A stretch of 64,000 nucleotides of DNA from an uncultured Saprospiraceae bacterium (GTDB lineage: Bacteria; Bacteroidota; Bacteroidia; Chitinophagales; Saprospiraceae): contig CALISO010000020.1 in NCBI GenBank assembly GCA_938041445.1, positions 1 to 64,000 on the forward strand, written 5' to 3'. Below the pieces are notes generated by a model, which saw only the letters and a list, made by a program, of their open reading frames with translations, did no database searches and was not told the origin of the DNA. The position numbers and the translations under genes were made by a program. Below are positions 1 to 64,000 of the stretch, one piece after another (positions within the stretch are counted from its first letter, which is position 1; the number at the start of each line of letters is the position of its first letter).

Positions 1-189
1 ATCTATATGGCAATGTATCCTCGATGTACCAAGGAATACTGTATTGATATCTTTTTCCACTTGCATCTTGTAATACTTATCCAAGATGACTTCATTCCCA
101 TAGACCGCGGGTAGGAGTAGACCTACACTCCAGTTGATTACAAGCAATACACCCAATACAAGTACTATTTTAGTTAGGAATGTTTTCAT
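1..189 (-). CDS. N-terminus of a membrane-anchored SGNH-like protein (cut by window edge)
   Basis: Only the first 63 codons are present; the reading frame is open to base 1. The ATG is at 189. Residues 1-30 form a lysine-led hydrophobic segment typical of a signal anchor. Residues about 50-63 read TVFLGTSRIHCHID, which resembles block I of SGNH/GDSL-type proteins, where a Gly-x-Ser pattern holds the nucleophile. The MBOAT acyltransferase two genes upstream supports an acyl-transfer partner role, as MBOAT proteins are often paired with SGNH proteins (AlgI with AlgJ/AlgX). The family call is inference from a short fragment; the catalytic Asp-x-x-His end cannot be seen. Confidence 0.5.
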   Translation of the reverse strand, partial: MKTFLTKIVLVLGVLLVINWSVGLLLPAVYGNEVILDKYYKMQVEKDINTVFLGTSRIHCHID

Positions 190-194
190 AGGTC

Positions 195-887
195 TTAAGT
201 GGTCAATTCTAAAAGTGCTTTGTAGAGATCAAATCTTGCATTCTCCATAATCCAAAGCTTTTCTTTGTTGTCGAGGATGTTAACTCTCTGTGATTCAATC
301 TTGGCAGCGTCTCTTGTTACTTTTTTGTAGTACTGATTAAATTGTTGACTTGGCTTTAATTGGAGTAGGTTGGTTAATGTTTTGTCTGGTTTATAAAGTA
401 TTTTTTCATAGCAAACTGGCGTGATGTTTTGACCGGCTTTGATTTGTTGAATTGTTAAATCTAAAGAATCGTTCCATTCCTTCACAGCTCGGCGTACGCC
501 TTTTTTCCATGGGTTTGTGGGATGTATTTTTCTAGCCTTGTAGCTTTGAGCAACATCGAAAATATTTCTGAATATAAAGATCACTTTGACACCTTCGAAT
601 CTATCAAAGAGTAATTCGTAATTAATATAGTAGCTTGGAAATTTATCACCTATATATTGTAGTGTAGTTGGTGAGCTTTTGTGCTCTGCTAACTTACCTT
701 GGTATTTTTCGGTAAGAAATAGTTCCTTGTTAAATGTGTCTGACTTTGCGGAAAATTCTGACCTAAATATCTCTGTGCCTACGTAGATATCTTCATGGCT
801 ATTGAGTAGCCTTGTCATCGCTGTAGTGCCTGATCTAGCACATCCAGCGACGAAGAGAGTTTGCTTTGTAATAGTTGAGGTTGTCAA
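195..887 (-). CDS. Sulfotransferase family protein
   Basis: This 230-residue cytoplasmic protein probably moves a sulfo group from PAPS to a sugar or lipid acceptor. The PAPS 5'-phosphosulfate loop is visible as AGCARSGTTAMTRLL near residues 14-28. The 3'-phosphate-binding strand is VIFIFRNIFDVAQSY around residues 101-115. The length is typical of compact bacterial sulfotransferases. The start appears to be TTG at 887, because no ATG precedes the P-loop. It lies 17 bases downstream of the MBOAT gene and 5 bases before the next gene, so co-transcription is likely. The acceptor cannot be told from sequence. Confidence 0.82.
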   Translation of the reverse strand: MTTSTITKQTLFVAGCARSGTTAMTRLLNSHEDIYVGTEIFRSEFSAKSDTFNKELFLTEKYQGKLAEHKSSPTTLQYIGDKFPSYYINYELLFDRFEGVKVIFIFRNIFDVAQSYKARKIHPTNPWKKGVRRAVKEWNDSLDLTIQQIKAGQNITPVCYEKILYKPDKTLTNLLQLKPSQQFNQYYKKVTRDAAKIESQRVNILDNKEKLWIMENARFDLYKALLELTT

Positions 888-904
888 TATTGTTGAGTTG
901 AAGA

Positions 905-2350
905 TTAAAATTGGAAATAAATAAATTCTTGTTCTGATCCCCAGTGATAAAGGATCGTAAAGATCAAGAGTAAGTAGACTGGATATCTAACGAATTGATT
1001 TGTGCTAAGATTGGCAAGACCATGTTGTTCTCTTCTTTTGAACCATTCGATTAATATCAGAAGGAAGATAAATCCAGTCAAAGCAATCAGAGCAAAATCA
1101 TATAAGCCACCCATTTTGTCTCCCCACTGCATTGGATTGACCATATGCCAGAGGTAACTGAGAGCATGGCCAACACTCTCAGCTCTGAAAAAGACCCAAG
1201 CGAGGCATGTCAGTAAGAAGGTAGATCCCATTTGTAGGATTTCTTTGCCGTTTGCCCATTTGCGATCTTCAGCGACTGTGGCTAAGTTGTTTCTGTTTTT
1301 ACCCATCAGGAGTGATGGTAAGAAGTAGAGAGCATTGAGTCCACCCCAGACAACGAAAGTCCAGTTAGCACCATGCCAAAATCCACTTACCAAGAAGATG
1401 GCGAAGACATTTCTGATGGTTTTAGACTTACCTCCTCGCGATCCTCCTATAGGGAAGTAAAGGTAGTCTTTGAACCATGACGAGAGTGAGATGTGCCACC
1501 TTCTCCAAAATTCTGCGATGTCCCTACTGAAGTAAGGATAGGCAAAGTTACGCATCAAGTCAAAGCCAAAAAGTCTTGCCGTACCTATTGCGATATCCGT
1601 ATAACCAGAAAAGTCTCCATAGATTTGGAAAGCAAACAGGACAGCACCTAAAAGTAGGGTTGGTCCATTATAGTTGCCTGGATCAGAGAAGATCATATCT
1701 ACATACGGGGCACAACTATCTGCAATGACAACCTTCTTAAAAAATCCCCAGAGCATTTGGCGGCAGCCATCTACAGCATAGTCATACTTAAATGACTTAG
1801 GTTTTGAGAATTGTGGAAGAAAGTTCTTAGCTCTCTCTATCGGTCCTGCTACTAACTGAGGAAAGAATGCCACATAGGCAAAGAAGGCAAAGAGTTCTTT
1901 CTCTGCCTTGATTTCTCCTCTATACACATCTATTGTATAACTTAATGTTTGGAAGGTATAAAAGCTAATGCCTACAGGAAGCAAAACATTCAATGTGATA
2001 AAGTCTGCCTCCATACCAAATAAGTTGAGCATGTCAGCTGCGCTATCTACGAAGAAGTTAAAGTATTTAAAGAATCCAAGTATTCCGAGGTTAACTAGGA
2101 CTGAGACCCAAAGCAGTTGTTTCTTTCGACTCTGAGAGTCTGCATTATCTATTCCTTGGGAAAGTAAATAATCAAGGATAGAACTGATAATGATCAAGCC
2201 TAAAAATCTCCAATCCCACCAACCATAGAAGAGATAGCTGGCTCCGATCAATAAAAGATTTTGTAGTTTAAGTGATTGTTTGAATGCAAACCAAAACAAG
2301 ATAAAGACTGCGGGAAGGAATAATATGAATTCTATTGAGTTGAACAGCAT
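905..2350 (-). CDS. MBOAT family O-acyltransferase (AlgI-like)
   Basis: A 481-residue polytopic membrane protein of the membrane-bound O-acyltransferase family, which moves acetyl or other acyl groups across the inner membrane onto extracytoplasmic polysaccharide. Many hydrophobic segments run along the whole length. The conserved core is clear: GISFYTFQTLSYTIDVYRG near residues 127-145, the WRRWHISLSSWFKDYLYFP stretch, and SGFWHGANWTFVVWG, which holds the likely catalytic histidine (about residue 326). The length matches AlgI. It probably works with the truncated SGNH-like protein at 1-189. In this locus it most likely acylates the same glycan that the sulfotransferases modify, which is inference from context. 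Confidence 0.9.
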   Translation of the reverse strand: MLFNSIEFILFLPAVFILFWFAFKQSLKLQNLLLIGASYLFYGWWDWRFLGLIIISSILDYLLSQGIDNADSQSRKKQLLWVSVLVNLGILGFFKYFNFFVDSAADMLNLFGMEADFITLNVLLPVGISFYTFQTLSYTIDVYRGEIKAEKELFAFFAYVAFFPQLVAGPIERAKNFLPQFSKPKSFKYDYAVDGCRQMLWGFFKKVVIADSCAPYVDMIFSDPGNYNGPTLLLGAVLFAFQIYGDFSGYTDIAIGTARLFGFDLMRNFAYPYFSRDIAEFWRRWHISLSSWFKDYLYFPIGGSRGGKSKTIRNVFAIFLVSGFWHGANWTFVVWGGLNALYFLPSLLMGKNRNNLATVAEDRKWANGKEILQMGSTFLLTCLAWVFFRAESVGHALSYLWHMVNPMQWGDKMGGLYDFALIALTGFIFLLILIEWFKRREQHGLANLSTNQFVRYPVYLLLIFTILYHWGSEQEFIYFQF

Positions 2351-2353
2351 ATC

Positions 2354-2863
2354 TTAGAATGAATAGTTGTGTTTTCTTATAATAAGTGCTTCTTTTGCAG
2401 CAACAATGTTTCTACTTTTTGCAGTATAGTAGTACTGATAAGGCTTTCTCCTACTGGAGTTGGTTTTCGTCATTTTGTATAGTTGCTGCTTAATCCGTAT
2501 TGCTTTAGTAAATATTGAATGTCTTCATCTAATTTTCATTTCTGAGTACTAAATTTTGGTAATTCTCTTGTTTATCAAATTTGATAAATCATTTGAATCT
2601 CTTTTAATTCTAGATTTAAATCCTCCATCTCCTTGGCAGCCATATGCCCATAGTGATACGTACCAATCCTATGGATTACGGATATTACCTACTTTGAGTA
2701 GAGAGTCAAATTGATATTTAATGTCTTGAGCTAATTGAGTATAGCCATTATATTTGCCATCTTCGATAAATCCATTATTCTTATCAGAAAGCAAAATACT
2801 TCTGACATATGTACAACCAGTTTTTTGAAGTTCGTAGTAAAGAATTGAATTGTTGTTAAGCAT
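2354..2863 (-). pseudogene. Decayed sulfotransferase gene (in-frame stop plus frameshifts)
   Basis: The first 64 codons from ATG 2863 encode a sulfotransferase N-terminus with the PAPS loop ELQKTGCTYVRSIL. A TAG at 2669-2671 interrupts the 3'-phosphate motif: the frame reads NIRNP, stop, DWYVSLWAYGCQGDGG. A tyrosine codon at this place would restore RNPYDWYVSLW. A second stop follows after about 40 codons. A middle piece (LDEDIQYLLKQYGL) lies in another frame, and the family-like C-terminus (KTNSSRRKPYQYYYTAK, ending NYSF before TAA at 2354) is back in the first frame. This pattern fits one nonsense mutation and compensating indels in a former gene of about 170 codons. Confidence 0.8.
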
Positions 2864-2880
2864 GGTAAGCCTTAATTGAT

Positions 2881-3678
2881 TTATCTCTTGATAAGAAACA
2901 TCGTGTTCTCAGTCAAAAGCATTGAAGGGTTAACAATCTTTTTTGCTTTATTTGGTCCGTTTCTATGTGATCCGAAGAAATGCGTTTTATACCCAATGTC
3001 ATTTACAAAATCTACAATCATTTTAGAATTTGCTGAAGTGGCTTTGAGCTGTCTTGGATGGACTTCAAGTAATATTTTTAAATTTTCTGAAGATTTCATG
3101 AGCTCTTCCATACCAAGTAGAGCTTGATATTCAGCTCCTTCAATATCTACTTTAATCAGAGTTGGCTTGATTTTTTTCGCTCTACAAAAATCACTCAATG
3201 AAGTAGTTTCCACTAATTTAAAGTTTGCCTTTTTTGGATTATGACGAATTGAAAGAGTTGTATTGGGTTGATCAAATATTGAAATTTTGAGTTTTTCTCC
3301 TGTTGTGTTTGATACAGCCTTATTGATTACTTCGACATTTTTAAGTGAGTTGTAGTCAATCTGTCTTTGAATAATTGGGATACAATTATCATCAATTTCA
3401 AAGGCAAAGACCTGCTTACATAACATTGCACCTAGAATAGAAAAGTACCCAATATGAGCTCCAAGATCAATAAATATATCCTCAGACTCTAGGATTCGGC
3501 ACATAAACTTAACCATCAATGGCTCATGGATTTTACCAAAATCATATCTAGGTAGAAACCACTTTCTTGAATAACCATCAGTAAGGTCAAATTTGGCAAT
3601 ATTATCAAGGAATTGAACGATAAATTCTGACCTTGTTGAATAGTCAAAATTTTTCAATGTTCTTTTTGTAATCTTCAT
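2881..3678 (-). CDS. FkbM family SAM-dependent methyltransferase
   Basis: A 265-residue cytoplasmic methyltransferase. The SAM-binding motif I is DIFIDLGAHIGYFSILGA near residues 88-105, followed by an acidic ribose-binding strand VFAFEID. The family-typical motif LIKVDIEGAEYQALLGM is near residues 175-191. FkbM proteins O-methylate hydroxyls of sugars or other small acceptors, so here it most likely methylates a hexose of the surface glycan. ATG at 3678. It lies 5 bases upstream of the stop-to-start boundary with the GT32 fusion and 17 bases from the sulfotransferase pseudogene. The acceptor is unknown. Confidence 0.85.
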   Translation of the reverse strand: MKITKRTLKNFDYSTRSEFIVQFLDNIAKFDLTDGYSRKWFLPRYDFGKIHEPLMVKFMCRILESEDIFIDLGAHIGYFSILGAMLCKQVFAFEIDDNCIPIIQRQIDYNSLKNVEVINKAVSNTTGEKLKISIFDQPNTTLSIRHNPKKANFKLVETTSLSDFCRAKKIKPTLIKVDIEGAEYQALLGMEELMKSSENLKILLEVHPRQLKATSANSKMIVDFVNDIGYKTHFFGSHRNGPNKAKKIVNPSMLLTENTMFLIKR

Positions 3679-3683
3679 TCTAT

Positions 3684-5090
3684 TTATTTAAATCTCTTTC
3701 TCACTAGGTGCTTTAGGTTTACTCTAATTGGATAAGGATCCGAAAGAGGTTCAATAGAATTGAGAACTTTCTCTTGACTGATCTCTTTTGCATCACAGAT
3801 CACTTTTAGTTCTTCTATTGCAGCCACGAAGTGTTTGTCTAGGAAGGTTTTCTTCTCCTCGGACATCTGCTTGTAGACTTGCTTATTACTATGGAAGTCA
3901 ACCTCTTTGCCAGTTGTAAGCCCTAGGAATTTATCACACTTCGCTACCCAATCTTGATCAGAGCAGATATTGACAATGAGTAGGTTCCCATTATACTTTT
4001 TAAAATAGTCTATCACATACTGATGATACGAATTTCTTCTTGTAACCCAAGTAGAGATTGCCTTATCACCTAGTGCTCTGTAGTCTTGTCCCATTGGGCC
4101 ATTTACTTGGTTCGGATAAGCTCTGTGAAGCCATTTTATCCTAGATTTTACCCAGCTATCAAGTTCTCTGACATTGAGGATATAGAATGCATCTGGATAG
4201 AGTTCATAGACTCGTTCGATGTTTGCCATTTCTCCATCAGAGTAGGCATCAAACTGGCGTAGAAAGGTCTCCAATCTCTTTGGGCCAAGGTAGTGAGTCG
4301 CCTCTTGCCAAATGAGATTGTGCATCGACTTAAGTTTATGATGTTGAAAGTAAGCATGAAGACTACTAGTCCCAGTCTTATTGAAACCGATACAAAATAC
4401 TTTTGGCTTGGTCTTGGTATGTTGATACTTGAAAATGGATTGACTTTCCTGGGCTGAAGTCCAATGACCATCTCCTTCCTTATAATTGAGATTCCACTTA
4501 AACTCTACGATGTTTCGAATGATTTTGTAGCTTTCAACACGATGGGGCTCGAAGAGTGCTTTTTCTTTTGGAGAGCCATCCTTGTAAAGTGTTGACATAA
4601 TACCAGGCCCAGTGACTTGCCACACGTTATTTGCTACTTTGTTTTCGATGTTGCTGATAACTTTCTCAATTACATATTTAATTAAAGGGCTCTTAGGTTT
4701 TCTGATAAAGATAACATCATTTGCAATCGCTTTTTCACGTGTCATAATCAGTCCGTTTTCTGAGGATTGAATCAACTCGTTCAAGTCATCGAATTTGCCA
4801 TCACCTAGTTTGATATCTGCATCTACATACATTCCTCCGTATTGATATAAAGCACAATATCTGAAGAAATCTGCCTGCATTGCAGGAAGTCGGCATTGAC
4901 AAAATGCATCAAATACTTGTTCGTCAAAGTTTCTTTTGATGAAAGCTTTGGCTTTTGGGTAGCTGTAGAGTTGTAGTCTGTAATTAGGATGATTCCTCCA
5001 ACTTCTCATCATCCGTTCGACTTCTCCTGGTACTTTTTTAGTATTCCAAAATTGGAAAATCTTAATTACATTATTGGTAGGTGATGTCAT
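3684..5090 (-). CDS. GT32-like glycosyltransferase fused to a sulfotransferase
   Basis: From ATG 5090 the protein has 468 residues and two enzymatic halves. Residues about 8-215 resemble the family 32 sugar-binding DXD glycosyltransferases: IFQFWNTKKVPGEVERMMRSW at the start and YQYGGMYVDADIKLG with the DAD metal site near 90-92. From residue about 228 a second domain starts with KVFCIGFNKTGTSSLHAYF, a PAPS loop, and has NVRELDSWVKSRIKWL as probable 3'-phosphate motif. One chain could therefore add a sugar and sulfate the product. A longer frame opens at 5138, but it overlaps the upstream gene by 68 bases and lacks family sequence; 5090 keeps an overlap of 20 bases. Confidence 0.8.
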   Translation of the reverse strand: MTSPTNNVIKIFQFWNTKKVPGEVERMMRSWRNHPNYRLQLYSYPKAKAFIKRNFDEQVFDAFCQCRLPAMQADFFRYCALYQYGGMYVDADIKLGDGKFDDLNELIQSSENGLIMTREKAIANDVIFIRKPKSPLIKYVIEKVISNIENKVANNVWQVTGPGIMSTLYKDGSPKEKALFEPHRVESYKIIRNIVEFKWNLNYKEGDGHWTSAQESQSIFKYQHTKTKPKVFCIGFNKTGTSSLHAYFQHHKLKSMHNLIWQEATHYLGPKRLETFLRQFDAYSDGEMANIERVYELYPDAFYILNVRELDSWVKSRIKWLHRAYPNQVNGPMGQDYRALGDKAISTWVTRRNSYHQYVIDYFKKYNGNLLIVNICSDQDWVAKCDKFLGLTTGKEVDFHSNKQVYKQMSEEKKTFLDKHFVAAIEELKVICDAKEISQEKVLNSIEPLSDPYPIRVNLKHLVRKRFK

Positions 5091-5913
5091 CCTTATAGTG
5101 GTCTCTAATCGATTGAATAACCGTTGGTGAAAGTACAATTTTTGATTCAGTAGTAGGTAGCTCTGGCATGGTACTTAACCATTTTCGCAACTCATTTTTT
5201 TTTTCTTTGTTAAGAGATAAAACTGAGATTTTTCTACATAAGTTAGCTTGAATGTCAGGGATTGCTTTATTTAACGTTGCTACCGCAGGTGTTATCCCAC
5301 AGTCACCGTGCCCAATAGCTTCCCAAAAGTTCTTTACAAAAGAGTTTGTTCCTTCTTTAATAGATTCAAATGGGATCAACGTTAGTTTTTGAGAGTCAAA
5401 GTTCATTGCTAGTTTGTCAAATCTAAAGTTCGCATTTAAACATTGAGCTGTAAACTCTTCTAGTGAATAATGATATCTAAAGTACTTAAGCCCATCGAGG
5501 TAAAGGCTTCTAAAAAGAGTTTCTTGTTGTCTCGTATAAATGACAGTATGAAAGTCGTTTCCAATAACTCTTTTGAGATTGTCCAATCTGTTTCTTAGGT
5601 TTGGGTAAAATAGGGTTGGATTATTTCTCTTTATATGAATACTCGCTGGGTCACCAAGTAAATTTTCATCTGACAATAAAATAGATGAGGCATTTTGTGT
5701 CTTAGCATCTTTTGTTACTTTGTCGTATAATCTTTTAGCAGCTTCGACTTCTAATGTACCTTTTAAGTATTTTCTTAAAGTATTGGTTAATATATAATGT
5801 GTATCTCTTACAATAGGGTAGACCCCAGACTCCTTGGTTTTACTAATCTGTATAGACTTCTGCAAGAGAGTAGAAGCGGTTTTATGTACACCAAGGTGGA
5901 GGTAGGTTTTCAT
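5071..5913 (-). CDS. Sulfotransferase-like protein
   Basis: A 280-residue protein that begins with the PAPS-loop pattern TYLHLGVHKTASTLLQKSIQ (residues 3-22). The 3'-phosphate motif is probably HTVIYTRQQETLFRSLYLDG near residue 122-141; it keeps the arginine and serine spacing but lacks the usual RDP or RNP. The sequence FESIKEGTNSFVKNFWEAIG further on matches the way bacterial sulfotransferases end. ATG at 5913. Its 3' end overlaps the GT32 fusion start by 20 bases, which suggests translational coupling. It is one of the more divergent members of the set, so activity is less certain than for its neighbours. Confidence 0.72.
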   Translation of the reverse strand: MKTYLHLGVHKTASTLLQKSIQISKTKESGVYPIVRDTHYILTNTLRKYLKGTLEVEAAKRLYDKVTKDAKTQNASSILLSDENLLGDPASIHIKRNNPTLFYPNLRNRLDNLKRVIGNDFHTVIYTRQQETLFRSLYLDGLKYFRYHYSLEEFTAQCLNANFRFDKLAMNFDSQKLTLIPFESIKEGTNSFVKNFWEAIGHGDCGITPAVATLNKAIPDIQANLCRKISVLSLNKEKKNELRKWLSTMPELPTTESKIVLSPTVIQSIRDHYKDDITYQ

Positions 5914-5998
5914 AAGTTGTTTAGTCTTTATTTTTTATTGCAATAGCATAGAGTTTATGAATTATCGATTTAAAATTCAGACAATCAGCTCTGTATTA

Positions 5999-6664
5999 TT
6001 AGAAATGTAATCGTGAGTAATTTCCATATTCGAATACCCATCGATACTTTCTATATAGGATTGGTTCCAACTCTTTAGTTACAAAGTTAGTGACGTCTAC
6101 CGGCTTTGTCTTATTCAAGTGGGGAAAGTCAGCATTCCCGTTACCGAATTGTGATCCTAATTCTATAAACCGATCGGTCATCTCTTCGAACTTTATAACC
6201 TCTACCTTTTTTGGAATCTTCCCATCAAGACTGACATACTTCTTAATGTGGATGCCATTGCGATGGTAGAACTTACCCTTGACAAAGGCAGCGAAATCAT
6301 CTTGTAATATGATTTCTTTTCTTTTAGGAGCTCCATCTAAGATTGTAGGATTATTCTCGATGAGTCTTTTGTAGTAATTGAATAACGAGATCTCAAGATT
6401 GTAAGGGTTACGAATAACAGCGATGACTTTTTTAAAATCCTTCAATCCTAAATTGCTGTGCTTCTTTGTAAATGCTAATGCTTCTTCAAGTATAGCATGT
6501 CTCTGACCTATTAGGTTAGTCTCATGACCATACTGAATCTCTTGTGCACCTTTTGGGACTACATTATAGACAGGACCATTAAGTGTAGAACACAAATATT
6601 TTGCTGCTGATGTTCCACCAGTCTTACCAATATGGATAAATAAGATATCGTTGTTAAATACCAC
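5999..6664 (-). CDS. Sulfotransferase family 2-like protein
   Basis: A 221-residue predicted sulfotransferase. The P-loop reads ILFIHIGKTGGTSAAKYL (residues 7-24), and the 3'-phosphate motif is KVIAVIRNPYNLEISLFNYY. This HIGKTGGTS form is typical of the carbohydrate sulfotransferase group related to heparan and chondroitin enzymes. The start codon is GTG at 6664; no ATG lies before the P-loop. It is 9 bases downstream of the 368-residue sulfotransferase, and an 85-base gap separates it from the next gene at 5913. Confidence 0.83.
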   Translation of the reverse strand: MVFNNDILFIHIGKTGGTSAAKYLCSTLNGPVYNVVPKGAQEIQYGHETNLIGQRHAILEEALAFTKKHSNLGLKDFKKVIAVIRNPYNLEISLFNYYKRLIENNPTILDGAPKRKEIILQDDFAAFVKGKFYHRNGIHIKKYVSLDGKIPKKVEVIKFEEMTDRFIELGSQFGNGNADFPHLNKTKPVDVTNFVTKELEPILYRKYRWVFEYGNYSRLHF

Positions 6665-6673
6665 TAGCTACTG

Positions 6674-7780
6674 TTATTTTCCGGTGAATAATTTTTGCAT
6701 GTATTGTGATCCCTTAGATTGATCGATTTCTTGTTTAGGATTTAATGTCCAATCATCTATAATTGGACAGTATTTACTGATAAAGTCACCCAAGATAGGT
6801 TGATAGAAACTGACATCTTCTGAAGTAAACCAGTTTTTCCAGTTACCATACCCTTTTGATCTGACAACACGATTAAGTTTATCAGGAACCTCCTCGTCGA
6901 GACTTGTATCAAATCCTAGATAAGTGTTGAGGTCAGAGAGTTTACCATCTATCATATTTTCATATGATAGAATATGCCAAGTCTTGTCTAAGTTAGATAA
7001 GATGTTGTCTAGCTTGAGATATTCTTCTTTCAGTTTGACTGCATACATACCTGGAGCATAGATAAGATTCCAAATTTGTGTAATGTTGACACTTGTTGGG
7101 TCAGCTTCTTTTCGCTTGACCAGATCGAGAGCTTTTTTATACTTCACTGGATCAGGATTATGACCTTTGAACCAACGATAGAGCATCAAACTTACGACAC
7201 GATCTCTAGGATCTCTGAGTATCCAAATTTTACGATCATAGAGTTGTGATATCGCTCCGAACTTCACCGACTGATTAGGGCCATACAGAGATTTATTGAT
7301 CATTGGCAACTTACCCAATAACTCTTTATGCATTCCTATGTTAGGTAATCCTTTTATGCCTTTCGGTTCAAAGTGAATCTCAGTATTTGTTGGCATTCCA
7401 GAATTCACCACATAAGTAAGTTTGGATGTACCAGACTTACCTTGTCCTACGATAATAACAGATTGGACATTATTAGCTTGTTTAGTCTTTGGTATTATGA
7501 GTGGTCGTTCTTCTACTTGCTTGCCATTGATGTTGAGAGTCAGGATATCACCAGACTTTCCTTTAATCTTATCTCCAAGGTTGATTGAGAATCCTGCTTC
7601 ACCCGTTGGATGTTTTTTGTTAGTTTTTAGTTTTGGTCTCTTTTGTTTGGCAATTTGCTTGGCAATAGACTTTCCATTGATATAGACTTCTATATCTGCA
7701 GATTTATTGAGCTGATTGCTATCAAATGCCCATCCACTGACATTCCATATCGTCGATTGATCGATGTGATAATTAAGCAT
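6674..7780 (-). CDS. Sulfotransferase with N-terminal beta-type accessory domain
   Basis: A 368-residue protein in two parts. Residues 1-100 contain VSGWAFDSNQLNKSADIEVYI and later GEAGFSINLGD, a pattern shared with the N-terminus of the gene at 18421. I read it as a small beta-sandwich module of the kind found attached to glycan-modifying enzymes. From residue about 106 the sulfotransferase starts with SVIIVGQGKSGTSKLTYVV; the 3'-phosphate motif is IWILRDPRDRVVSLMLYRW. The ATG at 7780 overlaps the previous stop by 8 bases (ATGCTTAA), a sign of coupled translation. The accessory domain may bind glycan; that is inference. Confidence 0.82.
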   Translation of the reverse strand: MLNYHIDQSTIWNVSGWAFDSNQLNKSADIEVYINGKSIAKQIAKQKRPKLKTNKKHPTGEAGFSINLGDKIKGKSGDILTLNINGKQVEERPLIIPKTKQANNVQSVIIVGQGKSGTSKLTYVVNSGMPTNTEIHFEPKGIKGLPNIGMHKELLGKLPMINKSLYGPNQSVKFGAISQLYDRKIWILRDPRDRVVSLMLYRWFKGHNPDPVKYKKALDLVKRKEADPTSVNITQIWNLIYAPGMYAVKLKEEYLKLDNILSNLDKTWHILSYENMIDGKLSDLNTYLGFDTSLDEEVPDKLNRVVRSKGYGNWKNWFTSEDVSFYQPILGDFISKYCPIIDDWTLNPKQEIDQSKGSQYMQKLFTGK

Positions 7781-8549
7781 TGTCGAGTGTTAGTGAACGA
7801 AGATTTTTAAGAGCTTTGATATATTGGTATAGCTTGATATCAAGTGTATTATATTTTATAAATAGCTGCTTCACCTTTTTTATTCCAGGGAAGTCTAGTT
7901 GGTATTTGTTGGTGTTAATTTGTGCAAGTTCAGTATTCCACTTGAGCCAATCTGGTTTATCTGAGCCAATCATCCTGATACAAGTTTCAACATCGTCCAA
8001 AGTGCCAAATACATTGACTCTTGTCCTTATAGTTTGCTCTATCTCAGGTAGTTTTGATAGGAGCAATTTTGTATTGTCAAGACCTGGTGATTCATTGAGT
8101 AAGTAGGCAGCCATCACATTTGCTTGACGCTTTATGATGTTTTCTAATTGTGTTACAGGGAGTGACTGAATATTCTTGCCCTTCAGCTTTCCATGGCCAA
8201 CTTTCTTATAGAAGAAATTATAGTGTGAGATAAACCGCTCAAATGGGGCTCTAAATACTGTAATGATAAATGGATTCGTCATTCCAAGTTCGCGATAGAG
8301 CTCTGGATCAAGTTTGCTGTGGTCGGCTAGTACTTTAATCTTACGAACCTTCAGAGCATCAAATTCTTCATCGGAAAGCTGTCTGACATTTTTATCGTGT
8401 GATAGTCCTCCTTCCCCAGGGATATGTATTTGTCCTTTAGTGAGATTTGATGCGATAGCAGAATCAAAAATCAATCTACGTAGGCTGCTCCCACCACACT
8501 TCGGTATGTGAGTAAATACAAAACCATCATAGTCAGAATTGTTTATCAT
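7773..8549 (-). CDS. Sulfotransferase family 2-like protein
   Basis: A 258-residue protein with the P-loop FVFTHIPKCGGSSLRRLIF (residues 11-29) and the 3'-phosphate motif FIITVFRAPFERFISHYNFF. The THIPKCGGSS pattern is characteristic of Golgi-type and bacterial carbohydrate sulfotransferases that modify uronic acids or hexoses (family 2). ATG at 8549. The gene starts 1 base after the GT2 stop at 8551 and ends inside the next gene start, so it sits in the middle of a tight operon running toward base 1. Confidence 0.85.
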   Translation of the reverse strand: MINNSDYDGFVFTHIPKCGGSSLRRLIFDSAIASNLTKGQIHIPGEGGLSHDKNVRQLSDEEFDALKVRKIKVLADHSKLDPELYRELGMTNPFIITVFRAPFERFISHYNFFYKKVGHGKLKGKNIQSLPVTQLENIIKRQANVMAAYLLNESPGLDNTKLLLSKLPEIEQTIRTRVNVFGTLDDVETCIRMIGSDKPDWLKWNTELAQINTNKYQLDFPGIKKVKQLFIKYNTLDIKLYQYIKALKNLRSLTLDNA

Positions 8550-8550
8550 A

Positions 8551-9546
8551 CTATGCTTTTCGAGAAGCTAAAAATTCTTCTCCGTATGTTTTGATATCTG
8601 CAGTCAACATTGGATAATCATCAGCATAAACTTTCGCTAAATCTGTCAATTTATCTATACCAATCTGATCGACACCTTTGAGGATTTCTGCCTTATATTT
8701 TTCGTGATGAATACGATTAGCTTCTTCATGATTCCTTAGTCCAGAGTAATGCTCGAGATGAACAAAATCATGTAGCATAAGTGCAGCATCAATGTATTCT
8801 ATTTTAAGTCTCTTAGCTTCACTCCGTCCATCCCCTTTGTTGATGTTACTCTGATTTCCGCCATGGATACGAAAAAAGACTCCTGGTTTTTGTACCCAAG
8901 CCATTCCTTCATTACATGCGACTCTTAGCACATACTCATAGTCTACCATCTGAGCAATATCCTCATTGAAGGTCCCATATTTGCTTATCAATGACTTGTG
9001 AAATAGGAGAGAAGTAGGTTCTCCGAAGATATTCATCAACACATGGTCTCCAGCTAGCTTTGCACATGTCTCAGCATCAATAAAGGCATCGGCATCATAG
9101 TATTTTGAGAGCTTTACTAAATCGTTCAGAATGTAACCCTTGATTGCTGGATCTGCATCACTATCAGTGACATAGCGCCTATTACATAGACTCATCTTTG
9201 TAGAATGCACTTTGCACGCAGCGTAAAGATTTTGCACACAATCAGTAAGTAGAATATCATCTTGAAAGGCGAACTTGATCCAATCATATTGTGCTAATTC
9301 TATACAACGATTCCAATTGCCAACAAGACCAAGATTTTTAGAATTGAGATGTACAGAAATTCTGTCATCATACTTTGCATATTCCTGGGCAATCTCTAAA
9401 GTATTATCACTTGAGCAATCATCAACTATAAGTATTTCATTATAGATATAACTCTGATCCAAGACACTATCTAGCGTCTCCTTTAGGTATCTAGCACCAT
9501 TATATGTTGGTATGCAGATAGATATATATTCTGACTTAGACTGCAT
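8551..9546 (-). CDS. Family 2 glycosyltransferase
   Basis: A 331-residue cytoplasmic GT-A fold glycosyltransferase. The N-terminus YISICIPTYNGARYLKETL and the nucleotide-binding EILIVDDCSSDNT are classical GT2 motifs (residues 7-50). The donor-site acidic pair is WIKFAFQDDILL near residue 90. No membrane segment is visible, so it probably transfers one sugar from a nucleotide sugar to a lipid-linked oligosaccharide at the inner leaflet. ATG at 9546 overlaps the upstream sulfotransferase by 11 bases. The sugar specificity cannot be read. Confidence 0.9.
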   Translation of the reverse strand: MQSKSEYISICIPTYNGARYLKETLDSVLDQSYIYNEILIVDDCSSDNTLEIAQEYAKYDDRISVHLNSKNLGLVGNWNRCIELAQYDWIKFAFQDDILLTDCVQNLYAACKVHSTKMSLCNRRYVTDSDADPAIKGYILNDLVKLSKYYDADAFIDAETCAKLAGDHVLMNIFGEPTSLLFHKSLISKYGTFNEDIAQMVDYEYVLRVACNEGMAWVQKPGVFFRIHGGNQSNINKGDGRSEAKRLKIEYIDAALMLHDFVHLEHYSGLRNHEEANRIHHEKYKAEILKGVDQIGIDKLTDLAKVYADDYPMLTADIKTYGEEFLASRKA

Positions 9547-10282
9547 AGAGTTCTTCGATTTTGTGATAACCTAAGATATTTTCATATTGCCAATCAATTT
9601 GATCATTGACGAAATCTAGATCTTCTTGAGTATAGTGCTTGAGGTACTGCTTTTCTTGATAGTAAGCAGATCTGTCCCACTTTTTATTGGGGTTTTTACC
9701 AAAATAACCTTTTGACAACTGTACAGGTCCGTTAAGTTTCATTTTGAATTTTCCTGCTATATCACAGACTGTTACTCTTGGTTTGATCAACAACTCTTCA
9801 TACTGCATATAAAGAATATTTGGCCAGAATTTTTGAAGTTCTTTGACGCGTTTGATTTTGGCACTACGTAGTTGCATAACATTGTCAAATCGTTCCCCAG
9901 TTTCTGGATTCCGTTCATAAAGCATTTCTTCTTCAGGCTTGACAGGATTGATGTTCAAATCTCTCGTATCATAATTATCCCCTTGATAACAAGCCCACTC
10001 TGATCGAATAAATTCGCTAAACGACAACCCTAATAATTGTGGAGCATGATGGGGCTTACCATGCATACTGACAAGCCAAGAGTAAGGATCCTTAAATAGG
10101 CAGATAATTAAATCTTTTTCATTGACCTTTTCTTTTAATTGATCTGCTTTTGCAAATCCATGTTTCCAGCCAAATTTATAGCCAACATCGATATTTTTGA
10201 TATTGTGCTCGAGGAGGAAGTGAAGGTAATTAGTCCCCGAATTCCTTTCTCCATAGATCTGTATATAATTGATTCTCTCCAT
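9536..10282 (-). CDS. Sulfotransferase-like protein
   Basis: A predicted sulfotransferase of about 248 residues. The motif INYIQIYGERNSGTNYLHFL at the N-terminus is the PAPS loop of the ERNSGTNYL type, and LIICLFKDPYSWLVSMHG is the 3'-phosphate motif. Two ATGs are possible: 10297, which overlaps the giant gene by 14 bases, and 10282, which follows that gene's stop by one base (TAAC then ATG). I chose 10282 because it keeps the whole domain. Conserved residues later in the chain (WDRSAYYQEKQYLKHYT) match the end of this subgroup. Confidence 0.8.
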   Translation of the reverse strand: MERINYIQIYGERNSGTNYLHFLLEHNIKNIDVGYKFGWKHGFAKADQLKEKVNEKDLIICLFKDPYSWLVSMHGKPHHAPQLLGLSFSEFIRSEWACYQGDNYDTRDLNINPVKPEEEMLYERNPETGERFDNVMQLRSAKIKRVKELQKFWPNILYMQYEELLIKPRVTVCDIAGKFKMKLNGPVQLSKGYFGKNPNKKWDRSAYYQEKQYLKHYTQEDLDFVNDQIDWQYENILGYHKIEELYAV

Positions 10283-10283
10283 G

Positions 10284-13200
10284 TTATTTATGTGCAACTA
10301 TTGTGAGGATATCCATACCGAGTATACCATGATAGAGTGACCATGAGAATGCACCATATGCGTCAGAAAATCCTGCTTCTTTCAAATCATCAATCAATGA
10401 CCAACCATATAATCTGTAGCAAACTTTATCTAACTTATGTGACGTATGTTTAAACATAATCGGATTCATTAGGTCAATCCGCTCGCCTTCTTCAGTGATA
10501 ATGCTTCGTTCTTGAGTTTTCTTTTGTGAATTCAAGAATGGCACAGTCATTAACATCTTTCCTCCAGGCTTCAGAATTCTTACTGACTCCTTGAGAGACT
10601 CTAAATGATCTGGAATCAGGTGCAATTGTTCAGTGTCGATGATCATATCAAATGATTCATCTTTGAATTGCATTTTACTTGGATCAGTATAGGTGCACTT
10701 TTTAGAACTTTTGACATCGTCTACCCACTCATAGTTTGTCAAACTGATATCATCTCTTTGATTGATGTAATCACTTATCCCATCATTAACACCATTATAG
10801 AGTACGGTAGATTGTTTCTTTCCTCCTAGCTCATCATTCATTTGCAAAAGCAAAGCTCTCAACCGACTATTCGTTTTAGTGTGACCACAGTAGAGCTCGT
10901 CCCTGAGGTTAGGCATGCCGATCCCTCTGTGAATATGCTCACGATTGTCTGAAATGCTGTATGGACTAATTGCATCATCTATAAAGTTGTAAGCATGATA
11001 GTGAAATTCTCCAGCGTGCTCTCCAACGAGATTTTTTTCTATGATGAATCTCTTGTTGTAGACACTATTCATCTTATGGGTATACTTCTTATACTCTCGA
11101 TAAGATCTGATCTTGTTTGATTGATGCTTAGTAGAATAAGTGAAGTTCAATTGTGTCCCATTCAGGATTAACCTACCATCTTGACTTCTGAATTGGGTTC
11201 TGAGTTCTTCTTCAATCTTATCAGTTGTAATCTGATCAAGTCCCCAATTTATTCTGTTTATTTTTCCTCTGTGCTTGAGATAGAACTTATGAAAATTAAC
11301 ATCTTGGAATGCCTTGAATCCACTTTCTGTTGATGTGCCACTTGTTCCACCTTCATCGTGATAGATTGTCGAATATGGAGTTACCACAGTCTCGATTCCT
11401 TGTTCCCAAGCAGAGTAACTTAAGTCACTATCCTCACAATAGCAAGGGTGAAATTGCATATCAAAAACACCTACTTGATCCAGTGTATGCCTAGTAATAT
11501 ACATACTACACCCTGAGACATAGCCTACCTCTTTGATAGATTGATATGCTGGATTTTGTGGGTTTTGGTGTTTACCAATATTGTTTCCTGAATAATTCTG
11601 ATACAACTCCGAGCCAAATTCTTGTAGTGTACCATCAGGATACAGAATCTTCGAGCCGACAATTCCAGTATTTTTTCTACAGTATGCGGTCTTCTGTAGC
11701 TCTTCTAGCCAACCTTCATTGAGATAGGTGTCGTTATTCACAAGCACTACATCGTCTTCAGGAAAGGCCATCATCATATTGTTATTTGGAATAACAAATA
11801 CTTCATTTTTATCAGATAGCATTGGAATGATCCTAGGATCTTCTTTAGCTACTTCTTTTAGGTATTCTTGTGTACCGTCTGTACACCCGTTAGAGTAAGC
11901 TAGTACTCTGTACCTCGGATACTTAGTATTGCGTTGGATGGATTCGATGCATCGCTCCATCAAGCTGAGTCGATTCCATGTGACTATGCACACTGAGACC
12001 ATTGGAGCTACAGATTCTACCATCTGAGATTTCACTTCTTCAGGCCCGACTAAAGAGAGAAGTTTTTTCTGAGCCCTTTCAGTAAATAAGTCGAAGTCGT
12101 ATTCTCTTTTCAACGCTTTGATTGCGAGTTCAGCCATCTCATCATAGTCATCTGTGACTAGACCATTGACTTCATTTTCCAACTCTATCCCTTCGTTACC
12201 AATGGAATTGGTGACGATTGGTAGCTTATGGGCGATTGCTTCGCATATCTTGCCCTTAATACCAGCTCCCGCTAGTAATGGAACTATCGTGATTGTACAA
12301 TCATCATATAGTGAATTTAGATCCTCGTCCTCGATAAATCCTCTAAAGTCTACACCCGGTAAATCTCCCAATTTTCTAATTTCATCAGGAGCATGTGATC
12401 CTGCTAGTACGACTGTTGCTTCTGGTACTTCTTTTCTGATAGCAGGCAGTATCTCTTCGCAAAGCTTCTTAGCTGCAGAGATATTAGGCGTATGCTTGAA
12501 TCCACCAAAGAAGAGAATATTATGCCTTTTATTATCAACATACTTAGTCACAGCGATATCGTGTACATTCGATACAACTCTCACATCTGCAGATGGAATT
12601 TCCTCAATAATACTCTGCTTATCTTCTTCTGTTACAGCCCAGATAATCTTTCCTTGATTATAGGCATGTACTTCATTGAGTTTGTTTTGGTTGATACCGT
12701 CTCTACTGAGATTTTCATCTATACCTAAGAGCCTTTCTTCTCTTATCCAGTGAACATCGACGCTATCAAAAATGATGGTTGCTTTAGGATACAGCTGCAT
12801 TAAGTACTTAGATTGGAAGTAGGTCGTGTACCATGCGTAAATGATGGCGTCTACTCTTGGAAGTTGCAGCTTGACCTCAGGATATTGATGATTGCTGATG
12901 TCGATTTCTGATAGGTGTGGTCCTTTGACAACTGTCACTCCTACACTACTTAACTTGTCTATATACTTCTTTTGTTTATCACCAAGTGTGTACACATATA
13001 CATCAAATTCCTCTGCCATTAACTGCAACATCAATGTTGCCCGTCTACCACCACTACTTGTATCAAAGTCAGGTAGGTGTGGAGAAATGAAGAGAACAAC
13101 TGGTTTAGTCGGTTGAACCGATCCTCTGACTAAATCTTTTTTGAATTGATCTTCTAACGTGACTAAACCGCTAGATTTCGCTTCTGCAGGTTGATCATTC

Positions 13201-15455
13201 GTTAAAGGATCAACTGCTTCGATATCTAATGGAATATCAGGGATATGTAAGTCTTCGACTTGTGTATTTAGAATTGCATTTACTTGTGCATCACCTTTGT
13301 TGGAGACACCATTTAAGGCATTCATTATTAACCTTGCTGGAGCGGTCAAGCCAAATCCAAGTTTATAGCTCAGAGAGTTTTTGAGTCCTTGAGTATATGA
13401 TTGGATTGTTTTAAGCGACTGTGTATTATTAACAGCTCTACCTGCAATCTGAGAAAGAGTGGCATCTTTTTGCCTTAAGAATCCTTCAATGTTATTGATA
13501 TGTACTTGCTTATGATAGATGACTTCTTCCAGTTCTTTAATCTGTCTAAGCTTCTCATTTACAAGATGTTCTGAGTTTCCTCTTTCTCCTTCTAACTGTG
13601 TTACTCTATTTCTAATAAGGTTAAGTTCTCCAGTTCGTTCAGCTAGTCTGTAAGCTGTATCGTTGAGTGACTCTTGAAGTTCTTTTTGCTTAGAAACGGC
13701 TTCTTCTTTTTGTGCTGTATACTTGTCTATCACTTCCTCGGACCCTTTAGCAAGATTAAGCAGTTTGTCTTGATGTTCTTTTAGTGCAAACAATTGACCT
13801 TCTTGAGAGATCTTTAACTTGTTGAGTGCAGATATTTGTTCAGTTTTTTTGTCAAGTTGAGCTTTGACAGTATCGATTTCCTTCTTGGCAGATATTTCTT
13901 CGTGCTTAGATAAGCTTAGTTCTTGTTTAATAGAAGAAACTTCAGCTTTAAGGGTTTCATTTAATGCTTTATATCTATGTAACTCTGCTTTTACAGTATG
14001 AATATCCTGACCAGTTTCATCTTTTTCAAATTTGACTAGCTGATCTTTTAGGTCAGCAACGGCAGACTTCAGAGTGAAGTTTTCTTGTAGAATTTCATCT
14101 GCAGAAAATGAATCAGGAAGATCTAAAGCACTTTGATATTGAGCAGCTTTAACGGAGACTTTATCTAGTTCATCTCTAAGGCGAAGGTTTTCATCTATTT
14201 TCTGCAAGTATACTTGTACTGATGTTTCACAGATGGCAATGTACTCTAGTTTTATCGTCAATTTTTTAATCAATCCATCAGCTTCGGGTAGTGCTAGGTT
14301 GATATTGGGATCGGCGACATTGAAGATGAGCAAAGGCCGATGTTCTTTTATGAAATTTCCAGAATAAGTGATTGACTTCTTTTCACCATTAGTAAATTCT
14401 AATTCAATGACGTGAATCTTCATAACGCAATAGTCGTTAATAGGATCGAGTCTCAGTGCATGGATGTTCTCTATATTCTCCAAATCAAACTCCACCTTAG
14501 CCTCATGACCTATGATGACTTGTTTGAGAGATTTTTCTTCTGTCATCCCTTCGCCACTATCGATGAATAGTTGGATAAAGAATGGACTTTCTCCTTCAGG
14601 TGAAAACTTACCTTGAATACTTTGTAGAGCAATAGAGTTCCACTCCATCAACTCAGAAGTAATCTTATTAAGTTTCTTCTGATTGGTTTTGTTGTCTTGA
14701 CCTTTAGGAGTCATATTTGCCATCAGATCATAGATTCTCATAGTAGAATCTGGAACGTTCTCAACTTCTGAAGTCAAGTTACTTCCTTGATATTTGGCTG
14801 TATCCAAAAATGTAGAAATAATCCCATCTTGATTCTCAATCTTATCAAGCTGAAGATTTTCAACTAATGTAGAGATGAATGCGGAAGGATTGTCAATTAA
14901 GTCCTCAAATGAAACAAGTATTCTATCCATATCTCTACTGTAAGACTCTAGCTGTGAGTAATACTGGAGATAAAGCAAGTAGCTCCTAACTTTACGAATA
15001 CGGTGAGCTTCATAAATACTTGTGGCAACAGAAGCCGGATTTCTAAGCACAACTATAGTCTTGATATCATACCCAAGTTCTGTCAATGCTTTCTTATATA
15101 ATGGAAGAAGGAATGATAGCTGAGGATCCTTTATTAGTATTTGTTCAGCTTCCTCAAATTCCTTGACAATTACTTGCTTAAGTTTGAGTTTTTGCTCTTT
15201 AAAATCGACACTTTCAAATATCACATCTGAACTAATAAAAGGACTTGCAAACGTCAATCCTGAAGTTCGAATGATTTCGCCATTAAATTTTTTTATAGAA
15301 GCATTTTCAAAGAATCCTCTTGGGTTAGTAGTAATATCTGCCGGTCTTGTAGATTTTCCAATCGAGTATCCAGACTTTTCAAATACACCAGCAATTGCAG
15401 ATGAACCTGATCTCATAATACCAGAGACGAGAATGGCAATTTTTCTTTGAGGCAT
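10284..15455 (-). CDS. Giant multidomain glycan enzyme: sulfotransferase, coiled coil, GT4, GT2, methyltransferase
   Basis: A 1723-residue cytoplasmic protein. Residues 1-250 form a sulfotransferase (P-loop ILVSGIMRSGSSAIAGVF, 3'-phosphate motif TIVVLRNPASVATSIYEA). Residues about 285-420 look like a beta-rich module. Residues about 425-700 are a long heptad-rich coiled coil. From about 785 a GT-B fold glycosyltransferase starts (VVLFISPHLPDFDTSSGGRR, later AGAGIKGKICEAIAHKLP, the GT4 donor site). From about 1150 a GT2 domain follows (VSVCIVTWNRLSLMERCIES, VLVNNDTYL). The last 200 residues are a class I methyltransferase (SFDMIIDTEQLHLI, LKPGGKMLMTVPF). ATG at 15455. The coiled coil may oligomerise the enzyme or measure chain length, as coiled coils do in some O-antigen terminators; this is inference. 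Confidence 0.85.
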   Translation of the reverse strand: MPQRKIAILVSGIMRSGSSAIAGVFEKSGYSIGKSTRPADITTNPRGFFENASIKKFNGEIIRTSGLTFASPFISSDVIFESVDFKEQKLKLKQVIVKEFEEAEQILIKDPQLSFLLPLYKKALTELGYDIKTIVVLRNPASVATSIYEAHRIRKVRSYLLYLQYYSQLESYSRDMDRILVSFEDLIDNPSAFISTLVENLQLDKIENQDGIISTFLDTAKYQGSNLTSEVENVPDSTMRIYDLMANMTPKGQDNKTNQKKLNKITSELMEWNSIALQSIQGKFSPEGESPFFIQLFIDSGEGMTEEKSLKQVIIGHEAKVEFDLENIENIHALRLDPINDYCVMKIHVIELEFTNGEKKSITYSGNFIKEHRPLLIFNVADPNINLALPEADGLIKKLTIKLEYIAICETSVQVYLQKIDENLRLRDELDKVSVKAAQYQSALDLPDSFSADEILQENFTLKSAVADLKDQLVKFEKDETGQDIHTVKAELHRYKALNETLKAEVSSIKQELSLSKHEEISAKKEIDTVKAQLDKKTEQISALNKLKISQEGQLFALKEHQDKLLNLAKGSEEVIDKYTAQKEEAVSKQKELQESLNDTAYRLAERTGELNLIRNRVTQLEGERGNSEHLVNEKLRQIKELEEVIYHKQVHINNIEGFLRQKDATLSQIAGRAVNNTQSLKTIQSYTQGLKNSLSYKLGFGLTAPARLIMNALNGVSNKGDAQVNAILNTQVEDLHIPDIPLDIEAVDPLTNDQPAEAKSSGLVTLEDQFKKDLVRGSVQPTKPVVLFISPHLPDFDTSSGGRRATLMLQLMAEEFDVYVYTLGDKQKKYIDKLSSVGVTVVKGPHLSEIDISNHQYPEVKLQLPRVDAIIYAWYTTYFQSKYLMQLYPKATIIFDSVDVHWIREERLLGIDENLSRDGINQNKLNEVHAYNQGKIIWAVTEEDKQSIIEEIPSADVRVVSNVHDIAVTKYVDNKRHNILFFGGFKHTPNISAAKKLCEEILPAIRKEVPEATVVLAGSHAPDEIRKLGDLPGVDFRGFIEDEDLNSLYDDCTITIVPLLAGAGIKGKICEAIAHKLPIVTNSIGNEGIELENEVNGLVTDDYDEMAELAIKALKREYDFDLFTERAQKKLLSLVGPEEVKSQMVESVAPMVSVCIVTWNRLSLMERCIESIQRNTKYPRYRVLAYSNGCTDGTQEYLKEVAKEDPRIIPMLSDKNEVFVIPNNNMMMAFPEDDVVLVNNDTYLNEGWLEELQKTAYCRKNTGIVGSKILYPDGTLQEFGSELYQNYSGNNIGKHQNPQNPAYQSIKEVGYVSGCSMYITRHTLDQVGVFDMQFHPCYCEDSDLSYSAWEQGIETVVTPYSTIYHDEGGTSGTSTESGFKAFQDVNFHKFYLKHRGKINRINWGLDQITTDKIEEELRTQFRSQDGRLILNGTQLNFTYSTKHQSNKIRSYREYKKYTHKMNSVYNKRFIIEKNLVGEHAGEFHYHAYNFIDDAISPYSISDNREHIHRGIGMPNLRDELYCGHTKTNSRLRALLLQMNDELGGKKQSTVLYNGVNDGISDYINQRDDISLTNYEWVDDVKSSKKCTYTDPSKMQFKDESFDMIIDTEQLHLIPDHLESLKESVRILKPGGKMLMTVPFLNSQKKTQERSIITEEGERIDLMNPIMFKHTSHKLDKVCYRLYGWSLIDDLKEAGFSDAYGAFSWSLYHGILGMDILTIVAHK

Positions 15456-15508
15456 AGTTGTCGAATTACAATTATTGTGTCAAATAAGTCTTAGCGGGAA
15501 TGTTGTAC

Positions 15509-16000
15509 TTACTTCTTTGATTTTTTCTTCTTTGAAGTAGGCTTCTTAGTACCTTTTTTTACGACTTTTTTCTTGGAGGGACTAGCCTTCTTTTTTGCTG
15601 GTTTTTTTACTTTTTTTTTGACAATCTTAATACCGTTTTTAGTGGTAAACTTGTTGTATAGTGGTAGTTTATTACCAAGAAGTTTCTTTAGCTCAGCGGT
15701 CTTATTAGTTTGAAGAGTTGTTCGTACTTTTGCATTAGCTTTTCCTTCCCACTTTTTGGACTTTTTAAGTTTTGCAACTTGAGTGCTATACTTTGTGTTG
15801 ATTTTTTGGATTCCTTGTATTTGGATATTTGTGAGTCCAAGATTATCCTTAGCAAGTGCCCAATAGTCCTTAGCTGGCAACATTTTTTTGGAAGAAGAAG
15901 GTTTTTTGCTAGCTTTTTTCTTTGCTCCATCAGAGCTGCAAGCTGTCGCTCCAAAAATAGATAGGCATAATAATATTAGTGTTAGGGACTTGAGTTTCAT
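15509..16000 (-). CDS. Lysine-rich lipoprotein of unknown function
   Basis: From ATG 16000 the protein has 163 residues. It starts with a lipoprotein signal ending FGATACSS, so Cys at about 21 is the probable lipidation site. A middle segment of about 80 residues has no family I recognise. The rest is extremely basic, with runs such as KKKVKKPAKKKASPSKKK and a KKKKSKK end, similar in composition to histone H1 tails. A longer frame opens at 16057 but the extra 19 residues hide the signal peptide. The position next to sulfated-glycan genes suggests that the cationic tail could bind an anionic polymer at the envelope; that is a hypothesis. Confidence 0.72.
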   Translation of the reverse strand: MKLKSLTLILLCLSIFGATACSSDGAKKKASKKPSSSKKMLPAKDYWALAKDNLGLTNIQIQGIQKINTKYSTQVAKLKKSKKWEGKANAKVRTTLQTNKTAELKKLLGNKLPLYNKFTTKNGIKIVKKKVKKPAKKKASPSKKKVVKKGTKKPTSKKKKSKK

Positions 16001-16174
16001 TTCAGGTGTTAGATTAGGGTAATAAAATATACAAATTAGAAACTGACGCAATGTCATTTAAATTCCAATTGAGGGACAAAAATAGGGTAATTGGTGAGAA
16101 TATAAAATCATCGAGGTATCTATAACATAATGATATCAGAACGTTAATCACCGTGTCATTATTAGTAAGACTAC

Positions 16175-16182
16175 TATCTTTG
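16175..16182 (+). promoter_or_regulatory. Candidate -7 element for the tandem GT2 gene
   Basis: TATCTTTG matches the Bacteroidota -7 consensus TAnnTTTG and lies 34 bases before the TTG start at 16217, in the 216-base divergent gap with the lipoprotein gene. No good TTTG is seen at the -33 distance, so support is from the -7 match and position only. The rest of the gap shows nothing clear. Confidence 0.35.
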
Positions 16183-16216
16183 ACCAATATTCAGATAAAA
16201 TAGCCACAATACACAA

Positions 16217-18424
16217 TTGAGTTTTCTAAGACATCTTAATAAGAGAAATTTTCAGACACTTTTCAGAGCATTAAAGTCTGAGCCTTTGCCAGTGATATTC
16301 TCAAATTTTCGTCGATTACTTGGAGGTAAATCAGCAAGTGACCAACTGGAGCAATTTAGTTTTACTCATCCAAGTAAGGAATGGCGACTTAACATTGAGT
16401 TTGCCATTGTATCCAAAATGTCAGCTGCAAATATTGTTTTTGGTTGGATTGTGTATCCTAAGAACCAAGAAGGACATCAATTAACTATTGATAATGATTC
16501 TGTAACCATTTTTTTTGATCGATTAGATGTCTATGAAAGTCATATCAAGAGCAAGGATGCAGATCTAGAAGGCAGAGGTTTTATCTACATTTGCCCCAGA
16601 GGTGAATCTCTTACAGCATCACTCAAGTGGTCAGATATCAATGGTAGTGAACTCGTTTCTAGATCACTTTCCCTTAAGGAATTCAATCATGTAGAAGAGA
16701 TGCCACTCCATCGCAATCTACAGTATAGTCCATATGTTGCAATACAAGATGCAATGCGACAACCTTACACTGAACACTTAACAATACAGCCTAAGATAAG
16801 TGTCTGTGTGCCTGTATATAATGTAGATATTAATTATCTACAGCCATGTGTTGAGTCAGTTATTAACCAATCTTACGACAATTGGGAACTCTGTCTATGT
16901 GATGATGCTAGTACAAGAGCTGATACCAGAGGATATCTCAAATCACTTGAGCAATCTACACACAACATTAAGGTTATCTGGAGTGAAGAAAATGGAAACA
17001 TATCTAAGGCATCCAATCGTGCTGTTGAATCTGCTACTGGGGAATTCATCTGTCTATTAGATCATGATGACTTGCTGCATAGAGATGCACTGCTTGAGGT
17101 CGTCAAAGCAATTAATGTTGACCCGGAGGTTGATATTCTATACTCTGATGAAGACAAATTAGATCAAGATGGATTCAGAGTAGAACCATATTATAAGCCT
17201 CAGTATTCCCCACAGCTCTTATTATCAAATAATTATATCTGTCACATCCTGGTAATCAGGAAGACTCTTGGTGACCAAATTGAGTGGTTCAGAGAAGGGT
17301 ATGAAGGTGCTCAAGATCACGACTTGATCCTGAGACTTGCAGAGCAATCATCTAATATTGTACATATTCCTAAAGTGCTATATCATTGGCGTAAAATCGA
17401 AGGAAGTACTGCACTAGGCCATAGCGAAAAATCTTACGCGAATAAAGCTGGTGTCGCAACGATTAAAAGCTATCTCAAGCGAAATGGAATCAAAGGCAAA
17501 GTAAAAAAAGGTTCCTGGACTGGCGCTTATCGTATCAAGTATGCGGTAGAAGAAAAACCTAAGATTGCTATCGTGATTCCGTTCAAAGACCAAGTAGGTT
17601 ATCTTAAGACTTGTCTATCTAGTGTCTTTCAAAAAACGAGCTATCCTAACTTTGAAGTTATATTAGTTGATAACAATAGTGAAAAGCAAGAAACTGCTGA
17701 TGTTCTTGAAAAATATGCGTTTGTAGATAATGTTCGGATTGTTAAGTACAAGGAGCCATTCAACTATTCTAAGATTAATAATTGGGCAATAAGTCAGACA
17801 GACGCCGAAGTAGTATTGCTACTCAATAACGATATCAAGGTTATTACCAAAGATTGGTTGACAACATTATATAGCTACTTGCAACAAGAAAGTGTAGGCG
17901 CAGTCGGAGCTCAATTGCTTTATGACGATATGACTAGTCAGCACAGTGGGTTGGTGATGGGTATCGGAGGTGTTGCAGGACATGCATTCAAAGGCTTGGA
18001 CTCAAGAGTATATCATTACTATTTAGATGGGTTGCCAAGAAATGTATCTGGATGTACAGCTGCTTGCTTACTCGTCAAGCGAGAAGTGTGGTCACAAGTC
18101 GATGGACTCAATGAAGAGAATCTAAAAGTCGCATTCAATGACGTCGACTTTTGTCTAAAAATCAGGGAAGCTGGACATGATATTCTCTATATTCCTGAAG
18201 TCCAATTGTTCCACTTTGAGTCCAAGTCAAGGGGATACGAGGATACACCAGAGAAGGTGGCAAGATTTAAAACAGAACAAAAATATATGCTTGATACATG
18301 GGGTGATACGATGGCTAATGACCCATTTTATAATCCTAATCTCACATTAATCAAGCAAGACTATGGACTCAACATGGAAGGCGTGATACAACAATATTTA
18401 CAACATAGAGCTCAAGGCAAATGA
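16217..18424 (+). CDS. Tandem family 2 glycosyltransferase
   Basis: A 735-residue protein. Residues 1-185 form a beta-rich region without a family I can name. Residues about 193-410 are a first GT2 domain (ISVCVPVYNVDINYLQPCVE, ELCLCDDAS, FICLLDHDDLLHRDALLEV). Residues about 447-715 are a second GT2 domain (IAIVIPFKDQVGYLKTCLSS, VILVDNNSE, VVLLLNNDIKV, then FNDVDFCLKIREAGHDILY). This arrangement is typical of O-antigen and rhamnan-type polymerising glycosyltransferases. The start appears to be TTG at 16217; the first in-frame ATG falls inside the N-terminal region. The stop overlaps the next start as ATGA. Confidence 0.87.
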   Translation: MSFLRHLNKRNFQTLFRALKSEPLPVIFSNFRRLLGGKSASDQLEQFSFTHPSKEWRLNIEFAIVSKMSAANIVFGWIVYPKNQEGHQLTIDNDSVTIFFDRLDVYESHIKSKDADLEGRGFIYICPRGESLTASLKWSDINGSELVSRSLSLKEFNHVEEMPLHRNLQYSPYVAIQDAMRQPYTEHLTIQPKISVCVPVYNVDINYLQPCVESVINQSYDNWELCLCDDASTRADTRGYLKSLEQSTHNIKVIWSEENGNISKASNRAVESATGEFICLLDHDDLLHRDALLEVVKAINVDPEVDILYSDEDKLDQDGFRVEPYYKPQYSPQLLLSNNYICHILVIRKTLGDQIEWFREGYEGAQDHDLILRLAEQSSNIVHIPKVLYHWRKIEGSTALGHSEKSYANKAGVATIKSYLKRNGIKGKVKKGSWTGAYRIKYAVEEKPKIAIVIPFKDQVGYLKTCLSSVFQKTSYPNFEVILVDNNSEKQETADVLEKYAFVDNVRIVKYKEPFNYSKINNWAISQTDAEVVLLLNNDIKVITKDWLTTLYSYLQQESVGAVGAQLLYDDMTSQHSGLVMGIGGVAGHAFKGLDSRVYHYYLDGLPRNVSGCTAACLLVKREVWSQVDGLNEENLKVAFNDVDFCLKIREAGHDILYIPEVQLFHFESKSRGYEDTPEKVARFKTEQKYMLDTWGDTMANDPFYNPNLTLIKQDYGLNMEGVIQQYLQHRAQGK

Positions 18425-19455
18425 TAGAAGGTGTTTTCGGTAGGATAGAAGGAGGTAGTGTTGTCGGCTGGGCTTATGATACTAAAAGCTCTGAGCCAGT
18501 TTCAATTGTTGTCAAACAAAAAAATAAAGAATTGGCAAGTGGATTGGCTGATGTAGAAAGGCATGACCTTATAGATCAAGCCGTTAATCAAAAAGGTCGA
18601 GTAGGTTATAAAATAAAATTACCTCAAGGTCGGAAGAACTGGAGTAAGATAGAAGTGTTTGCGAATAAGACCAAATTAGATAAGTCGGCGCATTTAACAA
18701 TGGCTATTGAAAAAAGTAGGAGAACACTGAAGCTTGAGATAAATGATCCTTATTTTTTCATCCATATACCAAAAACTGCTGGTACAGCATACAGGTTGCT
18801 ATTAGAATCAGCATTCGAGAAAAGCGACTTTTTCCCTAGTGAAAAAATCATTAAAGAAAGAGGGCTTTATCCATTGTTTCATGATATTATCAAATACGAT
18901 AAACCAACAATAACGCCTAAGATATTAATAGGACATTACCCCTATGCGCTTCATCAGGTAGTCAAAGGAGAAGTAAAGAGAATTGTTATTTTTAGAGATC
19001 CTGTTGCTCGAGTGATTTCTAATATTTACCATATGAAGAACAATGATCCACGATGGAAGGATAAGACTCCAGAAGAAATTTACCAAAAAGGAAAATGGCA
19101 TTACCAGAATCTTCAAGTAAGATATATGGTGGATAAGGTTATTCATCCTAATATGAAATACATCAATAGTATGCCTTTAGGAAAGTTAGACTTGAAGGCT
19201 GCTATTGCTAATATGCGGTCTTGCGATATGGTGGGGGTTTCAGAGAAGTTATCAGAGTCTGTAAATCTCACTAACAAGATGTTTAACTGGAGTTTGGCTG
19301 TACCCAAAAAAGTAAATGTAGCAAAGTCCAAGAAAACCGTATCTGAAAAGCTGATAGCTAAGATCACTAAAGATAATTTGTATGACCAAAAACTTTATGA
19401 ACAAGCAATTGTAAGATTTCAGAGACTTTGCGAGAAGTATGAAATCGTATCTTAG
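18421..19455 (+). CDS. Sulfotransferase with N-terminal beta-type accessory domain
   Basis: A 344-residue protein. Residues 1-95 repeat the accessory module seen at 6674-7780: VFGRIEGGSVVGWAYDTKS, VERHDLIDQ, then GRVGYKIKLPQG. From residue about 110 a family 2 sulfotransferase starts with YFFIHIPKTAGTAYRLLLES, and IVIFRDPVARVISNIYHMK is the 3'-phosphate motif. The ATG overlaps the previous stop (ATGA), so translation is probably coupled to the tandem GT2 gene. This suggests that the two act on the same glycan. Confidence 0.86.
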   Translation: MIEGVFGRIEGGSVVGWAYDTKSSEPVSIVVKQKNKELASGLADVERHDLIDQAVNQKGRVGYKIKLPQGRKNWSKIEVFANKTKLDKSAHLTMAIEKSRRTLKLEINDPYFFIHIPKTAGTAYRLLLESAFEKSDFFPSEKIIKERGLYPLFHDIIKYDKPTITPKILIGHYPYALHQVVKGEVKRIVIFRDPVARVISNIYHMKNNDPRWKDKTPEEIYQKGKWHYQNLQVRYMVDKVIHPNMKYINSMPLGKLDLKAAIANMRSCDMVGVSEKLSESVNLTNKMFNWSLAVPKKVNVAKSKKTVSEKLIAKITKDNLYDQKLYEQAIVRFQRLCEKYEIVS

Positions 19456-19483
19456 ATTTTCACACTGATAGTATAAACGATAT

Positions 19484-20863
19484 ATGAGAACACGTTTTTT
19501 ACTTATTGTTTTTTTGGCTCTATCTTTATTCAATTGCAATACAAGCAATGTATCAACAGATCCCAGACCCAATATATTACTTTTATTTGCCGATGATATG
19601 GGCTATGGTGATCTTGGCAGCACTGGCAGTCCAGATGTGTTGACACCGCATATAGATCAACTAAAGCAGAATGGAATCAACTTTACACAAGCCTATGTGA
19701 GTGCACCGCAATGCAGTCCTAGTAGAGCCGGTCTTATGACTGGGAAGTACCAACAAAGATTTGGGCACGAGGCAAATGCAGAATTGCCATTTGTACAGAC
19801 TTTTGGTTTAGATATTCACCAGCGTACATTCGCTCGGTTTATGAAGAATGAAGGTTATAGAACGTTGGGGTTTGGTAAGTGGGATCTAGGGTCAATACCT
19901 ACAGCAACTCCATGGACAAGAGGTTTTGACCATTTCTTTGGGCATTATGCAGGTGCACGCAGTTTCTATGTGGAACCACAAGAGCCAAGATATCAAGCAC
20001 TTCGAAAGAGTGATACTGATCAAGGAGGTTATCAAGGCTACCTTACTGATCTTATTACCACAGATGCAATCACCCAAATGAATAGACATGATGGCAGGCC
20101 ATGGTTTACATATATGTCCTATCTTAATCCGCATTGGCCAATGGAGGCAAAGCCAGAAGACTTAGAGGCATTTAACCATATACCAGATATTCATCGTAGA
20201 ATCTTCTTGGCATTAATGAAGAATATGGATGATAGTGTAGGGAAATTAGTTGCCCATTTAAAGGAAACAGGTCAATACGAGAACACAGTTATTATCTTTC
20301 TATCAGATAATGGTGGTCCGACGGGAAAGCCAAGAACTAATCCTAATGCAGAAATGGTATACGGCAAGAATACTTCTGTAAATGATCCATTTAGGGGGGT
20401 GAAAGGAGAGGTCTTTGAAGGTGGAATCAGGACACCTATGTATATTCAATGGCCAGCCAGATTTACCAAATCCGAATATACAAAGCCAGTTATCAGCCTA
20501 GATTTATTGCCAACATGTCTAAGTATGGCTGGTGGAGTACCAGATCTTAAATTGGATGGTGTTGACTTGATGCCTTATATAAGTGGTGAATTAAAAACTG
20601 CACCTCACAAGGATCTGTATTGGCGATGGTTTCGCCATTGGGCAATCAGAAGAGGGCAGTGGAAGTTGGTAGTAGTAAATCATACTGATCGTTATCTATT
20701 CAACCTTCACAAGGATAAAAAGGAGACTATCAATGTCATCAATCAATACCCAAAAGTCTATAATAATCTGTTGACCTCATTAGTAGAATGGAATAATGAA
20801 TTGAAGCCAGCTATGTGGCGACACCCTTATCAAGTAGAGTTGTTATCACAACCTCTCAAGTAA
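19484..20863 (+). CDS. Sulfatase (arylsulfatase family), lipoprotein
   Basis: A 459-residue sulfatase. The N-terminus has a lipoprotein signal ending ALSLFNCN, so it is probably anchored in the envelope. NILLLFADDMGYGDLGSTGS supplies the metal-binding aspartates. APQCSPSRAGLMTGKYQQR holds the formylglycine site (Cys about 77) in the canonical C-x-P-S-R form. VIIFLSDNGGPTGKP gives the second metal site. Oxidation by a formylglycine-generating enzyme is needed, but no such gene is in the window. It follows the sulfotransferase gene by 28 bases, so removal or trimming of sulfate from the same polymer, or scavenging of marine sulfated glycans, are both possible. Confidence 0.92.
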   Translation: MRTRFLLIVFLALSLFNCNTSNVSTDPRPNILLLFADDMGYGDLGSTGSPDVLTPHIDQLKQNGINFTQAYVSAPQCSPSRAGLMTGKYQQRFGHEANAELPFVQTFGLDIHQRTFARFMKNEGYRTLGFGKWDLGSIPTATPWTRGFDHFFGHYAGARSFYVEPQEPRYQALRKSDTDQGGYQGYLTDLITTDAITQMNRHDGRPWFTYMSYLNPHWPMEAKPEDLEAFNHIPDIHRRIFLALMKNMDDSVGKLVAHLKETGQYENTVIIFLSDNGGPTGKPRTNPNAEMVYGKNTSVNDPFRGVKGEVFEGGIRTPMYIQWPARFTKSEYTKPVISLDLLPTCLSMAGGVPDLKLDGVDLMPYISGELKTAPHKDLYWRWFRHWAIRRGQWKLVVVNHTDRYLFNLHKDKKETINVINQYPKVYNNLLTSLVEWNNELKPAMWRHPYQVELLSQPLK

Positions 20864-20889
20864 GAACCAAATATGGGTATACTGTTAGG

Positions 20890-21624
20890 TTATGGTTTTA
20901 CCCTCTTTTTAAGAACAGAGAAAAACTCGAAAGTGCCTGGTTGGGTTGGAAACATCTGTTCCACCTCAAGGTCAACCATATCTAGAGCATTAAGAGTATT
21001 AACTATGACGTGGAATGAATGATCAGTAAAGCACCATGCATGTACATCTACATAATTACCTGTTTCATACTCAGCAATCGCTTGCTTTAGACGAGCAATA
21101 TGATTTGGAGTGATATCTCCGTGCCTCCCTGCCCAATGTTCTGATGGAACATTATGTGTTGTGAGAGCACGATGTTCAATTACATTTTTGATTGAATGCT
21201 TCTGCTTCTTTTCATATGAAGCAGCTATAATGTCTGCAATTGAAGATGTATTGTTATAGTGGTCGAAGCAAAATCTCTTATCTGGTACGATCAAATAGTA
21301 CTTTCCACCTTCATTAAGGATGCTGCTAACCTTATTTAGGTGGTCGATGAAATCTAACTGATGCTCGATGACATGACAGCTAAATACAGCATCAAACTTT
21401 TCTTGGATAATGGTTAAGTCAGCAGTTTTAGATACGTAATTTATATATGGAACATTGCTAACGTACTGTTGCTGACCTATTTCTATAGCTCTTTTTTTTA
21501 ATTCTTCTTGGCTAAGTATTTCAAAATATTTGACATTATCACCTCTTAGTTGTGGATTGTAGAATGGGCCTATTTCTAGGACGCTAGCGTTCGGAGGGAT
21601 TGTTTGTGTAAATACTTTTCTCAT
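20890..21624 (-). CDS. Class I SAM-dependent methyltransferase
   Basis: A 244-residue cytoplasmic methyltransferase. Motif I is ASVLEIGPFYNPQLRG (residues 14-29), and the FDAVFSCHVIEHQLDFIDHL segment is a post-motif typical of the Methyltransf_11/23 group. The KYYLIVPDKRFCFDHY stretch follows. It converges with the sulfatase and lies 55 bases downstream of the ABC exporter ATPase, on the same strand, so it may belong to the export operon. Methylation of a terminal sugar is a common chain-length signal in ABC-exported O-antigens; that role is inference. Confidence 0.82.
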   Translation of the reverse strand: MRKVFTQTIPPNASVLEIGPFYNPQLRGDNVKYFEILSQEELKKRAIEIGQQQYVSNVPYINYVSKTADLTIIQEKFDAVFSCHVIEHQLDFIDHLNKVSSILNEGGKYYLIVPDKRFCFDHYNNTSSIADIIAASYEKKQKHSIKNVIEHRALTTHNVPSEHWAGRHGDITPNHIARLKQAIAEYETGNYVDVHAWCFTDHSFHVIVNTLNALDMVDLEVEQMFPTQPGTFEFFSVLKKRVKP

Positions 21625-21679
21625 CTATAACAAACTTAAGAACTAATGACTTGTAAATGAATTCTATACAAGGGCTATT

Positions 21680-22444
21680 CTAAATTTTTGGTGCTGCATG
21701 CTTGGTAAATAGGGAAGCATACAATGGTATCATTTCATCAGGATGACCAAGTCCGACTTGCTTTCCCTGGTCTATCACTAACACTCGTTGACAATGCTTC
21801 TTTATAGTTTCTAATTGATGGGTAACGTGAACTATTGTTCTTCCATCTAAGAAAGTGTCATTGAATACCTTTGTACTTTTTTTACGAAAGTTAATATCTC
21901 CAACGCCTCCAAAAAACTCATCCATTAAAAAAATATCCGCCTTTGCATGGATTGCAACTGAGAACTTAAGTTTAGCTTGCATTCCCGATGAATATTGCTT
22001 AACCGGTACATCTACAAAGCGTTCTAGCTCTGCAAATTCGACGATGTTATCAAAAATATCACCGATTTCTCTAAATGTTAATCCTAGTATAGAACCATTG
22101 ATATAAATATTGTCTCTGGCACTCAAGTTTGGGTCAAAGCCCATCCCTAATGCTAGTCGTATGATCTTCCCTTCAGTATTGACGATACTACCTTTATCAG
22201 GACGCAAGGATCCCATTATGCAATTTAGCAGTGTAGATTTACCACATCCGTTTTTACCAATAATCCCAAAGAATTCACCTTTATTAACCGTAAAATTAAT
22301 ATTGTCTAAAGCCTTGATCTCTTTGACCTTATGCTTTGTCGAGAACGGTCTCAAAAGTTTTTCTCTAAGTTGACGACTCTCTTTGTTGATCATCGCGAAC
22401 GTCTTACTCAGGTTTTTTACTTCTATAGCTACTTCATTACTCAT
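21680..22444 (-). CDS. ABC transporter ATPase for polysaccharide export (Wzt/KpsT type)
   Basis: A 254-residue ATPase. Walker A is GKNGCGKST (residues 63-71); the signature is QYSSGMQAKLKFSVAIHAKA, and Walker B is DIFLMDEFFGGVGD. The H-loop reads IVHVTHQLE. These features match the Wzt, KpsT and TagH group, which exports lipid-linked polysaccharide. The chain ends soon after the nucleotide-binding domain, so the C-terminal carbohydrate-binding domain of O9a-type Wzt is absent. That fits a KpsT-type or capless system. It follows the permease with no gap, since the permease stop at 22445 touches this ATG in reverse order. Confidence 0.9.
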   Translation of the reverse strand: MSNEVAIEVKNLSKTFAMINKESRQLREKLLRPFSTKHKVKEIKALDNINFTVNKGEFFGIIGKNGCGKSTLLNCIMGSLRPDKGSIVNTEGKIIRLALGMGFDPNLSARDNIYINGSILGLTFREIGDIFDNIVEFAELERFVDVPVKQYSSGMQAKLKFSVAIHAKADIFLMDEFFGGVGDINFRKKSTKVFNDTFLDGRTIVHVTHQLETIKKHCQRVLVIDQGKQVGLGHPDEMIPLYASLFTKHAAPKI

Positions 22445-23242
22445 TTATAACATTTCAATTGCCTTGTGAGAAAACTTTTTGTAAGAAATAATTCCAACAA
22501 TTAGAACTACAATACCAGTAGCATAGTTGATCCCCATTAATGACCAATCGGGTCCAATTCCATCAAATGAGATAGCTCGCATATTCATAACGATTCCAAC
22601 AAAAGGATTTATTACTCGCAATGGTGGAAACGCCTCCAAAAACAACTCACCTCTTCTAAAAATCCCTGAAGACCAGAATCCAGCAAGAGTGATTATCGCC
22701 CATAAATGCTTTATATCTTTAAAATAAATTTGAATAACTGTCAAAATCATCGCCGACCCAATACAAAGAATAAAGACATTGATAAGTATCAGCGGCATGT
22801 AGAGTAGATTAAAAGTAAATGGGATTCCAACTGCAGCCACGAATACTAGGTAAGCTGCTAAATTGAAAGCAAATCCAATAAAAACACTAATCGTCAGGGA
22901 TATGTATAGATCAATATGGTTGAACTTGATATTTTCAATTAGGTACCTTTTCGTATTAATAAGACTCAATCCTTTAGTACTTGCTTCAGTCCAAGCCATC
23001 CACAATATTAGTCCTGCAAAAAGAAAAATAGCATAGTGCTCAATATTAATTTGAAACACAAAGGTGAATACCATATAGTAGATCGCTATCTTAAATAAAG
23101 GATTAAGTAATGCCCAAAACAACCCCAATTTATCATTGTAGTATCGTTTTTTGAAATCTACTTGGGCAAGTTTCCAGATTCTTTCTACACGATTGTTCTC
23201 TGGTATTCTCTCTAATATAGGTCTGAGGAGAGTGTTTATCAT
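22445..23242 (-). CDS. ABC-2 type polysaccharide export permease (Wzm type)
   Basis: From ATG 23242 the protein has 265 residues and about six hydrophobic segments. The N-terminal amphipathic part is followed by WKLAQVDFKKRYYNDKLGLFW, the typical ABC-2 start of Wzm/KpsM/TagG permeases. A slightly longer frame begins with TTG at 23254, but ATG 23242 (MINTLLRPILERIPENN) is preferred. The gene is directly followed by the ATPase at 22444. The pair would flip a lipid-linked glycan across the inner membrane, matching the biosynthetic genes upstream. An inverted repeat lies just before the start. Confidence 0.9.
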   Translation of the reverse strand: MINTLLRPILERIPENNRVERIWKLAQVDFKKRYYNDKLGLFWALLNPLFKIAIYYMVFTFVFQINIEHYAIFLFAGLILWMAWTEASTKGLSLINTKRYLIENIKFNHIDLYISLTISVFIGFAFNLAAYLVFVAAVGIPFTFNLLYMPLILINVFILCIGSAMILTVIQIYFKDIKHLWAIITLAGFWSSGIFRRGELFLEAFPPLRVINPFVGIVMNMRAISFDGIGPDWSLMGINYATGIVVLIVGIISYKKFSHKAIEML

Positions 23243-23252
23243 AGTATTCTGC

Positions 23253-23277
23253 AAGCTGTTTTAAGGATTAACAGCTT
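23253..23277. repeat. Inverted repeat upstream of the export operon
   Basis: AAGCTGTT at 23253-23260 and AACAGCTT at 23270-23277 form a perfect 8-base stem with a 9-base spacer, about 11 bases before the permease ATG at 23242. It may be an operator or a leader hairpin. Palindrome length alone is modest evidence. Confidence 0.35.
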
Positions 23278-23386
23278 ATCTAAGGATGTTAGTTCAGTTA
23301 CAAAGATGCGATTTTTTCTATTCTTAATACGTTGAAATTGAGATAATTAACCAAGAGTATTTTGTAACTTATATGTAGTCTAAGGT

Positions 23387-25180
23387 CTAATCCGTAATCT
23401 TCAAGACCTCCAAAAATGCTTTCTGCGGCACCTGAACAGTACCAATGTTTCTCATTTTCTTCTTACCTTTCTTTTGCTTCTCTAAGAGCTTACGCTTACG
23501 AGTGATATCACCACCATAACACTTGGCTGTTACATCCTTTCTCAATGCCGAAATGGTTTCTCTAGCGATGATTTTCTGGCCAATAGCTGCTTGAATGGCT
23601 ATCATAAACTGTTGCCTAGGAAGTAATTCTTTAAGTCTACCACAAATTCTCCTACCAAATGGATCTGCCTTGTCTCTATGGACTAAGCTACTGAGTGCAT
23701 CCACATTTTCACCATTGAGTTTGATATCCAGCTTGACTAGATCAGATGCTCTGAAGTCTATCATATGGTAATCAAATGATGCATACCCTTTAGTGATACT
23801 CTTTAACTTGTCATAGAAGTCAAAGACAATCTCCGCAAGTGGCATTTCAAATGTCAATTCTACTCGAGTAGTCGTAAGATATGTTTGATTAGTGAGGATA
23901 CCTCGCTTGTCCATACAGAGTGACATAATAGATCCAATAAACTCCGGAGTCGTGATAATCTGTGCCTTGATAAATGGTTCCTCTACTGACTGGATAAGCG
24001 ATGGATCAGGCATATCGTTAGGCGTTGTCATTTCAAGAAGCTCACCCTTAGTAGAGTAGGCCTTGTAAGATACATTGGGGACAGTAGTGATCACTTCTTG
24101 ATCAAACTCTCGGGATAGTCTCTCTTGAATGATCTCAAGGTGTAACATCCCGAGGAATCCACATCTAAATCCAAATCCTAACGCCACAGATGACTCTGGC
24201 TCAAAGACAAGTGATGCATCATTAAGCTGTAGTTTGTCGAGGCTATCTCTGAGATCTTCAAAGTCATCATTGTCAATCGGATAAAGTCCTGCAAATACCA
24301 TCGGCTTAACATCTTCAAATCCATCAATTCCTTGAGGGCATGGATTAGCAACTGTCGTAATCGTATCGCCAACTTTTATTTCTTTACTTTCTTTGATTCC
24401 TGTGATGATGTATCCTACATCACCAGCCGAGAGTGTATCCTTAGGCACTTGTTCCAATTGAAGTACACCTATTTCATCGGCGGTATATTCATTGCCAGTA
24501 TTGACGAATCGTACAAGGTCTCTCTTTTTGATTGTCCCGTTATAGATACGGAAATACGCAATGACTCCTCTAAATGAATTGAACAATGAATCGAATATCA
24601 GGGCTTGTAATGGTGCTTCTGGATCACCTGTAGGTGCAGGAATTCTCTCTACAGCAGCATCTAGGATATCTACAACACCGATGCCCGTCTTACCACTTGC
24701 GTGAATAATATCTTCTAAGTCGCACCCTATGAGGTCGATAATTTGATCAGAGACCTCTTCAATCATTGCACTCTGCATATCCACTTTATTAAGGATTGGG
24801 ATAATCTCAAGGTCATGTTCCATTGCTAGGTAGAGATTGGAGATTGTCTGAGCTTGGATCCCTTGGCTAGCATCTACAAGTAGAAGTGCCCCTTCACATG
24901 CGGCTATTGATCTGGAAACTTCATATGAGAAATCCACGTGGCCAGGAGTATCAATAAGGTTGAACTTATATGTATCTCCATCCTTGTAGTCATAGTACAT
25001 TTGTATCGCATGACTCTTGATCGTGATACCTTTTTCACGTTCGAGATCCATATCGTCAAGAGCTTGATTGGTCATTTTACGTTCTGAGATTGTCTGAGTC
25101 TCTTCGAGTAGACGATCCGAAAGCGTACTTTTACCATGGTCAATATGTGCTATCACACAAAAATTCCTGATTTTATCCAT
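23387..25180 (-). CDS. lepA: Elongation factor 4 (LepA), back-translocating GTPase
   Basis: A 597-residue ribosomal GTPase that promotes back-translocation and affects initiation and elongation under stress. The G1 loop is AHIDHGKST (residues 11-19); [14 protein letters not shown] gives the switch I region; DTPGH and NKVD (G3 and G4) follow. The length and the C-terminal tail ([20 protein letters not shown] then [15 protein letters not shown]) are diagnostic of LepA and distinguish it from EF-G. ATG at 25180. It is not part of the glycan locus, from which a 132-base gap separates it. Confidence 0.98.
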
Positions 25181-25185
25181 AAGTG

Positions 25186-25193
25186 CAAAGATA
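25186..25193 (-). promoter_or_regulatory. Candidate -7 element for lepA
   Basis: On the minus strand TATCTTTG fits TAnnTTTG and ends 6 bases before the lepA ATG. If active, the transcript would have almost no leader. No clear -33 TTTG is visible. Confidence 0.35.
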
Positions 25194-25287
25194 CGCTTGT
25201 ATTAACTTACCCTTTGGTGAATTTTGTAAATATTTAGCGATAAGCTACATTGAGTAATATTAGCCACTTGCACAATTATATTCTACT

Positions 25288-26310
25288 ATGATCAATCTTA
25301 TAAGCGACACTGTTACGAAGCCTTCATCCGATATGCTCAAGGCAATGCTAGCAGCTGAGGTTGGTGATGATGTCTTCAGAGCTGACCCTACAGTCAATGC
25401 CCTCGAAGAGAAAGTCGCGACAATGTTTGGTAAGGAAGCGGCACTTTATTGTCCAAGTGGGACGATGACCAATCAGTTAGCTATTAAGATGCATACACAG
25501 CCATTAGACGAGGTGATCTGTGATCACTATAGCCATGTATATCGATACGAAACAGGTGGATATGCCTTCAATAGTCAAGTTGCAATTAGTCTGATTCATG
25601 GTAGCTATGGGAAGATTACTTCAGACCAAGTAGCGGATGTCATTCAACCAAGTGCCGACTGGCTACCAAATACCAAGTTGGTCGTCTTAGAAAGTAGTAC
25701 CAATAAAGGTGGAGGTAATTATTACACTCCGCAGGAGATTGCCCCTATTGCCGATCTATGTCAGAATAAAGGCTTAAAGCTGCACCTAGATGGTGCAAGA
25801 TTTTTCAATGCGTTTGTGGAGGAAGAATACTCGATCAGCGACTATGCTCAGCACTTTGATAGTATATCTATCTGCCTTAGTAAAGGACTAGGTGCTCCTG
25901 TAGGTAGCGTGCTCACAGGCAAATCTAACGATATCACCAAGGCTCGAAAATTCAGAAAGGTAATGGGTGGAGGGATGCGACAAGCAGGTATCCTAGCTGC
26001 AGCTTGTATCTATGCTCTCGATCATAATATTGAAAGACTTACAATTGATAATAATAGAGCTAAAGAAATAGGAGCTCTCTTAGCCAACCAACCTTACGTC
26101 AAGGAAGTTAAGCCAGTAAAGACTAACATTATCATTTTTGAACTTGCTGAGGATTTGCTAGCTGAAGATGCGATAGCCACATTAAAAAATCATGGAATTC
26201 TCGCCGCACCATTTGGCAAGTCAGCGATTAGATTCGTTTTTCATCTTGATATCACAGAAGAGATGTTTACTCAGTTGAAGAGTAGTTTACCTAGATTAAG
26301 TTTTAGTTAG
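25288..26310 (+). CDS. ltaE: Low-specificity L-threonine aldolase
   Basis: A 340-residue PLP enzyme that splits L-threonine or L-allo-threonine into glycine and acetaldehyde. The N-terminus INLISDTVTKPSSDMLKAML and EAALYCPSGTMTNQLAI match the beta-eliminating lyase / threonine aldolase family. The PLP lysine is in SICLSKGLGAPVGSVL (Lys about 199), and the HLDGARFFNA segment binds the cofactor. The length is normal. ATG at 25288. It is divergent from lepA and converges with a lipoprotein, with a 4-base overlap of the two stops. Stereospecificity (L or L-allo) cannot be told from sequence. Confidence 0.92.
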   Translation: MINLISDTVTKPSSDMLKAMLAAEVGDDVFRADPTVNALEEKVATMFGKEAALYCPSGTMTNQLAIKMHTQPLDEVICDHYSHVYRYETGGYAFNSQVAISLIHGSYGKITSDQVADVIQPSADWLPNTKLVVLESSTNKGGGNYYTPQEIAPIADLCQNKGLKLHLDGARFFNAFVEEEYSISDYAQHFDSISICLSKGLGAPVGSVLTGKSNDITKARKFRKVMGGGMRQAGILAAACIYALDHNIERLTIDNNRAKEIGALLANQPYVKEVKPVKTNIIIFELAEDLLAEDAIATLKNHGILAAPFGKSAIRFVFHLDITEEMFTQLKSSLPRLSFS

Positions 26311-26921
26311 AGCTCGTCTTTTGATTTTCGTCGTTCCAGCTTCATTTGAAAGTTATTATTGCCGTATTCAGGTGTACCTACAAGTATCATAAAGACATCT
26401 GACTTGAACATCGTCTTCCATTCTTGTGGATTCTTACTGCTATCATCAGGAATCATTAAGACTTTGTCCGTCTTAAAAGAATAGTGATACTTACCGGTCT
26501 CAACAACCTTTCCAGCCTTTCCTTTTTCGTATGTCAGATCATCTTTGAAGTCGAGGTATTCTTTAACGAGACTCTCTGGCTTTATCATTTTGCTTCCATC
26601 ATGGATGAATTGAAATTGCCAGATACCATCTTCTATGATAGAATAGAAGTCATCGGAATCTTCACCTATTCTATGATTAAGGATTGAAAGGGCAGATCCT
26701 CGTTTATGCGTAAAATCTCTACCAGATGAACTCTTCTTAACCTCACCAGGTCCTGCAACGACATCTTCCAACACTTTTCCGCTACTAAATTGTGAAGACG
26801 GTTTGTCACTATTATCGGCAGATACAGCTGAAGCTGCATTACCATTATTAGAATTAGGCTGCTCACAGGCAAAAAACACTAGTGCTAAGCAGCACAAGAT
26901 AGGAATGAGTTGATTTGGCAT
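26307..26921 (-). CDS. Lipoprotein of unknown function
   Basis: A 204-residue protein with a lipoprotein signal ending LALVFFACEQ, followed by a low-complexity Asn/Ser/Ala linker up to about residue 55. The remaining 150 residues look like a small beta-rich domain (SIIEDGIWQFQFIHDGSKM, GKYHYSFKTDKVLMIPDD). I do not recognise the family. Its stop overlaps the threonine aldolase stop on the other strand by 4 bases. Confidence 0.7.
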   Translation of the reverse strand: MPNQLIPILCCLALVFFACEQPNSNNGNAASAVSADNSDKPSSQFSSGKVLEDVVAGPGEVKKSSSGRDFTHKRGSALSILNHRIGEDSDDFYSIIEDGIWQFQFIHDGSKMIKPESLVKEYLDFKDDLTYEKGKAGKVVETGKYHYSFKTDKVLMIPDDSSKNPQEWKTMFKSDVFMILVGTPEYGNNNFQMKLERRKSKDEL

Positions 26922-26973
26922 AAGTCTTTCTATGTTTTGACAAAAAGGGATTTACCTTTAAACTGACAAATAT

Positions 26974-28284
26974 ATGCTATACCAATCTTTTATAACCAAT
27001 AATCCTTACCTGAAAGGTACAAACGTCATCATAGGTGTTAGTGGTGGCGTTGATTCTATGACTTTGCTGGATTTATGTACCAAAGTCTGTAAGTCTGTAT
27101 ATGTTGTACATGTTAATTATCAACTTCGTAGAGAGCAGTCAGATGCTGACGAAGAGCTTGTAAAGCACACTTGTAAGACACTTGGTATTAAGTGTAAAGT
27201 AGTCAAGCCAGGTATTGCACAACTTAAGGGTGATGGCATCAACCTGCAACAGGCAGCACGCGAGATTAGATACTTAGCCTATAGCGAAATGCTAGAAGAA
27301 GAGAAAGCAGATTACATTCTGACTGGTCATACTGCGGATGACTCTGTGGAGACTATGGTATTTAACTTTTTCCGAGGTACAGATATCAAAGGATTGACTG
27401 GTATCAACAACCAAGAGATTATCAAACGGCCTCTACTTTCATTCCAAAAGGATGAAATATATCAATATGCTGAGTCTGCTGGGATTGTATATCGAGAAGA
27501 TCAATCCAATCAAACAGAAGTCTATACCCGCAATCTCATCAGACAATCGATCTTACCATCAATAGAGCAACATCTACCGAGTGTTACAAAAAGACTACAA
27601 GTAACTCAAGAGCATATCGCTAGAGCAGCGCGATTCAATACACAAGTTGTAGATTACCTAACTAAGACGTTTGTTGAGCAGAATTCTGAAGGTCACTTTA
27701 TTCCGTTTGATAGATTGGATAACTTTGCGTTTGGTTTGGATTTCCTAGTTTATTGGTCAAGAAAGTATGGCTTCAATCAGACTCAAATCAATCAACTTTA
27801 TCATACTCGACAAGTTGGGAAACACATAGAAGCAGATAAATATCAAATAACTGTCGAGAGGTTAGGATTGCAACTCAGAGATAAAGGATTAGAACATACA
27901 TTAAGTCCTGTTTCAATTATTGCGAAACAGTTTACAATAGCCTTACAAGACAAATCTAGCTTTCTTACTAGTCAGCCATTGTCTTCTCATTACACGATCG
28001 ATGATATGATAATTGATGAGAAGTTACTAAAGTTGCCTCTGACAATCAGAACTTGGGAAGAAGGAGATAGGATTACCTATCGAGCTAATCCTAAAGAATC
28101 AAAAAAGCTCAAAAAGCTCTTTAATGATCATAAACTCTCTACATATCAAAAGCATCAAATTCCAATAGTTGTCAATGGCGATGGACAAATTATTTGGGTA
28201 GTCAGCCTCCAAAAGAGTGCATTCTTCGCCGCTGATAAAGGATTCAAAATCAGCGTAGTAAAGAGCAGAGAGGGTAGCTTTTAA
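26974..28284 (+). CDS. tilS: tRNA(Ile)-lysidine synthase TilS
   Basis: A 436-residue ATP-dependent enzyme that converts the wobble cytidine of tRNA-Ile(CAU) to lysidine. The PP-loop is IIGVSGGVDSMTLL (SGGVDS at 23-28). QAAREIRYLAYSEML and LTGHTADDSVETMVFNFFRG give further N-terminal motifs of the family. The C-terminal part (LTIRTWEEGDRITYR, KLKKLFNDHKLSTYQKHQIPIVV) matches the substrate-binding TilS_C domain. ATG at 26974, 52 bases from the divergent lipoprotein gene. Essential in most bacteria. Confidence 0.96.
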   Translation: MLYQSFITNNPYLKGTNVIIGVSGGVDSMTLLDLCTKVCKSVYVVHVNYQLRREQSDADEELVKHTCKTLGIKCKVVKPGIAQLKGDGINLQQAAREIRYLAYSEMLEEEKADYILTGHTADDSVETMVFNFFRGTDIKGLTGINNQEIIKRPLLSFQKDEIYQYAESAGIVYREDQSNQTEVYTRNLIRQSILPSIEQHLPSVTKRLQVTQEHIARAARFNTQVVDYLTKTFVEQNSEGHFIPFDRLDNFAFGLDFLVYWSRKYGFNQTQINQLYHTRQVGKHIEADKYQITVERLGLQLRDKGLEHTLSPVSIIAKQFTIALQDKSSFLTSQPLSSHYTIDDMIIDEKLLKLPLTIRTWEEGDRITYRANPKESKKLKKLFNDHKLSTYQKHQIPIVVNGDGQIIWVVSLQKSAFFAADKGFKISVVKSREGSF

Positions 28285-28296
28285 TCTTCATAACCG

Positions 28297-31200
28297 CTAT
28301 TGATTCAATTCAAAGAACTGCATCACATCATTGTTGTTAGCGACAGCTATGACCTTTTTATTAGGAAATTCTAATTCGACAACTTCTCTTGCATCTAAGT
28401 TTGCGAATTGACCCATCTGAGTAGATGGTACGACTGAACACTGACCATCAGAGTCAATATTGAGAATCGTACCAATGCCAGCATCACTTCTTGTCGTTTC
28501 TACTTCACGATCATAGTAGTTACCCACTAAAAACACTTCATTCTCTGGATCATTATCAAGGTTAGTCACTAAGATATCATTGACGATTGATCGTTGGGCA
28601 TCATTAGGCAGTACGACAGATTTGAAGTTCCCATTGCCATCATTGAGAAACATCGTATGTGCAAATGTGTACGCTTCCTTAGCTACACTTTCTTCTTCCA
28701 GTTTGTCATCAAGCACCTCTATTATTGATGCAGTTGCAAATGCTTCATAAGTCTCAAACTTTTTCTTCACGAATGGCATTTGCTCTGATGAACATTGGCG
28801 ACCTCTTACTGGATAGCATACACCATCATTGGCATAATAGCCGAGATAGACATCATTAGATCCATTATCGTCAAAGTCATCTACGAATACTTTGAAAGGT
28901 CTGTCTTTACTTGCCTTGTATTTATTATTTAGACCAAGATTACCTGCTATCAGATCTGTATCACCATCGCCATCCAGATCTGCTGCTTTTATGGTATTCC
29001 ATAGGCCATTTGACTCAGATAAATTGCCAGATTGTGGAGAAAGAATCCCAGTATCATCAACGTCAAATATGCTGATCGGCATCCACTCTCCGCTAACTAC
29101 AAGTTCAGCTTCTTCATCCTTATCTATATTCACAAATACTGCATCTGTCACCATTCCAAGGGCTGATAAGATGTCTTGTTTTACTTCAGTGAATTGCCCT
29201 TTTCCATTATTGAGATAAATGTAACTCGATGTAGATACACCATATCGTCCAGGTACTTGACGGCCACCTACGAATAGATCTTGATCCCCATCTCCATCGA
29301 TGTCGTGTGCTGCGACTGTATGCGTACTGTTCCTATGATCTGGTAACTGCTGGCTTTTAGTGAACCTCCCATTACCGTCATTGATATATAGTCTATCTTT
29401 TAATTGAGAGCTACCTTCTTTTACTTCGTTACTTCCACTACACACATATAGGTCAAGGTCACTATCCCCATCAGCATCAAAGAATAAGGCATCTCCATCT
29501 TCAGCCTTTCTGTCTCCTTTAAATGCAGCTACCTCTCCTTGAGTGAAACTTCCGGTAGATGTGCCCAATATGATATTCGCCGCTATACCAGTTGCTCCAC
29601 CGATGTACATATCAGATATGTTATCACCATTTACATCACCTATCGCTATTGCAGGGCCAAGAGAAGACATCTTGTAAGGAATGAGAATCTCACTCTTGTA
29701 ATCATCGTAGTCGTTTTCTGTATGTTTTATTTGGAATTGAGCAGGCATTTGCTTGAGCAAAGAAGCTATTTGAACCGATTCATTTGTTGGGCTTGTTGCA
29801 TTGTTTTCATCGATTGTAATAGTCTGATTTGCCTTGACATTTTTCATTTCTACAACTTTGCCACTTAGAAATGTCACGGTTAACTTATCTATGGTTTTGT
29901 GTGGTCCTAGCCCGAATTGGGTAATATTTTGATTGGACGAAATGTATCCTCTTGTAGGGAATGTCACGGCTGATTGCATAATGTCATCGCCATATTCGAT
30001 AGAAACTTTACTGTTATAGGCTTTTGTGATAACTCCAGCACCCTTGAGCTTAATGTTGATGTAATTCCCCATCTTTCTATCAGCTGCAGTAGACTCAAAT
30101 ATTTCGACTGGCTTATTCATATGATTAACGACAAAATCTAAGTCACCATCATTATCAAAATCTGCATAGGCTGCTCCTTGTGTAATACCTGCTTCAGTAA
30201 AGCCCCAATCTTCACTCTTATTGGTAAATGTGAGATCGCCATTATTTTTATAAAAGTAGTTGCGGATTTTCTGTTTTGGTATCTGATTGGCGAGTTCTAG
30301 GATGAATTCTGGATTTAAAACTTTGGAGTTAGTTGCAGTTTTCAATGAGTCAATCTTCTTATTTCTCCAACTTTCAAAGTCTTTATTCCTGATATCTTGA
30401 AACAAGCCATTAGTGACTAATAAATCTTTGTAGCCATCAAGGTTCATATCCATAAATAGGGTAGACCAACTCCAATCAGTATTGGCTATGCCACTCAGCT
30501 GTGCAATCTCACTAAATGAATTGTTACCATTGTTGAGGTGCATAGCATTGAACATATATTGGTAGTGGTACCCATTGTTAGCAAGCTTCCAGAATTTTTC
30601 TGGATTCATTCCACTCATATTCGTTTTTTGACGAAAGTTATCTTCCGCTACCATATCAGCTACGAAGATATCTTGTAATCCATCATTATTGATATCAGCA
30701 AGGTCAGAACCCATACTAAACGTACTAAGGTGCCTGAACAAAATATCGGCAACATTCCTAAACGTCCCATCTTTCTGGTTTATAAAGAATTGGTCAGGCT
30801 CATCAAAGTCATTCGCGACAAATATGTCAATGTAACCATCATCATTATAGTCGAACGGGAGAGCACTTAATGAATAATTGTATCCTACTAGGTTTGCAGT
30901 AGCGGTTACATCCTCAAATTTGCCACCTGTATTTGAGTATAGTTTATTGGTATATTTAAAATCCGCTAGACCTTTCAACTTTCTCTTTTCAATGATACTG
31001 GATGGCGGTTGATTCAGTAAGTAGAGGTCTAAATCTCCATCACGATCATAGTCAAAGAAGTAAGACATCACAGAAAAACCAGTATCTGCAATGCCGAATT
31101 CATCACTTTTCTCAGTGAATGTATTGTCACCATTATTGATAAATAGAAGGTTAGATCGATCTTCTAATAGATTTCTTGTTACATAGAAATCATCGTCATT

Positions 31201-31608
31201 GTCTCCGTCAATATCTACTACCGTTACTCCCATATTCCACCCATCAGTATTTGTCAATTTTGCTGCTACAGTGACATCTTCAAATGTAAAATTTCCTTTA
31301 TTACGATAAAGTCTAATCCCTGTGTAATTACCAATTACAACGATATCAGGAAGATCATCATTGTCGATATTGATAATGCCTATCCCACCACCTTGCAGTA
31401 GTCCATCATTGATAATTGGGTTAAACTGGGTGCTGTTTTCTACTTCATTTATAAAGTCTATTCCGGTATGGGAGGTCTTGTGAGATTTGAAAAGTCCATT
31501 TGTAGAACCAGAGAATGGTTTGTCCATATCCGAGGAAGATCCTTGATCACCTGAACAGGCACAAAACAAACATATAAGTGATATAAGTAATAGAGTGTAG
31601 TTTCTCAT
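28297..31608 (-). CDS. FG-GAP/VCBS repeat lipoprotein with ASPIC/UnbV domain
   Basis: A 1103-residue exported protein with lipoprotein signal LISLICLFCACSGDQ. Many calcium-binding-like repeats of the DxDxDGDxD type are seen, for example VDIDGDNDDDFYVTRN and DYDRDGDLDLYLL, giving a beta-propeller. A central ASPIC/UnbV module lies at about residues 520-610 (VSIEYGDDIMQSAV, NQNITQFGLGPH). A second block of FG-GAP repeats follows. Such proteins are common in marine Bacteroidota and Planctomycetes; binding of extracellular glycan or adhesion is the usual guess. It converges with tilS after 12 bases. No enzymatic motif is visible. Confidence 0.88.
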   Translation of the reverse strand: MRNYTLLLISLICLFCACSGDQGSSSDMDKPFSGSTNGLFKSHKTSHTGIDFINEVENSTQFNPIINDGLLQGGGIGIINIDNDDLPDIVVIGNYTGIRLYRNKGNFTFEDVTVAAKLTNTDGWNMGVTVVDIDGDNDDDFYVTRNLLEDRSNLLFINNGDNTFTEKSDEFGIADTGFSVMSYFFDYDRDGDLDLYLLNQPPSSIIEKRKLKGLADFKYTNKLYSNTGGKFEDVTATANLVGYNYSLSALPFDYNDDGYIDIFVANDFDEPDQFFINQKDGTFRNVADILFRHLSTFSMGSDLADINNDGLQDIFVADMVAEDNFRQKTNMSGMNPEKFWKLANNGYHYQYMFNAMHLNNGNNSFSEIAQLSGIANTDWSWSTLFMDMNLDGYKDLLVTNGLFQDIRNKDFESWRNKKIDSLKTATNSKVLNPEFILELANQIPKQKIRNYFYKNNGDLTFTNKSEDWGFTEAGITQGAAYADFDNDGDLDFVVNHMNKPVEIFESTAADRKMGNYINIKLKGAGVITKAYNSKVSIEYGDDIMQSAVTFPTRGYISSNQNITQFGLGPHKTIDKLTVTFLSGKVVEMKNVKANQTITIDENNATSPTNESVQIASLLKQMPAQFQIKHTENDYDDYKSEILIPYKMSSLGPAIAIGDVNGDNISDMYIGGATGIAANIILGTSTGSFTQGEVAAFKGDRKAEDGDALFFDADGDSDLDLYVCSGSNEVKEGSSQLKDRLYINDGNGRFTKSQQLPDHRNSTHTVAAHDIDGDGDQDLFVGGRQVPGRYGVSTSSYIYLNNGKGQFTEVKQDILSALGMVTDAVFVNIDKDEEAELVVSGEWMPISIFDVDDTGILSPQSGNLSESNGLWNTIKAADLDGDGDTDLIAGNLGLNNKYKASKDRPFKVFVDDFDDNGSNDVYLGYYANDGVCYPVRGRQCSSEQMPFVKKKFETYEAFATASIIEVLDDKLEEESVAKEAYTFAHTMFLNDGNGNFKSVVLPNDAQRSIVNDILVTNLDNDPENEVFLVGNYYDREVETTRSDAGIGTILNIDSDGQCSVVPSTQMGQFANLDAREVVELEFPNKKVIAVANNNDVMQFFELNQ

Positions 31609-31687
31609 TCTTTATCGACGATTGGTTATAAAACTTGGTTGGCAAATATAGTAAAGACACTTGACAACATTGTATAGATACGGATAT

Positions 31688-32323
31688 CTACTTCCTGCCA
31701 AAATCAGCAGGAATCTCTCCCCATTCTTTGGTATTCCACTTTTCTATTGTGTGGTTATGAGTATTGTTCTTCAGCCAATGAAGTGCTCTATCCATCATTG
31801 CAAATAGGACTGCATTATCCTTAGTTTGTTTAAGTGTTGTTTTGACCTTCTTATTTCTTACCCAAGCCATAGCAGTTCGGGAATCCGTATAGATATGCAT
31901 CTTCTCTCCCGTCTGATTGAAGTAGGCAAGTGCATGTACTAGGGCTAGGAATTCCCCGATGTTATTTGTGCCCTGTTTGAATGGACCCTTTCTGAACAAT
32001 TCATCGCTAGTCTGCGTCCATACACCTCGATATTCCATTATACCTGGATTCCCACTACAAGCTGCGTCGACACAGAAGCTTTCCATATTGATACCAAGAG
32101 ATTCGTAGTGAAAACGGGTAATTTTTTCTTTTGCCGAAGACTTAGTTGGAGTATTATATTCGACTCCATTTGCATAAGCATCATTTGCCTCAGCTAGAGA
32201 CTTGTAGGACTTGTACTTTGCACCCGGATATCCCTTAGTTTGTTGTAGGCATTCATCCCAAGTTTTGTAGATTCCTGGTGTCATACCCACCCAGACAACA
32301 TAATATTTCTTTTTTTTGCCCAT
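31688..32323 (-). CDS. rnhA: Ribonuclease H with N-terminal viroplasmin-like domain
   Basis: A 211-residue RNase H of the hybrid-binding type. Residues 1-50 (KYYVVWVGMTPGIYKTWDEC, GAKYKSYKSLAEA) form a viroplasmin-like domain that binds RNA-DNA hybrids. The catalytic domain has DAACSGNPG (first Asp), NNIGEFLALVHAL (Glu) and IYTDSRTAMAWV (second Asp). It should remove RNA from hybrids in replication. ATG at 32323; the plus-strand tatD starts 13 bases away, so the two share a short divergent region. Confidence 0.92.
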   Translation of the reverse strand: MGKKKKYYVVWVGMTPGIYKTWDECLQQTKGYPGAKYKSYKSLAEANDAYANGVEYNTPTKSSAKEKITRFHYESLGINMESFCVDAACSGNPGIMEYRGVWTQTSDELFRKGPFKQGTNNIGEFLALVHALAYFNQTGEKMHIYTDSRTAMAWVRNKKVKTTLKQTKDNAVLFAMMDRALHWLKNNTHNHTIEKWNTKEWGEIPADFGRK

Positions 32324-32335
32324 TCAAATAAGTAA

Positions 32336-33100
32336 ATGATAATGATTGATACACATGCTCACATCTATGACGAAGGATTGATCAAAGATATTGATATCCT
32401 ACTGACTGAAGCATCTCAAGCGGGAGTATCTCGCATCTATATGCCCAATATTGATCAATCAAGTATCGAGGCTCTTCATCATCTTGCTGATACATATCCT
32501 GACCAATGCATTCCTATGATGGGACTGCATCCATGTTATGTAAAGGCTGATTATCAAGAGCAGTTGGCAGTGATTAGAGAACAGTATGATGATCGAAATT
32601 ACGCAGGAGTAGGAGAGGTAGGATTGGATTACTACTGGGATACCACTTTCGTAAAAGAACAGAAAGAGTCTTTTGCTGAACAGATTAGTTGGGGACAGAC
32701 TGATCAACTTCCGATAATTATCCACTCACGAGATAGCCTTGATGATACCATAGATATGATTGCCTCTGCTCAAGATGGTAGTCTACGAGGTATATTTCAT
32801 TGCTTCAATGGGACGATTGAGCAGGCTAAAGCCGCTTTGGATACTGGATTTCACCTTGGTCTTGGTGGAGTGATTACATTTAAGAATGCTAAACTTGATG
32901 ATATGGTGAAGTATCTACCAGACGATAGAATTGTCTTAGAAACAGATGCACCTTACTTGACACCACATCCATATAGAGGTAAGCCTAATCAACCTAAATA
33001 TCTCAACTTTGTTGCTCAAAAAATTGCTGAGTGCAAGGGTCAAGACTTCGAAGAAGTAGTGCAGTATACAACTGACAACGCAATAAAGCTATTTGGTTAA
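32336..33100 (+). CDS. tatD: TatD family metal-dependent nuclease
   Basis: A 254-residue TIM-barrel hydrolase. Metal ligands are IDTHAHI (HxH) near residues 4-10, YAGVGEVGLDYYW with the Glu, PIIIHSRDS, GIFHCFNGT and VLETDAPYLTPHPYRG. This set matches the TatD/YcfH group of 3'-5' DNA and RNA nucleases. ATG at 32336 is used; a second ATG follows 6 bases later and could equally be the start. Its stop overlaps the convergent EamA gene by 4 bases. Confidence 0.92.
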   Translation: MIMIDTHAHIYDEGLIKDIDILLTEASQAGVSRIYMPNIDQSSIEALHHLADTYPDQCIPMMGLHPCYVKADYQEQLAVIREQYDDRNYAGVGEVGLDYYWDTTFVKEQKESFAEQISWGQTDQLPIIIHSRDSLDDTIDMIASAQDGSLRGIFHCFNGTIEQAKAALDTGFHLGLGGVITFKNAKLDDMVKYLPDDRIVLETDAPYLTPHPYRGKPNQPKYLNFVAQKIAECKGQDFEEVVQYTTDNAIKLFG

Positions 33101-34011
33101 GTGTCTTTTGAAGATTTTCGCTTGACAAGATAGATGCCAAATAGGATTAGTCCAAACCCAATGAAATGTGTCATCATCAATACCTCGCCATCAACGATTC
33201 CCCAGATGATTGCGATAATTGGAATCAAGTAGGAAACAAGTGATCCAAATACGGCATCAGTCTCTTGCACTAGTTTGTAAAATATGATTGTTGATAGTAC
33301 TGTTCCTATCAACGCAAGAAATAGCACAGAAGATAAGGAAAGTAGTCGTTCAGGATGTTGTGTTGCATGTTCTACTACATCTGTCCATCCCAATAGGTAT
33401 ATCCAAGCAAAAATACCAACAGAACAAAACGACATAATTGTAATATCGAGTGGTTTAATTGTGTGAAGTTTTTCATTGACAACGTTAACACTGATCCCAT
33501 AACACATTGTAGCAATAACTATCAATAGTCCATAAAGAATGTGATCCATATTGGAATTGCCATCAGCATAGAGAATAAGGCAACTGGCTCCGATAAATCC
33601 GAAGAGAATCCCAAGCGCTTCAGTAATCTTGAATGTTCGTCGATAAAATAGCCATGCAATGATAATTGTAAATAGAGGTGTCAAGCTATTGAGTACTCCA
33701 GCGATTCCACTCTCTACTTTGACCTCAGCATTAGCGAATAGTAGGGCAGGGAGTAGATTGCCAGTCATACCTACGATAAAGAAAATGGGTAAGAACTTCC
33801 AATTCTGTTGCTTCAACCTATAGAGTAATATAGGTAGCACTGCCAATGTGGAAATACCCACTCTCAATGCTCCGACTTCATTAGGGCTGAATGCGATGAG
33901 TGATTTCTTGATCAATATAAATGAGCTGCCCCATATCAGTGACAAGCCTATTAGGACTGCCCAAGGTGTCAGTGGATTCGACCAAATGGATGGTGTTTGT
34001 TGCTGTAACAT
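33097..34011 (-). CDS. EamA/DMT family transporter
   Basis: A 304-residue integral membrane protein with about ten hydrophobic segments arranged as two EamA repeats. WAVLIGLSLIWGSSFILIKK marks the first repeat, and YLIPIIAIIWGIVDGE is near the end of the second, as expected for the drug/metabolite transporter superfamily. The end is basic (KRKSSKDT). The substrate is unknown; export of metabolites or amino acids is usual. ATG at 34011. Confidence 0.9.
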   Translation of the reverse strand: MLQQQTPSIWSNPLTPWAVLIGLSLIWGSSFILIKKSLIAFSPNEVGALRVGISTLAVLPILLYRLKQQNWKFLPIFFIVGMTGNLLPALLFANAEVKVESGIAGVLNSLTPLFTIIIAWLFYRRTFKITEALGILFGFIGASCLILYADGNSNMDHILYGLLIVIATMCYGISVNVVNEKLHTIKPLDITIMSFCSVGIFAWIYLLGWTDVVEHATQHPERLLSLSSVLFLALIGTVLSTIIFYKLVQETDAVFGSLVSYLIPIIAIIWGIVDGEVLMMTHFIGFGLILFGIYLVKRKSSKDT

Positions 34012-34106
34012 TGATAATGGAGAATCAAAAATTGAGCGGCAAAGTTAGATGTATTTTTAAGAATATATTGATGCGAGTAAGTCTGTCTTATTAATTCAAG
34101 TAGAAA

Positions 34107-34143
34107 CAAAAAAAGCAGGCTGCCATTGAAGACAACCTGCTTC
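34107..34143 (-). terminator. Rho-independent terminator of the metalloprotease gene
   Basis: On the minus strand GCAGGTTGTC pairs with GGCAGCCTGC (two G-T wobbles) around a 6-base loop, followed by a run of seven T. It lies 28 bases after the stop at 34172. Confidence 0.82.
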
Positions 34144-34171
34144 CGCTTATCTATGCGGTTGATGGATGGTT

Positions 34172-37100
34172 TTAGTTGATCACAAGTCTTTGTTGATACC
34201 TTGCTTCATCAGTCAATACTGTGATGATGTATATATTAGGCTGATAACCAGTGGTTTGTATTGTTATGTTTTCGTTGCTACCAGGTTCTACACATTTGTA
34301 GATTAATCTTCCATTGATATCGTGGACAAATATTTCTTTGTCATTATCTGTAGTTATTACTTCCAGATAGACTTCAGTGTTTGCACTTACCGGATTGGGG
34401 TAAAGTGAGATAATAGGATCTTCAATGGTTTCCTTAGAGTCAGTAAATTCGCTAATTTCAGGTAAGACCTCTGGTATTGAAGATGAACCTCCACAAAGTT
34501 CTACTTTGATATCGTCAAGGAATATTTGATCCGAATTAGTACTCGCATCACATCTGAATCTCAATCTTGTGGTATTTGTAAAATTTCCTGTAATCTCTAC
34601 AGTTTCAGTATAGAATGATCCGTTAGAAAAATCAGTACCTGATACCCAACTATCAACAACGCTATAGCTGCTTCCACCATTATTTGATATTTCTAAAAGG
34701 AATTCTTCGTTTGTTTCCATACTATTAGGATAGAATGTAAATGTGACATTAATCTGAGAACTATTGTTAGCAGGGAGGTTGTCTGTCGATGTTGAAGAAC
34801 TTGCACCTGAGTTATCTCTTATTCTGATACTGTAGTTTCCTGTCGCTGCGTAGAAACTGCTAAATATTCTAGTACAATCACTGCCACCATCATTCCAGAT
34901 ACCCCAACCAAACTCAAATCCTTCATCATTGTAGACGCTGCAGTTAGTCTCTTCAATGCATCCATCTGAATTTGGAATACAAGCGTCATTATCATCAGGA
35001 TCCTCACCAATACATAATCCATCTCCGTCTTCATCGGTATAGATTCCACCTTCGCATTCACAATCCTCCGATATCGATTCACCAATTGTACAAGGATCTC
35101 CATCACTACAATTAAATCCTACAGTAGTGCAGTTATCGCAGTTTTCATTGTCAGGATTTGGAATACATGGATCACTATCATCAGGATCTTGTGTCATACA
35201 TACGCCATCTGCATCAAGATCAGTTGACACTCCACCTGTACAGTTGCAGTCACTATCATATGTTTCTCCTAGAGTGCAGCTATCTCCATCATCACAAGGA
35301 AGTCCTGTAGTCGTGCAACCCAGGTCATCACCACTACAGATTGAGATTTTTAGATTGTCAAGGTAAATTCGATCTGCATTACTAGATGCATCACATCTTA
35401 GTCTCAATTTTGTTTGATCTGTGAATGAAACATCAGAAATCGTAGAACTTACTAAATAAAATGCATTGTTGTTGAATTCTGCTCCAGAGACCCACGACTC
35501 TACGATTGTGTATGTAGAGCCACCATTTGTGGATACTTCTAAGAAGAAATCTTCTCCAGTCTCCATACTTAGCGGATAGAACGCAAAATCTAATTGGATA
35601 GAAGACGCTTGTCCAGCAAGAAGGTTATCTGTAGTCGTGGAAGAACTTGCATTACTATTATCTCTTATCAAAATAGAACGAGCTCCTTCATATGAATAGG
35701 ATGATGATATTATTCTTATACAGTCACTACCACCATCATTCCAAATGCCCCATCCCGTTTCAATAGTTTCAAAATCATATTCTGTACATTCTACGGTACA
35801 ATCCATTCCAGAATTATCCGGAACACAAGGATCATTATCATCAGTATCATCGCCTACGCAATACCCATCATTATCATCATCAATAAATGTACCTACGCAG
35901 TTACAATTGGAATCAACGGTATCGCCTGTGGTACATGGGTCGCCATCATTACATACGTCTCCTATAGTTGTACATACAGGATCATTACTGCATGAATTCA
36001 AACAGCTAGCATTGTACACATTATCTCTAACCAAATCACCTGGTTGAGTGCCAAAGCCTAAGTTAAAGTCAATACCAACTCCACTGAGCAGATGACAATA
36101 GCTCATAATGGTACCACTTGAAGGGATAGGCCCATCACATCCCTCATTAGCGCCAGCATCAGGTCCACAACCATCAATAGCAGTATTGTTTCCATTCCAG
36201 GCACAAGCATGTGTATGTGGCGATCCCAAGTTGTGTCCGATCTCATGTGTCAATACTTCTACTGACCAAGAATAGACTGGTACTTCTTCATAGGAAGTCG
36301 TAATCCCACTATACCCAATTCCCCAATAGGAGTTACACAAGACATCGATATAGGCAACTCCTCCTTGTCCAAGTCCTATGAGATGTGCTAAGTCACCATT
36401 ATAGTTAGCATTAACCTCTGATTGAAATTGATTGAGATAATCGATAGCACTTGGTCCAGTGTATGGATCTAGAGTAGACCATATCACCAATTCTTGTATA
36501 TTGATATTGATAGACTCCGCTGCATATAGAGAAGATACTTGATTGAATAAACCAGTAATATAGTTAGCAGTAGCTGTGACAGAACCAAAGCTATTATAGA
36601 TGTCATAATCTACTTCTAGGTGCATACCTACACAATTGTCCGGATTTGCACGTTGATCAGAAGAGGGGTTTTGAGTGATAGATTGTAAGTCATCGGCAAT
36701 GCACTCAAATGTATTAAGCGCCTTCAGATCATCATTTTTGTAGTAAATGTATTGATTACTTGTTGTGAGCTTTGCAAGAGTTTTTTGATATTTTTTATTG
36801 ATTATCATTCCCATTATCTCGTCATTACTGATAGAGATGGCAACCTTAGATTCTGGTTGTCCTGAGATAATCCCTCGATAGTGAATAGATTGATCTACGA
36901 TAAATTCAGTGCCTGACTCACCTTTGACAAGGATGTTGAATCCTGGATTAGTAATGTTGACTTGTCTTAACAGAAGGGTAGTGGGATTAACTGCATCATC
37001 CTCAAGGTTAATGGACAGTAATTCTGACTTACTTTGGTAAATGTTTTCTATAAGACTATGATCAATATCTAATACAACACCTTCCTCAAGTGCATTTGGG

Positions 37101-37258
37101 GTAGAAGACCTCAGGCCGTCAGAAGAAAGTGAAGGTTGAGACTGAAAAGTTTCTAGAGAAGGTATCTCATATAAACTTTGGAAAGTCTGACCATAACTTG
37201 ATAGATGGAGCACACTCATAAGGAGTATGGATAGGAATGTAGATGGTATTCTAGTCAT
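34172..37258 (-). CDS. Secreted reprolysin-like zinc metalloprotease with T9SS sorting domain
   Basis: From ATG 37258 the protein has 1028 residues. A signal peptide (LSILLMSVLHLSSYGQ) is followed by a propeptide-like region, then an M12B-type catalytic domain with HEIGHNLGSPHTH (zinc histidines about 338, 342, 348) and a later met-turn GTIMSYCH. After it come three cysteine-rich MopE-like segments with DxDxDG patterns and two copies of a jelly-roll-like domain that starts GWGIWNDGGSDC. The end (ISLYPNPVSANTEVYLEV then the last 70 residues) is a type A T9SS sorting domain. A longer frame opens at 37354 but its first 32 residues lack a signal. It may degrade protein outside the cell. Confidence 0.88.
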   Translation of the reverse strand: MTRIPSTFLSILLMSVLHLSSYGQTFQSLYEIPSLETFQSQPSLSSDGLRSSTPNALEEGVVLDIDHSLIENIYQSKSELLSINLEDDAVNPTTLLLRQVNITNPGFNILVKGESGTEFIVDQSIHYRGIISGQPESKVAISISNDEIMGMIINKKYQKTLAKLTTSNQYIYYKNDDLKALNTFECIADDLQSITQNPSSDQRANPDNCVGMHLEVDYDIYNSFGSVTATANYITGLFNQVSSLYAAESININIQELVIWSTLDPYTGPSAIDYLNQFQSEVNANYNGDLAHLIGLGQGGVAYIDVLCNSYWGIGYSGITTSYEEVPVYSWSVEVLTHEIGHNLGSPHTHACAWNGNNTAIDGCGPDAGANEGCDGPIPSSGTIMSYCHLLSGVGIDFNLGFGTQPGDLVRDNVYNASCLNSCSNDPVCTTIGDVCNDGDPCTTGDTVDSNCNCVGTFIDDDNDGYCVGDDTDDNDPCVPDNSGMDCTVECTEYDFETIETGWGIWNDGGSDCIRIISSSYSYEGARSILIRDNSNASSSTTTDNLLAGQASSIQLDFAFYPLSMETGEDFFLEVSTNGGSTYTIVESWVSGAEFNNNAFYLVSSTISDVSFTDQTKLRLRCDASSNADRIYLDNLKISICSGDDLGCTTTGLPCDDGDSCTLGETYDSDCNCTGGVSTDLDADGVCMTQDPDDSDPCIPNPDNENCDNCTTVGFNCSDGDPCTIGESISEDCECEGGIYTDEDGDGLCIGEDPDDNDACIPNSDGCIEETNCSVYNDEGFEFGWGIWNDGGSDCTRIFSSFYAATGNYSIRIRDNSGASSSTSTDNLPANNSSQINVTFTFYPNSMETNEEFLLEISNNGGSSYSVVDSWVSGTDFSNGSFYTETVEITGNFTNTTRLRFRCDASTNSDQIFLDDIKVELCGGSSSIPEVLPEISEFTDSKETIEDPIISLYPNPVSANTEVYLEVITTDNDKEIFVHDINGRLIYKCVEPGSNENITIQTTGYQPNIYIITVLTDEARYQQRLVIN
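34500..35970 (-). repeat. Internal repeats of the metalloprotease: three MopE-like units and two jelly-roll-like units
   Basis: In protein order: a MopE-like unit (about 35970-35805), jelly-roll copy 1 (about 35800-35335), a MopE-like unit (35325-35125), another MopE-like unit (35125-34945) and jelly-roll copy 2 (about 34940-34500). The MopE-like units share a CTT-x-G start, DGD-x-CT-x-G and a CNC or CEC pair, then an acidic DxDxDG stretch. The jelly-roll copies share GWGIWNDGGSDC, RIRDNS-like or LIRDNS, SMET and LRCDAS. This is protein-level repetition; unit borders are approximate. Confidence 0.75.
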
Positions 37259-37432
37259 TACAAAGGTTGATAGGTTAAGAATAATACAAACGTATTGCTC
37301 TTCGCTGTTATAACATTCATGGTAAATCTCCAATTTTGACATAGGGATTTCCACTACATATTACACATATTACTAATGTCAAATACTATACCGAATAGTT
37401 GTCATTATGCTGAGTTCAATAAAGTTTAAATG

Positions 37433-37470
37433 AAAAAAGGAGGGTAGATGATATAATCTACTCTCCTTTA
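37433..37470 (-). terminator. Rho-independent terminator of the sigma-factor operon
   Basis: On the minus strand AAAGGAGAGTAGAT and ATCTACCCTCCTTT pair with one mismatch around TATATC, followed by TTTTTT. It lies 25 bases after the stop at 37495. The 37259-37432 stretch shows nothing else clear. Confidence 0.8.
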
Positions 37471-37494
37471 GAGGGTTATAAATATGAATGATAT

Positions 37495-37962
37495 TTATTT
37501 TTCTTGCTGGTTGTCTAATCTTCTTTCACCCATCCTTTCTCTAACCTTACCCAATACTTCTTTTTTGAAATTATCTTCAGCTTTGAGGTAGTTAAGTATC
37601 TGGACTGATGTCAAATGCTGTTCTAGCTCGCTTACTAATTGCTTAGTAAGATCAATTCTTGTTTGAGCAGTGTTTAGTCGTTGTGTATACAACTTCTTTG
37701 CATCTGATTCAGTCAGATCAGTAATCTCTTCTCCACTACGTTTTTTTGCTGATCCTCTCATAGATTTAAACTGCTCTTCATACTTATTCATAATAGGCCA
37801 GAACACCTGAGCATCTTCAGCTGATAGACTCATTTCCTTCGTGATGTATGCGACTCTCATACTTTCAATATTCTCTCGTCTTTCATCACTTCTACCTTCT
37901 CCTCTTTGGCCAAAAGCAATAGAAGAGAATAGCAATGCTGTAGTTAATAGTATGTATTTCAT
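37495..37962 (-). CDS. Small secreted protein of the sigma-factor operon (probable sensor)
   Basis: A 155-residue exported protein with signal LLTTALLFSSIAFGQ. The rest is highly charged and helical (MSLSAEDAQVFWPIMNKYEEQF), resembling the Spy/CpxP-like helical proteins often annotated in Bacteroidota as sensor of ECF-type sigma factor. It is the third gene of a compact operon with the sigma factor and a membrane protein. I infer a periplasmic stress-sensing role. ATG at 37962. Confidence 0.75.
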   Translation of the reverse strand: MKYILLTTALLFSSIAFGQRGEGRSDERRENIESMRVAYITKEMSLSAEDAQVFWPIMNKYEEQFKSMRGSAKKRSGEEITDLTESDAKKLYTQRLNTAQTRIDLTKQLVSELEQHLTSVQILNYLKAEDNFKKEVLGKVRERMGERRLDNQQEK

Positions 37963-37994
37963 ATTTTTATATATTTATATTTGTTTTAATGTGT

Positions 37995-38402
37995 TTATAT
38001 CAAGTCTAGAATATCATCCAAGTCTACATCTTCTAAGTAGTCAATGAGTTCGTCATCTTCGATAAAGTTGTCGCTCAATAACTCACCAAATGCATCTAAG
38101 TCATCAAGTGTCAAAGCATCAGTATTATCAATCAAATAGTCTACGTAATCTATTCCTAAATCTGATTGTGATGACATTGTCTGATTATTATGCTCAGAAA
38201 TTATGTAGACACCGATTGCAAAACATGCAGCTATTGATGCGTATTTCATCACTATGCTTATCAACTTCCTCTTAGGTTCGTTTTTGCTAGATGGATAGTC
38301 ATCCTGAGCCATCGCAGTAATCTTAGCCATTGTAGCTGACTTTGAATTATCAAAGTAGTCTCTAGGCACTTTGAATTGTTTATTATGTCTATTCTCTTTC
38401 AT
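37995..38402 (-). CDS. Putative anti-sigma factor (one-TM protein)
   Basis: A 135-residue protein with a cytoplasmic, basic N-terminus (residues 1-50), one hydrophobic segment (MKYASIAACFAIGVYIISE) and an acidic extracytoplasmic tail rich in Asp and Leu. It has no clear zinc-finger anti-sigma motif. Its place directly downstream of an ECF sigma gene (7-base gap) and its topology suggest an anti-sigma factor. No family name can be supported beyond that. Confidence 0.65.
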   Translation of the reverse strand: MKENRHNKQFKVPRDYFDNSKSATMAKITAMAQDDYPSSKNEPKRKLISIVMKYASIAACFAIGVYIISEHNNQTMSSQSDLGIDYVDYLIDNTDALTLDDLDAFGELLSDNFIEDDELIDYLEDVDLDDILDLI

Positions 38403-38409
38403 AGCTTTT

Positions 38410-38943
38410 TTAAAAAATATCTGAAGTGATCGAAGCTTTTATCTTTGTAACAGCATGGTGGTATGACGCCTTAAGTCCTCCAACTGAGGTGCCAAGTATC
38501 TCACTTATTTCGTTGTACTTCATGTCTTGGTAATACTTCATATTGAATACAAGCATCTGTTTTTCAGGTAGACTGTCGATTGCTGTTTTTAACTGAATGA
38601 CTGCTTCATTTCCTTCGAAATACGGATCACTTTGCAGTAAATGTGCAACACTACCTTCAAGTGTATTCGTAGCCAGTTTTCTCTTGGTCTTATGAGTTAT
38701 CGCCTCATTAGTTGCTATCCGATAAAGCCAAGTATAAAGTGAAGACTTATTGTCAAATTTCGAAATGTTACGATAGACCTTTACCCACACATTTTGTAGT
38801 ACATCATCTGTATCTTCGTGTACAAGGACAATCCCTCTGACGTGCCAGTACAGTCTTTCCTGGTACTTGTCCAATAACCCTTGGAACCCTTGCTCCAGTG
38901 TAGCAGTATTCAGAATAGAAGTGATGATAGATTGATCAGTCAA
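38410..38943 (-). CDS. ECF-type RNA polymerase sigma factor
   Basis: A 177-residue sigma-70-family protein. Region 2 is visible as LYWHVRGIVLVHEDTDDVLQ and VWVKVYRNISKFDNKSSLYT, with WLYRIATNEAITHKTK next. Region 4 is SLPEKQMLVFNMKYYQDMKY followed by NEISEILGTSVGGLKASYHH. The start appears to be TTG at 38943. The two genes behind it look like an anti-sigma factor and a sensor, so it probably controls an envelope response. Its promoter targets are unknown. Confidence 0.9.
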   Translation of the reverse strand: MTDQSIITSILNTATLEQGFQGLLDKYQERLYWHVRGIVLVHEDTDDVLQNVWVKVYRNISKFDNKSSLYTWLYRIATNEAITHKTKRKLATNTLEGSVAHLLQSDPYFEGNEAVIQLKTAIDSLPEKQMLVFNMKYYQDMKYNEISEILGTSVGGLKASYHHAVTKIKASITSDIF

Positions 38944-39018
38944 GGATCTTTTTGCTTGTGTTCATCTACTTAGATAGCAGAATGACTTGAAGGTTTAATC
39001 CAGAAGAAAAATTATTGA

Positions 39019-40080
39019 TTAAAAGCTTGGGCAGAAGTAGTCGTCGTTCTCAAAAGATCCAATGAATCTTAAAGTGAACTCGATGGAGTTAAGGCTACTA
39101 TTAGGACTGGATAGAGTATTAATATTGAAATCATAATTGATACCAAATCTGAAGCTACCAACTTCAAATCCTACTGTAGGTACTACATATCTAGGTTTTA
39201 ACCCGCCGATTTCATTATCCACAAGTCTCAGCCAAGCACCTGTATATAGCGCAGTATTCGATTGGATAAAATCAAATAAGAAGTATGTACCTACTGCTAC
39301 TTGTCTGTAATCTCCTTGATTGATATAAATTACTCGAGGTGAGATTGAAGTAAAGTTAGCGATCTTAAAGTCAACACTTCCTAGGGCACTAAACTTTCGA
39401 TAGAGTTGGAAATCAACTTCAGTACCTACATCAATAAATTGAGCTGATGAAAAGAACGAAAGTGTAGGTTCATTGATATGGTGCATCGCTGCTCCTAAAA
39501 ACACTGAGACACTTTCTGAGGGCTGCCCACTATACGTCAATCCAAATCCTACATCACTGTAACCAAAATTATTAGGAGGAAAGGGCTCTTCAGTGAGTTG
39601 GTCGAAGTCATCAATTTCATTGAATTCATCTCCAAAGTCTAGGTTGTCGTAGTTGATATTTTTCTGTTGAACACCTATAAGTAGACCTGCGCTAATGTAG
39701 TTATTAGAGTTTCTAGAGAGTCGTTTATGATAGGCTAGATTGAGTCCGATACTATTGGTATTGAGCTCAAAAGTCTGTGCTTGATCAGTGAAAAAGAAAA
39801 CTCCAACACCGAATGAATCTCCATTTTTAATCCCATTCTTTGATGGGATGTCAAACTTCACATCTCCGCCAAATCCGAATGTTGTCAACGGAGTTTGGAG
39901 ATTACGGTTTTGGTCTCTGTAAGCTGCAACGATACGATATTTACCATCGATGTTACCGGCCATAGCTGGATTGAGATATTGAGGTACAGCTAAGTACTGA
40001 GAAAACTGAACGTCTTGGCCATTTACGCTAAGTGCGGCTATGCAAGTAAGTATAATGGTCGTAATAAATCTGTAAATCAT
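39019..40080 (-). CDS. PorP/SprF family type IX secretion outer-membrane protein
   Basis: From ATG 40080 the protein has 353 residues. A signal peptide (TIILTCIAALSVNGQ) is followed by QDVQFSQYLAVPQYLNPAMAGN, the hallmark of the PorP/SprF family. The rest alternates as in an outer-membrane beta barrel and ends in aromatic residues (ENDDYFCPSF). Members anchor cell-surface adhesins such as SprB, or are paired with T9SS cargo. A longer frame opens at 40101, but the extra 7 residues precede the signal peptide. No obvious large partner gene lies next to it here. Confidence 0.9.
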   Translation of the reverse strand: MIYRFITTIILTCIAALSVNGQDVQFSQYLAVPQYLNPAMAGNIDGKYRIVAAYRDQNRNLQTPLTTFGFGGDVKFDIPSKNGIKNGDSFGVGVFFFTDQAQTFELNTNSIGLNLAYHKRLSRNSNNYISAGLLIGVQQKNINYDNLDFGDEFNEIDDFDQLTEEPFPPNNFGYSDVGFGLTYSGQPSESVSVFLGAAMHHINEPTLSFFSSAQFIDVGTEVDFQLYRKFSALGSVDFKIANFTSISPRVIYINQGDYRQVAVGTYFLFDFIQSNTALYTGAWLRLVDNEIGGLKPRYVVPTVGFEVGSFRFGINYDFNINTLSSPNSSLNSIEFTLRFIGSFENDDYFCPSF

Positions 40081-40134
40081 AGATATAACTAAAGTCGTCA
40101 ATTACCCTCAAAGCTACTAAAACGAAAAGTGCGG

Positions 40135-41079
40135 TCACCAATTATGTCCATTAAAGGATTCTCTTGGTAAAATATTCAAAATAAAGCCGTCATAGCCTTT
40201 TAATGTTGATGCAAAATGGTGTTTAGCCTCTCTATATGGTTCTTCTCCTCTTCGATACCTACTTGAGTAGTGGCCAGTAACCAATGTTTGGACATTCGAT
40301 AACTTAGCAATTTGAGCGGCTTGCTTTCCTGTTGTATGAAAGCGTTCTGCTGCTTCTACTTCAAATTCTGAGGTATATGTTGTCTCATGATACAGGACAT
40401 CGACAGAATCTAGCACATCTACCAGTGATTCGTCATAAATCGTATCGCTACAATACGCATAGCTTCTGGCAGCAGGCCTAGTATGAACTAAGTCCAAATA
40501 GTTCAATTTCTCGTTACCTTCTCTGATATCCTTACCTGATTTCACAGCTTTGATCTCCTCGATACTCAAGCCAAATTCTGTGATCTTTTCAGCATTGATG
40601 TTGAATTGTGTGAGGACTTCATCAAAGCGATAGCCATAAGTCTCTATTCTATGTTTCATCGGAAATGCCGTCACAGTTAATTCATGGTTTTTCCAAATAA
40701 CCGTAGGTGAGTCCATCTCAATTTCGTGGACTTGAAGGTCAAATGAAAGTGTTGTGCCGCCTACTTCAAGGTTTATGTCTATATATTTTTTTAATCCTGA
40801 TGGTCCAAATATGTGCAGAGGAGTATTTCTATTGAAGTGATTGTACGATGTCAAAATACCTGGCAATCCAAATAAATGATCCCCATGCAAATGTGAGATA
40901 AAGATACATCTCAGTTTATTTCGCTTGATTTTGTATTCAGCCATTCTGATCTGAGCACCTTCTCCAGCGTCTATCAAGAAGTAGTTATCGTTATAGTTGA
41001 TCGCTTGACAACTTGTCAATCGTCCAAAGGCAGGCATAGCAGCATTAGATCCTAATATTGTTAGCTGGAAAGTCTTCAT
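40135..41079 (-). CDS. rnz: Ribonuclease Z
   Basis: A 314-residue beta-lactamase-fold nuclease that processes tRNA 3' ends. The zinc motif is FISHLHGDHLFGLPGIL (HxHxDH), and YAYCSDTIYDES (His/Asp ligands) and VTGHYSSRYRRGEEPYREA (last His) complete the set. The N-terminus (LTILGSNAAMPAFGRLTSC) fits the RNase Z family. The length is normal for the short form. It lies between the PorP/SprF gene and the STAS gene on the same strand. Confidence 0.94.
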   Translation of the reverse strand: MKTFQLTILGSNAAMPAFGRLTSCQAINYNDNYFLIDAGEGAQIRMAEYKIKRNKLRCIFISHLHGDHLFGLPGILTSYNHFNRNTPLHIFGPSGLKKYIDINLEVGGTTLSFDLQVHEIEMDSPTVIWKNHELTVTAFPMKHRIETYGYRFDEVLTQFNINAEKITEFGLSIEEIKAVKSGKDIREGNEKLNYLDLVHTRPAARSYAYCSDTIYDESLVDVLDSVDVLYHETTYTSEFEVEAAERFHTTGKQAAQIAKLSNVQTLVTGHYSSRYRRGEEPYREAKHHFASTLKGYDGFILNILPRESFNGHNW

Positions 41080-41167
41080 AACTTGATAAGCTATTACGGC
41101 AATTAAGGGTGCTACAAGTGGATAAGCACGAATCTAAAAATTAAAGAAATAGATGGTGTAACCTGTC

Positions 41168-41551
41168 TTATTCCTCTTCAGAATCCGAGGTTAATTCTTT
41201 TTCAATTGTCTCCATAAATACGTAGTCGATAGCTTCTTCTACAGTAGGGATAATTGTAAGAATAGTCTCGAGTCTTGAAATAGTGATAAGCTTAGTAACA
41301 GCTGGGTGTGCTATTCCTGTTAGGATAAATGATCCATAATCCTTCCATAACCTATTAGCCGTAAGAATAGCACTTAAGCCCGAAGAATCCACATACTTAA
41401 CATTACCCAAATCCAAAATAAGATTGGCAACTCCCTCATTCCTTAAGAAGACAAATTCAGACTTCAAGTCAGGGGCCATTAAGGAATTTAGATTCTCCTC
41501 ATTGAGTTGGAGAATTGTATATTTTTCTTGCTTATCTAATGAATACTTCAT
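41168..41551 (-). CDS. STAS domain protein (anti-sigma factor antagonist type)
   Basis: A 127-residue protein with the STAS fold of SpoIIAA/RsbV. The phosphorylatable serine is in LDLGNVKYVDSSGLSAILTA (Ser 56 or 57), and TGIAHPAVTKLITISRLETI follows as expected. The last 15 residues are acidic. It may signal through an anti-sigma or kinase partner, but none is adjacent. ATG at 41551. Confidence 0.85.
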   Translation of the reverse strand: MKYSLDKQEKYTILQLNEENLNSLMAPDLKSEFVFLRNEGVANLILDLGNVKYVDSSGLSAILTANRLWKDYGSFILTGIAHPAVTKLITISRLETILTIIPTVEEAIDYVFMETIEKELTSDSEEE

Positions 41552-41989
41552 TATCGGATTTTTAGAGGCTTCTCTTATTGAGAAAGCGCAAATTTATTAT
41601 TTTTTTTTAACACACAGCGATTGCTGCCGATAGCTTATTAAACTATTTATAATTTCCGCCATTTTTAAACAATTTATTCGCCGAGTTTTTTTACTAAGTT
41701 AAATACTCGATAAGATATTGTTAGCCATATGTTTATTTGTCCTAAAGCCTTAGTAACTAGTCCATTAGTTTGACCTTTGCATATAGGTAGTTTAGGGAAA
41801 TGTCCTCACAGATAGTAAGAACGGATTAAAGCGATGTTAATATCTAATACTGAGGAAACCATTTGGGACACAATGGCATATAAGTTATGACAGGAGTTCT
41901 GATGTATCGGATGTTCTCTGACAGCATAGCAGATTGTTAGCAGTTGGTACAATTATTCCTTACCTTTACAATGACTGAAACAGTTAATT
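41552..41989. other. Non-coding gap of 438 bases before clpC
   Basis: No plausible gene is seen on either strand. It should hold divergent promoters for the STAS gene and clpC. A -7-like TACCTTTA at 41961-41968 is 22 bases before the clpC ATG. No CtsR- or CIRCE-like inverted repeat was recognised. Confidence 0.5.
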
Positions 41990-44539
41990 ATGAATAGACG
42001 ATTTTCACAAGATGTAAAAAAGATTATCTCAACCAGCAAGGATGAGGCAATCAGACTAGGTAACGACTATATCGGTACTGAGCATTTTTTACTTGGAATG
42101 ATCAAGCAACCGCAAAGTCTAGCAATCAAAGTTCTAGACTCTCTGGATGTGAATTTGGAAGAATTGAAGGCGCAAATCGAGAAGTTATCTAAACCATCAG
42201 CTCATCTAAAAACTGATGTAAGTATTGGTAGCTTACCGCTAAATAGGCATGCAGAGAAAGTACTCAAAGTGACTTTCCTTGAAGCGAAGCTCTTTAAAAA
42301 TGATGAAATTTGTCCAGAGCACTTATTACTATCAATTCTTAAGCACGAAGAAAATGATGCTTCTCAGATATTGATGCAACTTGATATCGATTATGAGATA
42401 TACAAGAAGGAGCTAGAGTATGTCGTACATGAAGATTCCGAAGAAATCAATGATATTATGGGAGCAACAGGATCAGACTCTGATACGCCATTCGATGAAG
42501 GTTCTCAACAATCTTTTGGCGGTGCCAAAGGATCAACTAAGTCTCGTACTCCTGTCCTTGATAACTTCGGTAGAGATGTTACCAAGATGGCAGAAGAAGG
42601 CAAACTTGACCCGATTATTGGTAGAAAAGAAGAGATAGAACGTGTCTCCCAAATATTATCACGAAGAAAGAAAAACAATCCAATCCTTATTGGTGAACCT
42701 GGAGTAGGAAAGACTGCAATTGTAGAAGGTCTTGCGATGAGGATTATGGAGAAGAAGGTCTCTCGAACACTCTTCAATAAGCGTATCATCATGCTTGACC
42801 TTGCAGCACTAGTTGCAGGGACTAAGTATAGAGGTCAATTTGAAGAGCGAATGAAAGCGATTATGAATGAGCTTCAAAAGACGAGAGATGTGATCTTGTT
42901 TATCGATGAAATTCATACGATTGTTGGTGCCGGTGGCGCTACAGGATCACTTGATGCAAGTAATATCTTTAAGCCGGCATTGGCTAGAGGTGAGTTACAA
43001 TGTATCGGGGCATCTACTCTAGATGAGTATCGACAGTATATCGAAAAAGATGGAGCACTAGACAGAAGATTTCAAAAGGTTATTGTTGAGCCACCTTCAG
43101 CAGAAGAGGCTATTCATATATTAGGCAATATTGCACCAAAGTATGAGGAGTTCCACAATGTAACATATTCAGAAGATGCGATCAAAGCTTGCGTGAAGTT
43201 GAGTGATCGATATATAACTGATAGATTTTTGCCAGACAAGGCGATTGACGTATTGGATGAAGTAGGAGCTAGAACTCACCTGAAGAATATCCATGTACCT
43301 AAGTATATAGAAGATCTTGAAAAGCAAATCGAGTCAGTCAAGAATTTAAAGAATCAAGCAGTCAAAGGACAACAGTATGAGAAAGCTGCTGATCTGAGAG
43401 ACCACGAATCTAAATTGACTAAGAAGCTAGAACAAGGGAAGAAAGACTGGGAAGAGGAATCTAAGCAAAAGAGATATCCTGTCAATGAAAGTGATATCGC
43501 AGAAGTGGTATCAATGATGACAGGTATACCAGTGACCAAAGTCGCTAAAAGTGAAAATAAGAAATTGGTCAATATGGCCAAAGAGCTTAAGAATCATATC
43601 ATAGGTCAAGATAACGCAGTAGAAAAGATTACTAAGTCTATTCAACGTAATCGTATTGGACTTAAAGATCCAAATAAGCCAATCGGTACATTTATCTTTC
43701 TAGGCCCAACTGGTGTCGGTAAGACTGAGCTGGCAAAGGCGATGGCAAAGCATGTATTTGATTCGGAAGATGCTTTGATAAGGATTGATATGTCCGAGTA
43801 TATGGAAAAGTTCTCTGTCAGTAGGTTGATAGGAGCACCTCCAGGATATGTAGGATATGAAGAGGGAGGACAGTTGACAGAAAAGGTGAGAAGAAAGCCT
43901 TATTCAGTTGTATTACTGGATGAGATTGAGAAAGCACACCCAGATATCTTCAATATTTTATTGCAAGTATTAGATGATGGTCAATTGACTGATGGTCTTG
44001 GTAGAAAAGTAGATTTCAAGAACTGTATGATTATTATGACATCCAATATAGGTGTCAGACAATTGAAAGATTTTGGAACTGGAGTCGGATTTGCCACTAA
44101 GGCTAGAGAAGAGTCAACAGACAATGATTCAAAAGGAATTATCCAGAATGCGTTGAAAAAGACATTCTCGCCAGAATTTCTAAATAGGATTGATGATGTC
44201 GTCATCTTCAATAGTCTCTCACAAGCGGATATTATGAAGATCATTGATATCACCCTTAAGGACTTGTATGCGAGATTAGATAGTATGGGTGAGTTTAAGA
44301 TTAAGTTGTCAGCTCCAGCTAAGAAGTTTGTTGCCGAGAAAGGATTTGATCCACAATTTGGAGCAAGACCACTCAATAGAGCAATCCAAAAACATTTAGA
44401 AGATCCGATTGCAGAATTCATACTAACTGAAGACCCACCAGAAGGGTCAGAGCTTTCAGCTAAACTGGATAAAAAAGATGAAAAAATAGTCATTGGGCTA
44501 GTGAAGTCGCCCGTCGTGGATGACGTAGACCAAGATTAA
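41990..44539 (+). CDS. clpC: ATP-dependent Clp protease ATP-binding subunit ClpC
   Basis: An 849-residue AAA+ unfoldase that feeds proteins to ClpP. The N-terminal double Clp_N repeat occupies about residues 1-145 ([20 protein letters not shown]). Walker A of the first AAA+ domain is GEPGVGKT (235-242); a UVR-like segment ([19 protein letters not shown]) sits in the middle; Walker A of the second is GPTGVGKT (572-579). The UVR motif distinguishes ClpC from ClpA and ClpB. The end is acidic (VVDDVDQD). ATG at 41990. infC follows after 39 bases. Confidence 0.95.
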
Positions 44540-44541
44540 CC

Positions 44542-44549
44542 TATATTTG
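44542..44549 (+). promoter_or_regulatory. Candidate -7 element upstream of infC
   Basis: TATATTTG fits TAnnTTTG exactly and lies 29 bases before the infC start, just after the clpC stop. No clear -33 TTTG is visible. Confidence 0.4.
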
Positions 44550-44578
44550 TATTAAATTATAAACTTAAACTAAAGCAT

Positions 44579-45163
44579 TTGGCAAGAAGATCAAGAAGAC
44601 CAATACGAAGAGAGGTCAAGCCTCAATTCAATATTAATGAGAAAATCCGAGCTCCTAAGATTAGAGTAGTAGGGGATGACCTCGAAGCTATTTCAGAAGA
44701 AATAGGTGAGACTGTAGAAAATGGTGTTTACAACACTAATAGAGCACTAGCACTCGCTAGAAAAGTAGGTCTTGACCTAGTGGAGATCAGTCCAAATGCA
44801 GAGCCTCCGGTTTGTAAAATTATCGATTATAACAAGTTCCTTTATCTCAAAAGGAAAAAAGAAAAAGAGATCAAGTCCAAAACTGTCAAGACTGTAATCA
44901 AAGAAATTAGATTTGGTCCTAACACAGATGATCATGACTTTGAGTTCAAGTTGCGACATGCTCGTAAATTCCTAGAAGATGGTGCTAAAGTCAAGGCTTA
45001 CGTACACTTCAGAGGTAGAACTATCGTCTTCAAAGATCGTGGAGAACTTCTCTTACTAAGACTCATTAATGAGCTTGCTGATGTAGGTGGTGCTGAGACA
45101 CTTCCTAAGTTAGAAGGCCGTAGGATGATCGTCTTAATCTCTCCAATGAAGAAAAAGAAGTAA
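44579..45163 (+). CDS. infC: Translation initiation factor IF-3
   Basis: A 194-residue factor that dissociates ribosomes and controls start-codon choice. The N-terminal domain ([20 protein letters not shown]), the linker ([20 protein letters not shown] region) and the C-terminal domain ([20 protein letters not shown]) are all present. The start appears to be TTG at 44579; non-AUG starts in infC allow self-regulation in other bacteria, which could apply here. It is followed by rpmI and rplT, the classical IF-3 operon. Confidence 0.95.
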
Positions 45164-45189
45164 TTACACCTTGTTTGGTCAAAAAGTAT

Positions 45190-45197
45190 TACTTTTG
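45190..45197 (+). promoter_or_regulatory. Candidate promoter for rpmI-rplT
   Basis: TACTTTTG fits the TAnnTTTG -7 consensus and lies 20 bases before the rpmI ATG. A TTG at 45171-45173 is 16 bases upstream and could be the -33 element. Confidence 0.45.
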
Positions 45198-45217
45198 CAC
45201 TTCCAAAATTGTATGGT

Positions 45218-45415
45218 ATGCCAAAGATGAAAACGAACTCAAGTGCTAAGAAGAGATTTAGAGTAAGAAGCTCCGGAAAGATTAAAAGATTCCAAGCTGG
45301 TACTAGGCACTTAAGAAGAAAGAAGTCAAAGAGAGCGAAGACTAACCTACTAGGTAGTACTTCAGTAGCAACTGCTGATAGCAAAAGAATCAAAGCACTT
45401 CTTGGGATCAACTAG
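45218..45415 (+). CDS. rpmI: Ribosomal protein bL35
   Basis: A 65-residue basic ribosomal protein of the large subunit. The start MPKMKTNSSAKKRFRVR and the body TGTRHLRRKKS-like segment (GTRHLRRKKSKRAKTNL) are typical. The ATG at 45218 is preferred over a TTG at 45209 because family members begin with MPKMKTNS. It lies between infC and rplT. Confidence 0.96.
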   Translation: MPKMKTNSSAKKRFRVRSSGKIKRFQAGTRHLRRKKSKRAKTNLLGSTSVATADSKRIKALLGIN

Positions 45416-45519
45416 GATCTCTTGCCTTTGATTCAAAACAATAATTAGATTTTAATCATCTGGTATAGGACTAAAGCACCGTGAAATAGAGGTCTCTGTA
45501 TCAATAAATTCAAATATAT

Positions 45520-45864
45520 ATGCCACGTTCAGTAAATGCTGTAGCATCTAGAAAACGAAGAAAGAAGGTCTTAAAAGCAACCAGAGGATACTTTGGTGCT
45601 AGATCTAATGTCCACACTGTTGCAAAGAATGCCCTTGATAAAGCTTGGGGATATGCATACAGAGACAGAAAAAATAAGAAAAGAGCCTTCAGAAAGCTTT
45701 GGATTGCAAGAATTAATGCAGGAGCAAGACAAGAAGGTACTACTTACTCTAAGCTTATGCACGGATTAAAGCAGAACAATATCGATCTAAATAGAAAAGT
45801 GCTTGCTGATCTTGCGATGAATCATTATGATACATTCAAGTCAGTTGTAGCTAAAGTAAGCTAG
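45520..45864 (+). CDS. rplT: Ribosomal protein bL20
   Basis: A 114-residue ribosomal protein that binds 23S rRNA early in assembly. The N-terminus [20 protein letters not shown] and the block [19 protein letters not shown] are family hallmarks, and [13 protein letters not shown] is in the expected place. In many bacteria it represses its own operon. The 104-base gap after rpmI shows no clear folded leader. A strong terminator follows. Confidence 0.97.
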
Positions 45865-45901
45865 TCTTACAAAGAAAACCCTCCAAAAATCAATTGGATC
45901 A

Positions 45902-45929
45902 GGCTGTCAAGTAATTGACAGCCTTTTTT
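45902..45929 (+). terminator. Rho-independent terminator of infC-rpmI-rplT
   Basis: GGCTGTCAA (45902-45910) pairs perfectly with TTGACAGCC (45915-45923) around the tetraloop GTAA, followed by TTTTTT. It lies 37 bases after the rplT stop. Confidence 0.92.
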
Positions 45930-45976
45930 GTTTGTGATCGGTATCAGATATCTGCAAGACCTATTCGATGATTACT

Positions 45977-45984
45977 TATATTTG
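45977..45984 (+). promoter_or_regulatory. Candidate -7 element upstream of the small membrane protein and holA
   Basis: TATATTTG matches TAnnTTTG and is 20 bases before the ATG at 46005, right behind the rplT terminator. The -33 element is not clear. Confidence 0.4.
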
Positions 45985-46004
45985 ATTTTAATCTAACACT
46001 GAGT

Positions 46005-46199
46005 ATGAAGCAAGCGATAATACGAACAGTCATATTTGCAGTAATCATTATACTGCTAGAGATAGGATTGGGCTATTATAAAGCCAATTCGGAGGGAGGT
46101 ACATATTCTCTTAGTAATTCTAATATTGGACTGATTGGCATTTTTATCCTTGCCTACTTTGTGCTACAAGTGTTCAAGTTTCGGAGATTCGACAAATAA
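46005..46199 (+). CDS. Small two-helix membrane protein, unknown
   Basis: A 64-residue protein with two hydrophobic segments (VIFAVIIILLEIGLGYYK and IGIFILAYFVLQVF) joined by a short polar loop, and a basic end (KFRRFDK). No family is recognised. It lies 9 bases before holA on the same strand and behind a terminator and a promoter-like element, so it is probably real and co-transcribed with holA. Confidence 0.6.
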   Translation: MKQAIIRTVIFAVIIILLEIGLGYYKANSEGGTYSLSNSNIGLIGIFILAYFVLQVFKFRRFDK

Positions 46200-46208
46200 T
46201 CATACTCC

Positions 46209-47234
46209 TTGAGTCACAAAGCAATCATACAAAATATCAAGTCCGGTCAATTTGACCCAATCTACTTCCTCTATGGAGAAGAAGCATACTTCATTGATAT
46301 GGTTATCCAAGAGGCTGAGAAAATACTACCCCCTGCAGAAAAGTCATTCAATGAAGTCATTATTTATGGTAAAGGGACGAACTTCAAGCAAATAGTTGAT
46401 CAGTGTAGCCAATACCCAATGATGGCACCAAGAAGGGTCATCATTCTCAAGGAAGCACAGTCAATGGATAAGAGAGAATTCGATCAATTGCTAAAGTATG
46501 TAGAACGTCCAAATCCAATGAGCTGTCTCTTTATTGGTTACAAGAAAAAGATAGATGGGCGGAAGAAAATATTTTCTACATTAAAAAAGCAAGCAAGAGT
46601 TTTACACTCAGAAAAAATTAAAGATTATAGAATGCCAGAGTGGGTGTCTACCTATGTCAAGTCTAATAAACGACTTATACATCCAGACAATGCCCAACGT
46701 TTGGCTGATTTATTAGGGACTAATCTGAGTAAAGTCATCAATGAGATAGATAAACTAATGGTCACCACTCCTGAGGGGCAGGAAGTAACCTACGATCAAA
46801 TTCATGAAAATGTTGGATTGAGTAAAGACTTCAATGTATTTGAACTGCAAAATGCTTTGAGCAAGAAAGACTTCTCAAAGGCTTTTCTTATTGCCAATTA
46901 TTTTGGTGCTAACCCAAAAGAGAATCCGATTCCACTCTTGCTCGCCAATCTATATGGGTATTTTTCAAAGGTGTATATAGCTAAAGCACATATCAACCTT
47001 GATAATCGGGGCCTTGCGGCCAAGCTAAAATTATTTAGTCAATCCTTTGCTGGAGACTATAAGATGGCCGCTAAGAACTACAGCGTTGATCAGATCCAAA
47101 CTTGTTTTGCTGCATTGTTAGAAGCTGACAAGGCATTCAAGGGAGTAGGTCGTCGGAGCAGTACTCCTACAGAGATACTCCAAGAACTACTTTTTAAGAT
47201 TTTCTATGGAAGGCCTGTGGCGGTAGACTTTTAG
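46209..47234 (+). CDS. holA: DNA polymerase III delta subunit
   Basis: A 341-residue clamp-loader subunit that opens the beta clamp. The N-terminal part (FDPIYFLYGEEAYFIDMVIQ) and the LRR-less AAA+-like middle (RRVIILKEAQSMDK, SCLFIGYKKKIDGRKKIFST) match HolA, with the collar domain at the C-terminal third. The start is apparently TTG at 46209. It is unrelated to its membrane neighbour in function. Confidence 0.9.
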   Translation: MSHKAIIQNIKSGQFDPIYFLYGEEAYFIDMVIQEAEKILPPAEKSFNEVIIYGKGTNFKQIVDQCSQYPMMAPRRVIILKEAQSMDKREFDQLLKYVERPNPMSCLFIGYKKKIDGRKKIFSTLKKQARVLHSEKIKDYRMPEWVSTYVKSNKRLIHPDNAQRLADLLGTNLSKVINEIDKLMVTTPEGQEVTYDQIHENVGLSKDFNVFELQNALSKKDFSKAFLIANYFGANPKENPIPLLLANLYGYFSKVYIAKAHINLDNRGLAAKLKLFSQSFAGDYKMAAKNYSVDQIQTCFAALLEADKAFKGVGRRSSTPTEILQELLFKIFYGRPVAVDF

Positions 47235-47264
47235 ATTTTAGTATTTAATTGAAGTTTTATCATA

Positions 47265-47663
47265 TCAGCGGCTGCCCAGTTTGGCACCAGCGATACCCAT
47301 CAGCGCCGTTGAGACAAGACTTGCAGGCAGCAGCCATCCTGGTCCACCAGGAATGGATAAAGCTGTTATCAAAGTCGCAATAAAAATCATAAATCCTGAA
47401 ACCAGCCCAAGATAATAGTGATTGTTCTCAGATAAGCGGCTGGTAATCAATCCTGCCATAAAAGCTCCAACACTACTCGCAAGTATGACAAATAAAAAAG
47501 CCTCTAGCGGTAGACTTCTCGTGAACTCTATCAGTGCTTGTGGGTCATCTGTATCGACATAATCTGCAGCTCCATATAAATTGTGACCTAATTTGTTGAT
47601 TAAGCCCACAGCGATGACACCACCGAAGATACCTGAGATTACTGCGATAATATTACGTAGCAT
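47265..47663 (-). CDS. Small integral membrane protein, unknown
   Basis: From ATG 47663 a protein of 132 residues with four hydrophobic segments (IIAVISGIFGGVIAVGLINK, FLFVILASSVGAFMAGLI, LGLVSGFMIFIATLITAL, ASLVSTALMGIAGAK). No family is certain. A longer frame starts at 47708, but the extra 15 residues add no membrane or signal feature and overlap the promoter region of the GWxTD gene. Confidence 0.6.
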   Translation of the reverse strand: MLRNIIAVISGIFGGVIAVGLINKLGHNLYGAADYVDTDDPQALIEFTRSLPLEAFLFVILASSVGAFMAGLITSRLSENNHYYLGLVSGFMIFIATLITALSIPGGPGWLLPASLVSTALMGIAGAKLGSR

Positions 47664-47773
47664 ATAGAAGATTTTATATGATGATAAAGGCAAATCTACG
47701 AATGTCAATCTTACGCCTTACTATGATATTCTTAAATAAAAGACTAGCGAAACAGATATATTTACATACAGTT

Positions 47774-49225
47774 ATGCGAAGTATTATTTTTCTACAGATA
47801 AAATGCGGGTTTATAGGTGTGTTTTTACTCCTAGTTTCTCCCTTAATTGGTCAATTGGCGTATAGCCTTCATCCGATGATCTTTTATTCTGATGACGGCG
47901 GTTATCTTGAGATCTATTCAGGTATTCAAGGTAAAACGTTGACGAAAAAGGGTGATAAGTCAATGTTTGAATATATTCTTCAAATCGATAATGACCAGTC
48001 AAAATCTATCTTTCTCGATAAGTATGCTATTGAACTGAATGCTGAGCAGATGGATACAGATTTTTGGGATATTCAACGGATAGGACTTGAAGACGGGAAC
48101 TATGATATGACGATGTATCTTATCGATACATATAGTTCTGATACCACCAAATATGCAGTCACCCTAGAAGTGAAGACTCCCACTTCAGCATTCTTGAGCA
48201 AACCAGTTATTTGTACATCAATAGGATCTCAGCCAGAGCTGCCATTTGAGAAGTTTGGTTTCAGATATGAGAAGCTAGCTTACAATCTAGTGACAGAAGA
48301 GCAAAACAAACTTTGTTACTTCCAAGAGTACTATCAACCCACCATAGATGCTAATGCTCAATATCTAGTTAGGTACTCTGTTTTAGAAGGATTTAGAAAT
48401 CCATCTATGCCAGGTGAAGCTCTTATGAAGGGTTTTGAAAAGCTTGATGGATCTAAGCAAGGAGTTTATACAAAGACCTTTGATATTTCAGATTTAGGAT
48501 CAGGAGACTACCACTTGTTGACGGAGTATATAGACTCGGAGCAGAATGTCTTAACTACTGATTTTCAGAATTTTCAAGTGATGCGTCCAAGAAAAGAAAT
48601 GGAGGCACAAATGAAGAGTGACACACAATTTGAGCAATCATGGGTTCAGTTACTAAATAAAGAAGAGACTATCTATGCACTCAAGGCAATAGCTCCACAA
48701 GTTGGAGGACAGCAATCTGAGATATTGAACAGTGTATTATTTGCCGAAGATCTCACTCGTATGAGGTACTTTGTCTATGCATATTGGGCGGGAGCTGCTC
48801 CTGGATATGCGGAAGAGGCTTACAACTCTTATATGAAGGTTGCCGAGGCCGTTGATAAGACATATGTTAATAATGTTGGTTATGGATTTGAGACAGATAG
48901 AGGCTTCTACTTCTTGAAGTATGGCAAGCCTGATATATTAATCTCTGAAGAGCATGAACCAAGTGCTCCGCCATATGAAATCTGGATCTATAATAAGTTA
49001 GAGTTGACAGGTGAGACTGACGTGAGATTCTTATTCTACAATCCGACATTATCTAAGAATGACTTTGAAGTACTGCATTCTACATCAAACTTTGATGTAA
49101 GAAATCCTGATTGGCAGCGAAGCCTTTATAATAAGGCACAAGGAGAGGTCAATGGAGATTTCAATGCAGGTGAAGTTGGTGATAACTATCAACGAAATGC
49201 AGTAAACTATTTTAATAATTTCTGA
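47774..49225 (+). CDS. GWxTD domain-containing exported protein
   Basis: From ATG 47774 the protein has 483 residues. A signal peptide (CGFIGVFLLLVSPLIGQ) is followed by a beta-rich region, then a helical part with MRYFVYAYWAGAAPGYAEEA and the diagnostic GYGFETDRGFYFLKYGKPD, the GWxTD signature (with Phe-Glu in place of Trp). The family is common in Bacteroidota and Acidobacteria but its function is unknown. Longer frames exist from 47678 but start before a signal-less stretch. Confidence 0.85.
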   Translation: MRSIIFLQIKCGFIGVFLLLVSPLIGQLAYSLHPMIFYSDDGGYLEIYSGIQGKTLTKKGDKSMFEYILQIDNDQSKSIFLDKYAIELNAEQMDTDFWDIQRIGLEDGNYDMTMYLIDTYSSDTTKYAVTLEVKTPTSAFLSKPVICTSIGSQPELPFEKFGFRYEKLAYNLVTEEQNKLCYFQEYYQPTIDANAQYLVRYSVLEGFRNPSMPGEALMKGFEKLDGSKQGVYTKTFDISDLGSGDYHLLTEYIDSEQNVLTTDFQNFQVMRPRKEMEAQMKSDTQFEQSWVQLLNKEETIYALKAIAPQVGGQQSEILNSVLFAEDLTRMRYFVYAYWAGAAPGYAEEAYNSYMKVAEAVDKTYVNNVGYGFETDRGFYFLKYGKPDILISEEHEPSAPPYEIWIYNKLELTGETDVRFLFYNPTLSKNDFEVLHSTSNFDVRNPDWQRSLYNKAQGEVNGDFNAGEVGDNYQRNAVNYFNNF

Positions 49226-49248
49226 TACAATAATACTCCTTACTTTTG
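49219..49248 (+). promoter_or_regulatory. Candidate promoter of the TonB-dependent receptor gene
   Basis: TACTTTTG (49241-49248) fits the -7 consensus TAnnTTTG, and TTTC (49219-49222) is 18 bases upstream near the -33 position. It is about 60 bases before the ATG at 49311. Confidence 0.5.
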
Positions 49249-49310
49249 TACTCAATTTGAAAGAAATACTCAGTATTTCGCTCTTACAAATTTTATAAGA
49301 TTCCAACTCT

Positions 49311-51593
49311 ATGCACCGTATTTATAGCTTTCTATTAGTCCTGGTTATTGTCTGTATGTCACAGATACTGTTAGCACAAGACGCAATCATCAGGGGTCAC
49401 GTATATGATGAGGCGACAGGAGAGCCAATTCTATATGGAACAGTATTAATTGAAGAGCTAGGCACTGGTGCTTCTACTGATGATCAAGGATTCTATAGTA
49501 TCAATGAATTAGAAGCTGGGACATATACTTTGGTTGTCAGCTACATCGGATACGCTGAGAAGTCAGTTTCAGTCACAATTAGAGAGAACGGGATTGTATA
49601 TCAAATAGTCAACTTAAGTTCTGAAGGTGTAAAACTAGGTGTTGTCAACATTTCGGCTCAAACCGGTCAAGCCAAAACCGAAGTTCAGATTTCAAAACTT
49701 CAAGTGACTGCTAAGCAGATCAAAGCATTGCCTAGTACAGGAGGTGAACCCGATCTTCTGCAATACCTACAAGTCTTGCCAGGTGTAGTTACAACCGGTG
49801 ATCAAGGTGGTCAGATTTTTATCAGAGGAGGATCTCCAGTCCAGAATCTCATTATGCTAGATGGTATGACTGTCTACAATCCTTTTCACTCAATTGGTTT
49901 CTTTTCCATCTTTGAGACAGAGATTATCAGAAGTGCTGATGTCTTGACTGGAGGATTCAATGCAGAGTATGGAGGTAGAATATCTGCAGTAGTAGATATT
50001 AAAACTAGAGAAGGGAACAAAAAGAAATTTGGAGGCCAGCTATCAGCTAGTCCATTTATGGTAAAAGCTCTAGCTGAAGGACCAATATTCAAAGGGAAGA
50101 AAGAAGGTAGTGGTGGTTCATTTGTGATCACAGGTAAGAAGTCAATTATAGATCGTACATCAAAGGCTCTTTACAGCTATGCTACTGATACTGATGATGG
50201 ATTACCATTTGACTTTACTGACCTCTACGGTAAGGCTTCATTCTACACAGCTAATGGTAGTCAATTTGACTTCTTTGGATTTAATTTTAATGATGAGTTT
50301 TTTGACCCTGCTATTGCAAATATTGGGTGGACAAACAGAGGGTTGGGATCAAATTTTAGATTACTACCTCCAAGTAGTAGTTTGATTATCAATGGTAAGT
50401 TTGGATTCTCTGCTTATGATACGGCTATAGACCAAGGAGATGGTCTACCTAGAGATAGTGGAATCGACGAGTACTTTCTAGGTCTAGATTTCAATTACTT
50501 TGCAAATACATTTGAGTTTGATTATGGAGTCGAAGTGAAGTCTATCAGGACTGACTTTAACTTTGTCAATCAATTCAATGTCAATCTGAGTCAGTTTCAG
50601 AACAGTACAGAATTATCGGCATATCTTAAGTTTAGAAAGTCTTGGGATCGATTGGTACTAGAGCCTTCAGTGAGATTTCAATATTATGCTGCAGTCAGTG
50701 AGTCATCAATTGAACCAAGATTAGGACTTAAATTGAATATCACAGATAAGTTAAGATTTAAAGCAGCAGGTGGTGTTTATAGTCAAAACCTCTTAGCAAC
50801 TAATAATGAAAGAGATGTCATTAATTTGTTCAACGGATTTTTATCTGGTCCACAGAGTGAAATCACAGATTTAGATGGGTCGCCTACAGACAGTAGACTT
50901 CAATTTTCAAATCATGCAGTAGCTGGATTTGAAATAGATGTATTACCAAGGTTGACTCTCAATATCGAAGGTTACTTCAAAGACTTCACACAGTTAATTG
51001 TCGTGAATCGTAATAAGATTAGCCGTGCAGAAGCCAACTTTGTTGTGGAGACTGGAGATGCTTATGGGGTAGATTTCTCTGCCAAGTATACCAATCCTAA
51101 GTGGTATGTATGGGGAACGTACTCTTATGGATTTGCTAATAGATTCGATGGTCAGCAAGACTTTCCTACATTATTTGACAGAAGGCATAATATGAACTTT
51201 CTGGCATCTTACAATTTTGATGAAGATGGTGATTTTAGTGCTAGTATAAGATATAATTTTGGATCAGGATTTCCATTTACCTTGACTCAAGGTTTCTATC
51301 AAGGAGCCGTATTTGAGGATGGTGTAGATACTGATATCTTCTCTCAGAATACTGATGTAATAGACGTTATCTATGACGAGACTAGAAATGGTGGTAGACT
51401 TCCAAATTACCACAGACTTGATGTTTCAGTCACTAAGAAATGGGACATCGTTTCATTTGCTGAGTTTGAGACTGTCTTCAGTGTAACCAATGTCGCAAAT
51501 CGAAATAATATCTTTTACTTTGATAGGATTAGATATGAAAGAGTTGATCAACTACCAATCATACCAAGTTTAGGTGCCAAACTTAAGTTTTAA
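49311..51593 (+). CDS. TonB-dependent outer-membrane receptor
   Basis: A 760-residue protein. Signal (LVLVIVCMSQILLAQ), an N-terminal CarboxypepD_reg-like domain (IIRGHVYDEATGEPILYGTV) up to about residue 110, a plug domain (GGEPDLLQYLQVLPGVVTTG, QIFIRGGSPVQNLIMLDGMT) and a long beta barrel ending GAKLKF. No SusD-like gene is adjacent, so it resembles the non-SusC class for iron or vitamin complexes or small peptides. The start is ATG at 49311. The substrate is unknown. Confidence 0.9.
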   Translation: MHRIYSFLLVLVIVCMSQILLAQDAIIRGHVYDEATGEPILYGTVLIEELGTGASTDDQGFYSINELEAGTYTLVVSYIGYAEKSVSVTIRENGIVYQIVNLSSEGVKLGVVNISAQTGQAKTEVQISKLQVTAKQIKALPSTGGEPDLLQYLQVLPGVVTTGDQGGQIFIRGGSPVQNLIMLDGMTVYNPFHSIGFFSIFETEIIRSADVLTGGFNAEYGGRISAVVDIKTREGNKKKFGGQLSASPFMVKALAEGPIFKGKKEGSGGSFVITGKKSIIDRTSKALYSYATDTDDGLPFDFTDLYGKASFYTANGSQFDFFGFNFNDEFFDPAIANIGWTNRGLGSNFRLLPPSSSLIINGKFGFSAYDTAIDQGDGLPRDSGIDEYFLGLDFNYFANTFEFDYGVEVKSIRTDFNFVNQFNVNLSQFQNSTELSAYLKFRKSWDRLVLEPSVRFQYYAAVSESSIEPRLGLKLNITDKLRFKAAGGVYSQNLLATNNERDVINLFNGFLSGPQSEITDLDGSPTDSRLQFSNHAVAGFEIDVLPRLTLNIEGYFKDFTQLIVVNRNKISRAEANFVVETGDAYGVDFSAKYTNPKWYVWGTYSYGFANRFDGQQDFPTLFDRRHNMNFLASYNFDEDGDFSASIRYNFGSGFPFTLTQGFYQGAVFEDGVDTDIFSQNTDVIDVIYDETRNGGRLPNYHRLDVSVTKKWDIVSFAEFETVFSVTNVANRNNIFYFDRIRYERVDQLPIIPSLGAKLKF

Positions 51594-51607
51594 AGCTGTT
51601 GATAAAC

Positions 51608-51615
51608 TATATTTG
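51608..51615 (+). promoter_or_regulatory. Candidate -7 element for the TerB-like gene
   Basis: TATATTTG fits TAnnTTTG and lies 41 bases before the ATG at 51657. No convincing -33 element is seen. Confidence 0.35.
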
Positions 51616-51656
51616 CCCCAGCAAATAATTACAACAATAATTACATTGGTTATAAT

Positions 51657-52115
51657 ATGATTGAGCACTTTGAGAATATCACTCCTGAGGAATTCAAGAC
51701 CCTAACAGATACAATAGCAAGGATCACTATTCTTGTAGGTGGAGCTGATGGCACATTGGATAAAGAAGAGAAAGAGGACGCTGAGAAGCTAACAAAGATT
51801 AGATCTTATGCTAATGCTGAAAGCCTTCATGGGTTTTACAAAGAGGTAGGGAATAACTTCACTGAGACTTTAGATACTGAGTTCGATTCATTACCTGGCA
51901 TTGTTGAGGATAGAGCAAATATTCTTGTTGAGAGAATCAAACTTGTTAACGATATTTTACCAAAACTCGATCAGCCAATAGGACACGAGTTGTACAAGAG
52001 TTATGTCAGTTTCGCTGAGCACGTTGCAAAGTGTAGCGGTGGATTCTTAGATTTCTTATCCGTCAGTAAAGCTGAAGATAAGTGGATGCACCTTGATATG
52101 ATTAACCCGTTATAG
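51657..52115 (+). CDS. TerB-like helical protein, unknown
   Basis: A 152-residue all-helical protein. The pattern ILVGGADGTLDKEEKEDAEK near residues 25-44 resembles the metal-binding start of TerB/DjlA-N domains (Gly-x-x-Asp-Gly then acidic residues). No signal peptide or membrane segment is visible, so it should be cytoplasmic. It sits alone between two TonB-dependent receptor genes. The assignment is weak and the role unknown. Confidence 0.6.
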   Translation: MIEHFENITPEEFKTLTDTIARITILVGGADGTLDKEEKEDAEKLTKIRSYANAESLHGFYKEVGNNFTETLDTEFDSLPGIVEDRANILVERIKLVNDILPKLDQPIGHELYKSYVSFAEHVAKCSGGFLDFLSVSKAEDKWMHLDMINPL

Positions 52116-52230
52116 GGATAGTCACCGTTATTAGATTTTAACACATTTTCTTAAGATTTTGATAGAGATGTCTATTGGTTAGTTACTTAGAGGCATTATG
52201 ACGATATTTGCTTAAGCAGAACCTAACCTT

Positions 52231-54513
52231 ATGCAAAGTAATTTTATTAATCAACGCTTCTTATGTTGCATTATCGTCTATGCTTATCTTGCAGCGTCTT
52301 GTTTTGCTCAATCCGTATATACATATTCTGGTCGTATTGTAGATAGTACGACAAGTGAACCACTAATCGGTGCATCTGTCACTGCTAGCGATGGCAACGG
52401 CACAATCGCGGATGAAGTAGGTAGGTTTACTCTTAACAGTGGCAATGAATTTGAAGATGTAGAGGTATCCTATATTGGCTATAAAACTGTCTATGTGTCA
52501 ATAGCAGCAGAAGAGGATCTTTTGATAGAGTTAGCCCAGAGTGAATTTTTACTAGATGCAGCAGTCATTACTGGAAGTCGTTACCAGTCTCCATTAATAG
52601 AAGCAACCACCTCAATTAGTATCATCAAGCCTGATTTACTCTCAGATGCCAATATTCCTTCTGCTGACTTGGCATTGGATAAAGTACCTGGAGTCCAGAT
52701 TCAGGATGGTCAAGCAAATATTCGCGGTGGTTCCGGATACTCTTATGGTGCAGGCAGCAGAGTACTGATCTTAGTTGATGGAATATCTAGCTTGCAAGCA
52801 GATGCAGGTCGTCTCAATTGGGATGATATCCCCGTGGAAAATATTGGTCAGATTGAAGTATTGAAAGGTGCAGCATCTGTACTGTACGGTTCATCAGCAC
52901 TCAATGGAGTGATCAATATCAAAACCGGAGATGCAACTAGTACTCCAGTTACTAGATTATCGACGTCGTACTTTGTCTATGGTCCTCCTCAAGATGAAGT
53001 GGCACAATGGTATGCCGATGAATTGATCCCTTATGAATGGAATGTTTCGGCATTGCACAAGCAGAAGTTTGGTAAGATTGATCTTGTTGCTAGTGGATTC
53101 TATAGTCGTGGTGAAGAGGTGTATGAAGATTCATTTAATAATAGAGGAAGATTGTCTACTAAGCTAAAGTATAGAATCAGACCTAATCTGACCGCTCAAT
53201 TAAATGCCTCTTATAACAATACCATTAACGCTTCCACTTTGCTATGGCGGAATGCTAGTGCTGGACAATATGGCTATGTAGCCAACTCATTGGTTGAGAA
53301 TAATGGGACGCGTTTTATTTTGGATCCTTCGGTAACATATTATGATCAGGGCGGAGGTAAACATCAGTTCTTATCGAGATACTTTTATAATAATACCATC
53401 AGCACAGATAACCGTTCTAATTCATCTAACTTTTACTCCGGCGAATACCAGTATGGTAAGGATATTGAGTTAATTGATGCAAGAATCTCTACTGGATTAG
53501 TCATCTCGTCTGTTGATACGGATAGTGATCTATTTAGTAATGTGGATGTTACTAGTAGAAATATTGCAGCCTATGCTCAGTTAGATAAGCACTTTGGAAA
53601 GAAACTTAAGGTTACTGTTGGTTCGCGATTTGAGCATTATAATCTGATTGGTCCTGAATTTTTTGATGGAGAAGCTCTGCCAAATGGTGGTGAAGAAAAT
53701 GAATCAAAAGTTATCTTCAGAGCAGGACTTAACTATCAACTAGAAGACTATTCTGCATTGAGAGCCTCATTTGGACAAGGCTATAGATTTCCCACTATTT
53801 CTGAAAAGTACATATCCGCCACTGCCGGAGCATTTTCTATATTTCCCAATCCTGGACTTCAGTCTGAAGATGGATGGAGTGGAGAGATTGGCTATAAGCA
53901 GGGTTTAAAAGTTGGTGGGTGGCAAGGTTATTTAGATGTTGCAGGATTCATCTCTCAGTACAATGATATGTCTGAGTTCACTCTTGCTATTGAAGATGGA
54001 GCATTTGGATTTAAATCTCAGAATGTTGGCGATACGGAGATTAAGGGTGTTGAATTTGAAGTGGCAGGTGAATCAGAATTTTTTGGTATTCCTATTCGAG
54101 TTATTGGGGGTTATACATTCATAGATCCTAAGTATCGAAATTTTTCTGACGAGATAGCAGCTACAAGTTCTTCTGATCAAAATATATTGAAGTATCGTAC
54201 ACGACACAATGCTAAAGCTGACATACAAGCACAGATTAAGTTTGTTGTGATCGGGCTTTCTTACCAATATGCTTCTGAGATGGTTGCTATTGATAACTTG
54301 TTTTTTAGTTTCAATGACTTTCTACAATTGGAAGCTTATCGGAGCCAGAATACCACTGCTTATCAACTATTCGATGCAAGAATTGGTGTAAAGTTTGACC
54401 ACCTAGCAATCACGGTTCTTGGTAATAATCTGATCAATGATCGTATTATGAAGAGGCCTGCGAGATTAGAACCACCTAGAAATGCCTCATTAAGGCTTGA
54501 TTATTCGTTTTAA
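52231..54513 (+). CDS. TonB-dependent outer-membrane receptor
   Basis: A 760-residue receptor. After a signal (CIIVYAYLAASCFAQ) a CarboxypepD_reg-like domain (YSGRIVDSTTSEPLIGASVT) extends to about residue 105, then a plug domain with LALDKVPGVQIQDGQANIRG, ILVDGISSLQ and GQIEVLKGAASVLYGSSALN. The barrel ends LRLDYSF with the terminal phenylalanine of outer-membrane proteins. It differs in sequence from the receptor at 49311. No SusD-like partner is seen; a metal chelate or cobalamin is one possible cargo. Confidence 0.92.
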   Translation: MQSNFINQRFLCCIIVYAYLAASCFAQSVYTYSGRIVDSTTSEPLIGASVTASDGNGTIADEVGRFTLNSGNEFEDVEVSYIGYKTVYVSIAAEEDLLIELAQSEFLLDAAVITGSRYQSPLIEATTSISIIKPDLLSDANIPSADLALDKVPGVQIQDGQANIRGGSGYSYGAGSRVLILVDGISSLQADAGRLNWDDIPVENIGQIEVLKGAASVLYGSSALNGVINIKTGDATSTPVTRLSTSYFVYGPPQDEVAQWYADELIPYEWNVSALHKQKFGKIDLVASGFYSRGEEVYEDSFNNRGRLSTKLKYRIRPNLTAQLNASYNNTINASTLLWRNASAGQYGYVANSLVENNGTRFILDPSVTYYDQGGGKHQFLSRYFYNNTISTDNRSNSSNFYSGEYQYGKDIELIDARISTGLVISSVDTDSDLFSNVDVTSRNIAAYAQLDKHFGKKLKVTVGSRFEHYNLIGPEFFDGEALPNGGEENESKVIFRAGLNYQLEDYSALRASFGQGYRFPTISEKYISATAGAFSIFPNPGLQSEDGWSGEIGYKQGLKVGGWQGYLDVAGFISQYNDMSEFTLAIEDGAFGFKSQNVGDTEIKGVEFEVAGESEFFGIPIRVIGGYTFIDPKYRNFSDEIAATSSSDQNILKYRTRHNAKADIQAQIKFVVIGLSYQYASEMVAIDNLFFSFNDFLQLEAYRSQNTTAYQLFDARIGVKFDHLAITVLGNNLINDRIMKRPARLEPPRNASLRLDYSF

Positions 54514-54535
54514 AATAACTAGAAACCATTTAAAT

Positions 54536-54907
54536 ATGAATTTGACTACTACTCAACCAGCCATACTGAAGGGATACTTGCTATGCCTTGGTATCTTACT
54601 AATGTGTATTTCATGTAATCGATCAACTAGCAAATCTTCTAATGTAATGCACGACCAATACATAATTACTCTAGAAGAGGGGTACGGCAAAAAGTATCTG
54701 GTAAAGTCATATGGCGACTTAATAGATCAATTAGGTAAGACATCTAAATCTGATAATACATACTTTATTAGTTTTAATAAAAATGTCAATCAGGATGCGA
54801 TTGCAAAACATCCACACATTATAGATGTTAAGTTCTTGCCAAGCGACGTGGCACCTCCTAAAATTATAAAAGGTAAGAAGGGTAGTGCAAGTCCTATCAA
54901 TAAATAA
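54536..54907 (+). CDS. Small lipoprotein with inhibitor-I9-like segment
   Basis: From ATG 54536 the protein has 123 residues. A lipoprotein signal ends LLMCISCNRS. The remainder (HDQYIITLEEGYGKKY, then YFISFNKNVNQDAIAKHPHI, then DVKFLPSD) resembles the layout of peptidase inhibitor I9 propeptides, but similarity is low. A longer frame opens at 54497 inside the receptor gene; the shorter start gives a normal signal. It is 15 bases before the T9SS protein, so the two may be co-transcribed. Confidence 0.6.
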   Translation: MNLTTTQPAILKGYLLCLGILLMCISCNRSTSKSSNVMHDQYIITLEEGYGKKYLVKSYGDLIDQLGKTSKSDNTYFISFNKNVNQDAIAKHPHIIDVKFLPSDVAPPKIIKGKKGSASPINK

Positions 54908-54922
54908 TATCAAGTATACTTT

Positions 54923-57805
54923 ATGCGTAATTTAATCTTTGTCATCGGATTCGTCTTGTCCTCAATATTAGTTTTATCAGGACAAACTGAAGGACATAAA
55001 TTCATTGAAGACGTAAATGTCACACAGACTAAAGCAGTCTATCTAGGCTTGACTAAGCCAGCAAGCGAAATTGCGGGCATTAGTGCACTCAAAACTGAGA
55101 AGAGAAATAAGTGGAAGAGCAAACGGCAAGTACCAGATAACTTTAAAGGAAGAGGAAAGACTAAGGTGATATATCCTGACTTAGAACACCAAGGTGCAGA
55201 TAAACTGAGGCAAACTTCAATAGAAACTGTAAGAAGAGATCCAACAGTACCTCTTGTCAATTTTGAAGGATTGACGTCTGGTAACTCTCCTAATGATCCT
55301 TCGGGTGATATCGGGATTGATTATTATATGCAAGCGATCAATGCGACATTGATAGCTATCTATGAAAAAGATGGAAGTCTAGTGACTAATTTTGCTGCCA
55401 ATAGTCTTTGGACTTCGTTAGGTGTTTCATCACGTGGTGATCCCATTATATTGTACGATGAGCAAACTAGCCAATGGATAATCACAGAATTTGCTGGCCC
55501 TGCAGAATTACTCATTGCAGTATCAGAAACTTCAAGTCCACTGGGGTCTTATCATGTATATCGATTTTCAACTCCTAACTTTCCTGATTATCCAAAGTAT
55601 GGGATTTGGTCTGACCACCTAGTCGTCACTTCGAACGAGACGGGAACTGGTACCAATAGATTACATCAATATTTTATAGATAGGAATGCGTTGATGACAG
55701 GTGCTGAAGATGTTGCTTTACAAAGGATAGAGATTGTAGGTACTACTGGGTCAGAGCAAAATTTTATTGTCAGCACTCCTGCAGATTGGAACGGACCTTT
55801 AGAACCATTAGAGTCTAGTCCCATTGTATTGCTTCTCGACGATAGTAGTTGGGGTAATGCTCCAGAGGATGGATTAAGATTCTTTAGGTTCAACGTCGAT
55901 ATGGAGGATGAATCCAATACTACTGTGGATGAGGTATTTATACCATTGAGTCCATATGATAGTTACCCGTGTGCAGCAGAAGGGATAGGTTTTGCATGTA
56001 TTCCACAGCGAGGAGGTGCTGGTATTGATGGATTGCCAGAATTGATACTCAATGTCCCACATTACAGGAGATTTGACACTCATGAATCGTTGGTATTTGC
56101 ATTTGTGACAGATGCTACTGATGGTGATAATGTTGCAGGTGTGAGATGGACTGAATTGAGAAGAACAGAAGAAGAAGATTGGGGTGTCTACCAAGAAGGA
56201 ACATTTGCACCTGATGATGGATTGCACAGATGGATGGCAGGAATAGCAATGGACAAGTTTGGTAATATTGGAATGGCTTACTCTGTCAGTAGCCCTGACG
56301 ATTTTGCTGGATTAAGATACACAGGTAGAAGGGCAGAAGATCCACTAGGTCTAATGACAGTACCAGAGACAATCATTCAAGAAGGATTCGGAGATACGGG
56401 CAATTCTGGTAGATTTGGTGACTATACGCAGATGAGTATTGATGCGCAGAATGGAACAACATTTTGGTTCACTGGGGAATATGGAGGGTCCAGCCAAGTA
56501 AGAACAAAAATCGTGGCGTTTGAAATAGCCAGAGATACATTTGATCTGGCTGTAACCAATATCGTTAGCCCAAGTCAAATAGGGGAGAATTTATCGACCA
56601 TTGAGTCTATAACGGCAACCGTCGAGAATACAGGTGTTGAAGATATGACCAACCCCACCGTTAGCTTAATGGTAGATGGTTCACCCATTGCAACAGAAAC
56701 GATAGAGGCAACACTTGTTCAAGGGGAGCCTATTGACCATACTTTCAATCCTACTGTTGACTTGTCTGAATTCAGAGATTATGAGATTACAGTTGCCGTT
56801 AACCATCCTGATGATACCAATGATGTCAATAATATTCTGACGACCAATATTGAAAACTTGCCTTCGTTCGATATAAGTGTTGATGCATCAGTATCATCTT
56901 CTATTTGCTTAGGGCAAAACCAAATAACTGCAACAATAATTAATGAAGGATTTAACGAAATCTCTGGAGTGACTCTAACATTATTTCAAGTTGAGACTTC
57001 AGGTAATACATTGATTTTATCTGAAAATATTATTGATCCAATTCAAGGAGCCGGAGGTGAGTTGACAATTGATTTAGATGTTGATATGAATGCACCCGGT
57101 ACATTGCTATATAGGGTAGAAGTAAGTCCAATTGGATTTATAGCTGAGGCAGAAGAAGCCAATAATGCCACACAAATTGAAGTGATCATTGATTCAAATA
57201 ATGTCAATATTGAGTTCCAAATATTATTTGATGAATTTTCTGATGAGACTTCTTTTGAAATTATTGATCCTAGCTCGACTGAGGTCTTACATGAAGGAAG
57301 CTTTGATGAAGGTGAAACTGAGTTTACGCTTAATATGTGCTTGGCAGCAGATCAGTGTTACCTTCTAAGAATGTTTGATAGTTATGGCGATGGGATGTGT
57401 TGTGATTTTGGTGAAGGATCCTATAGTCTTACCTATGCGAATGGAGAGGTTCTTCTCGACGAGATTGGTGACTTTGGAGATAGTGTATCTGAATTATTTT
57501 GTGTAGATATGGTTGATCCTATTTTGTCTGTGAGTGATGTAGATTTTTCTAAGCATTCTATTAATGTTTTTCCTAATCCTACTGCTGATATCATTAATAT
57601 AGAAATAGCTGATGTTGACCTTGGTAATTTTATCACATTAGAATTGCGAGACCTAAATGGCAAATTGGTAAGACAACAATACGCTAATAATTATAGTGGT
57701 AAATATTTATCAATTATTTCATTGATGGATAGACCAGCTGGTAACTATTACCTTTCGATAAAGGGTTATGAGCAAATGGGAGTTACAACAATTACGAAAT
57801 TATAA
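54923..57805 (+). CDS. Secreted T9SS cargo with CARDB-like repeats
   Basis: A 960-residue exported protein. Signal (LIFVIGFVLSSILVLSGQ), then about 480 residues of a domain I do not recognise (NFEGLTSGNSPNDPSGDIGI, YGIWSDHLVVTSNETGTGTN). Residues about 540-740 contain two CARDB-like modules (FDLAVTNIVSPSQIG, YRVEVSPIGFI). The next 90 residues are cysteine-bearing (DSYGDGMCCDFGEG). The end is a T9SS type A sorting domain starting HSINVFPNPTADIINIEI. It follows a small lipoprotein after 15 bases. Confidence 0.85.
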   Translation: MRNLIFVIGFVLSSILVLSGQTEGHKFIEDVNVTQTKAVYLGLTKPASEIAGISALKTEKRNKWKSKRQVPDNFKGRGKTKVIYPDLEHQGADKLRQTSIETVRRDPTVPLVNFEGLTSGNSPNDPSGDIGIDYYMQAINATLIAIYEKDGSLVTNFAANSLWTSLGVSSRGDPIILYDEQTSQWIITEFAGPAELLIAVSETSSPLGSYHVYRFSTPNFPDYPKYGIWSDHLVVTSNETGTGTNRLHQYFIDRNALMTGAEDVALQRIEIVGTTGSEQNFIVSTPADWNGPLEPLESSPIVLLLDDSSWGNAPEDGLRFFRFNVDMEDESNTTVDEVFIPLSPYDSYPCAAEGIGFACIPQRGGAGIDGLPELILNVPHYRRFDTHESLVFAFVTDATDGDNVAGVRWTELRRTEEEDWGVYQEGTFAPDDGLHRWMAGIAMDKFGNIGMAYSVSSPDDFAGLRYTGRRAEDPLGLMTVPETIIQEGFGDTGNSGRFGDYTQMSIDAQNGTTFWFTGEYGGSSQVRTKIVAFEIARDTFDLAVTNIVSPSQIGENLSTIESITATVENTGVEDMTNPTVSLMVDGSPIATETIEATLVQGEPIDHTFNPTVDLSEFRDYEITVAVNHPDDTNDVNNILTTNIENLPSFDISVDASVSSSICLGQNQITATIINEGFNEISGVTLTLFQVETSGNTLILSENIIDPIQGAGGELTIDLDVDMNAPGTLLYRVEVSPIGFIAEAEEANNATQIEVIIDSNNVNIEFQILFDEFSDETSFEIIDPSSTEVLHEGSFDEGETEFTLNMCLAADQCYLLRMFDSYGDGMCCDFGEGSYSLTYANGEVLLDEIGDFGDSVSELFCVDMVDPILSVSDVDFSKHSINVFPNPTADIINIEIADVDLGNFITLELRDLNGKLVRQQYANNYSGKYLSIISLMDRPAGNYYLSIKGYEQMGVTTITKL

Positions 57806-57809
57806 ACAT

Positions 57810-59042
57810 ATGTATAGATACCTCATACTTACCCTGATATTGGCCGCAATATGGTCATGTGAACAGCCAAAATCGTCAGACAAAAGTGCTGGCGCTAGTG
57901 TGGAAGGAAGTTCGAAAGCTGCCTCTAAATCATCAAGTCAAGATAGGGAGGCTACTACGGAGGCATCTATATCAGAGAATACACCTATTTCTGAAACTTT
58001 AGGAAAAACTAAAGAAGCAGTGCAAACTATAAAGAACGAAGTAGGTGAGGCTACAGAGAAAATAACGGTTGCAACTGATAAAAAGACATCTAAATCTCAA
58101 CCTGCGGAAGAAACTAAGTCAGTAGTAACTAAAGCCAAAGACAAAGTAGTAGAAACATCTAAGCCTACTACCAAAGTAGAAGATATGGTGAAATCAGAAG
58201 TAACAGAACCAGTAGCAGAGACAACGAAACCTGAAGTGCTAAAGGATGTCGTGACTACAACAACATCGAGACCCGATGCCACGACCCAAGAGACTCCTGA
58301 TGTATCAAAACCAACAACTACTGAAGAACCACCTGTACAATCACGGCCTACTGATACAACCCCAGAAACTAAACCAGAGAAGCCACGACAAGCTCAGTCC
58401 AAGCCAATGCATAGTTACTTTAATTACGTACTATCTAAGTATGTTACGGATCAAGGCAAAGTAGATTACCAAGGCATTAAAACAGAGATAGGTAACTTAG
58501 ATAAATATGTTGTAGACCTTCAAAGATTTCCACCTCAAGCTGATTGGTCTAAGAATGAAACCCTTGCTTATTGGATTAATGCTTACAATGCTTTTACTAT
58601 TAAGATGATATGTGATAACTATCCGTTAGCATCTATCAAAGATCTTCATAGTGGCAAGCCTTGGGATCATAAGTGGATTAAGATTGATGGGGAAACACTT
58701 TCACTTAATGATATTGAAAATGTGATTATCAGGCCAACTTTCAAAGAGCCAAGGATACATTTTGCAGTCAACTGTGCAGCAAAGTCGTGTCCTCCACTCG
58801 CTAATGAAGCATTCACTAAGACAAATCTGGATGTCTTACTAGAAAAACGGACTAAGAGTTTTATCAATAATACTGCCTACAATGATTTGACAAAAAATCC
58901 TGCGATGGTTTCTAAGATTTTCAATTGGTATAAAGAAGATTTCGGAGATGTTGTCACATTTGTGAATAAATACATCTATGATGGTGTCAAACCGATCACT
59001 GCGATTGATTATACCGAGTATGATTGGACACTGAATAATTAA
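57810..59042 (+). CDS. DUF547 domain lipoprotein
   Basis: From ATG 57810 the protein has 410 residues. The lipoprotein signal ends LAAIWSCEQ. Residues about 20-200 are a low-complexity linker rich in Thr, Lys, Glu, Ser and Pro. From about 205 the DUF547 domain begins (YFNYVLSKYVTDQGKVDYQG, TLAYWINAYNAFTIKMICDN, IHFAVNCAAKSCPPLANEAF). The family is possibly protease-like (Cys and His in the last segment), but its activity is not established. A longer frame from 57768 overlaps the previous gene by 38 bases. Confidence 0.88.
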   Translation: MYRYLILTLILAAIWSCEQPKSSDKSAGASVEGSSKAASKSSSQDREATTEASISENTPISETLGKTKEAVQTIKNEVGEATEKITVATDKKTSKSQPAEETKSVVTKAKDKVVETSKPTTKVEDMVKSEVTEPVAETTKPEVLKDVVTTTTSRPDATTQETPDVSKPTTTEEPPVQSRPTDTTPETKPEKPRQAQSKPMHSYFNYVLSKYVTDQGKVDYQGIKTEIGNLDKYVVDLQRFPPQADWSKNETLAYWINAYNAFTIKMICDNYPLASIKDLHSGKPWDHKWIKIDGETLSLNDIENVIIRPTFKEPRIHFAVNCAAKSCPPLANEAFTKTNLDVLLEKRTKSFINNTAYNDLTKNPAMVSKIFNWYKEDFGDVVTFVNKYIYDGVKPITAIDYTEYDWTLNN

Positions 59043-59061
59043 TAGAGTCCGCAAGAAATAC

Positions 59062-59091
59062 AAAAAGCCACCTTAACTAGGTGGCTTTTTT
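59062..59091. terminator. Bidirectional rho-independent terminator
   Basis: GCCACCT (59067-59073) pairs with AGGTGGC (59079-59085) around TAACT, flanked by A on the left and T on the right. It lies between the convergent DUF547 and CBS genes and can end both transcripts. Confidence 0.88.
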
Positions 59092-59158
59092 GTTTATAAG
59101 AAATCTTGAAAAGATTTTTATTTATCTATACCTATATGTGTTTTCCTGTGTTGTAGTG

Positions 59159-59608
59159 TTAAGGTTGTGAACCAGCAGCTTCCTGGCTTTCAAATGCATC
59201 TTTGTAAAGTATCGGTCTAGGATATTCTTCCTTGATTGCAAGTCGCATTAGGTCAAAAGAAGTAATCACTCCTTTCAACTCATTTCTCAAGTTGACTACT
59301 GGTAGAGTTTTGAATCTATTATCTAAAAACAACTCTGCAGCGGTACCCACTTTATCCTTTGGGGTAATTTTTATGACCTTGTCATTCATGACTTGCTCTA
59401 CATTGAGGGTATTTTCAGTTTGTTGCTTTCTGATTGCCTTCCACATATCATAAGTTGTAATCATTCCAACTAACTGACCTTCGCTAGTCACAGGCATTTG
59501 TTGGATGTTATTGGCGAGCATAAACTCCGATACTTCGCTTATTGACTGCTCTGGACTTGCTGTCGCAGGATTGACAGTCATTATTTTTCTAACTTCTTGA
59601 TTTAACAT
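59159..59608 (-). CDS. CBS domain pair protein
   Basis: From ATG 59608 the protein has 149 residues and consists of two CBS motifs (KIMTVNPATASPEQSISEVS, VEQVMNDKVIKITPKDKVGT) separated by a short linker. Such pairs bind adenine nucleotides. A longer frame from 59650 adds 14 residues with no family sequence. The partner and effect are unknown. Confidence 0.85.
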   Translation of the reverse strand: MLNQEVRKIMTVNPATASPEQSISEVSEFMLANNIQQMPVTSEGQLVGMITTYDMWKAIRKQQTENTLNVEQVMNDKVIKITPKDKVGTAAELFLDNRFKTLPVVNLRNELKGVITSFDLMRLAIKEEYPRPILYKDAFESQEAAGSQP

Positions 59609-59695
59609 AACAGGAATTGATTTAGTGATAAATAATGGTATCATCATCAAGTTAAGTTAAATTTGATTAATAATCAATACTCATCAAAATAAAAA

Positions 59696-59718
59696 TCGGC
59701 TAGATACGATATAGCCGA
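59696..59718. repeat. Inverted repeat before dgt
   Basis: TCGGCTA and TAGCCGA form a perfect 7-base stem with a 9-base spacer, 26 bases before the dgt ATG in the gap between dgt and the CBS gene. It could be an operator; support is only the symmetry. Confidence 0.3.
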
Positions 59719-59743
59719 AATTTATTGCCGTTTACGCCTAATT

Positions 59744-61120
59744 ATGCAGTGGAATACTTGTTTTTCAGAAGAGTCAATCGCATATCCGAGAAAGTCTGAT
59801 AGTGTCAGATCTCATTTTCAGAGGGACTTTGATAGGTTGATATTTTCATCACCCTTTCGTCGCCTCCAAAGTAAGACACAGGTCTTTCCTTTGCCTGGTA
59901 GTAAGTTTGTTCATAATCGTCTCACGCATTCTCTTGAGGTCGCTTCAGTTGGGCGGTCATTAGGTGCCTTAGTTGGGTATACACTGGCAGATACAGTGAT
60001 TGACAGTGATGATCATAAGACTAAGGACTTTTATAGAAATGATCTGCCATATGTGATAGCTGCAGCTTGTCTTGCTCACGATGTTGGTAATCCAGCATTC
60101 GGTCATTCCGGAGAGAAAGCAATCTCTAACTATTTTATCAACTATGCTGATACATTGATTGATGGCAAGCGGTTGATAGAACACTTCACATCGGAAGAGT
60201 GGTCTGATCTAATTAATTTTGAAGGAAATGCGAATGCCCTAAGACAACTCACTAAGCAATATTACGGGAAGCATGCTGGTGGACTTGGTTTGACTATTAC
60301 AACATTGGCGTCAATATTGAAGTATCCATGTCCTTCTACAGCTGTAGATAAGCAATATAAGCATCGTAAAAAGTATGGTTACTTTCTTACTGAAAACAAT
60401 ACATTTGATACAATTGCTACGAAGCTAGGATTAGTCAAAGATCAAAATAGCTCTGGCTGTTACTACAGACATCCTTTCGTTTACCTCGTAGAAGCTGCTG
60501 ATGACATTTGCTACAGCATTATGGATATGGAAGATGCACATAGACTGGGTATCTTATCAAGAGATATTGTATCTGGATTATTCATTGATATTTTAAGGCA
60601 ATTAGTGCCTAAGACTATTGTAGATATCTCTGAAAGGTATGCTCAGATTATTGATCATAATGAGTCTATTGCTTTCCTGAGAGCTAAGGTCATAAATGCT
60701 TATGTTGACAGGTGTCATAATACTTTTATAGAGCATCGTGAAGCGATACTAGCTGGCACTTTCAATGATACCTTGATGGATAATCTGGAATCCGAAGTAC
60801 CAGCTATGAAAGAAATTATTGCCTTGTCTGTGGAGAGAATCTATCAGCATCCTCATGTCTTGGAGATAGAGATTGCCGGATACAATCTCATGTCAGAACT
60901 ACTGCAGTTATATGTACCTGCAGCATTAAGCAAGCAGAAGCAACCTCAGCACAAAACGATTATGCGTCTCATCCCTAATCAATTCACTGGAGACTTACAG
61001 AGTGATTCGTCTTATCTCAGGGTGATGAATGTCTTAGATCACATCTCTAGTATGACTGATATCTATGCTACGGAGCACTTCAGACGCTTAAAAGGGATAG
61101 ATATATCCTCACTTCAGTAA
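59744..61120 (+). CDS. dgt: Deoxyguanosinetriphosphate triphosphohydrolase
   Basis: A 458-residue HD-domain enzyme that splits dNTPs into nucleoside and triphosphate. The metal site uses HNRLTHSLEVASVG (His about 62) and ACLAHDVGNPAFGHSGE (HD at 112-113), with the LVEAADDICYSIMDMEDAHR segment holding the last Asp. The length and the N-terminus (RSHFQRDFDRLIFSSPFRRL) match the dGTPase family. ATG at 59744. It helps control the dNTP pool. A 104-base gap separates it from the next gene. Confidence 0.93.
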   Translation: MQWNTCFSEESIAYPRKSDSVRSHFQRDFDRLIFSSPFRRLQSKTQVFPLPGSKFVHNRLTHSLEVASVGRSLGALVGYTLADTVIDSDDHKTKDFYRNDLPYVIAAACLAHDVGNPAFGHSGEKAISNYFINYADTLIDGKRLIEHFTSEEWSDLINFEGNANALRQLTKQYYGKHAGGLGLTITTLASILKYPCPSTAVDKQYKHRKKYGYFLTENNTFDTIATKLGLVKDQNSSGCYYRHPFVYLVEAADDICYSIMDMEDAHRLGILSRDIVSGLFIDILRQLVPKTIVDISERYAQIIDHNESIAFLRAKVINAYVDRCHNTFIEHREAILAGTFNDTLMDNLESEVPAMKEIIALSVERIYQHPHVLEIEIAGYNLMSELLQLYVPAALSKQKQPQHKTIMRLIPNQFTGDLQSDSSYLRVMNVLDHISSMTDIYATEHFRRLKGIDISSLQ

Positions 61121-61224
61121 CTAAATAAGGTAGAACCGATAATTTTCTGATTAGATATTAAATAAAATCGATAAGTAATCAGTTTTACTAGTCTATTTAC
61201 AAACGAATACAGCCACAATTCCCT

Positions 61225-61941
61225 ATGGATACTAAAAAATTCAAAAATAAGCTTGATAAGATATCGAATGTATTTGACTCAATGCAAGCAGATCAGTCGA
61301 TCAGTGGACTAGAACAAGAGCTACTCAAAAAGTATGTCATCCAACTATATGAGACACTACTGGAAGAGAGTAAATCTAAATCGTCTGAAAAAAAATCTAA
61401 GAAAGAGGTAACTACTGTTGTAAAGGAAGAGATTGCTAGCTCTACACCACCTATAGAGGAGCCTGTACAAGAGGTCGTAGCTCCTCATCCTGTAGAGTCT
61501 CAGCCAGAATCACCAATGCCGACTATCTCAGAAGAACCGGAAATTGCTCAAGCTCAGAGTGCAAGTGCTTCTGTTGTTCAACAGAGCTCTGCTAGTGTCA
61601 CAGAAGTTTTAGTTAATGAGTTGGATATTCCTACAGCATTGAAGCCTGTATTTGAGAAAGTTTCCGCTGTTGAGTTATCAGATAAGTTGAGTCATTCTAA
61701 GGTAAAGGACATCTCTACAGCTATGGGTATCAATGAAAAGATCTTCACGATCACAGAGTTATTTGGTGGAGACCAAAACCTTTTCAGCACAGTGACTACT
61801 AAATTGAATGCTTGCACCTCTTATGATGAGGCGGTCAAGTATCTAAGCAGTACCATTGCCCGTGATCAGAACTGGGGTCAAGATGGCAAGGTTAACAAAG
61901 CCAAGGTTTTTATGAAATTGGTCCAGAGAAAGTTTGTCTAA
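61225..61941 (+). CDS. Conserved protein of unknown function with disordered centre
   Basis: A 238-residue cytoplasmic protein. The N-terminus (about 1-50) is helical, the middle (about 50-135) is a Pro/Glu/Ser/Val-rich linker, and the last 100 residues form a helical domain (VSAVELSDKLSHSKVKDIST, KIFTITELFGGDQNLFSTV, RDQNWGQDGKVNKAKVFMK). I recall similar uncharacterised Bacteroidota proteins but no named function. It is 21 bases before the rhomboid gene. Confidence 0.7.
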   Translation: MDTKKFKNKLDKISNVFDSMQADQSISGLEQELLKKYVIQLYETLLEESKSKSSEKKSKKEVTTVVKEEIASSTPPIEEPVQEVVAPHPVESQPESPMPTISEEPEIAQAQSASASVVQQSSASVTEVLVNELDIPTALKPVFEKVSAVELSDKLSHSKVKDISTAMGINEKIFTITELFGGDQNLFSTVTTKLNACTSYDEAVKYLSSTIARDQNWGQDGKVNKAKVFMKLVQRKFV

Positions 61942-61962
61942 AGGACCGTCAACTTACATCAA

Positions 61963-62643
61963 ATGCCAAAATCGCGATCGATAGGAAGTATCATAGGATT
62001 TCCACTCTTGTTTGTTTCAATTCTGTGGATTGCACATTTCTATAAGATCGCAGTTCCTCAAGGTCCTGGCAGTCTAGGTATTTATCCTAGAGAGCTATTT
62101 GGCCTCAAGGGTATCATTACCGCTCCTATGTCGCATGGAGATTTTCACCACTTGATATCTAACAGTCTTCCACTTCTTGTCACTATGACTATTATTTCAT
62201 GGTTCTACAGGAGGGTAGCAACATATTCTTTTGTACTGATCTATGTGCTTACTGGTGCTGCAGTTTGGTTATTTGGCAGATCTGTATTCCATATAGGAGC
62301 AAGTGGTCTAGTATATGGGTTAGTTTCATTCATATTTTGGTCAGGAGTCTTTCGACGAAATCTTAAGTCTATCGTACTTAGTCTTGTTATCGTTGTGATG
62401 TACAGCGGATACCTGCACGGTATACTACCTAATCAAGAAGGGATAAGTTGGGAGAGTCATCTATTTGGGGCAATAGTAGGAATCTACATCGCATACGTTC
62501 TGAAAGGTATGGTAGAGAGTGATGAGATCACTAGGGATCCATGGGCAGATGAGTCCAATGAAAAGAACTTTTTCTTAAAAAGAGATCAATTTGATTTAAC
62601 CAAGGAGGAGAGAAGATTCACTGGGTCTGAAGACGATATTTAG
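61963..62643 (+). CDS. Rhomboid family intramembrane serine protease
   Basis: A 226-residue membrane protein with about six hydrophobic segments. The catalytic pair is visible: Ser about 114 in HIGASGLVYGL and His about 166 in SHLFGAIVGIYIA. The HGDFHHLISNSLPLLV stretch, with HxxxN, is the loop-1 motif of the family. The C-terminal tail is polar and cytoplasmic. Substrates are unknown. Confidence 0.9.
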   Translation: MPKSRSIGSIIGFPLLFVSILWIAHFYKIAVPQGPGSLGIYPRELFGLKGIITAPMSHGDFHHLISNSLPLLVTMTIISWFYRRVATYSFVLIYVLTGAAVWLFGRSVFHIGASGLVYGLVSFIFWSGVFRRNLKSIVLSLVIVVMYSGYLHGILPNQEGISWESHLFGAIVGIYIAYVLKGMVESDEITRDPWADESNEKNFFLKRDQFDLTKEERRFTGSEDDI

Positions 62644-62683
62644 AATCTAGTTGAATCGGATCGATAATTAGGATTTTAGAACA

Positions 62684-62763
62684 TAGCCTCTGGCGGGATC
62701 GAACCACCATCTACAAAAACTTAAATAACTTAAGCTGTCATTCTAACCTTGAACTAAGAGGCC
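62684..62763 (-). tRNA. tRNA-like gene with abnormal anticodon arm
   Basis: Read on the minus strand, the ends pair as a 7-base acceptor stem (GGCCTCT with AGAGGCT, one G-T), followed by TA, a four-base D stem (GTTC/GAAT) with loop AAGGTTA holding GG, and a T arm GGTGG-TTCGATC-CCGCC. The part between is 30 bases, against 22 normally, and the canonical anticodon stem does not pair. Two readings exist: canonical placement gives anticodon AAG but no stem; a longer stem GCTTA/TAAGT gives loop AGTTATT with TTA in the anticodon position but G instead of U33. No CCA is encoded. It may be a degenerate or non-standard tRNA. The flanking 62764-62955 shows only an A/T run. Confidence 0.6.
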
Positions 62764-62955
62764 ATAATCCTAATTGGGCTAAAATCGATAATCAAAAATA
62801 TATATATTTTTTTTAAGTATGAATTTTCTGAGCACTTTTTTCAAAATATTAGGGGAAAAATCTGAGTCTCGAGAGATAACATAGGGAATTTGTTAAAATC
62901 CCCGTATTTTGTTGACATTAAATAGTAAAAATTACTTCTTTAAATATTATGATAT

Positions 62956-63378
62956 ATGAAACGATTTGATTGCGTAATAGGCACAATTGCAGTTATTTGC
63001 TTGTCATTTATAAGTTGTAGTAATGCACCACAATCTGCTTCTCCTGAAGTCTCCATAATACAGCCAAAAACAATCGATTTTAGGGATATATCAGTTGAAG
63101 AATTGCCTTCAGCTTTTGGAACAGATTCGTACACGATTATTGATGTAAGGACGCCTGAAGAGATAGCTGGAGGGATGATAGATGATGCGATACATATAGA
63201 TTATGTTTCCACAGATTTTGAGGATAGGCTGAATGAGTTAGATAAGAATGAGAATTATGTCATCTACTGTAGGAGTGGTGGCCGGAGCGGGAAGACTTCA
63301 GAAAAAATGAGAAAACTTGGATTTAGAAGTGTTTGTAATCTTGATGGAGGTTATCTCTCATACACTGCGGGCAACTAA
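62956..63378 (+). CDS. Rhodanese-like lipoprotein
   Basis: A 140-residue protein with lipoprotein signal CLSFISCSN, followed by one rhodanese domain (SYTIIDVRTPEEIAGGMIDD, then YVIYCRSGGRSGKTSEKM). The active-site loop CRSGGRS (Cys about 105) has the six-residue length of sulfurtransferases. It would act in the periplasm, on thiosulfate or persulfide; the acceptor is unknown. Confidence 0.9.
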   Translation: MKRFDCVIGTIAVICLSFISCSNAPQSASPEVSIIQPKTIDFRDISVEELPSAFGTDSYTIIDVRTPEEIAGGMIDDAIHIDYVSTDFEDRLNELDKNENYVIYCRSGGRSGKTSEKMRKLGFRSVCNLDGGYLSYTAGN

Positions 63379-63394
63379 TTTCTATTTAAATCTA

Positions 63395-63402
63395 TATATT
63401 TG
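63395..63402 (+). promoter_or_regulatory. Candidate -7 element for the last gene
   Basis: TATATTTG matches TAnnTTTG and lies 37 bases before the ATG at 63440. The -33 element is not clear. Confidence 0.4.
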
Positions 63403-63439
63403 AGCGAAATAATTATCTACCCAAACAATATCTTATACT

Positions 63440-64000
63440 ATGACACAAAGACTACAATATGTAATTGCTGGAGTAATGTTGTTACTTGCTACTTCATTGA
63501 CAGGACAGCGTGCCGCTAAATTTTGGTGGTTTGATGCAGGTTTAAAAGCACAGTATGGCGCTACATCAATGTTTAACCAGACAGTAGGGGATAGTGAGGC
63601 TTGGAGATATGATATAGGAACAGGATATAGCTTCGGTGGAAAGATTGGTATAAATAAAGGTACTTCTGGACTTACAATTGATGTAATGGCAGCTACAGGT
63701 ACTGCTCAATTCGAAGATGCAACAGTACCTGCTGCAGTGACTAATACTGAATTGACTTATAAGACACTAGATATCTACACTTTATATCGTAATAATAGAC
63801 AATTGGGATATGTAGAGATCGGACCTAAGTTTTCTATTATGAATAGTGCGGAGTATACTGATGGAGCTGGAGAATTGATGGATGTTACAGATTTTTATGA
63901 AGGCAACAATGTTAATGCAGTACTTGGTTTTGGTGCATACTTCTTAGGTAGTGATGGTGCTTTTAGTGGTATCATCGGTTTAAGATTTGAATATGGGTTG
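63440..64000 (+). CDS. Outer-membrane beta-barrel protein (cut by window end)
   Basis: An open frame of 187 codons runs from ATG 63440 to the window end. A signal peptide (VIAGVMLLLATSLTGQ) is followed by alternating hydrophobic and polar residues with many glycines and aromatics (FDAGLKAQYGATSMFNQ, GTGYSFGGKIGINKG), typical of small porin-like barrels of Bacteroidota. No family can be named. It follows the rhodanese gene by 61 bases. Confidence 0.75.
   Translation, partial: MTQRLQYVIAGVMLLLATSLTGQRAAKFWWFDAGLKAQYGATSMFNQTVGDSEAWRYDIGTGYSFGGKIGINKGTSGLTIDVMAATGTAQFEDATVPAAVTNTELTYKTLDIYTLYRNNRQLGYVEIGPKFSIMNSAEYTDGAGELMDVTDFYEGNNVNAVLGFGAYFLGSDGAFSGIIGLRFEYGL

Follow-up and report, generated by a model that had tools for sequence, protein, structure and literature searches.

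What would a bacterium build with nine sulfotransferases encoded almost side by side? Animals, algae and cyanobacteria provide most of the known cases of heavily sulfated coats, and the genome that raises this question is that of an uncultured Saprospiraceae bacterium, whose locus stands at the start of a contig and is incomplete, the window (the whole stretch of DNA analysed, 64,000 nucleotides) beginning at the contig end that cuts it at base 1. The original prediction, of nine intact sulfotransferases (STs) and one decayed copy within 20 kb, holds: open reading frames, translations and Pfam matches place nine intact ST-type domains and one broken copy in 19.3 kb (195–19455), interspersed with glycosyltransferases (GTs), MBOAT, FkbM, a sulfatase and a Wzm/Wzt pair, and all of the genes that it named are present (Table 1). 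Its wider claim of an ST-dense surface-glycan locus with its own exporter is also supported, whereas its suggestion of a polymer that rivals algal glycans in complexity is speculative. We consider it likely, at a probability of roughly 0.7, that this Saprospiraceae locus directs the synthesis of a multiply sulfated, ABC-exported surface polysaccharide.

Table 1. Features at the start of the window, with the evidence for each; percentages are identities to homologues in the genomes named.
Feature	Position	Strand	Evidence
Start of a further protein, truncated by contig end	1–194		Tail read in translation
ST195, sulfotransferase (Sulfotransfer_3)	195–887	-	PF13469 59.7 bits, cut-off 27; GCARSGT / RNIFDVAQS
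MBOAT O-acyltransferase	905–2350	-	PF03062 104.9 bits; 72% to G277 MBOAT, same place
Decayed ST copy (weak), stops and frame breaks	2351–2880	-	ELQKTGCTYVRSIL and IRNP-stop-DWYVS
FkbM methyltransferase	2881–3678	-	PF05050 43.2 bits
ST3684, DXD glycosyltransferase fused to ST (Sulfotransfer_4, C-terminal half)	3684–5138	-	PF04488 39.1, PF17784 47.4 bits
ST5071, putative sulfotransferase	5071–5913	-	No Pfam; GVHKTAS / RQQETLFRS; 46–47% homologue in G277, same place
ST5999, sulfotransferase (Sulfotransfer_2-like)	5999–6664	-	PF03567 18.3 bits, cut-off 22; motifs; 67% G277, 63% G231
ST6674, sulfotransferase with N-terminal GWAFD module	6674–7780	-	PF00685 21.7 bits, cut-off 22; motifs; 45% G277
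ST7773, sulfotransferase akin to heparan sulfate 2-O/6-O-sulfotransferases	7773–8549	-	PF03567 28.6 bits
GT2 glycosyltransferase	8551–9546	-	PF00535 104.3 bits; 80% G003, 52% G277, 44% G231
ST9536, sulfotransferase, GERNSGTN type	9536–10297	-	No Pfam match; predicted structure, motifs
1723-aa fusion: N-terminal ST (~260 aa), coiled coil, GT4, GT2, methyltransferase	10284–15455	-	Pfam; 68% G003
Superbasic lipoprotein with lipobox and Lys-rich tail, net charge of mature part +42	15509–16057	-	
Protein with two GT2 domains	16217–18424	+	PF00535 159.1 bits, 2 stretches
ST18421, sulfotransferase with N-terminal GWAYD module	18421–19455	+	Weak PF00685/PF03567; 52% G003
Sulfatase with CSPSR active-site motif and, by eye, a lipoprotein-type signal	19484–20863	+	PF00884 193.8 bits
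SAM methyltransferase (MT20890)	20890–21624	-	PF08241 27.6 bits
Wzt ATPase, 254 aa	21680–22444	-	PF00005 79.9 bits; 72% G003, 60% G277
Wzm permease	22445–23254	-	PF01061 27.3 bits, cut-off 26.9; 63% G003, 54% G277

Domains, motifs and models of the sulfotransferases

Pfam recognises part of the set: ST195, ST3684 and ST7773 pass a cut-off, ST6674, ST5999 and ST18421 match below it, and ST5071, ST9536 and the N-terminus of the 10284 ORF have no Pfam ST match at E ≤ 0.1; NCBIfam has no ST family above cut-off for any of the nine. A Pfam search, proposed as a check on all nine domains, thus succeeds for three and leaves six below cut-off or without a match, which weakens the polysaccharide reading. 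The decayed copy is weakly identified by similarity: its best tblastn match is an ST (E 0.002), the next is a non-ST ORF (0.003), and phmmer gives no match at E ≤ 1e-3.

Both PAPS motifs are found in every one of the nine: a 5′-phosphosulfate loop near the domain start and, after a hydrophobic (strand-like) stretch, a 3′-phosphate motif R/K-x7-S, with K replacing R in ST9536; the 3′-motif of the 10284 ORF weakly resembles that of SULT1A3 (E 0.041). The two-motif pattern, which was composed after reading the nine STs, is passed by 9/9 of them, by 15 of 4500 shuffles and by 2 of 600 non-ST ORFs of 180–500 aa, and with 61 of 112 other ST-HMM ORFs passing it is specific, not sensitive. The nine are mutually very divergent (best blastp pair E 0.002), which would be compatible with different sulfation positions. 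The family profile of ST7773 matches 5t03 (E 1.4e-8) and 3f5f (E 6.4e-7), a kinship in sequence, at low identity and in a bacterium, to the heparan sulfate (HS) 2-O/6-O STs, and ST18421 groups with ST7773 in the iterated HMM (E 6e-65). The GWAFD/GWAYD module is N-terminal in ST6674 and ST18421, and by a profile whose seed included five of its members the superbasic lipoprotein of some loci has GWAFD too.

For ST9536, the family profile search returned unrelated chains only, and the structure search succeeded instead. Its model is middling (pLDDT 65), and the best 50 Foldseek matches are all STs, one of them at E ≤ 0.001 (top E 3.0e-4; TM-scores 0.30–0.52); in VIA the highest Z is 10.6, to Teg12 and over 186 residues, again with STs in all 50 of the matches listed. 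The model, likened to HS 3-O-ST3 (at low identity), StaL and Teg12, places ST9536 in the sulfotransferase fold of the PAPS-dependent superfamily, as far as a middling model can. The best matches of the ST5071 model (pLDDT 50) are mostly P-loop kinases, with one ST at rank 27 and none at E ≤ 0.001, and phmmer finds no match for it among PDB sequences; ST5071 is a putative ST by its motifs. A lack of PAPS-binding residues, named beforehand as what would overturn the prediction, is thus contradicted by the motifs of all nine and by the predicted structure of ST9536, which with ST5071 is one of the two most divergent members; the structure of ST5071 lends no such help. Domains, motifs, the ST9536 model and the kinship of ST7773 support the polysaccharide reading, which the middling quality of that model and the missing fold support for ST5071 weaken. 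The ST9536 profile matches 11 of 398 Saprospiraceae genomes, the source genome among them and some of the matches weak, and, weakly or partially, 5 of 394 other genomes in a class-level sample; ST5071 has matches in 3 of 298 genomes, again counting the source genome and with one weak match.

Gene order and constraint in relatives

From the 1723-aa gene through FkbM the genes form a tight minus-strand run with intergenic gaps of −68 to +85 bp. In G277, a Saprospiraceae genome of another genus (g141), the order ST9536–GT–ST7773–ST6674–ST5999–ST5071–GT/ST3684–MBOAT recurs at 43–72% identity, with Wzm, Wzt and a basic lipoprotein upstream; the homologue of the 3684 GT–ST fusion (63% / 50%) is spread over two contig ends. 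G003, of the same genus as the source genome (g1), retains the exporter half, and G231 retains five of the genes with one swap. Judged from these sequences, g1 and g141 share the gene order of the array, and because gene order is conserved we reject a chance pile-up of STs; since another genus has much of the locus in the same arrangement, the product is probably a heavily sulfated coat.

The conservation has gaps that weaken the polysaccharide reading: in the stretches fetched from G277 and G003 nothing corresponds to the sulfatase, FkbM, ST195 or MT20890 (G003 ends before FkbM and ST195), and neither the 1723-aa N-terminus nor ST9536 was found in two of three same-genus relatives. Replacement differences are fewer than synonymous ones in 10/10 homologue pairs, with pN/pS of 0.103/0.76 for ST9536, 0.303/0.80 for ST18421, 0.22/0.82 for ST5999 against G277 and, least constrained, 0.363/0.74 for the lipoprotein pair; dS is saturated, which precludes dN/dS and allows only a crude demonstration of selection, a point against the reading. 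If P-loop domains that are decaying or catalytically inactive had simply accumulated here, with no function in common, the decayed copy and the missing fold support of ST5071 would be accounted for; this is very improbable in the face of nine intact motif pairs, pN below pS and colinear homologues.

Sulfated polysaccharide loci elsewhere had been said to have far fewer STs. This is right for the published loci compared here (two, two and three STs, the last with one of its three inside the cluster). Within the taxonomic order, arrays of similar size exist: G094:C15 has 7 in 13 kb and G277:C73 has 7 plus one split by the contig end. By iterated HMMs the densest 20 kb holds 9 STs in the window and 7, 7, 6, 6 and 6 in the next of 51 other ST contigs, which were mostly fetched for ST-type matches (two for APS kinase) and are in some cases shorter than 20 kb, the HMMs having been iterated on the same 980 ORFs and grown broad (108, 103 and 45 matches for three). 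Matches to PF13469 as such are common in the order: they occur in 76 of 100 genomes, which makes the potential no rarity. Further single STs lie on other contigs of the source genome. These single STs, and the divergence of the nine and their presence on both strands, would suit a general surface-sulfation island whose STs modify several small targets (LPS core, sulfolipids, protein-linked glycans). Against this stand the tight overlapping run, the GT–ST fusions and the same order behind the same Wzm/Wzt in another genus, and we regard such an island as unlikely.

How fixed the array is within a species or genus is a separate matter. G150 and G228 (g141) share Wzm–Wzt–basic lipoprotein–GT–ST with G277 and differ in the distal gene set, which in G150 includes two other STs above Pfam cut-offs, and in g1 the locus is shown by two of four genomes (G000 and G003); a Wzm scan of genome contigs gave one locus only, L024 (by its ORFs the G003:C29 contig). 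The locus may accordingly be a variable capsule locus, in which the exporter, the basic lipoprotein and the first genes stay the same, the GT/ST cassette is swapped among strains and nine STs represent one serotype rather than a fixed set. That g1 and g141 have this array type in the same arrangement speaks against it, and we give it an even chance. It is compatible with the polysaccharide reading and concerns evolution more than biochemistry.

Exporter genes, a candidate anchor and PAPS supply

The conserved gene order, a superbasic lipoprotein and the question of PAPS supply are observations beyond the original prediction. The adjacent Wzm permease and Wzt ATPase beside GTs (PF00535, PF13692, PF04488) are the hallmark of an ABC-transporter-dependent polysaccharide locus, as in Wzm/Wzt and KpsM/T capsule and O-antigen loci; to our knowledge, the classical loci of this kind lack ST sets, GT–ST fusions and a superbasic lipoprotein. 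Wzt has no C-terminal carbohydrate-binding domain in Pfam at E ≤ 0.1, a domain that marks the Wzt of capped O-antigens, and neither a flippase nor a Wzy polymerase is among the 20 ORFs scanned (195–26310), on a contig cut at base 1. PF00884 together with C-x-P-S-R (CSPSR) makes the sulfatase an S1 formylglycine sulfatase.

Homologues of the superbasic lipoprotein lie ≤12 kb from Wzm/Wzt in G003, G277, G150, G228 and G280. By a rule set post hoc, after the pattern was seen (net +20 and a lipobox), such lipoproteins occur on 8 of 14 Wzm contigs, which are related and include the window, against 1 of 41 others; six of the 14 have none, and the sole match without Wzm is antisense to an APS kinase. 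With a charge of about +42, the protein is a candidate electrostatic anchor for a polyanion, which is a new observation. The RNA fold of 16040–16240 is ordinary (z −0.13).

Neither APS kinase nor CysD was found in the source assembly, which weakens the polysaccharide reading and would fit enzymes that are idle or use another donor. An APS kinase (assigned by Pfam) is present in 3/3 same-genus genomes, near GlyRS and flippase-like genes (these names, like MscL, CysD and CysN, were assigned by eye). In the source genome (G000), contig C74 breaks off within the shared genes that follow GlyRS, 785 bp past it, and C106 begins within a flippase-like gene; on these sequences the PAPS genes of the source genome would fall into the assembly gap between two contig ends. 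Because the expected place of the APS kinase is in this gap, we reject a missing PAPS supply, which is scarcely credible. The gap, the tight run, the colinearity with G277, pN < pS in all ten pairs and the distribution of the lipoprotein argue for the polysaccharide reading; the cut at base 1 counts against it.

A proposed pathway and its relation to known systems

The chain would be assembled in the cytoplasm by the GT2, GT4 and DXD glycosyltransferases, some of them fused to STs or methyltransferases, and in the same compartment would receive sulfate from PAPS through as many as nine non-redundant STs, each probably tied to one residue or position. It would also be methylated, and the finished chain, presumably a single product, would be exported via Wzm/Wzt, O-acylated by MBOAT, trimmed by the secreted sulfatase and retained at the surface in part via the lipoprotein. 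Animal HS sulfotransferases act in the Golgi on one backbone. More tentatively, and somewhat short of an even bet, some Saprospiraceae may run an HS-like assembly line, in which some seven to nine non-redundant STs, conserved as a set and in their order, write a fixed sulfation pattern on an ABC-exported chain. The exporter half would stay constant while ST/GT cassettes are swapped in the manner of serotypes, and the dedicated ~+42 lipoprotein (with GWAFD in some loci) would bind the polyanion at the surface.

A search of the openly licensed literature on Saprospiraceae and Bacteroidota STs, sulfated EPS and lysine-rich lipoproteins gave no earlier description of this locus type. The closest relative in kind is synechan (xss) of Synechocystis 6803, likewise a dedicated GT and ST cluster, whose exported sulfated polysaccharide is, according to the available text, chemically proven (PMC8205485); the present locus, known from its genes, differs in having nine STs instead of two, Wzm/Wzt instead of Wzx/Wzy, and a host in Bacteroidota. 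The same text describes most cyanobacterial STs as lying in putative EPS clusters of both Wzx/Wzy and ABC type (PMC8205485), and the pairing of an ST cluster with an ABC exporter thus has precedents. Outside cyanobacteria, wps-1 of Actinoplanes missouriensis similarly combines STs of different families, one of HS type, with a methyltransferase; it has two predicted STs, Wzx/Wzy and an actinomycete host, and the sulfation of its polymer is predicted (PMC13390465, available part). Pontiella sulfatireligans has three putative GAG-ST genes, one within a GT2/GT4-rich cluster, and a sulfated exopolymer was detected; the accessible portion describes no comparable ST array (PMC7356697).

As far as the available text of each goes, two papers of 2021 and 2026 still name cyanobacteria as the sole bacterial makers of sulfated polysaccharides (PMC8205485, PMC13390465), against which stand the sulfated GAG-like exopolymers of Pontiella reported in 2020 (PMC7356697). 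A mat metagenome study, in the part available, used PF13469 as its ST query, recorded no ST in any Bacteroidetes MAG and treated the phylum as degraders (PMC9723792). Here a Bacteroidota family has a nine-ST locus in which a single ST passes the PF13469 cut-off. In granular sludge, where sulfated GAG-like polymers occur, the accessible text calls the bacterial pathways not well known and reports few matches with two reference STs (PMC10483923); the locus supplies gene probes for that question and, if active, would also provide STs that differ in specificity.

The sulfotransferase array and its order in relatives

The original prediction, nine intact sulfotransferase domains and one decayed copy in a glycan locus with its own exporter, is borne out by the ORFs, Pfam matches and translations: the nine intact sulfotransferase-type domains and the broken copy are accompanied, up to position 23254, by MBOAT, FkbM, several glycosyltransferases (GTs), a sulfatase and the Wzm/Wzt pair, beyond which lies lepA. 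Indeed, the observation is stronger than predicted, because a second genus keeps most of the array in the same order. The window covers the initial 64 kb of the 95-kb contig C20 in a 3.35-Mb genome (G000, 96% complete); the same HMMs found no additional sulfotransferase (ST) between 19455 and 84000 of this contig, and at least five other ST places occur elsewhere in the genome, each on separate contigs. In the minus-strand run from the 1723-aa gene to FkbM, every neighbouring pair overlaps or is at most 85 bp apart.

Features of the locus and window; ST numbers are window start coordinates
Feature	Position	Description
ST array	195-19455	nine intact ST-type domains, one broken copy
GWAFD/GWAYD module, ST6674 N-terminus	~7505-7774, minus strand	absent from Pfam matches
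GWAFD/GWAYD module, ST18421 N-terminus	18427-18681	absent from Pfam matches
GWAFD/GWAYD module, loci L057, L060, L055		absent from Pfam matches
ST9536	9536-10297, minus strand	
1723-aa protein	10284-15455	fusion: ST, coiled coil, GT4, GT2, methyltransferase
Basic lipoprotein	15509-16057	small; lipobox; mature part net charge +42; Lys-rich tail
Wzm/Wzt	21680-23254	ABC exporter pair
lepA	23387	
tRNA-like gene	62683-62764	odd two-base anticodon (ARAGORN); probably spurious

In G277, from another genus, the order is Wzm, Wzt, basic lipoprotein, GT, ST and a large GT protein, followed, as in the window, by ST9536 (61% identity), GT (52%), ST7773 (43%), ST6674 (45%), ST5999 (67%), ST5071 (46%), GT-ST3684 (63/50%) and MBOAT (72%). 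The differences are one extra opposite-strand gene between ST5999 and ST5071 and the absence of the N-terminal ST from the large GT protein; the step from contig C73 to C75 is inferred because each carries one part of the GT-ST gene at its end. G231, from a third genus, keeps ST9536, ST7773, GT8551, ST5999 and MBOAT, but GT8551 and ST7773 have changed places; the position of ST6674 is taken by a 468-aa protein matched by no ST profile, and that of ST5071 by a different ST. The same-genus G003, whose contig ends within GT8551, keeps everything from there to Wzm except the sulfatase and the methyltransferase MT20890. Replacement differences were lower than synonymous differences in all ten pairs compared, by the smallest margin for the lipoprotein. 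Among the Saprospiraceae genomes sampled, 11 of 398 have the ST9536 family; in the class sample, 5 of 394 other genomes gave weak or partial matches.

Counted with iterated HMMs throughout, the best 20 kb of the window holds nine STs, the highest count here, yet not an isolated one, because others among the 51 further ST-bearing contigs fetched reach seven (G277:C73, G094:C15) and six (G231, G082, G037). The G094 and G082 arrays belong to another family of the order and to another ST type; their loci (L014, G094:C15:23337-36428, seven STs; L015, G082:C23, six) include several STs of GAxKSGTT type.

Sulfotransferase identity of the nine domains

By Pfam, three of the nine score above cut-offs, three below, and three have no ST match; between themselves the nine are only remotely similar, with E 0.002 for the closest pair. 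Both PAPS-binding motifs occur in all nine, versus 15 among 4500 shuffles and 2 among 600 non-ST ORFs, with a pattern that was composed with the nine in view and picks up 61 of 112 other ST-HMM ORFs. Against solved structures, the ST7773 family profile matches heparan sulfate 6-O- and 2-O-sulfotransferases (E 1.4e-8 and 6.4e-7). ST9536 has no Pfam family match; for its predicted model (pLDDT 65), the best 50 matches listed are all sulfotransferases both in Foldseek (TM-scores 0.30-0.52; best E 3.0e-4, the sole one of these 50 at E<=0.001) and in VIA (Z 10.6 to 9.0).

At its N-terminus the 1723-aa protein gives a weak alignment with SULT1A3 across the 3' motif (E 0.041); this region forms one ST family with its relatives in iterated HMMs, and residues 1-750 have relatives in 47 of 398 Saprospiraceae genomes (E<=1e-3). 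Proteins of more than 900 aa with such an N-terminus recur in Saprospiraceae, several beside Wzm/Wzt; the G231 version, like that of G277, is without the ST part. The weakest assignment of the nine is ST5071, a putative sulfotransferase with both PAPS motifs and a 46-47% identical homologue at the equivalent place in G277; its model is poor, with kinase-like structure matches.

The superbasic lipoprotein and variable cassettes

Homologues of the basic lipoprotein carry net charges of +42 (G003), +40 (G277), +41 (G150), +40 (G228) and +27 (G280). A profile seeded by three of its six best genomes matches in 59 of 298 Saprospiraceae genomes, and those six (G003, G000, G277, G228, G150, G280) all have the match within 12 kb of Wzm/Wzt; around a weaker match, in G210, no Wzm/Wzt match was found within the 20 kb fetched. 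Under a broader definition, a superbasic lipoprotein occurs in 8 of 14 Wzm-bearing contigs and in 1 of the 41 that lack Wzm (Fisher p 2e-5); this count used a threshold chosen post hoc and includes related contigs and the window itself. The protein is thus a candidate electrostatic anchor for a polyanionic chain. In G149 and G205 its C-terminal end is the GWAFD module that also starts ST6674 and ST18421. This module, found in 15 of 980 ORFs, sits in these loci on STs, on two superbasic lipoproteins and on a large ST-GT fusion, and is possibly a polymer-binding domain.

G150 and G228, from the genus of G277, share with it Wzm, Wzt, basic lipoprotein, GT and ST, followed by a different distal set, so that the same exporter half carries a swapped GT/ST cassette (L135 and L136 on G228:C59 and G150:C21, versus L069/L070/L099 in G277). 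A Pfam scan of the G150 set alone gave a GT4 protein, two methyltransferases, STs that pass the PF13469 and PF03567 cut-offs, and a weakly DltD-like protein (21.9 bits, cut-off 22.7). These differences look like the cassette exchange of capsule serotypes.

Published systems and PAPS supply

In published accounts, the synechan cluster has two STs with Wzx/Wzy, other cyanobacterial STs sit in Wzx/Wzy- and ABC-type clusters, and sulfated polysaccharides are stated to be exclusive, among bacteria, to cyanobacteria (PMC8205485; the last repeated in PMC13390465). Actinoplanes wps-1 has two predicted STs (PMC13390465) and Pontiella three putative GAG-ST genes, one inside a cluster, GAG-active prokaryotic STs being stated as not known (PMC7356697); an ST gene was lacking in all Bacteroidetes MAGs of one study (PMC9723792), and bacterial pathways to sulfated GAG are called not well known (PMC10483923). 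No description of this locus type appeared among the results listed by searches of openly licensed literature. An ABC exporter beside STs, as here, was already noted in cyanobacteria; new are the ST number and conservation, the phylum and the basic lipoprotein. Gene content suggests that the locus would make a sulfated polymer.

Neither APS kinase nor CysD was found in the G000 assembly. APS kinase (Pfam) is present in 3 of 3 same-genus genomes, in a block running from GlyRS to cysC-cysD-cysN, which in G001 and G002 continues past cysN via flippase-like genes to an ST (gene names assigned by eye, APS kinase excepted). In G000, contig C74 ends 785 bp beyond GlyRS; this tail contains MscL and the first part of a gene that precedes cysC in G003. 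C106 begins inside a flippase-like gene 39-41% identical to its far-side counterpart in G001/G002, and two neighbours are 52-65% identical to theirs. The gap is thus flanked by matching genes at either end; cysCDN of G000 would probably lie within it. The flippase-like genes and ST (L001, G001:C55; L002, G002:C41; L006, G000:C106) form a possible second sulfation locus. The ST 3' of cysCDN in same-genus genomes is of QKCASTY/HKCASTY type, and at L020 (G027:C28:6819-8456) a Sulfotransfer_3 gene lies directly 3' of APS kinase.
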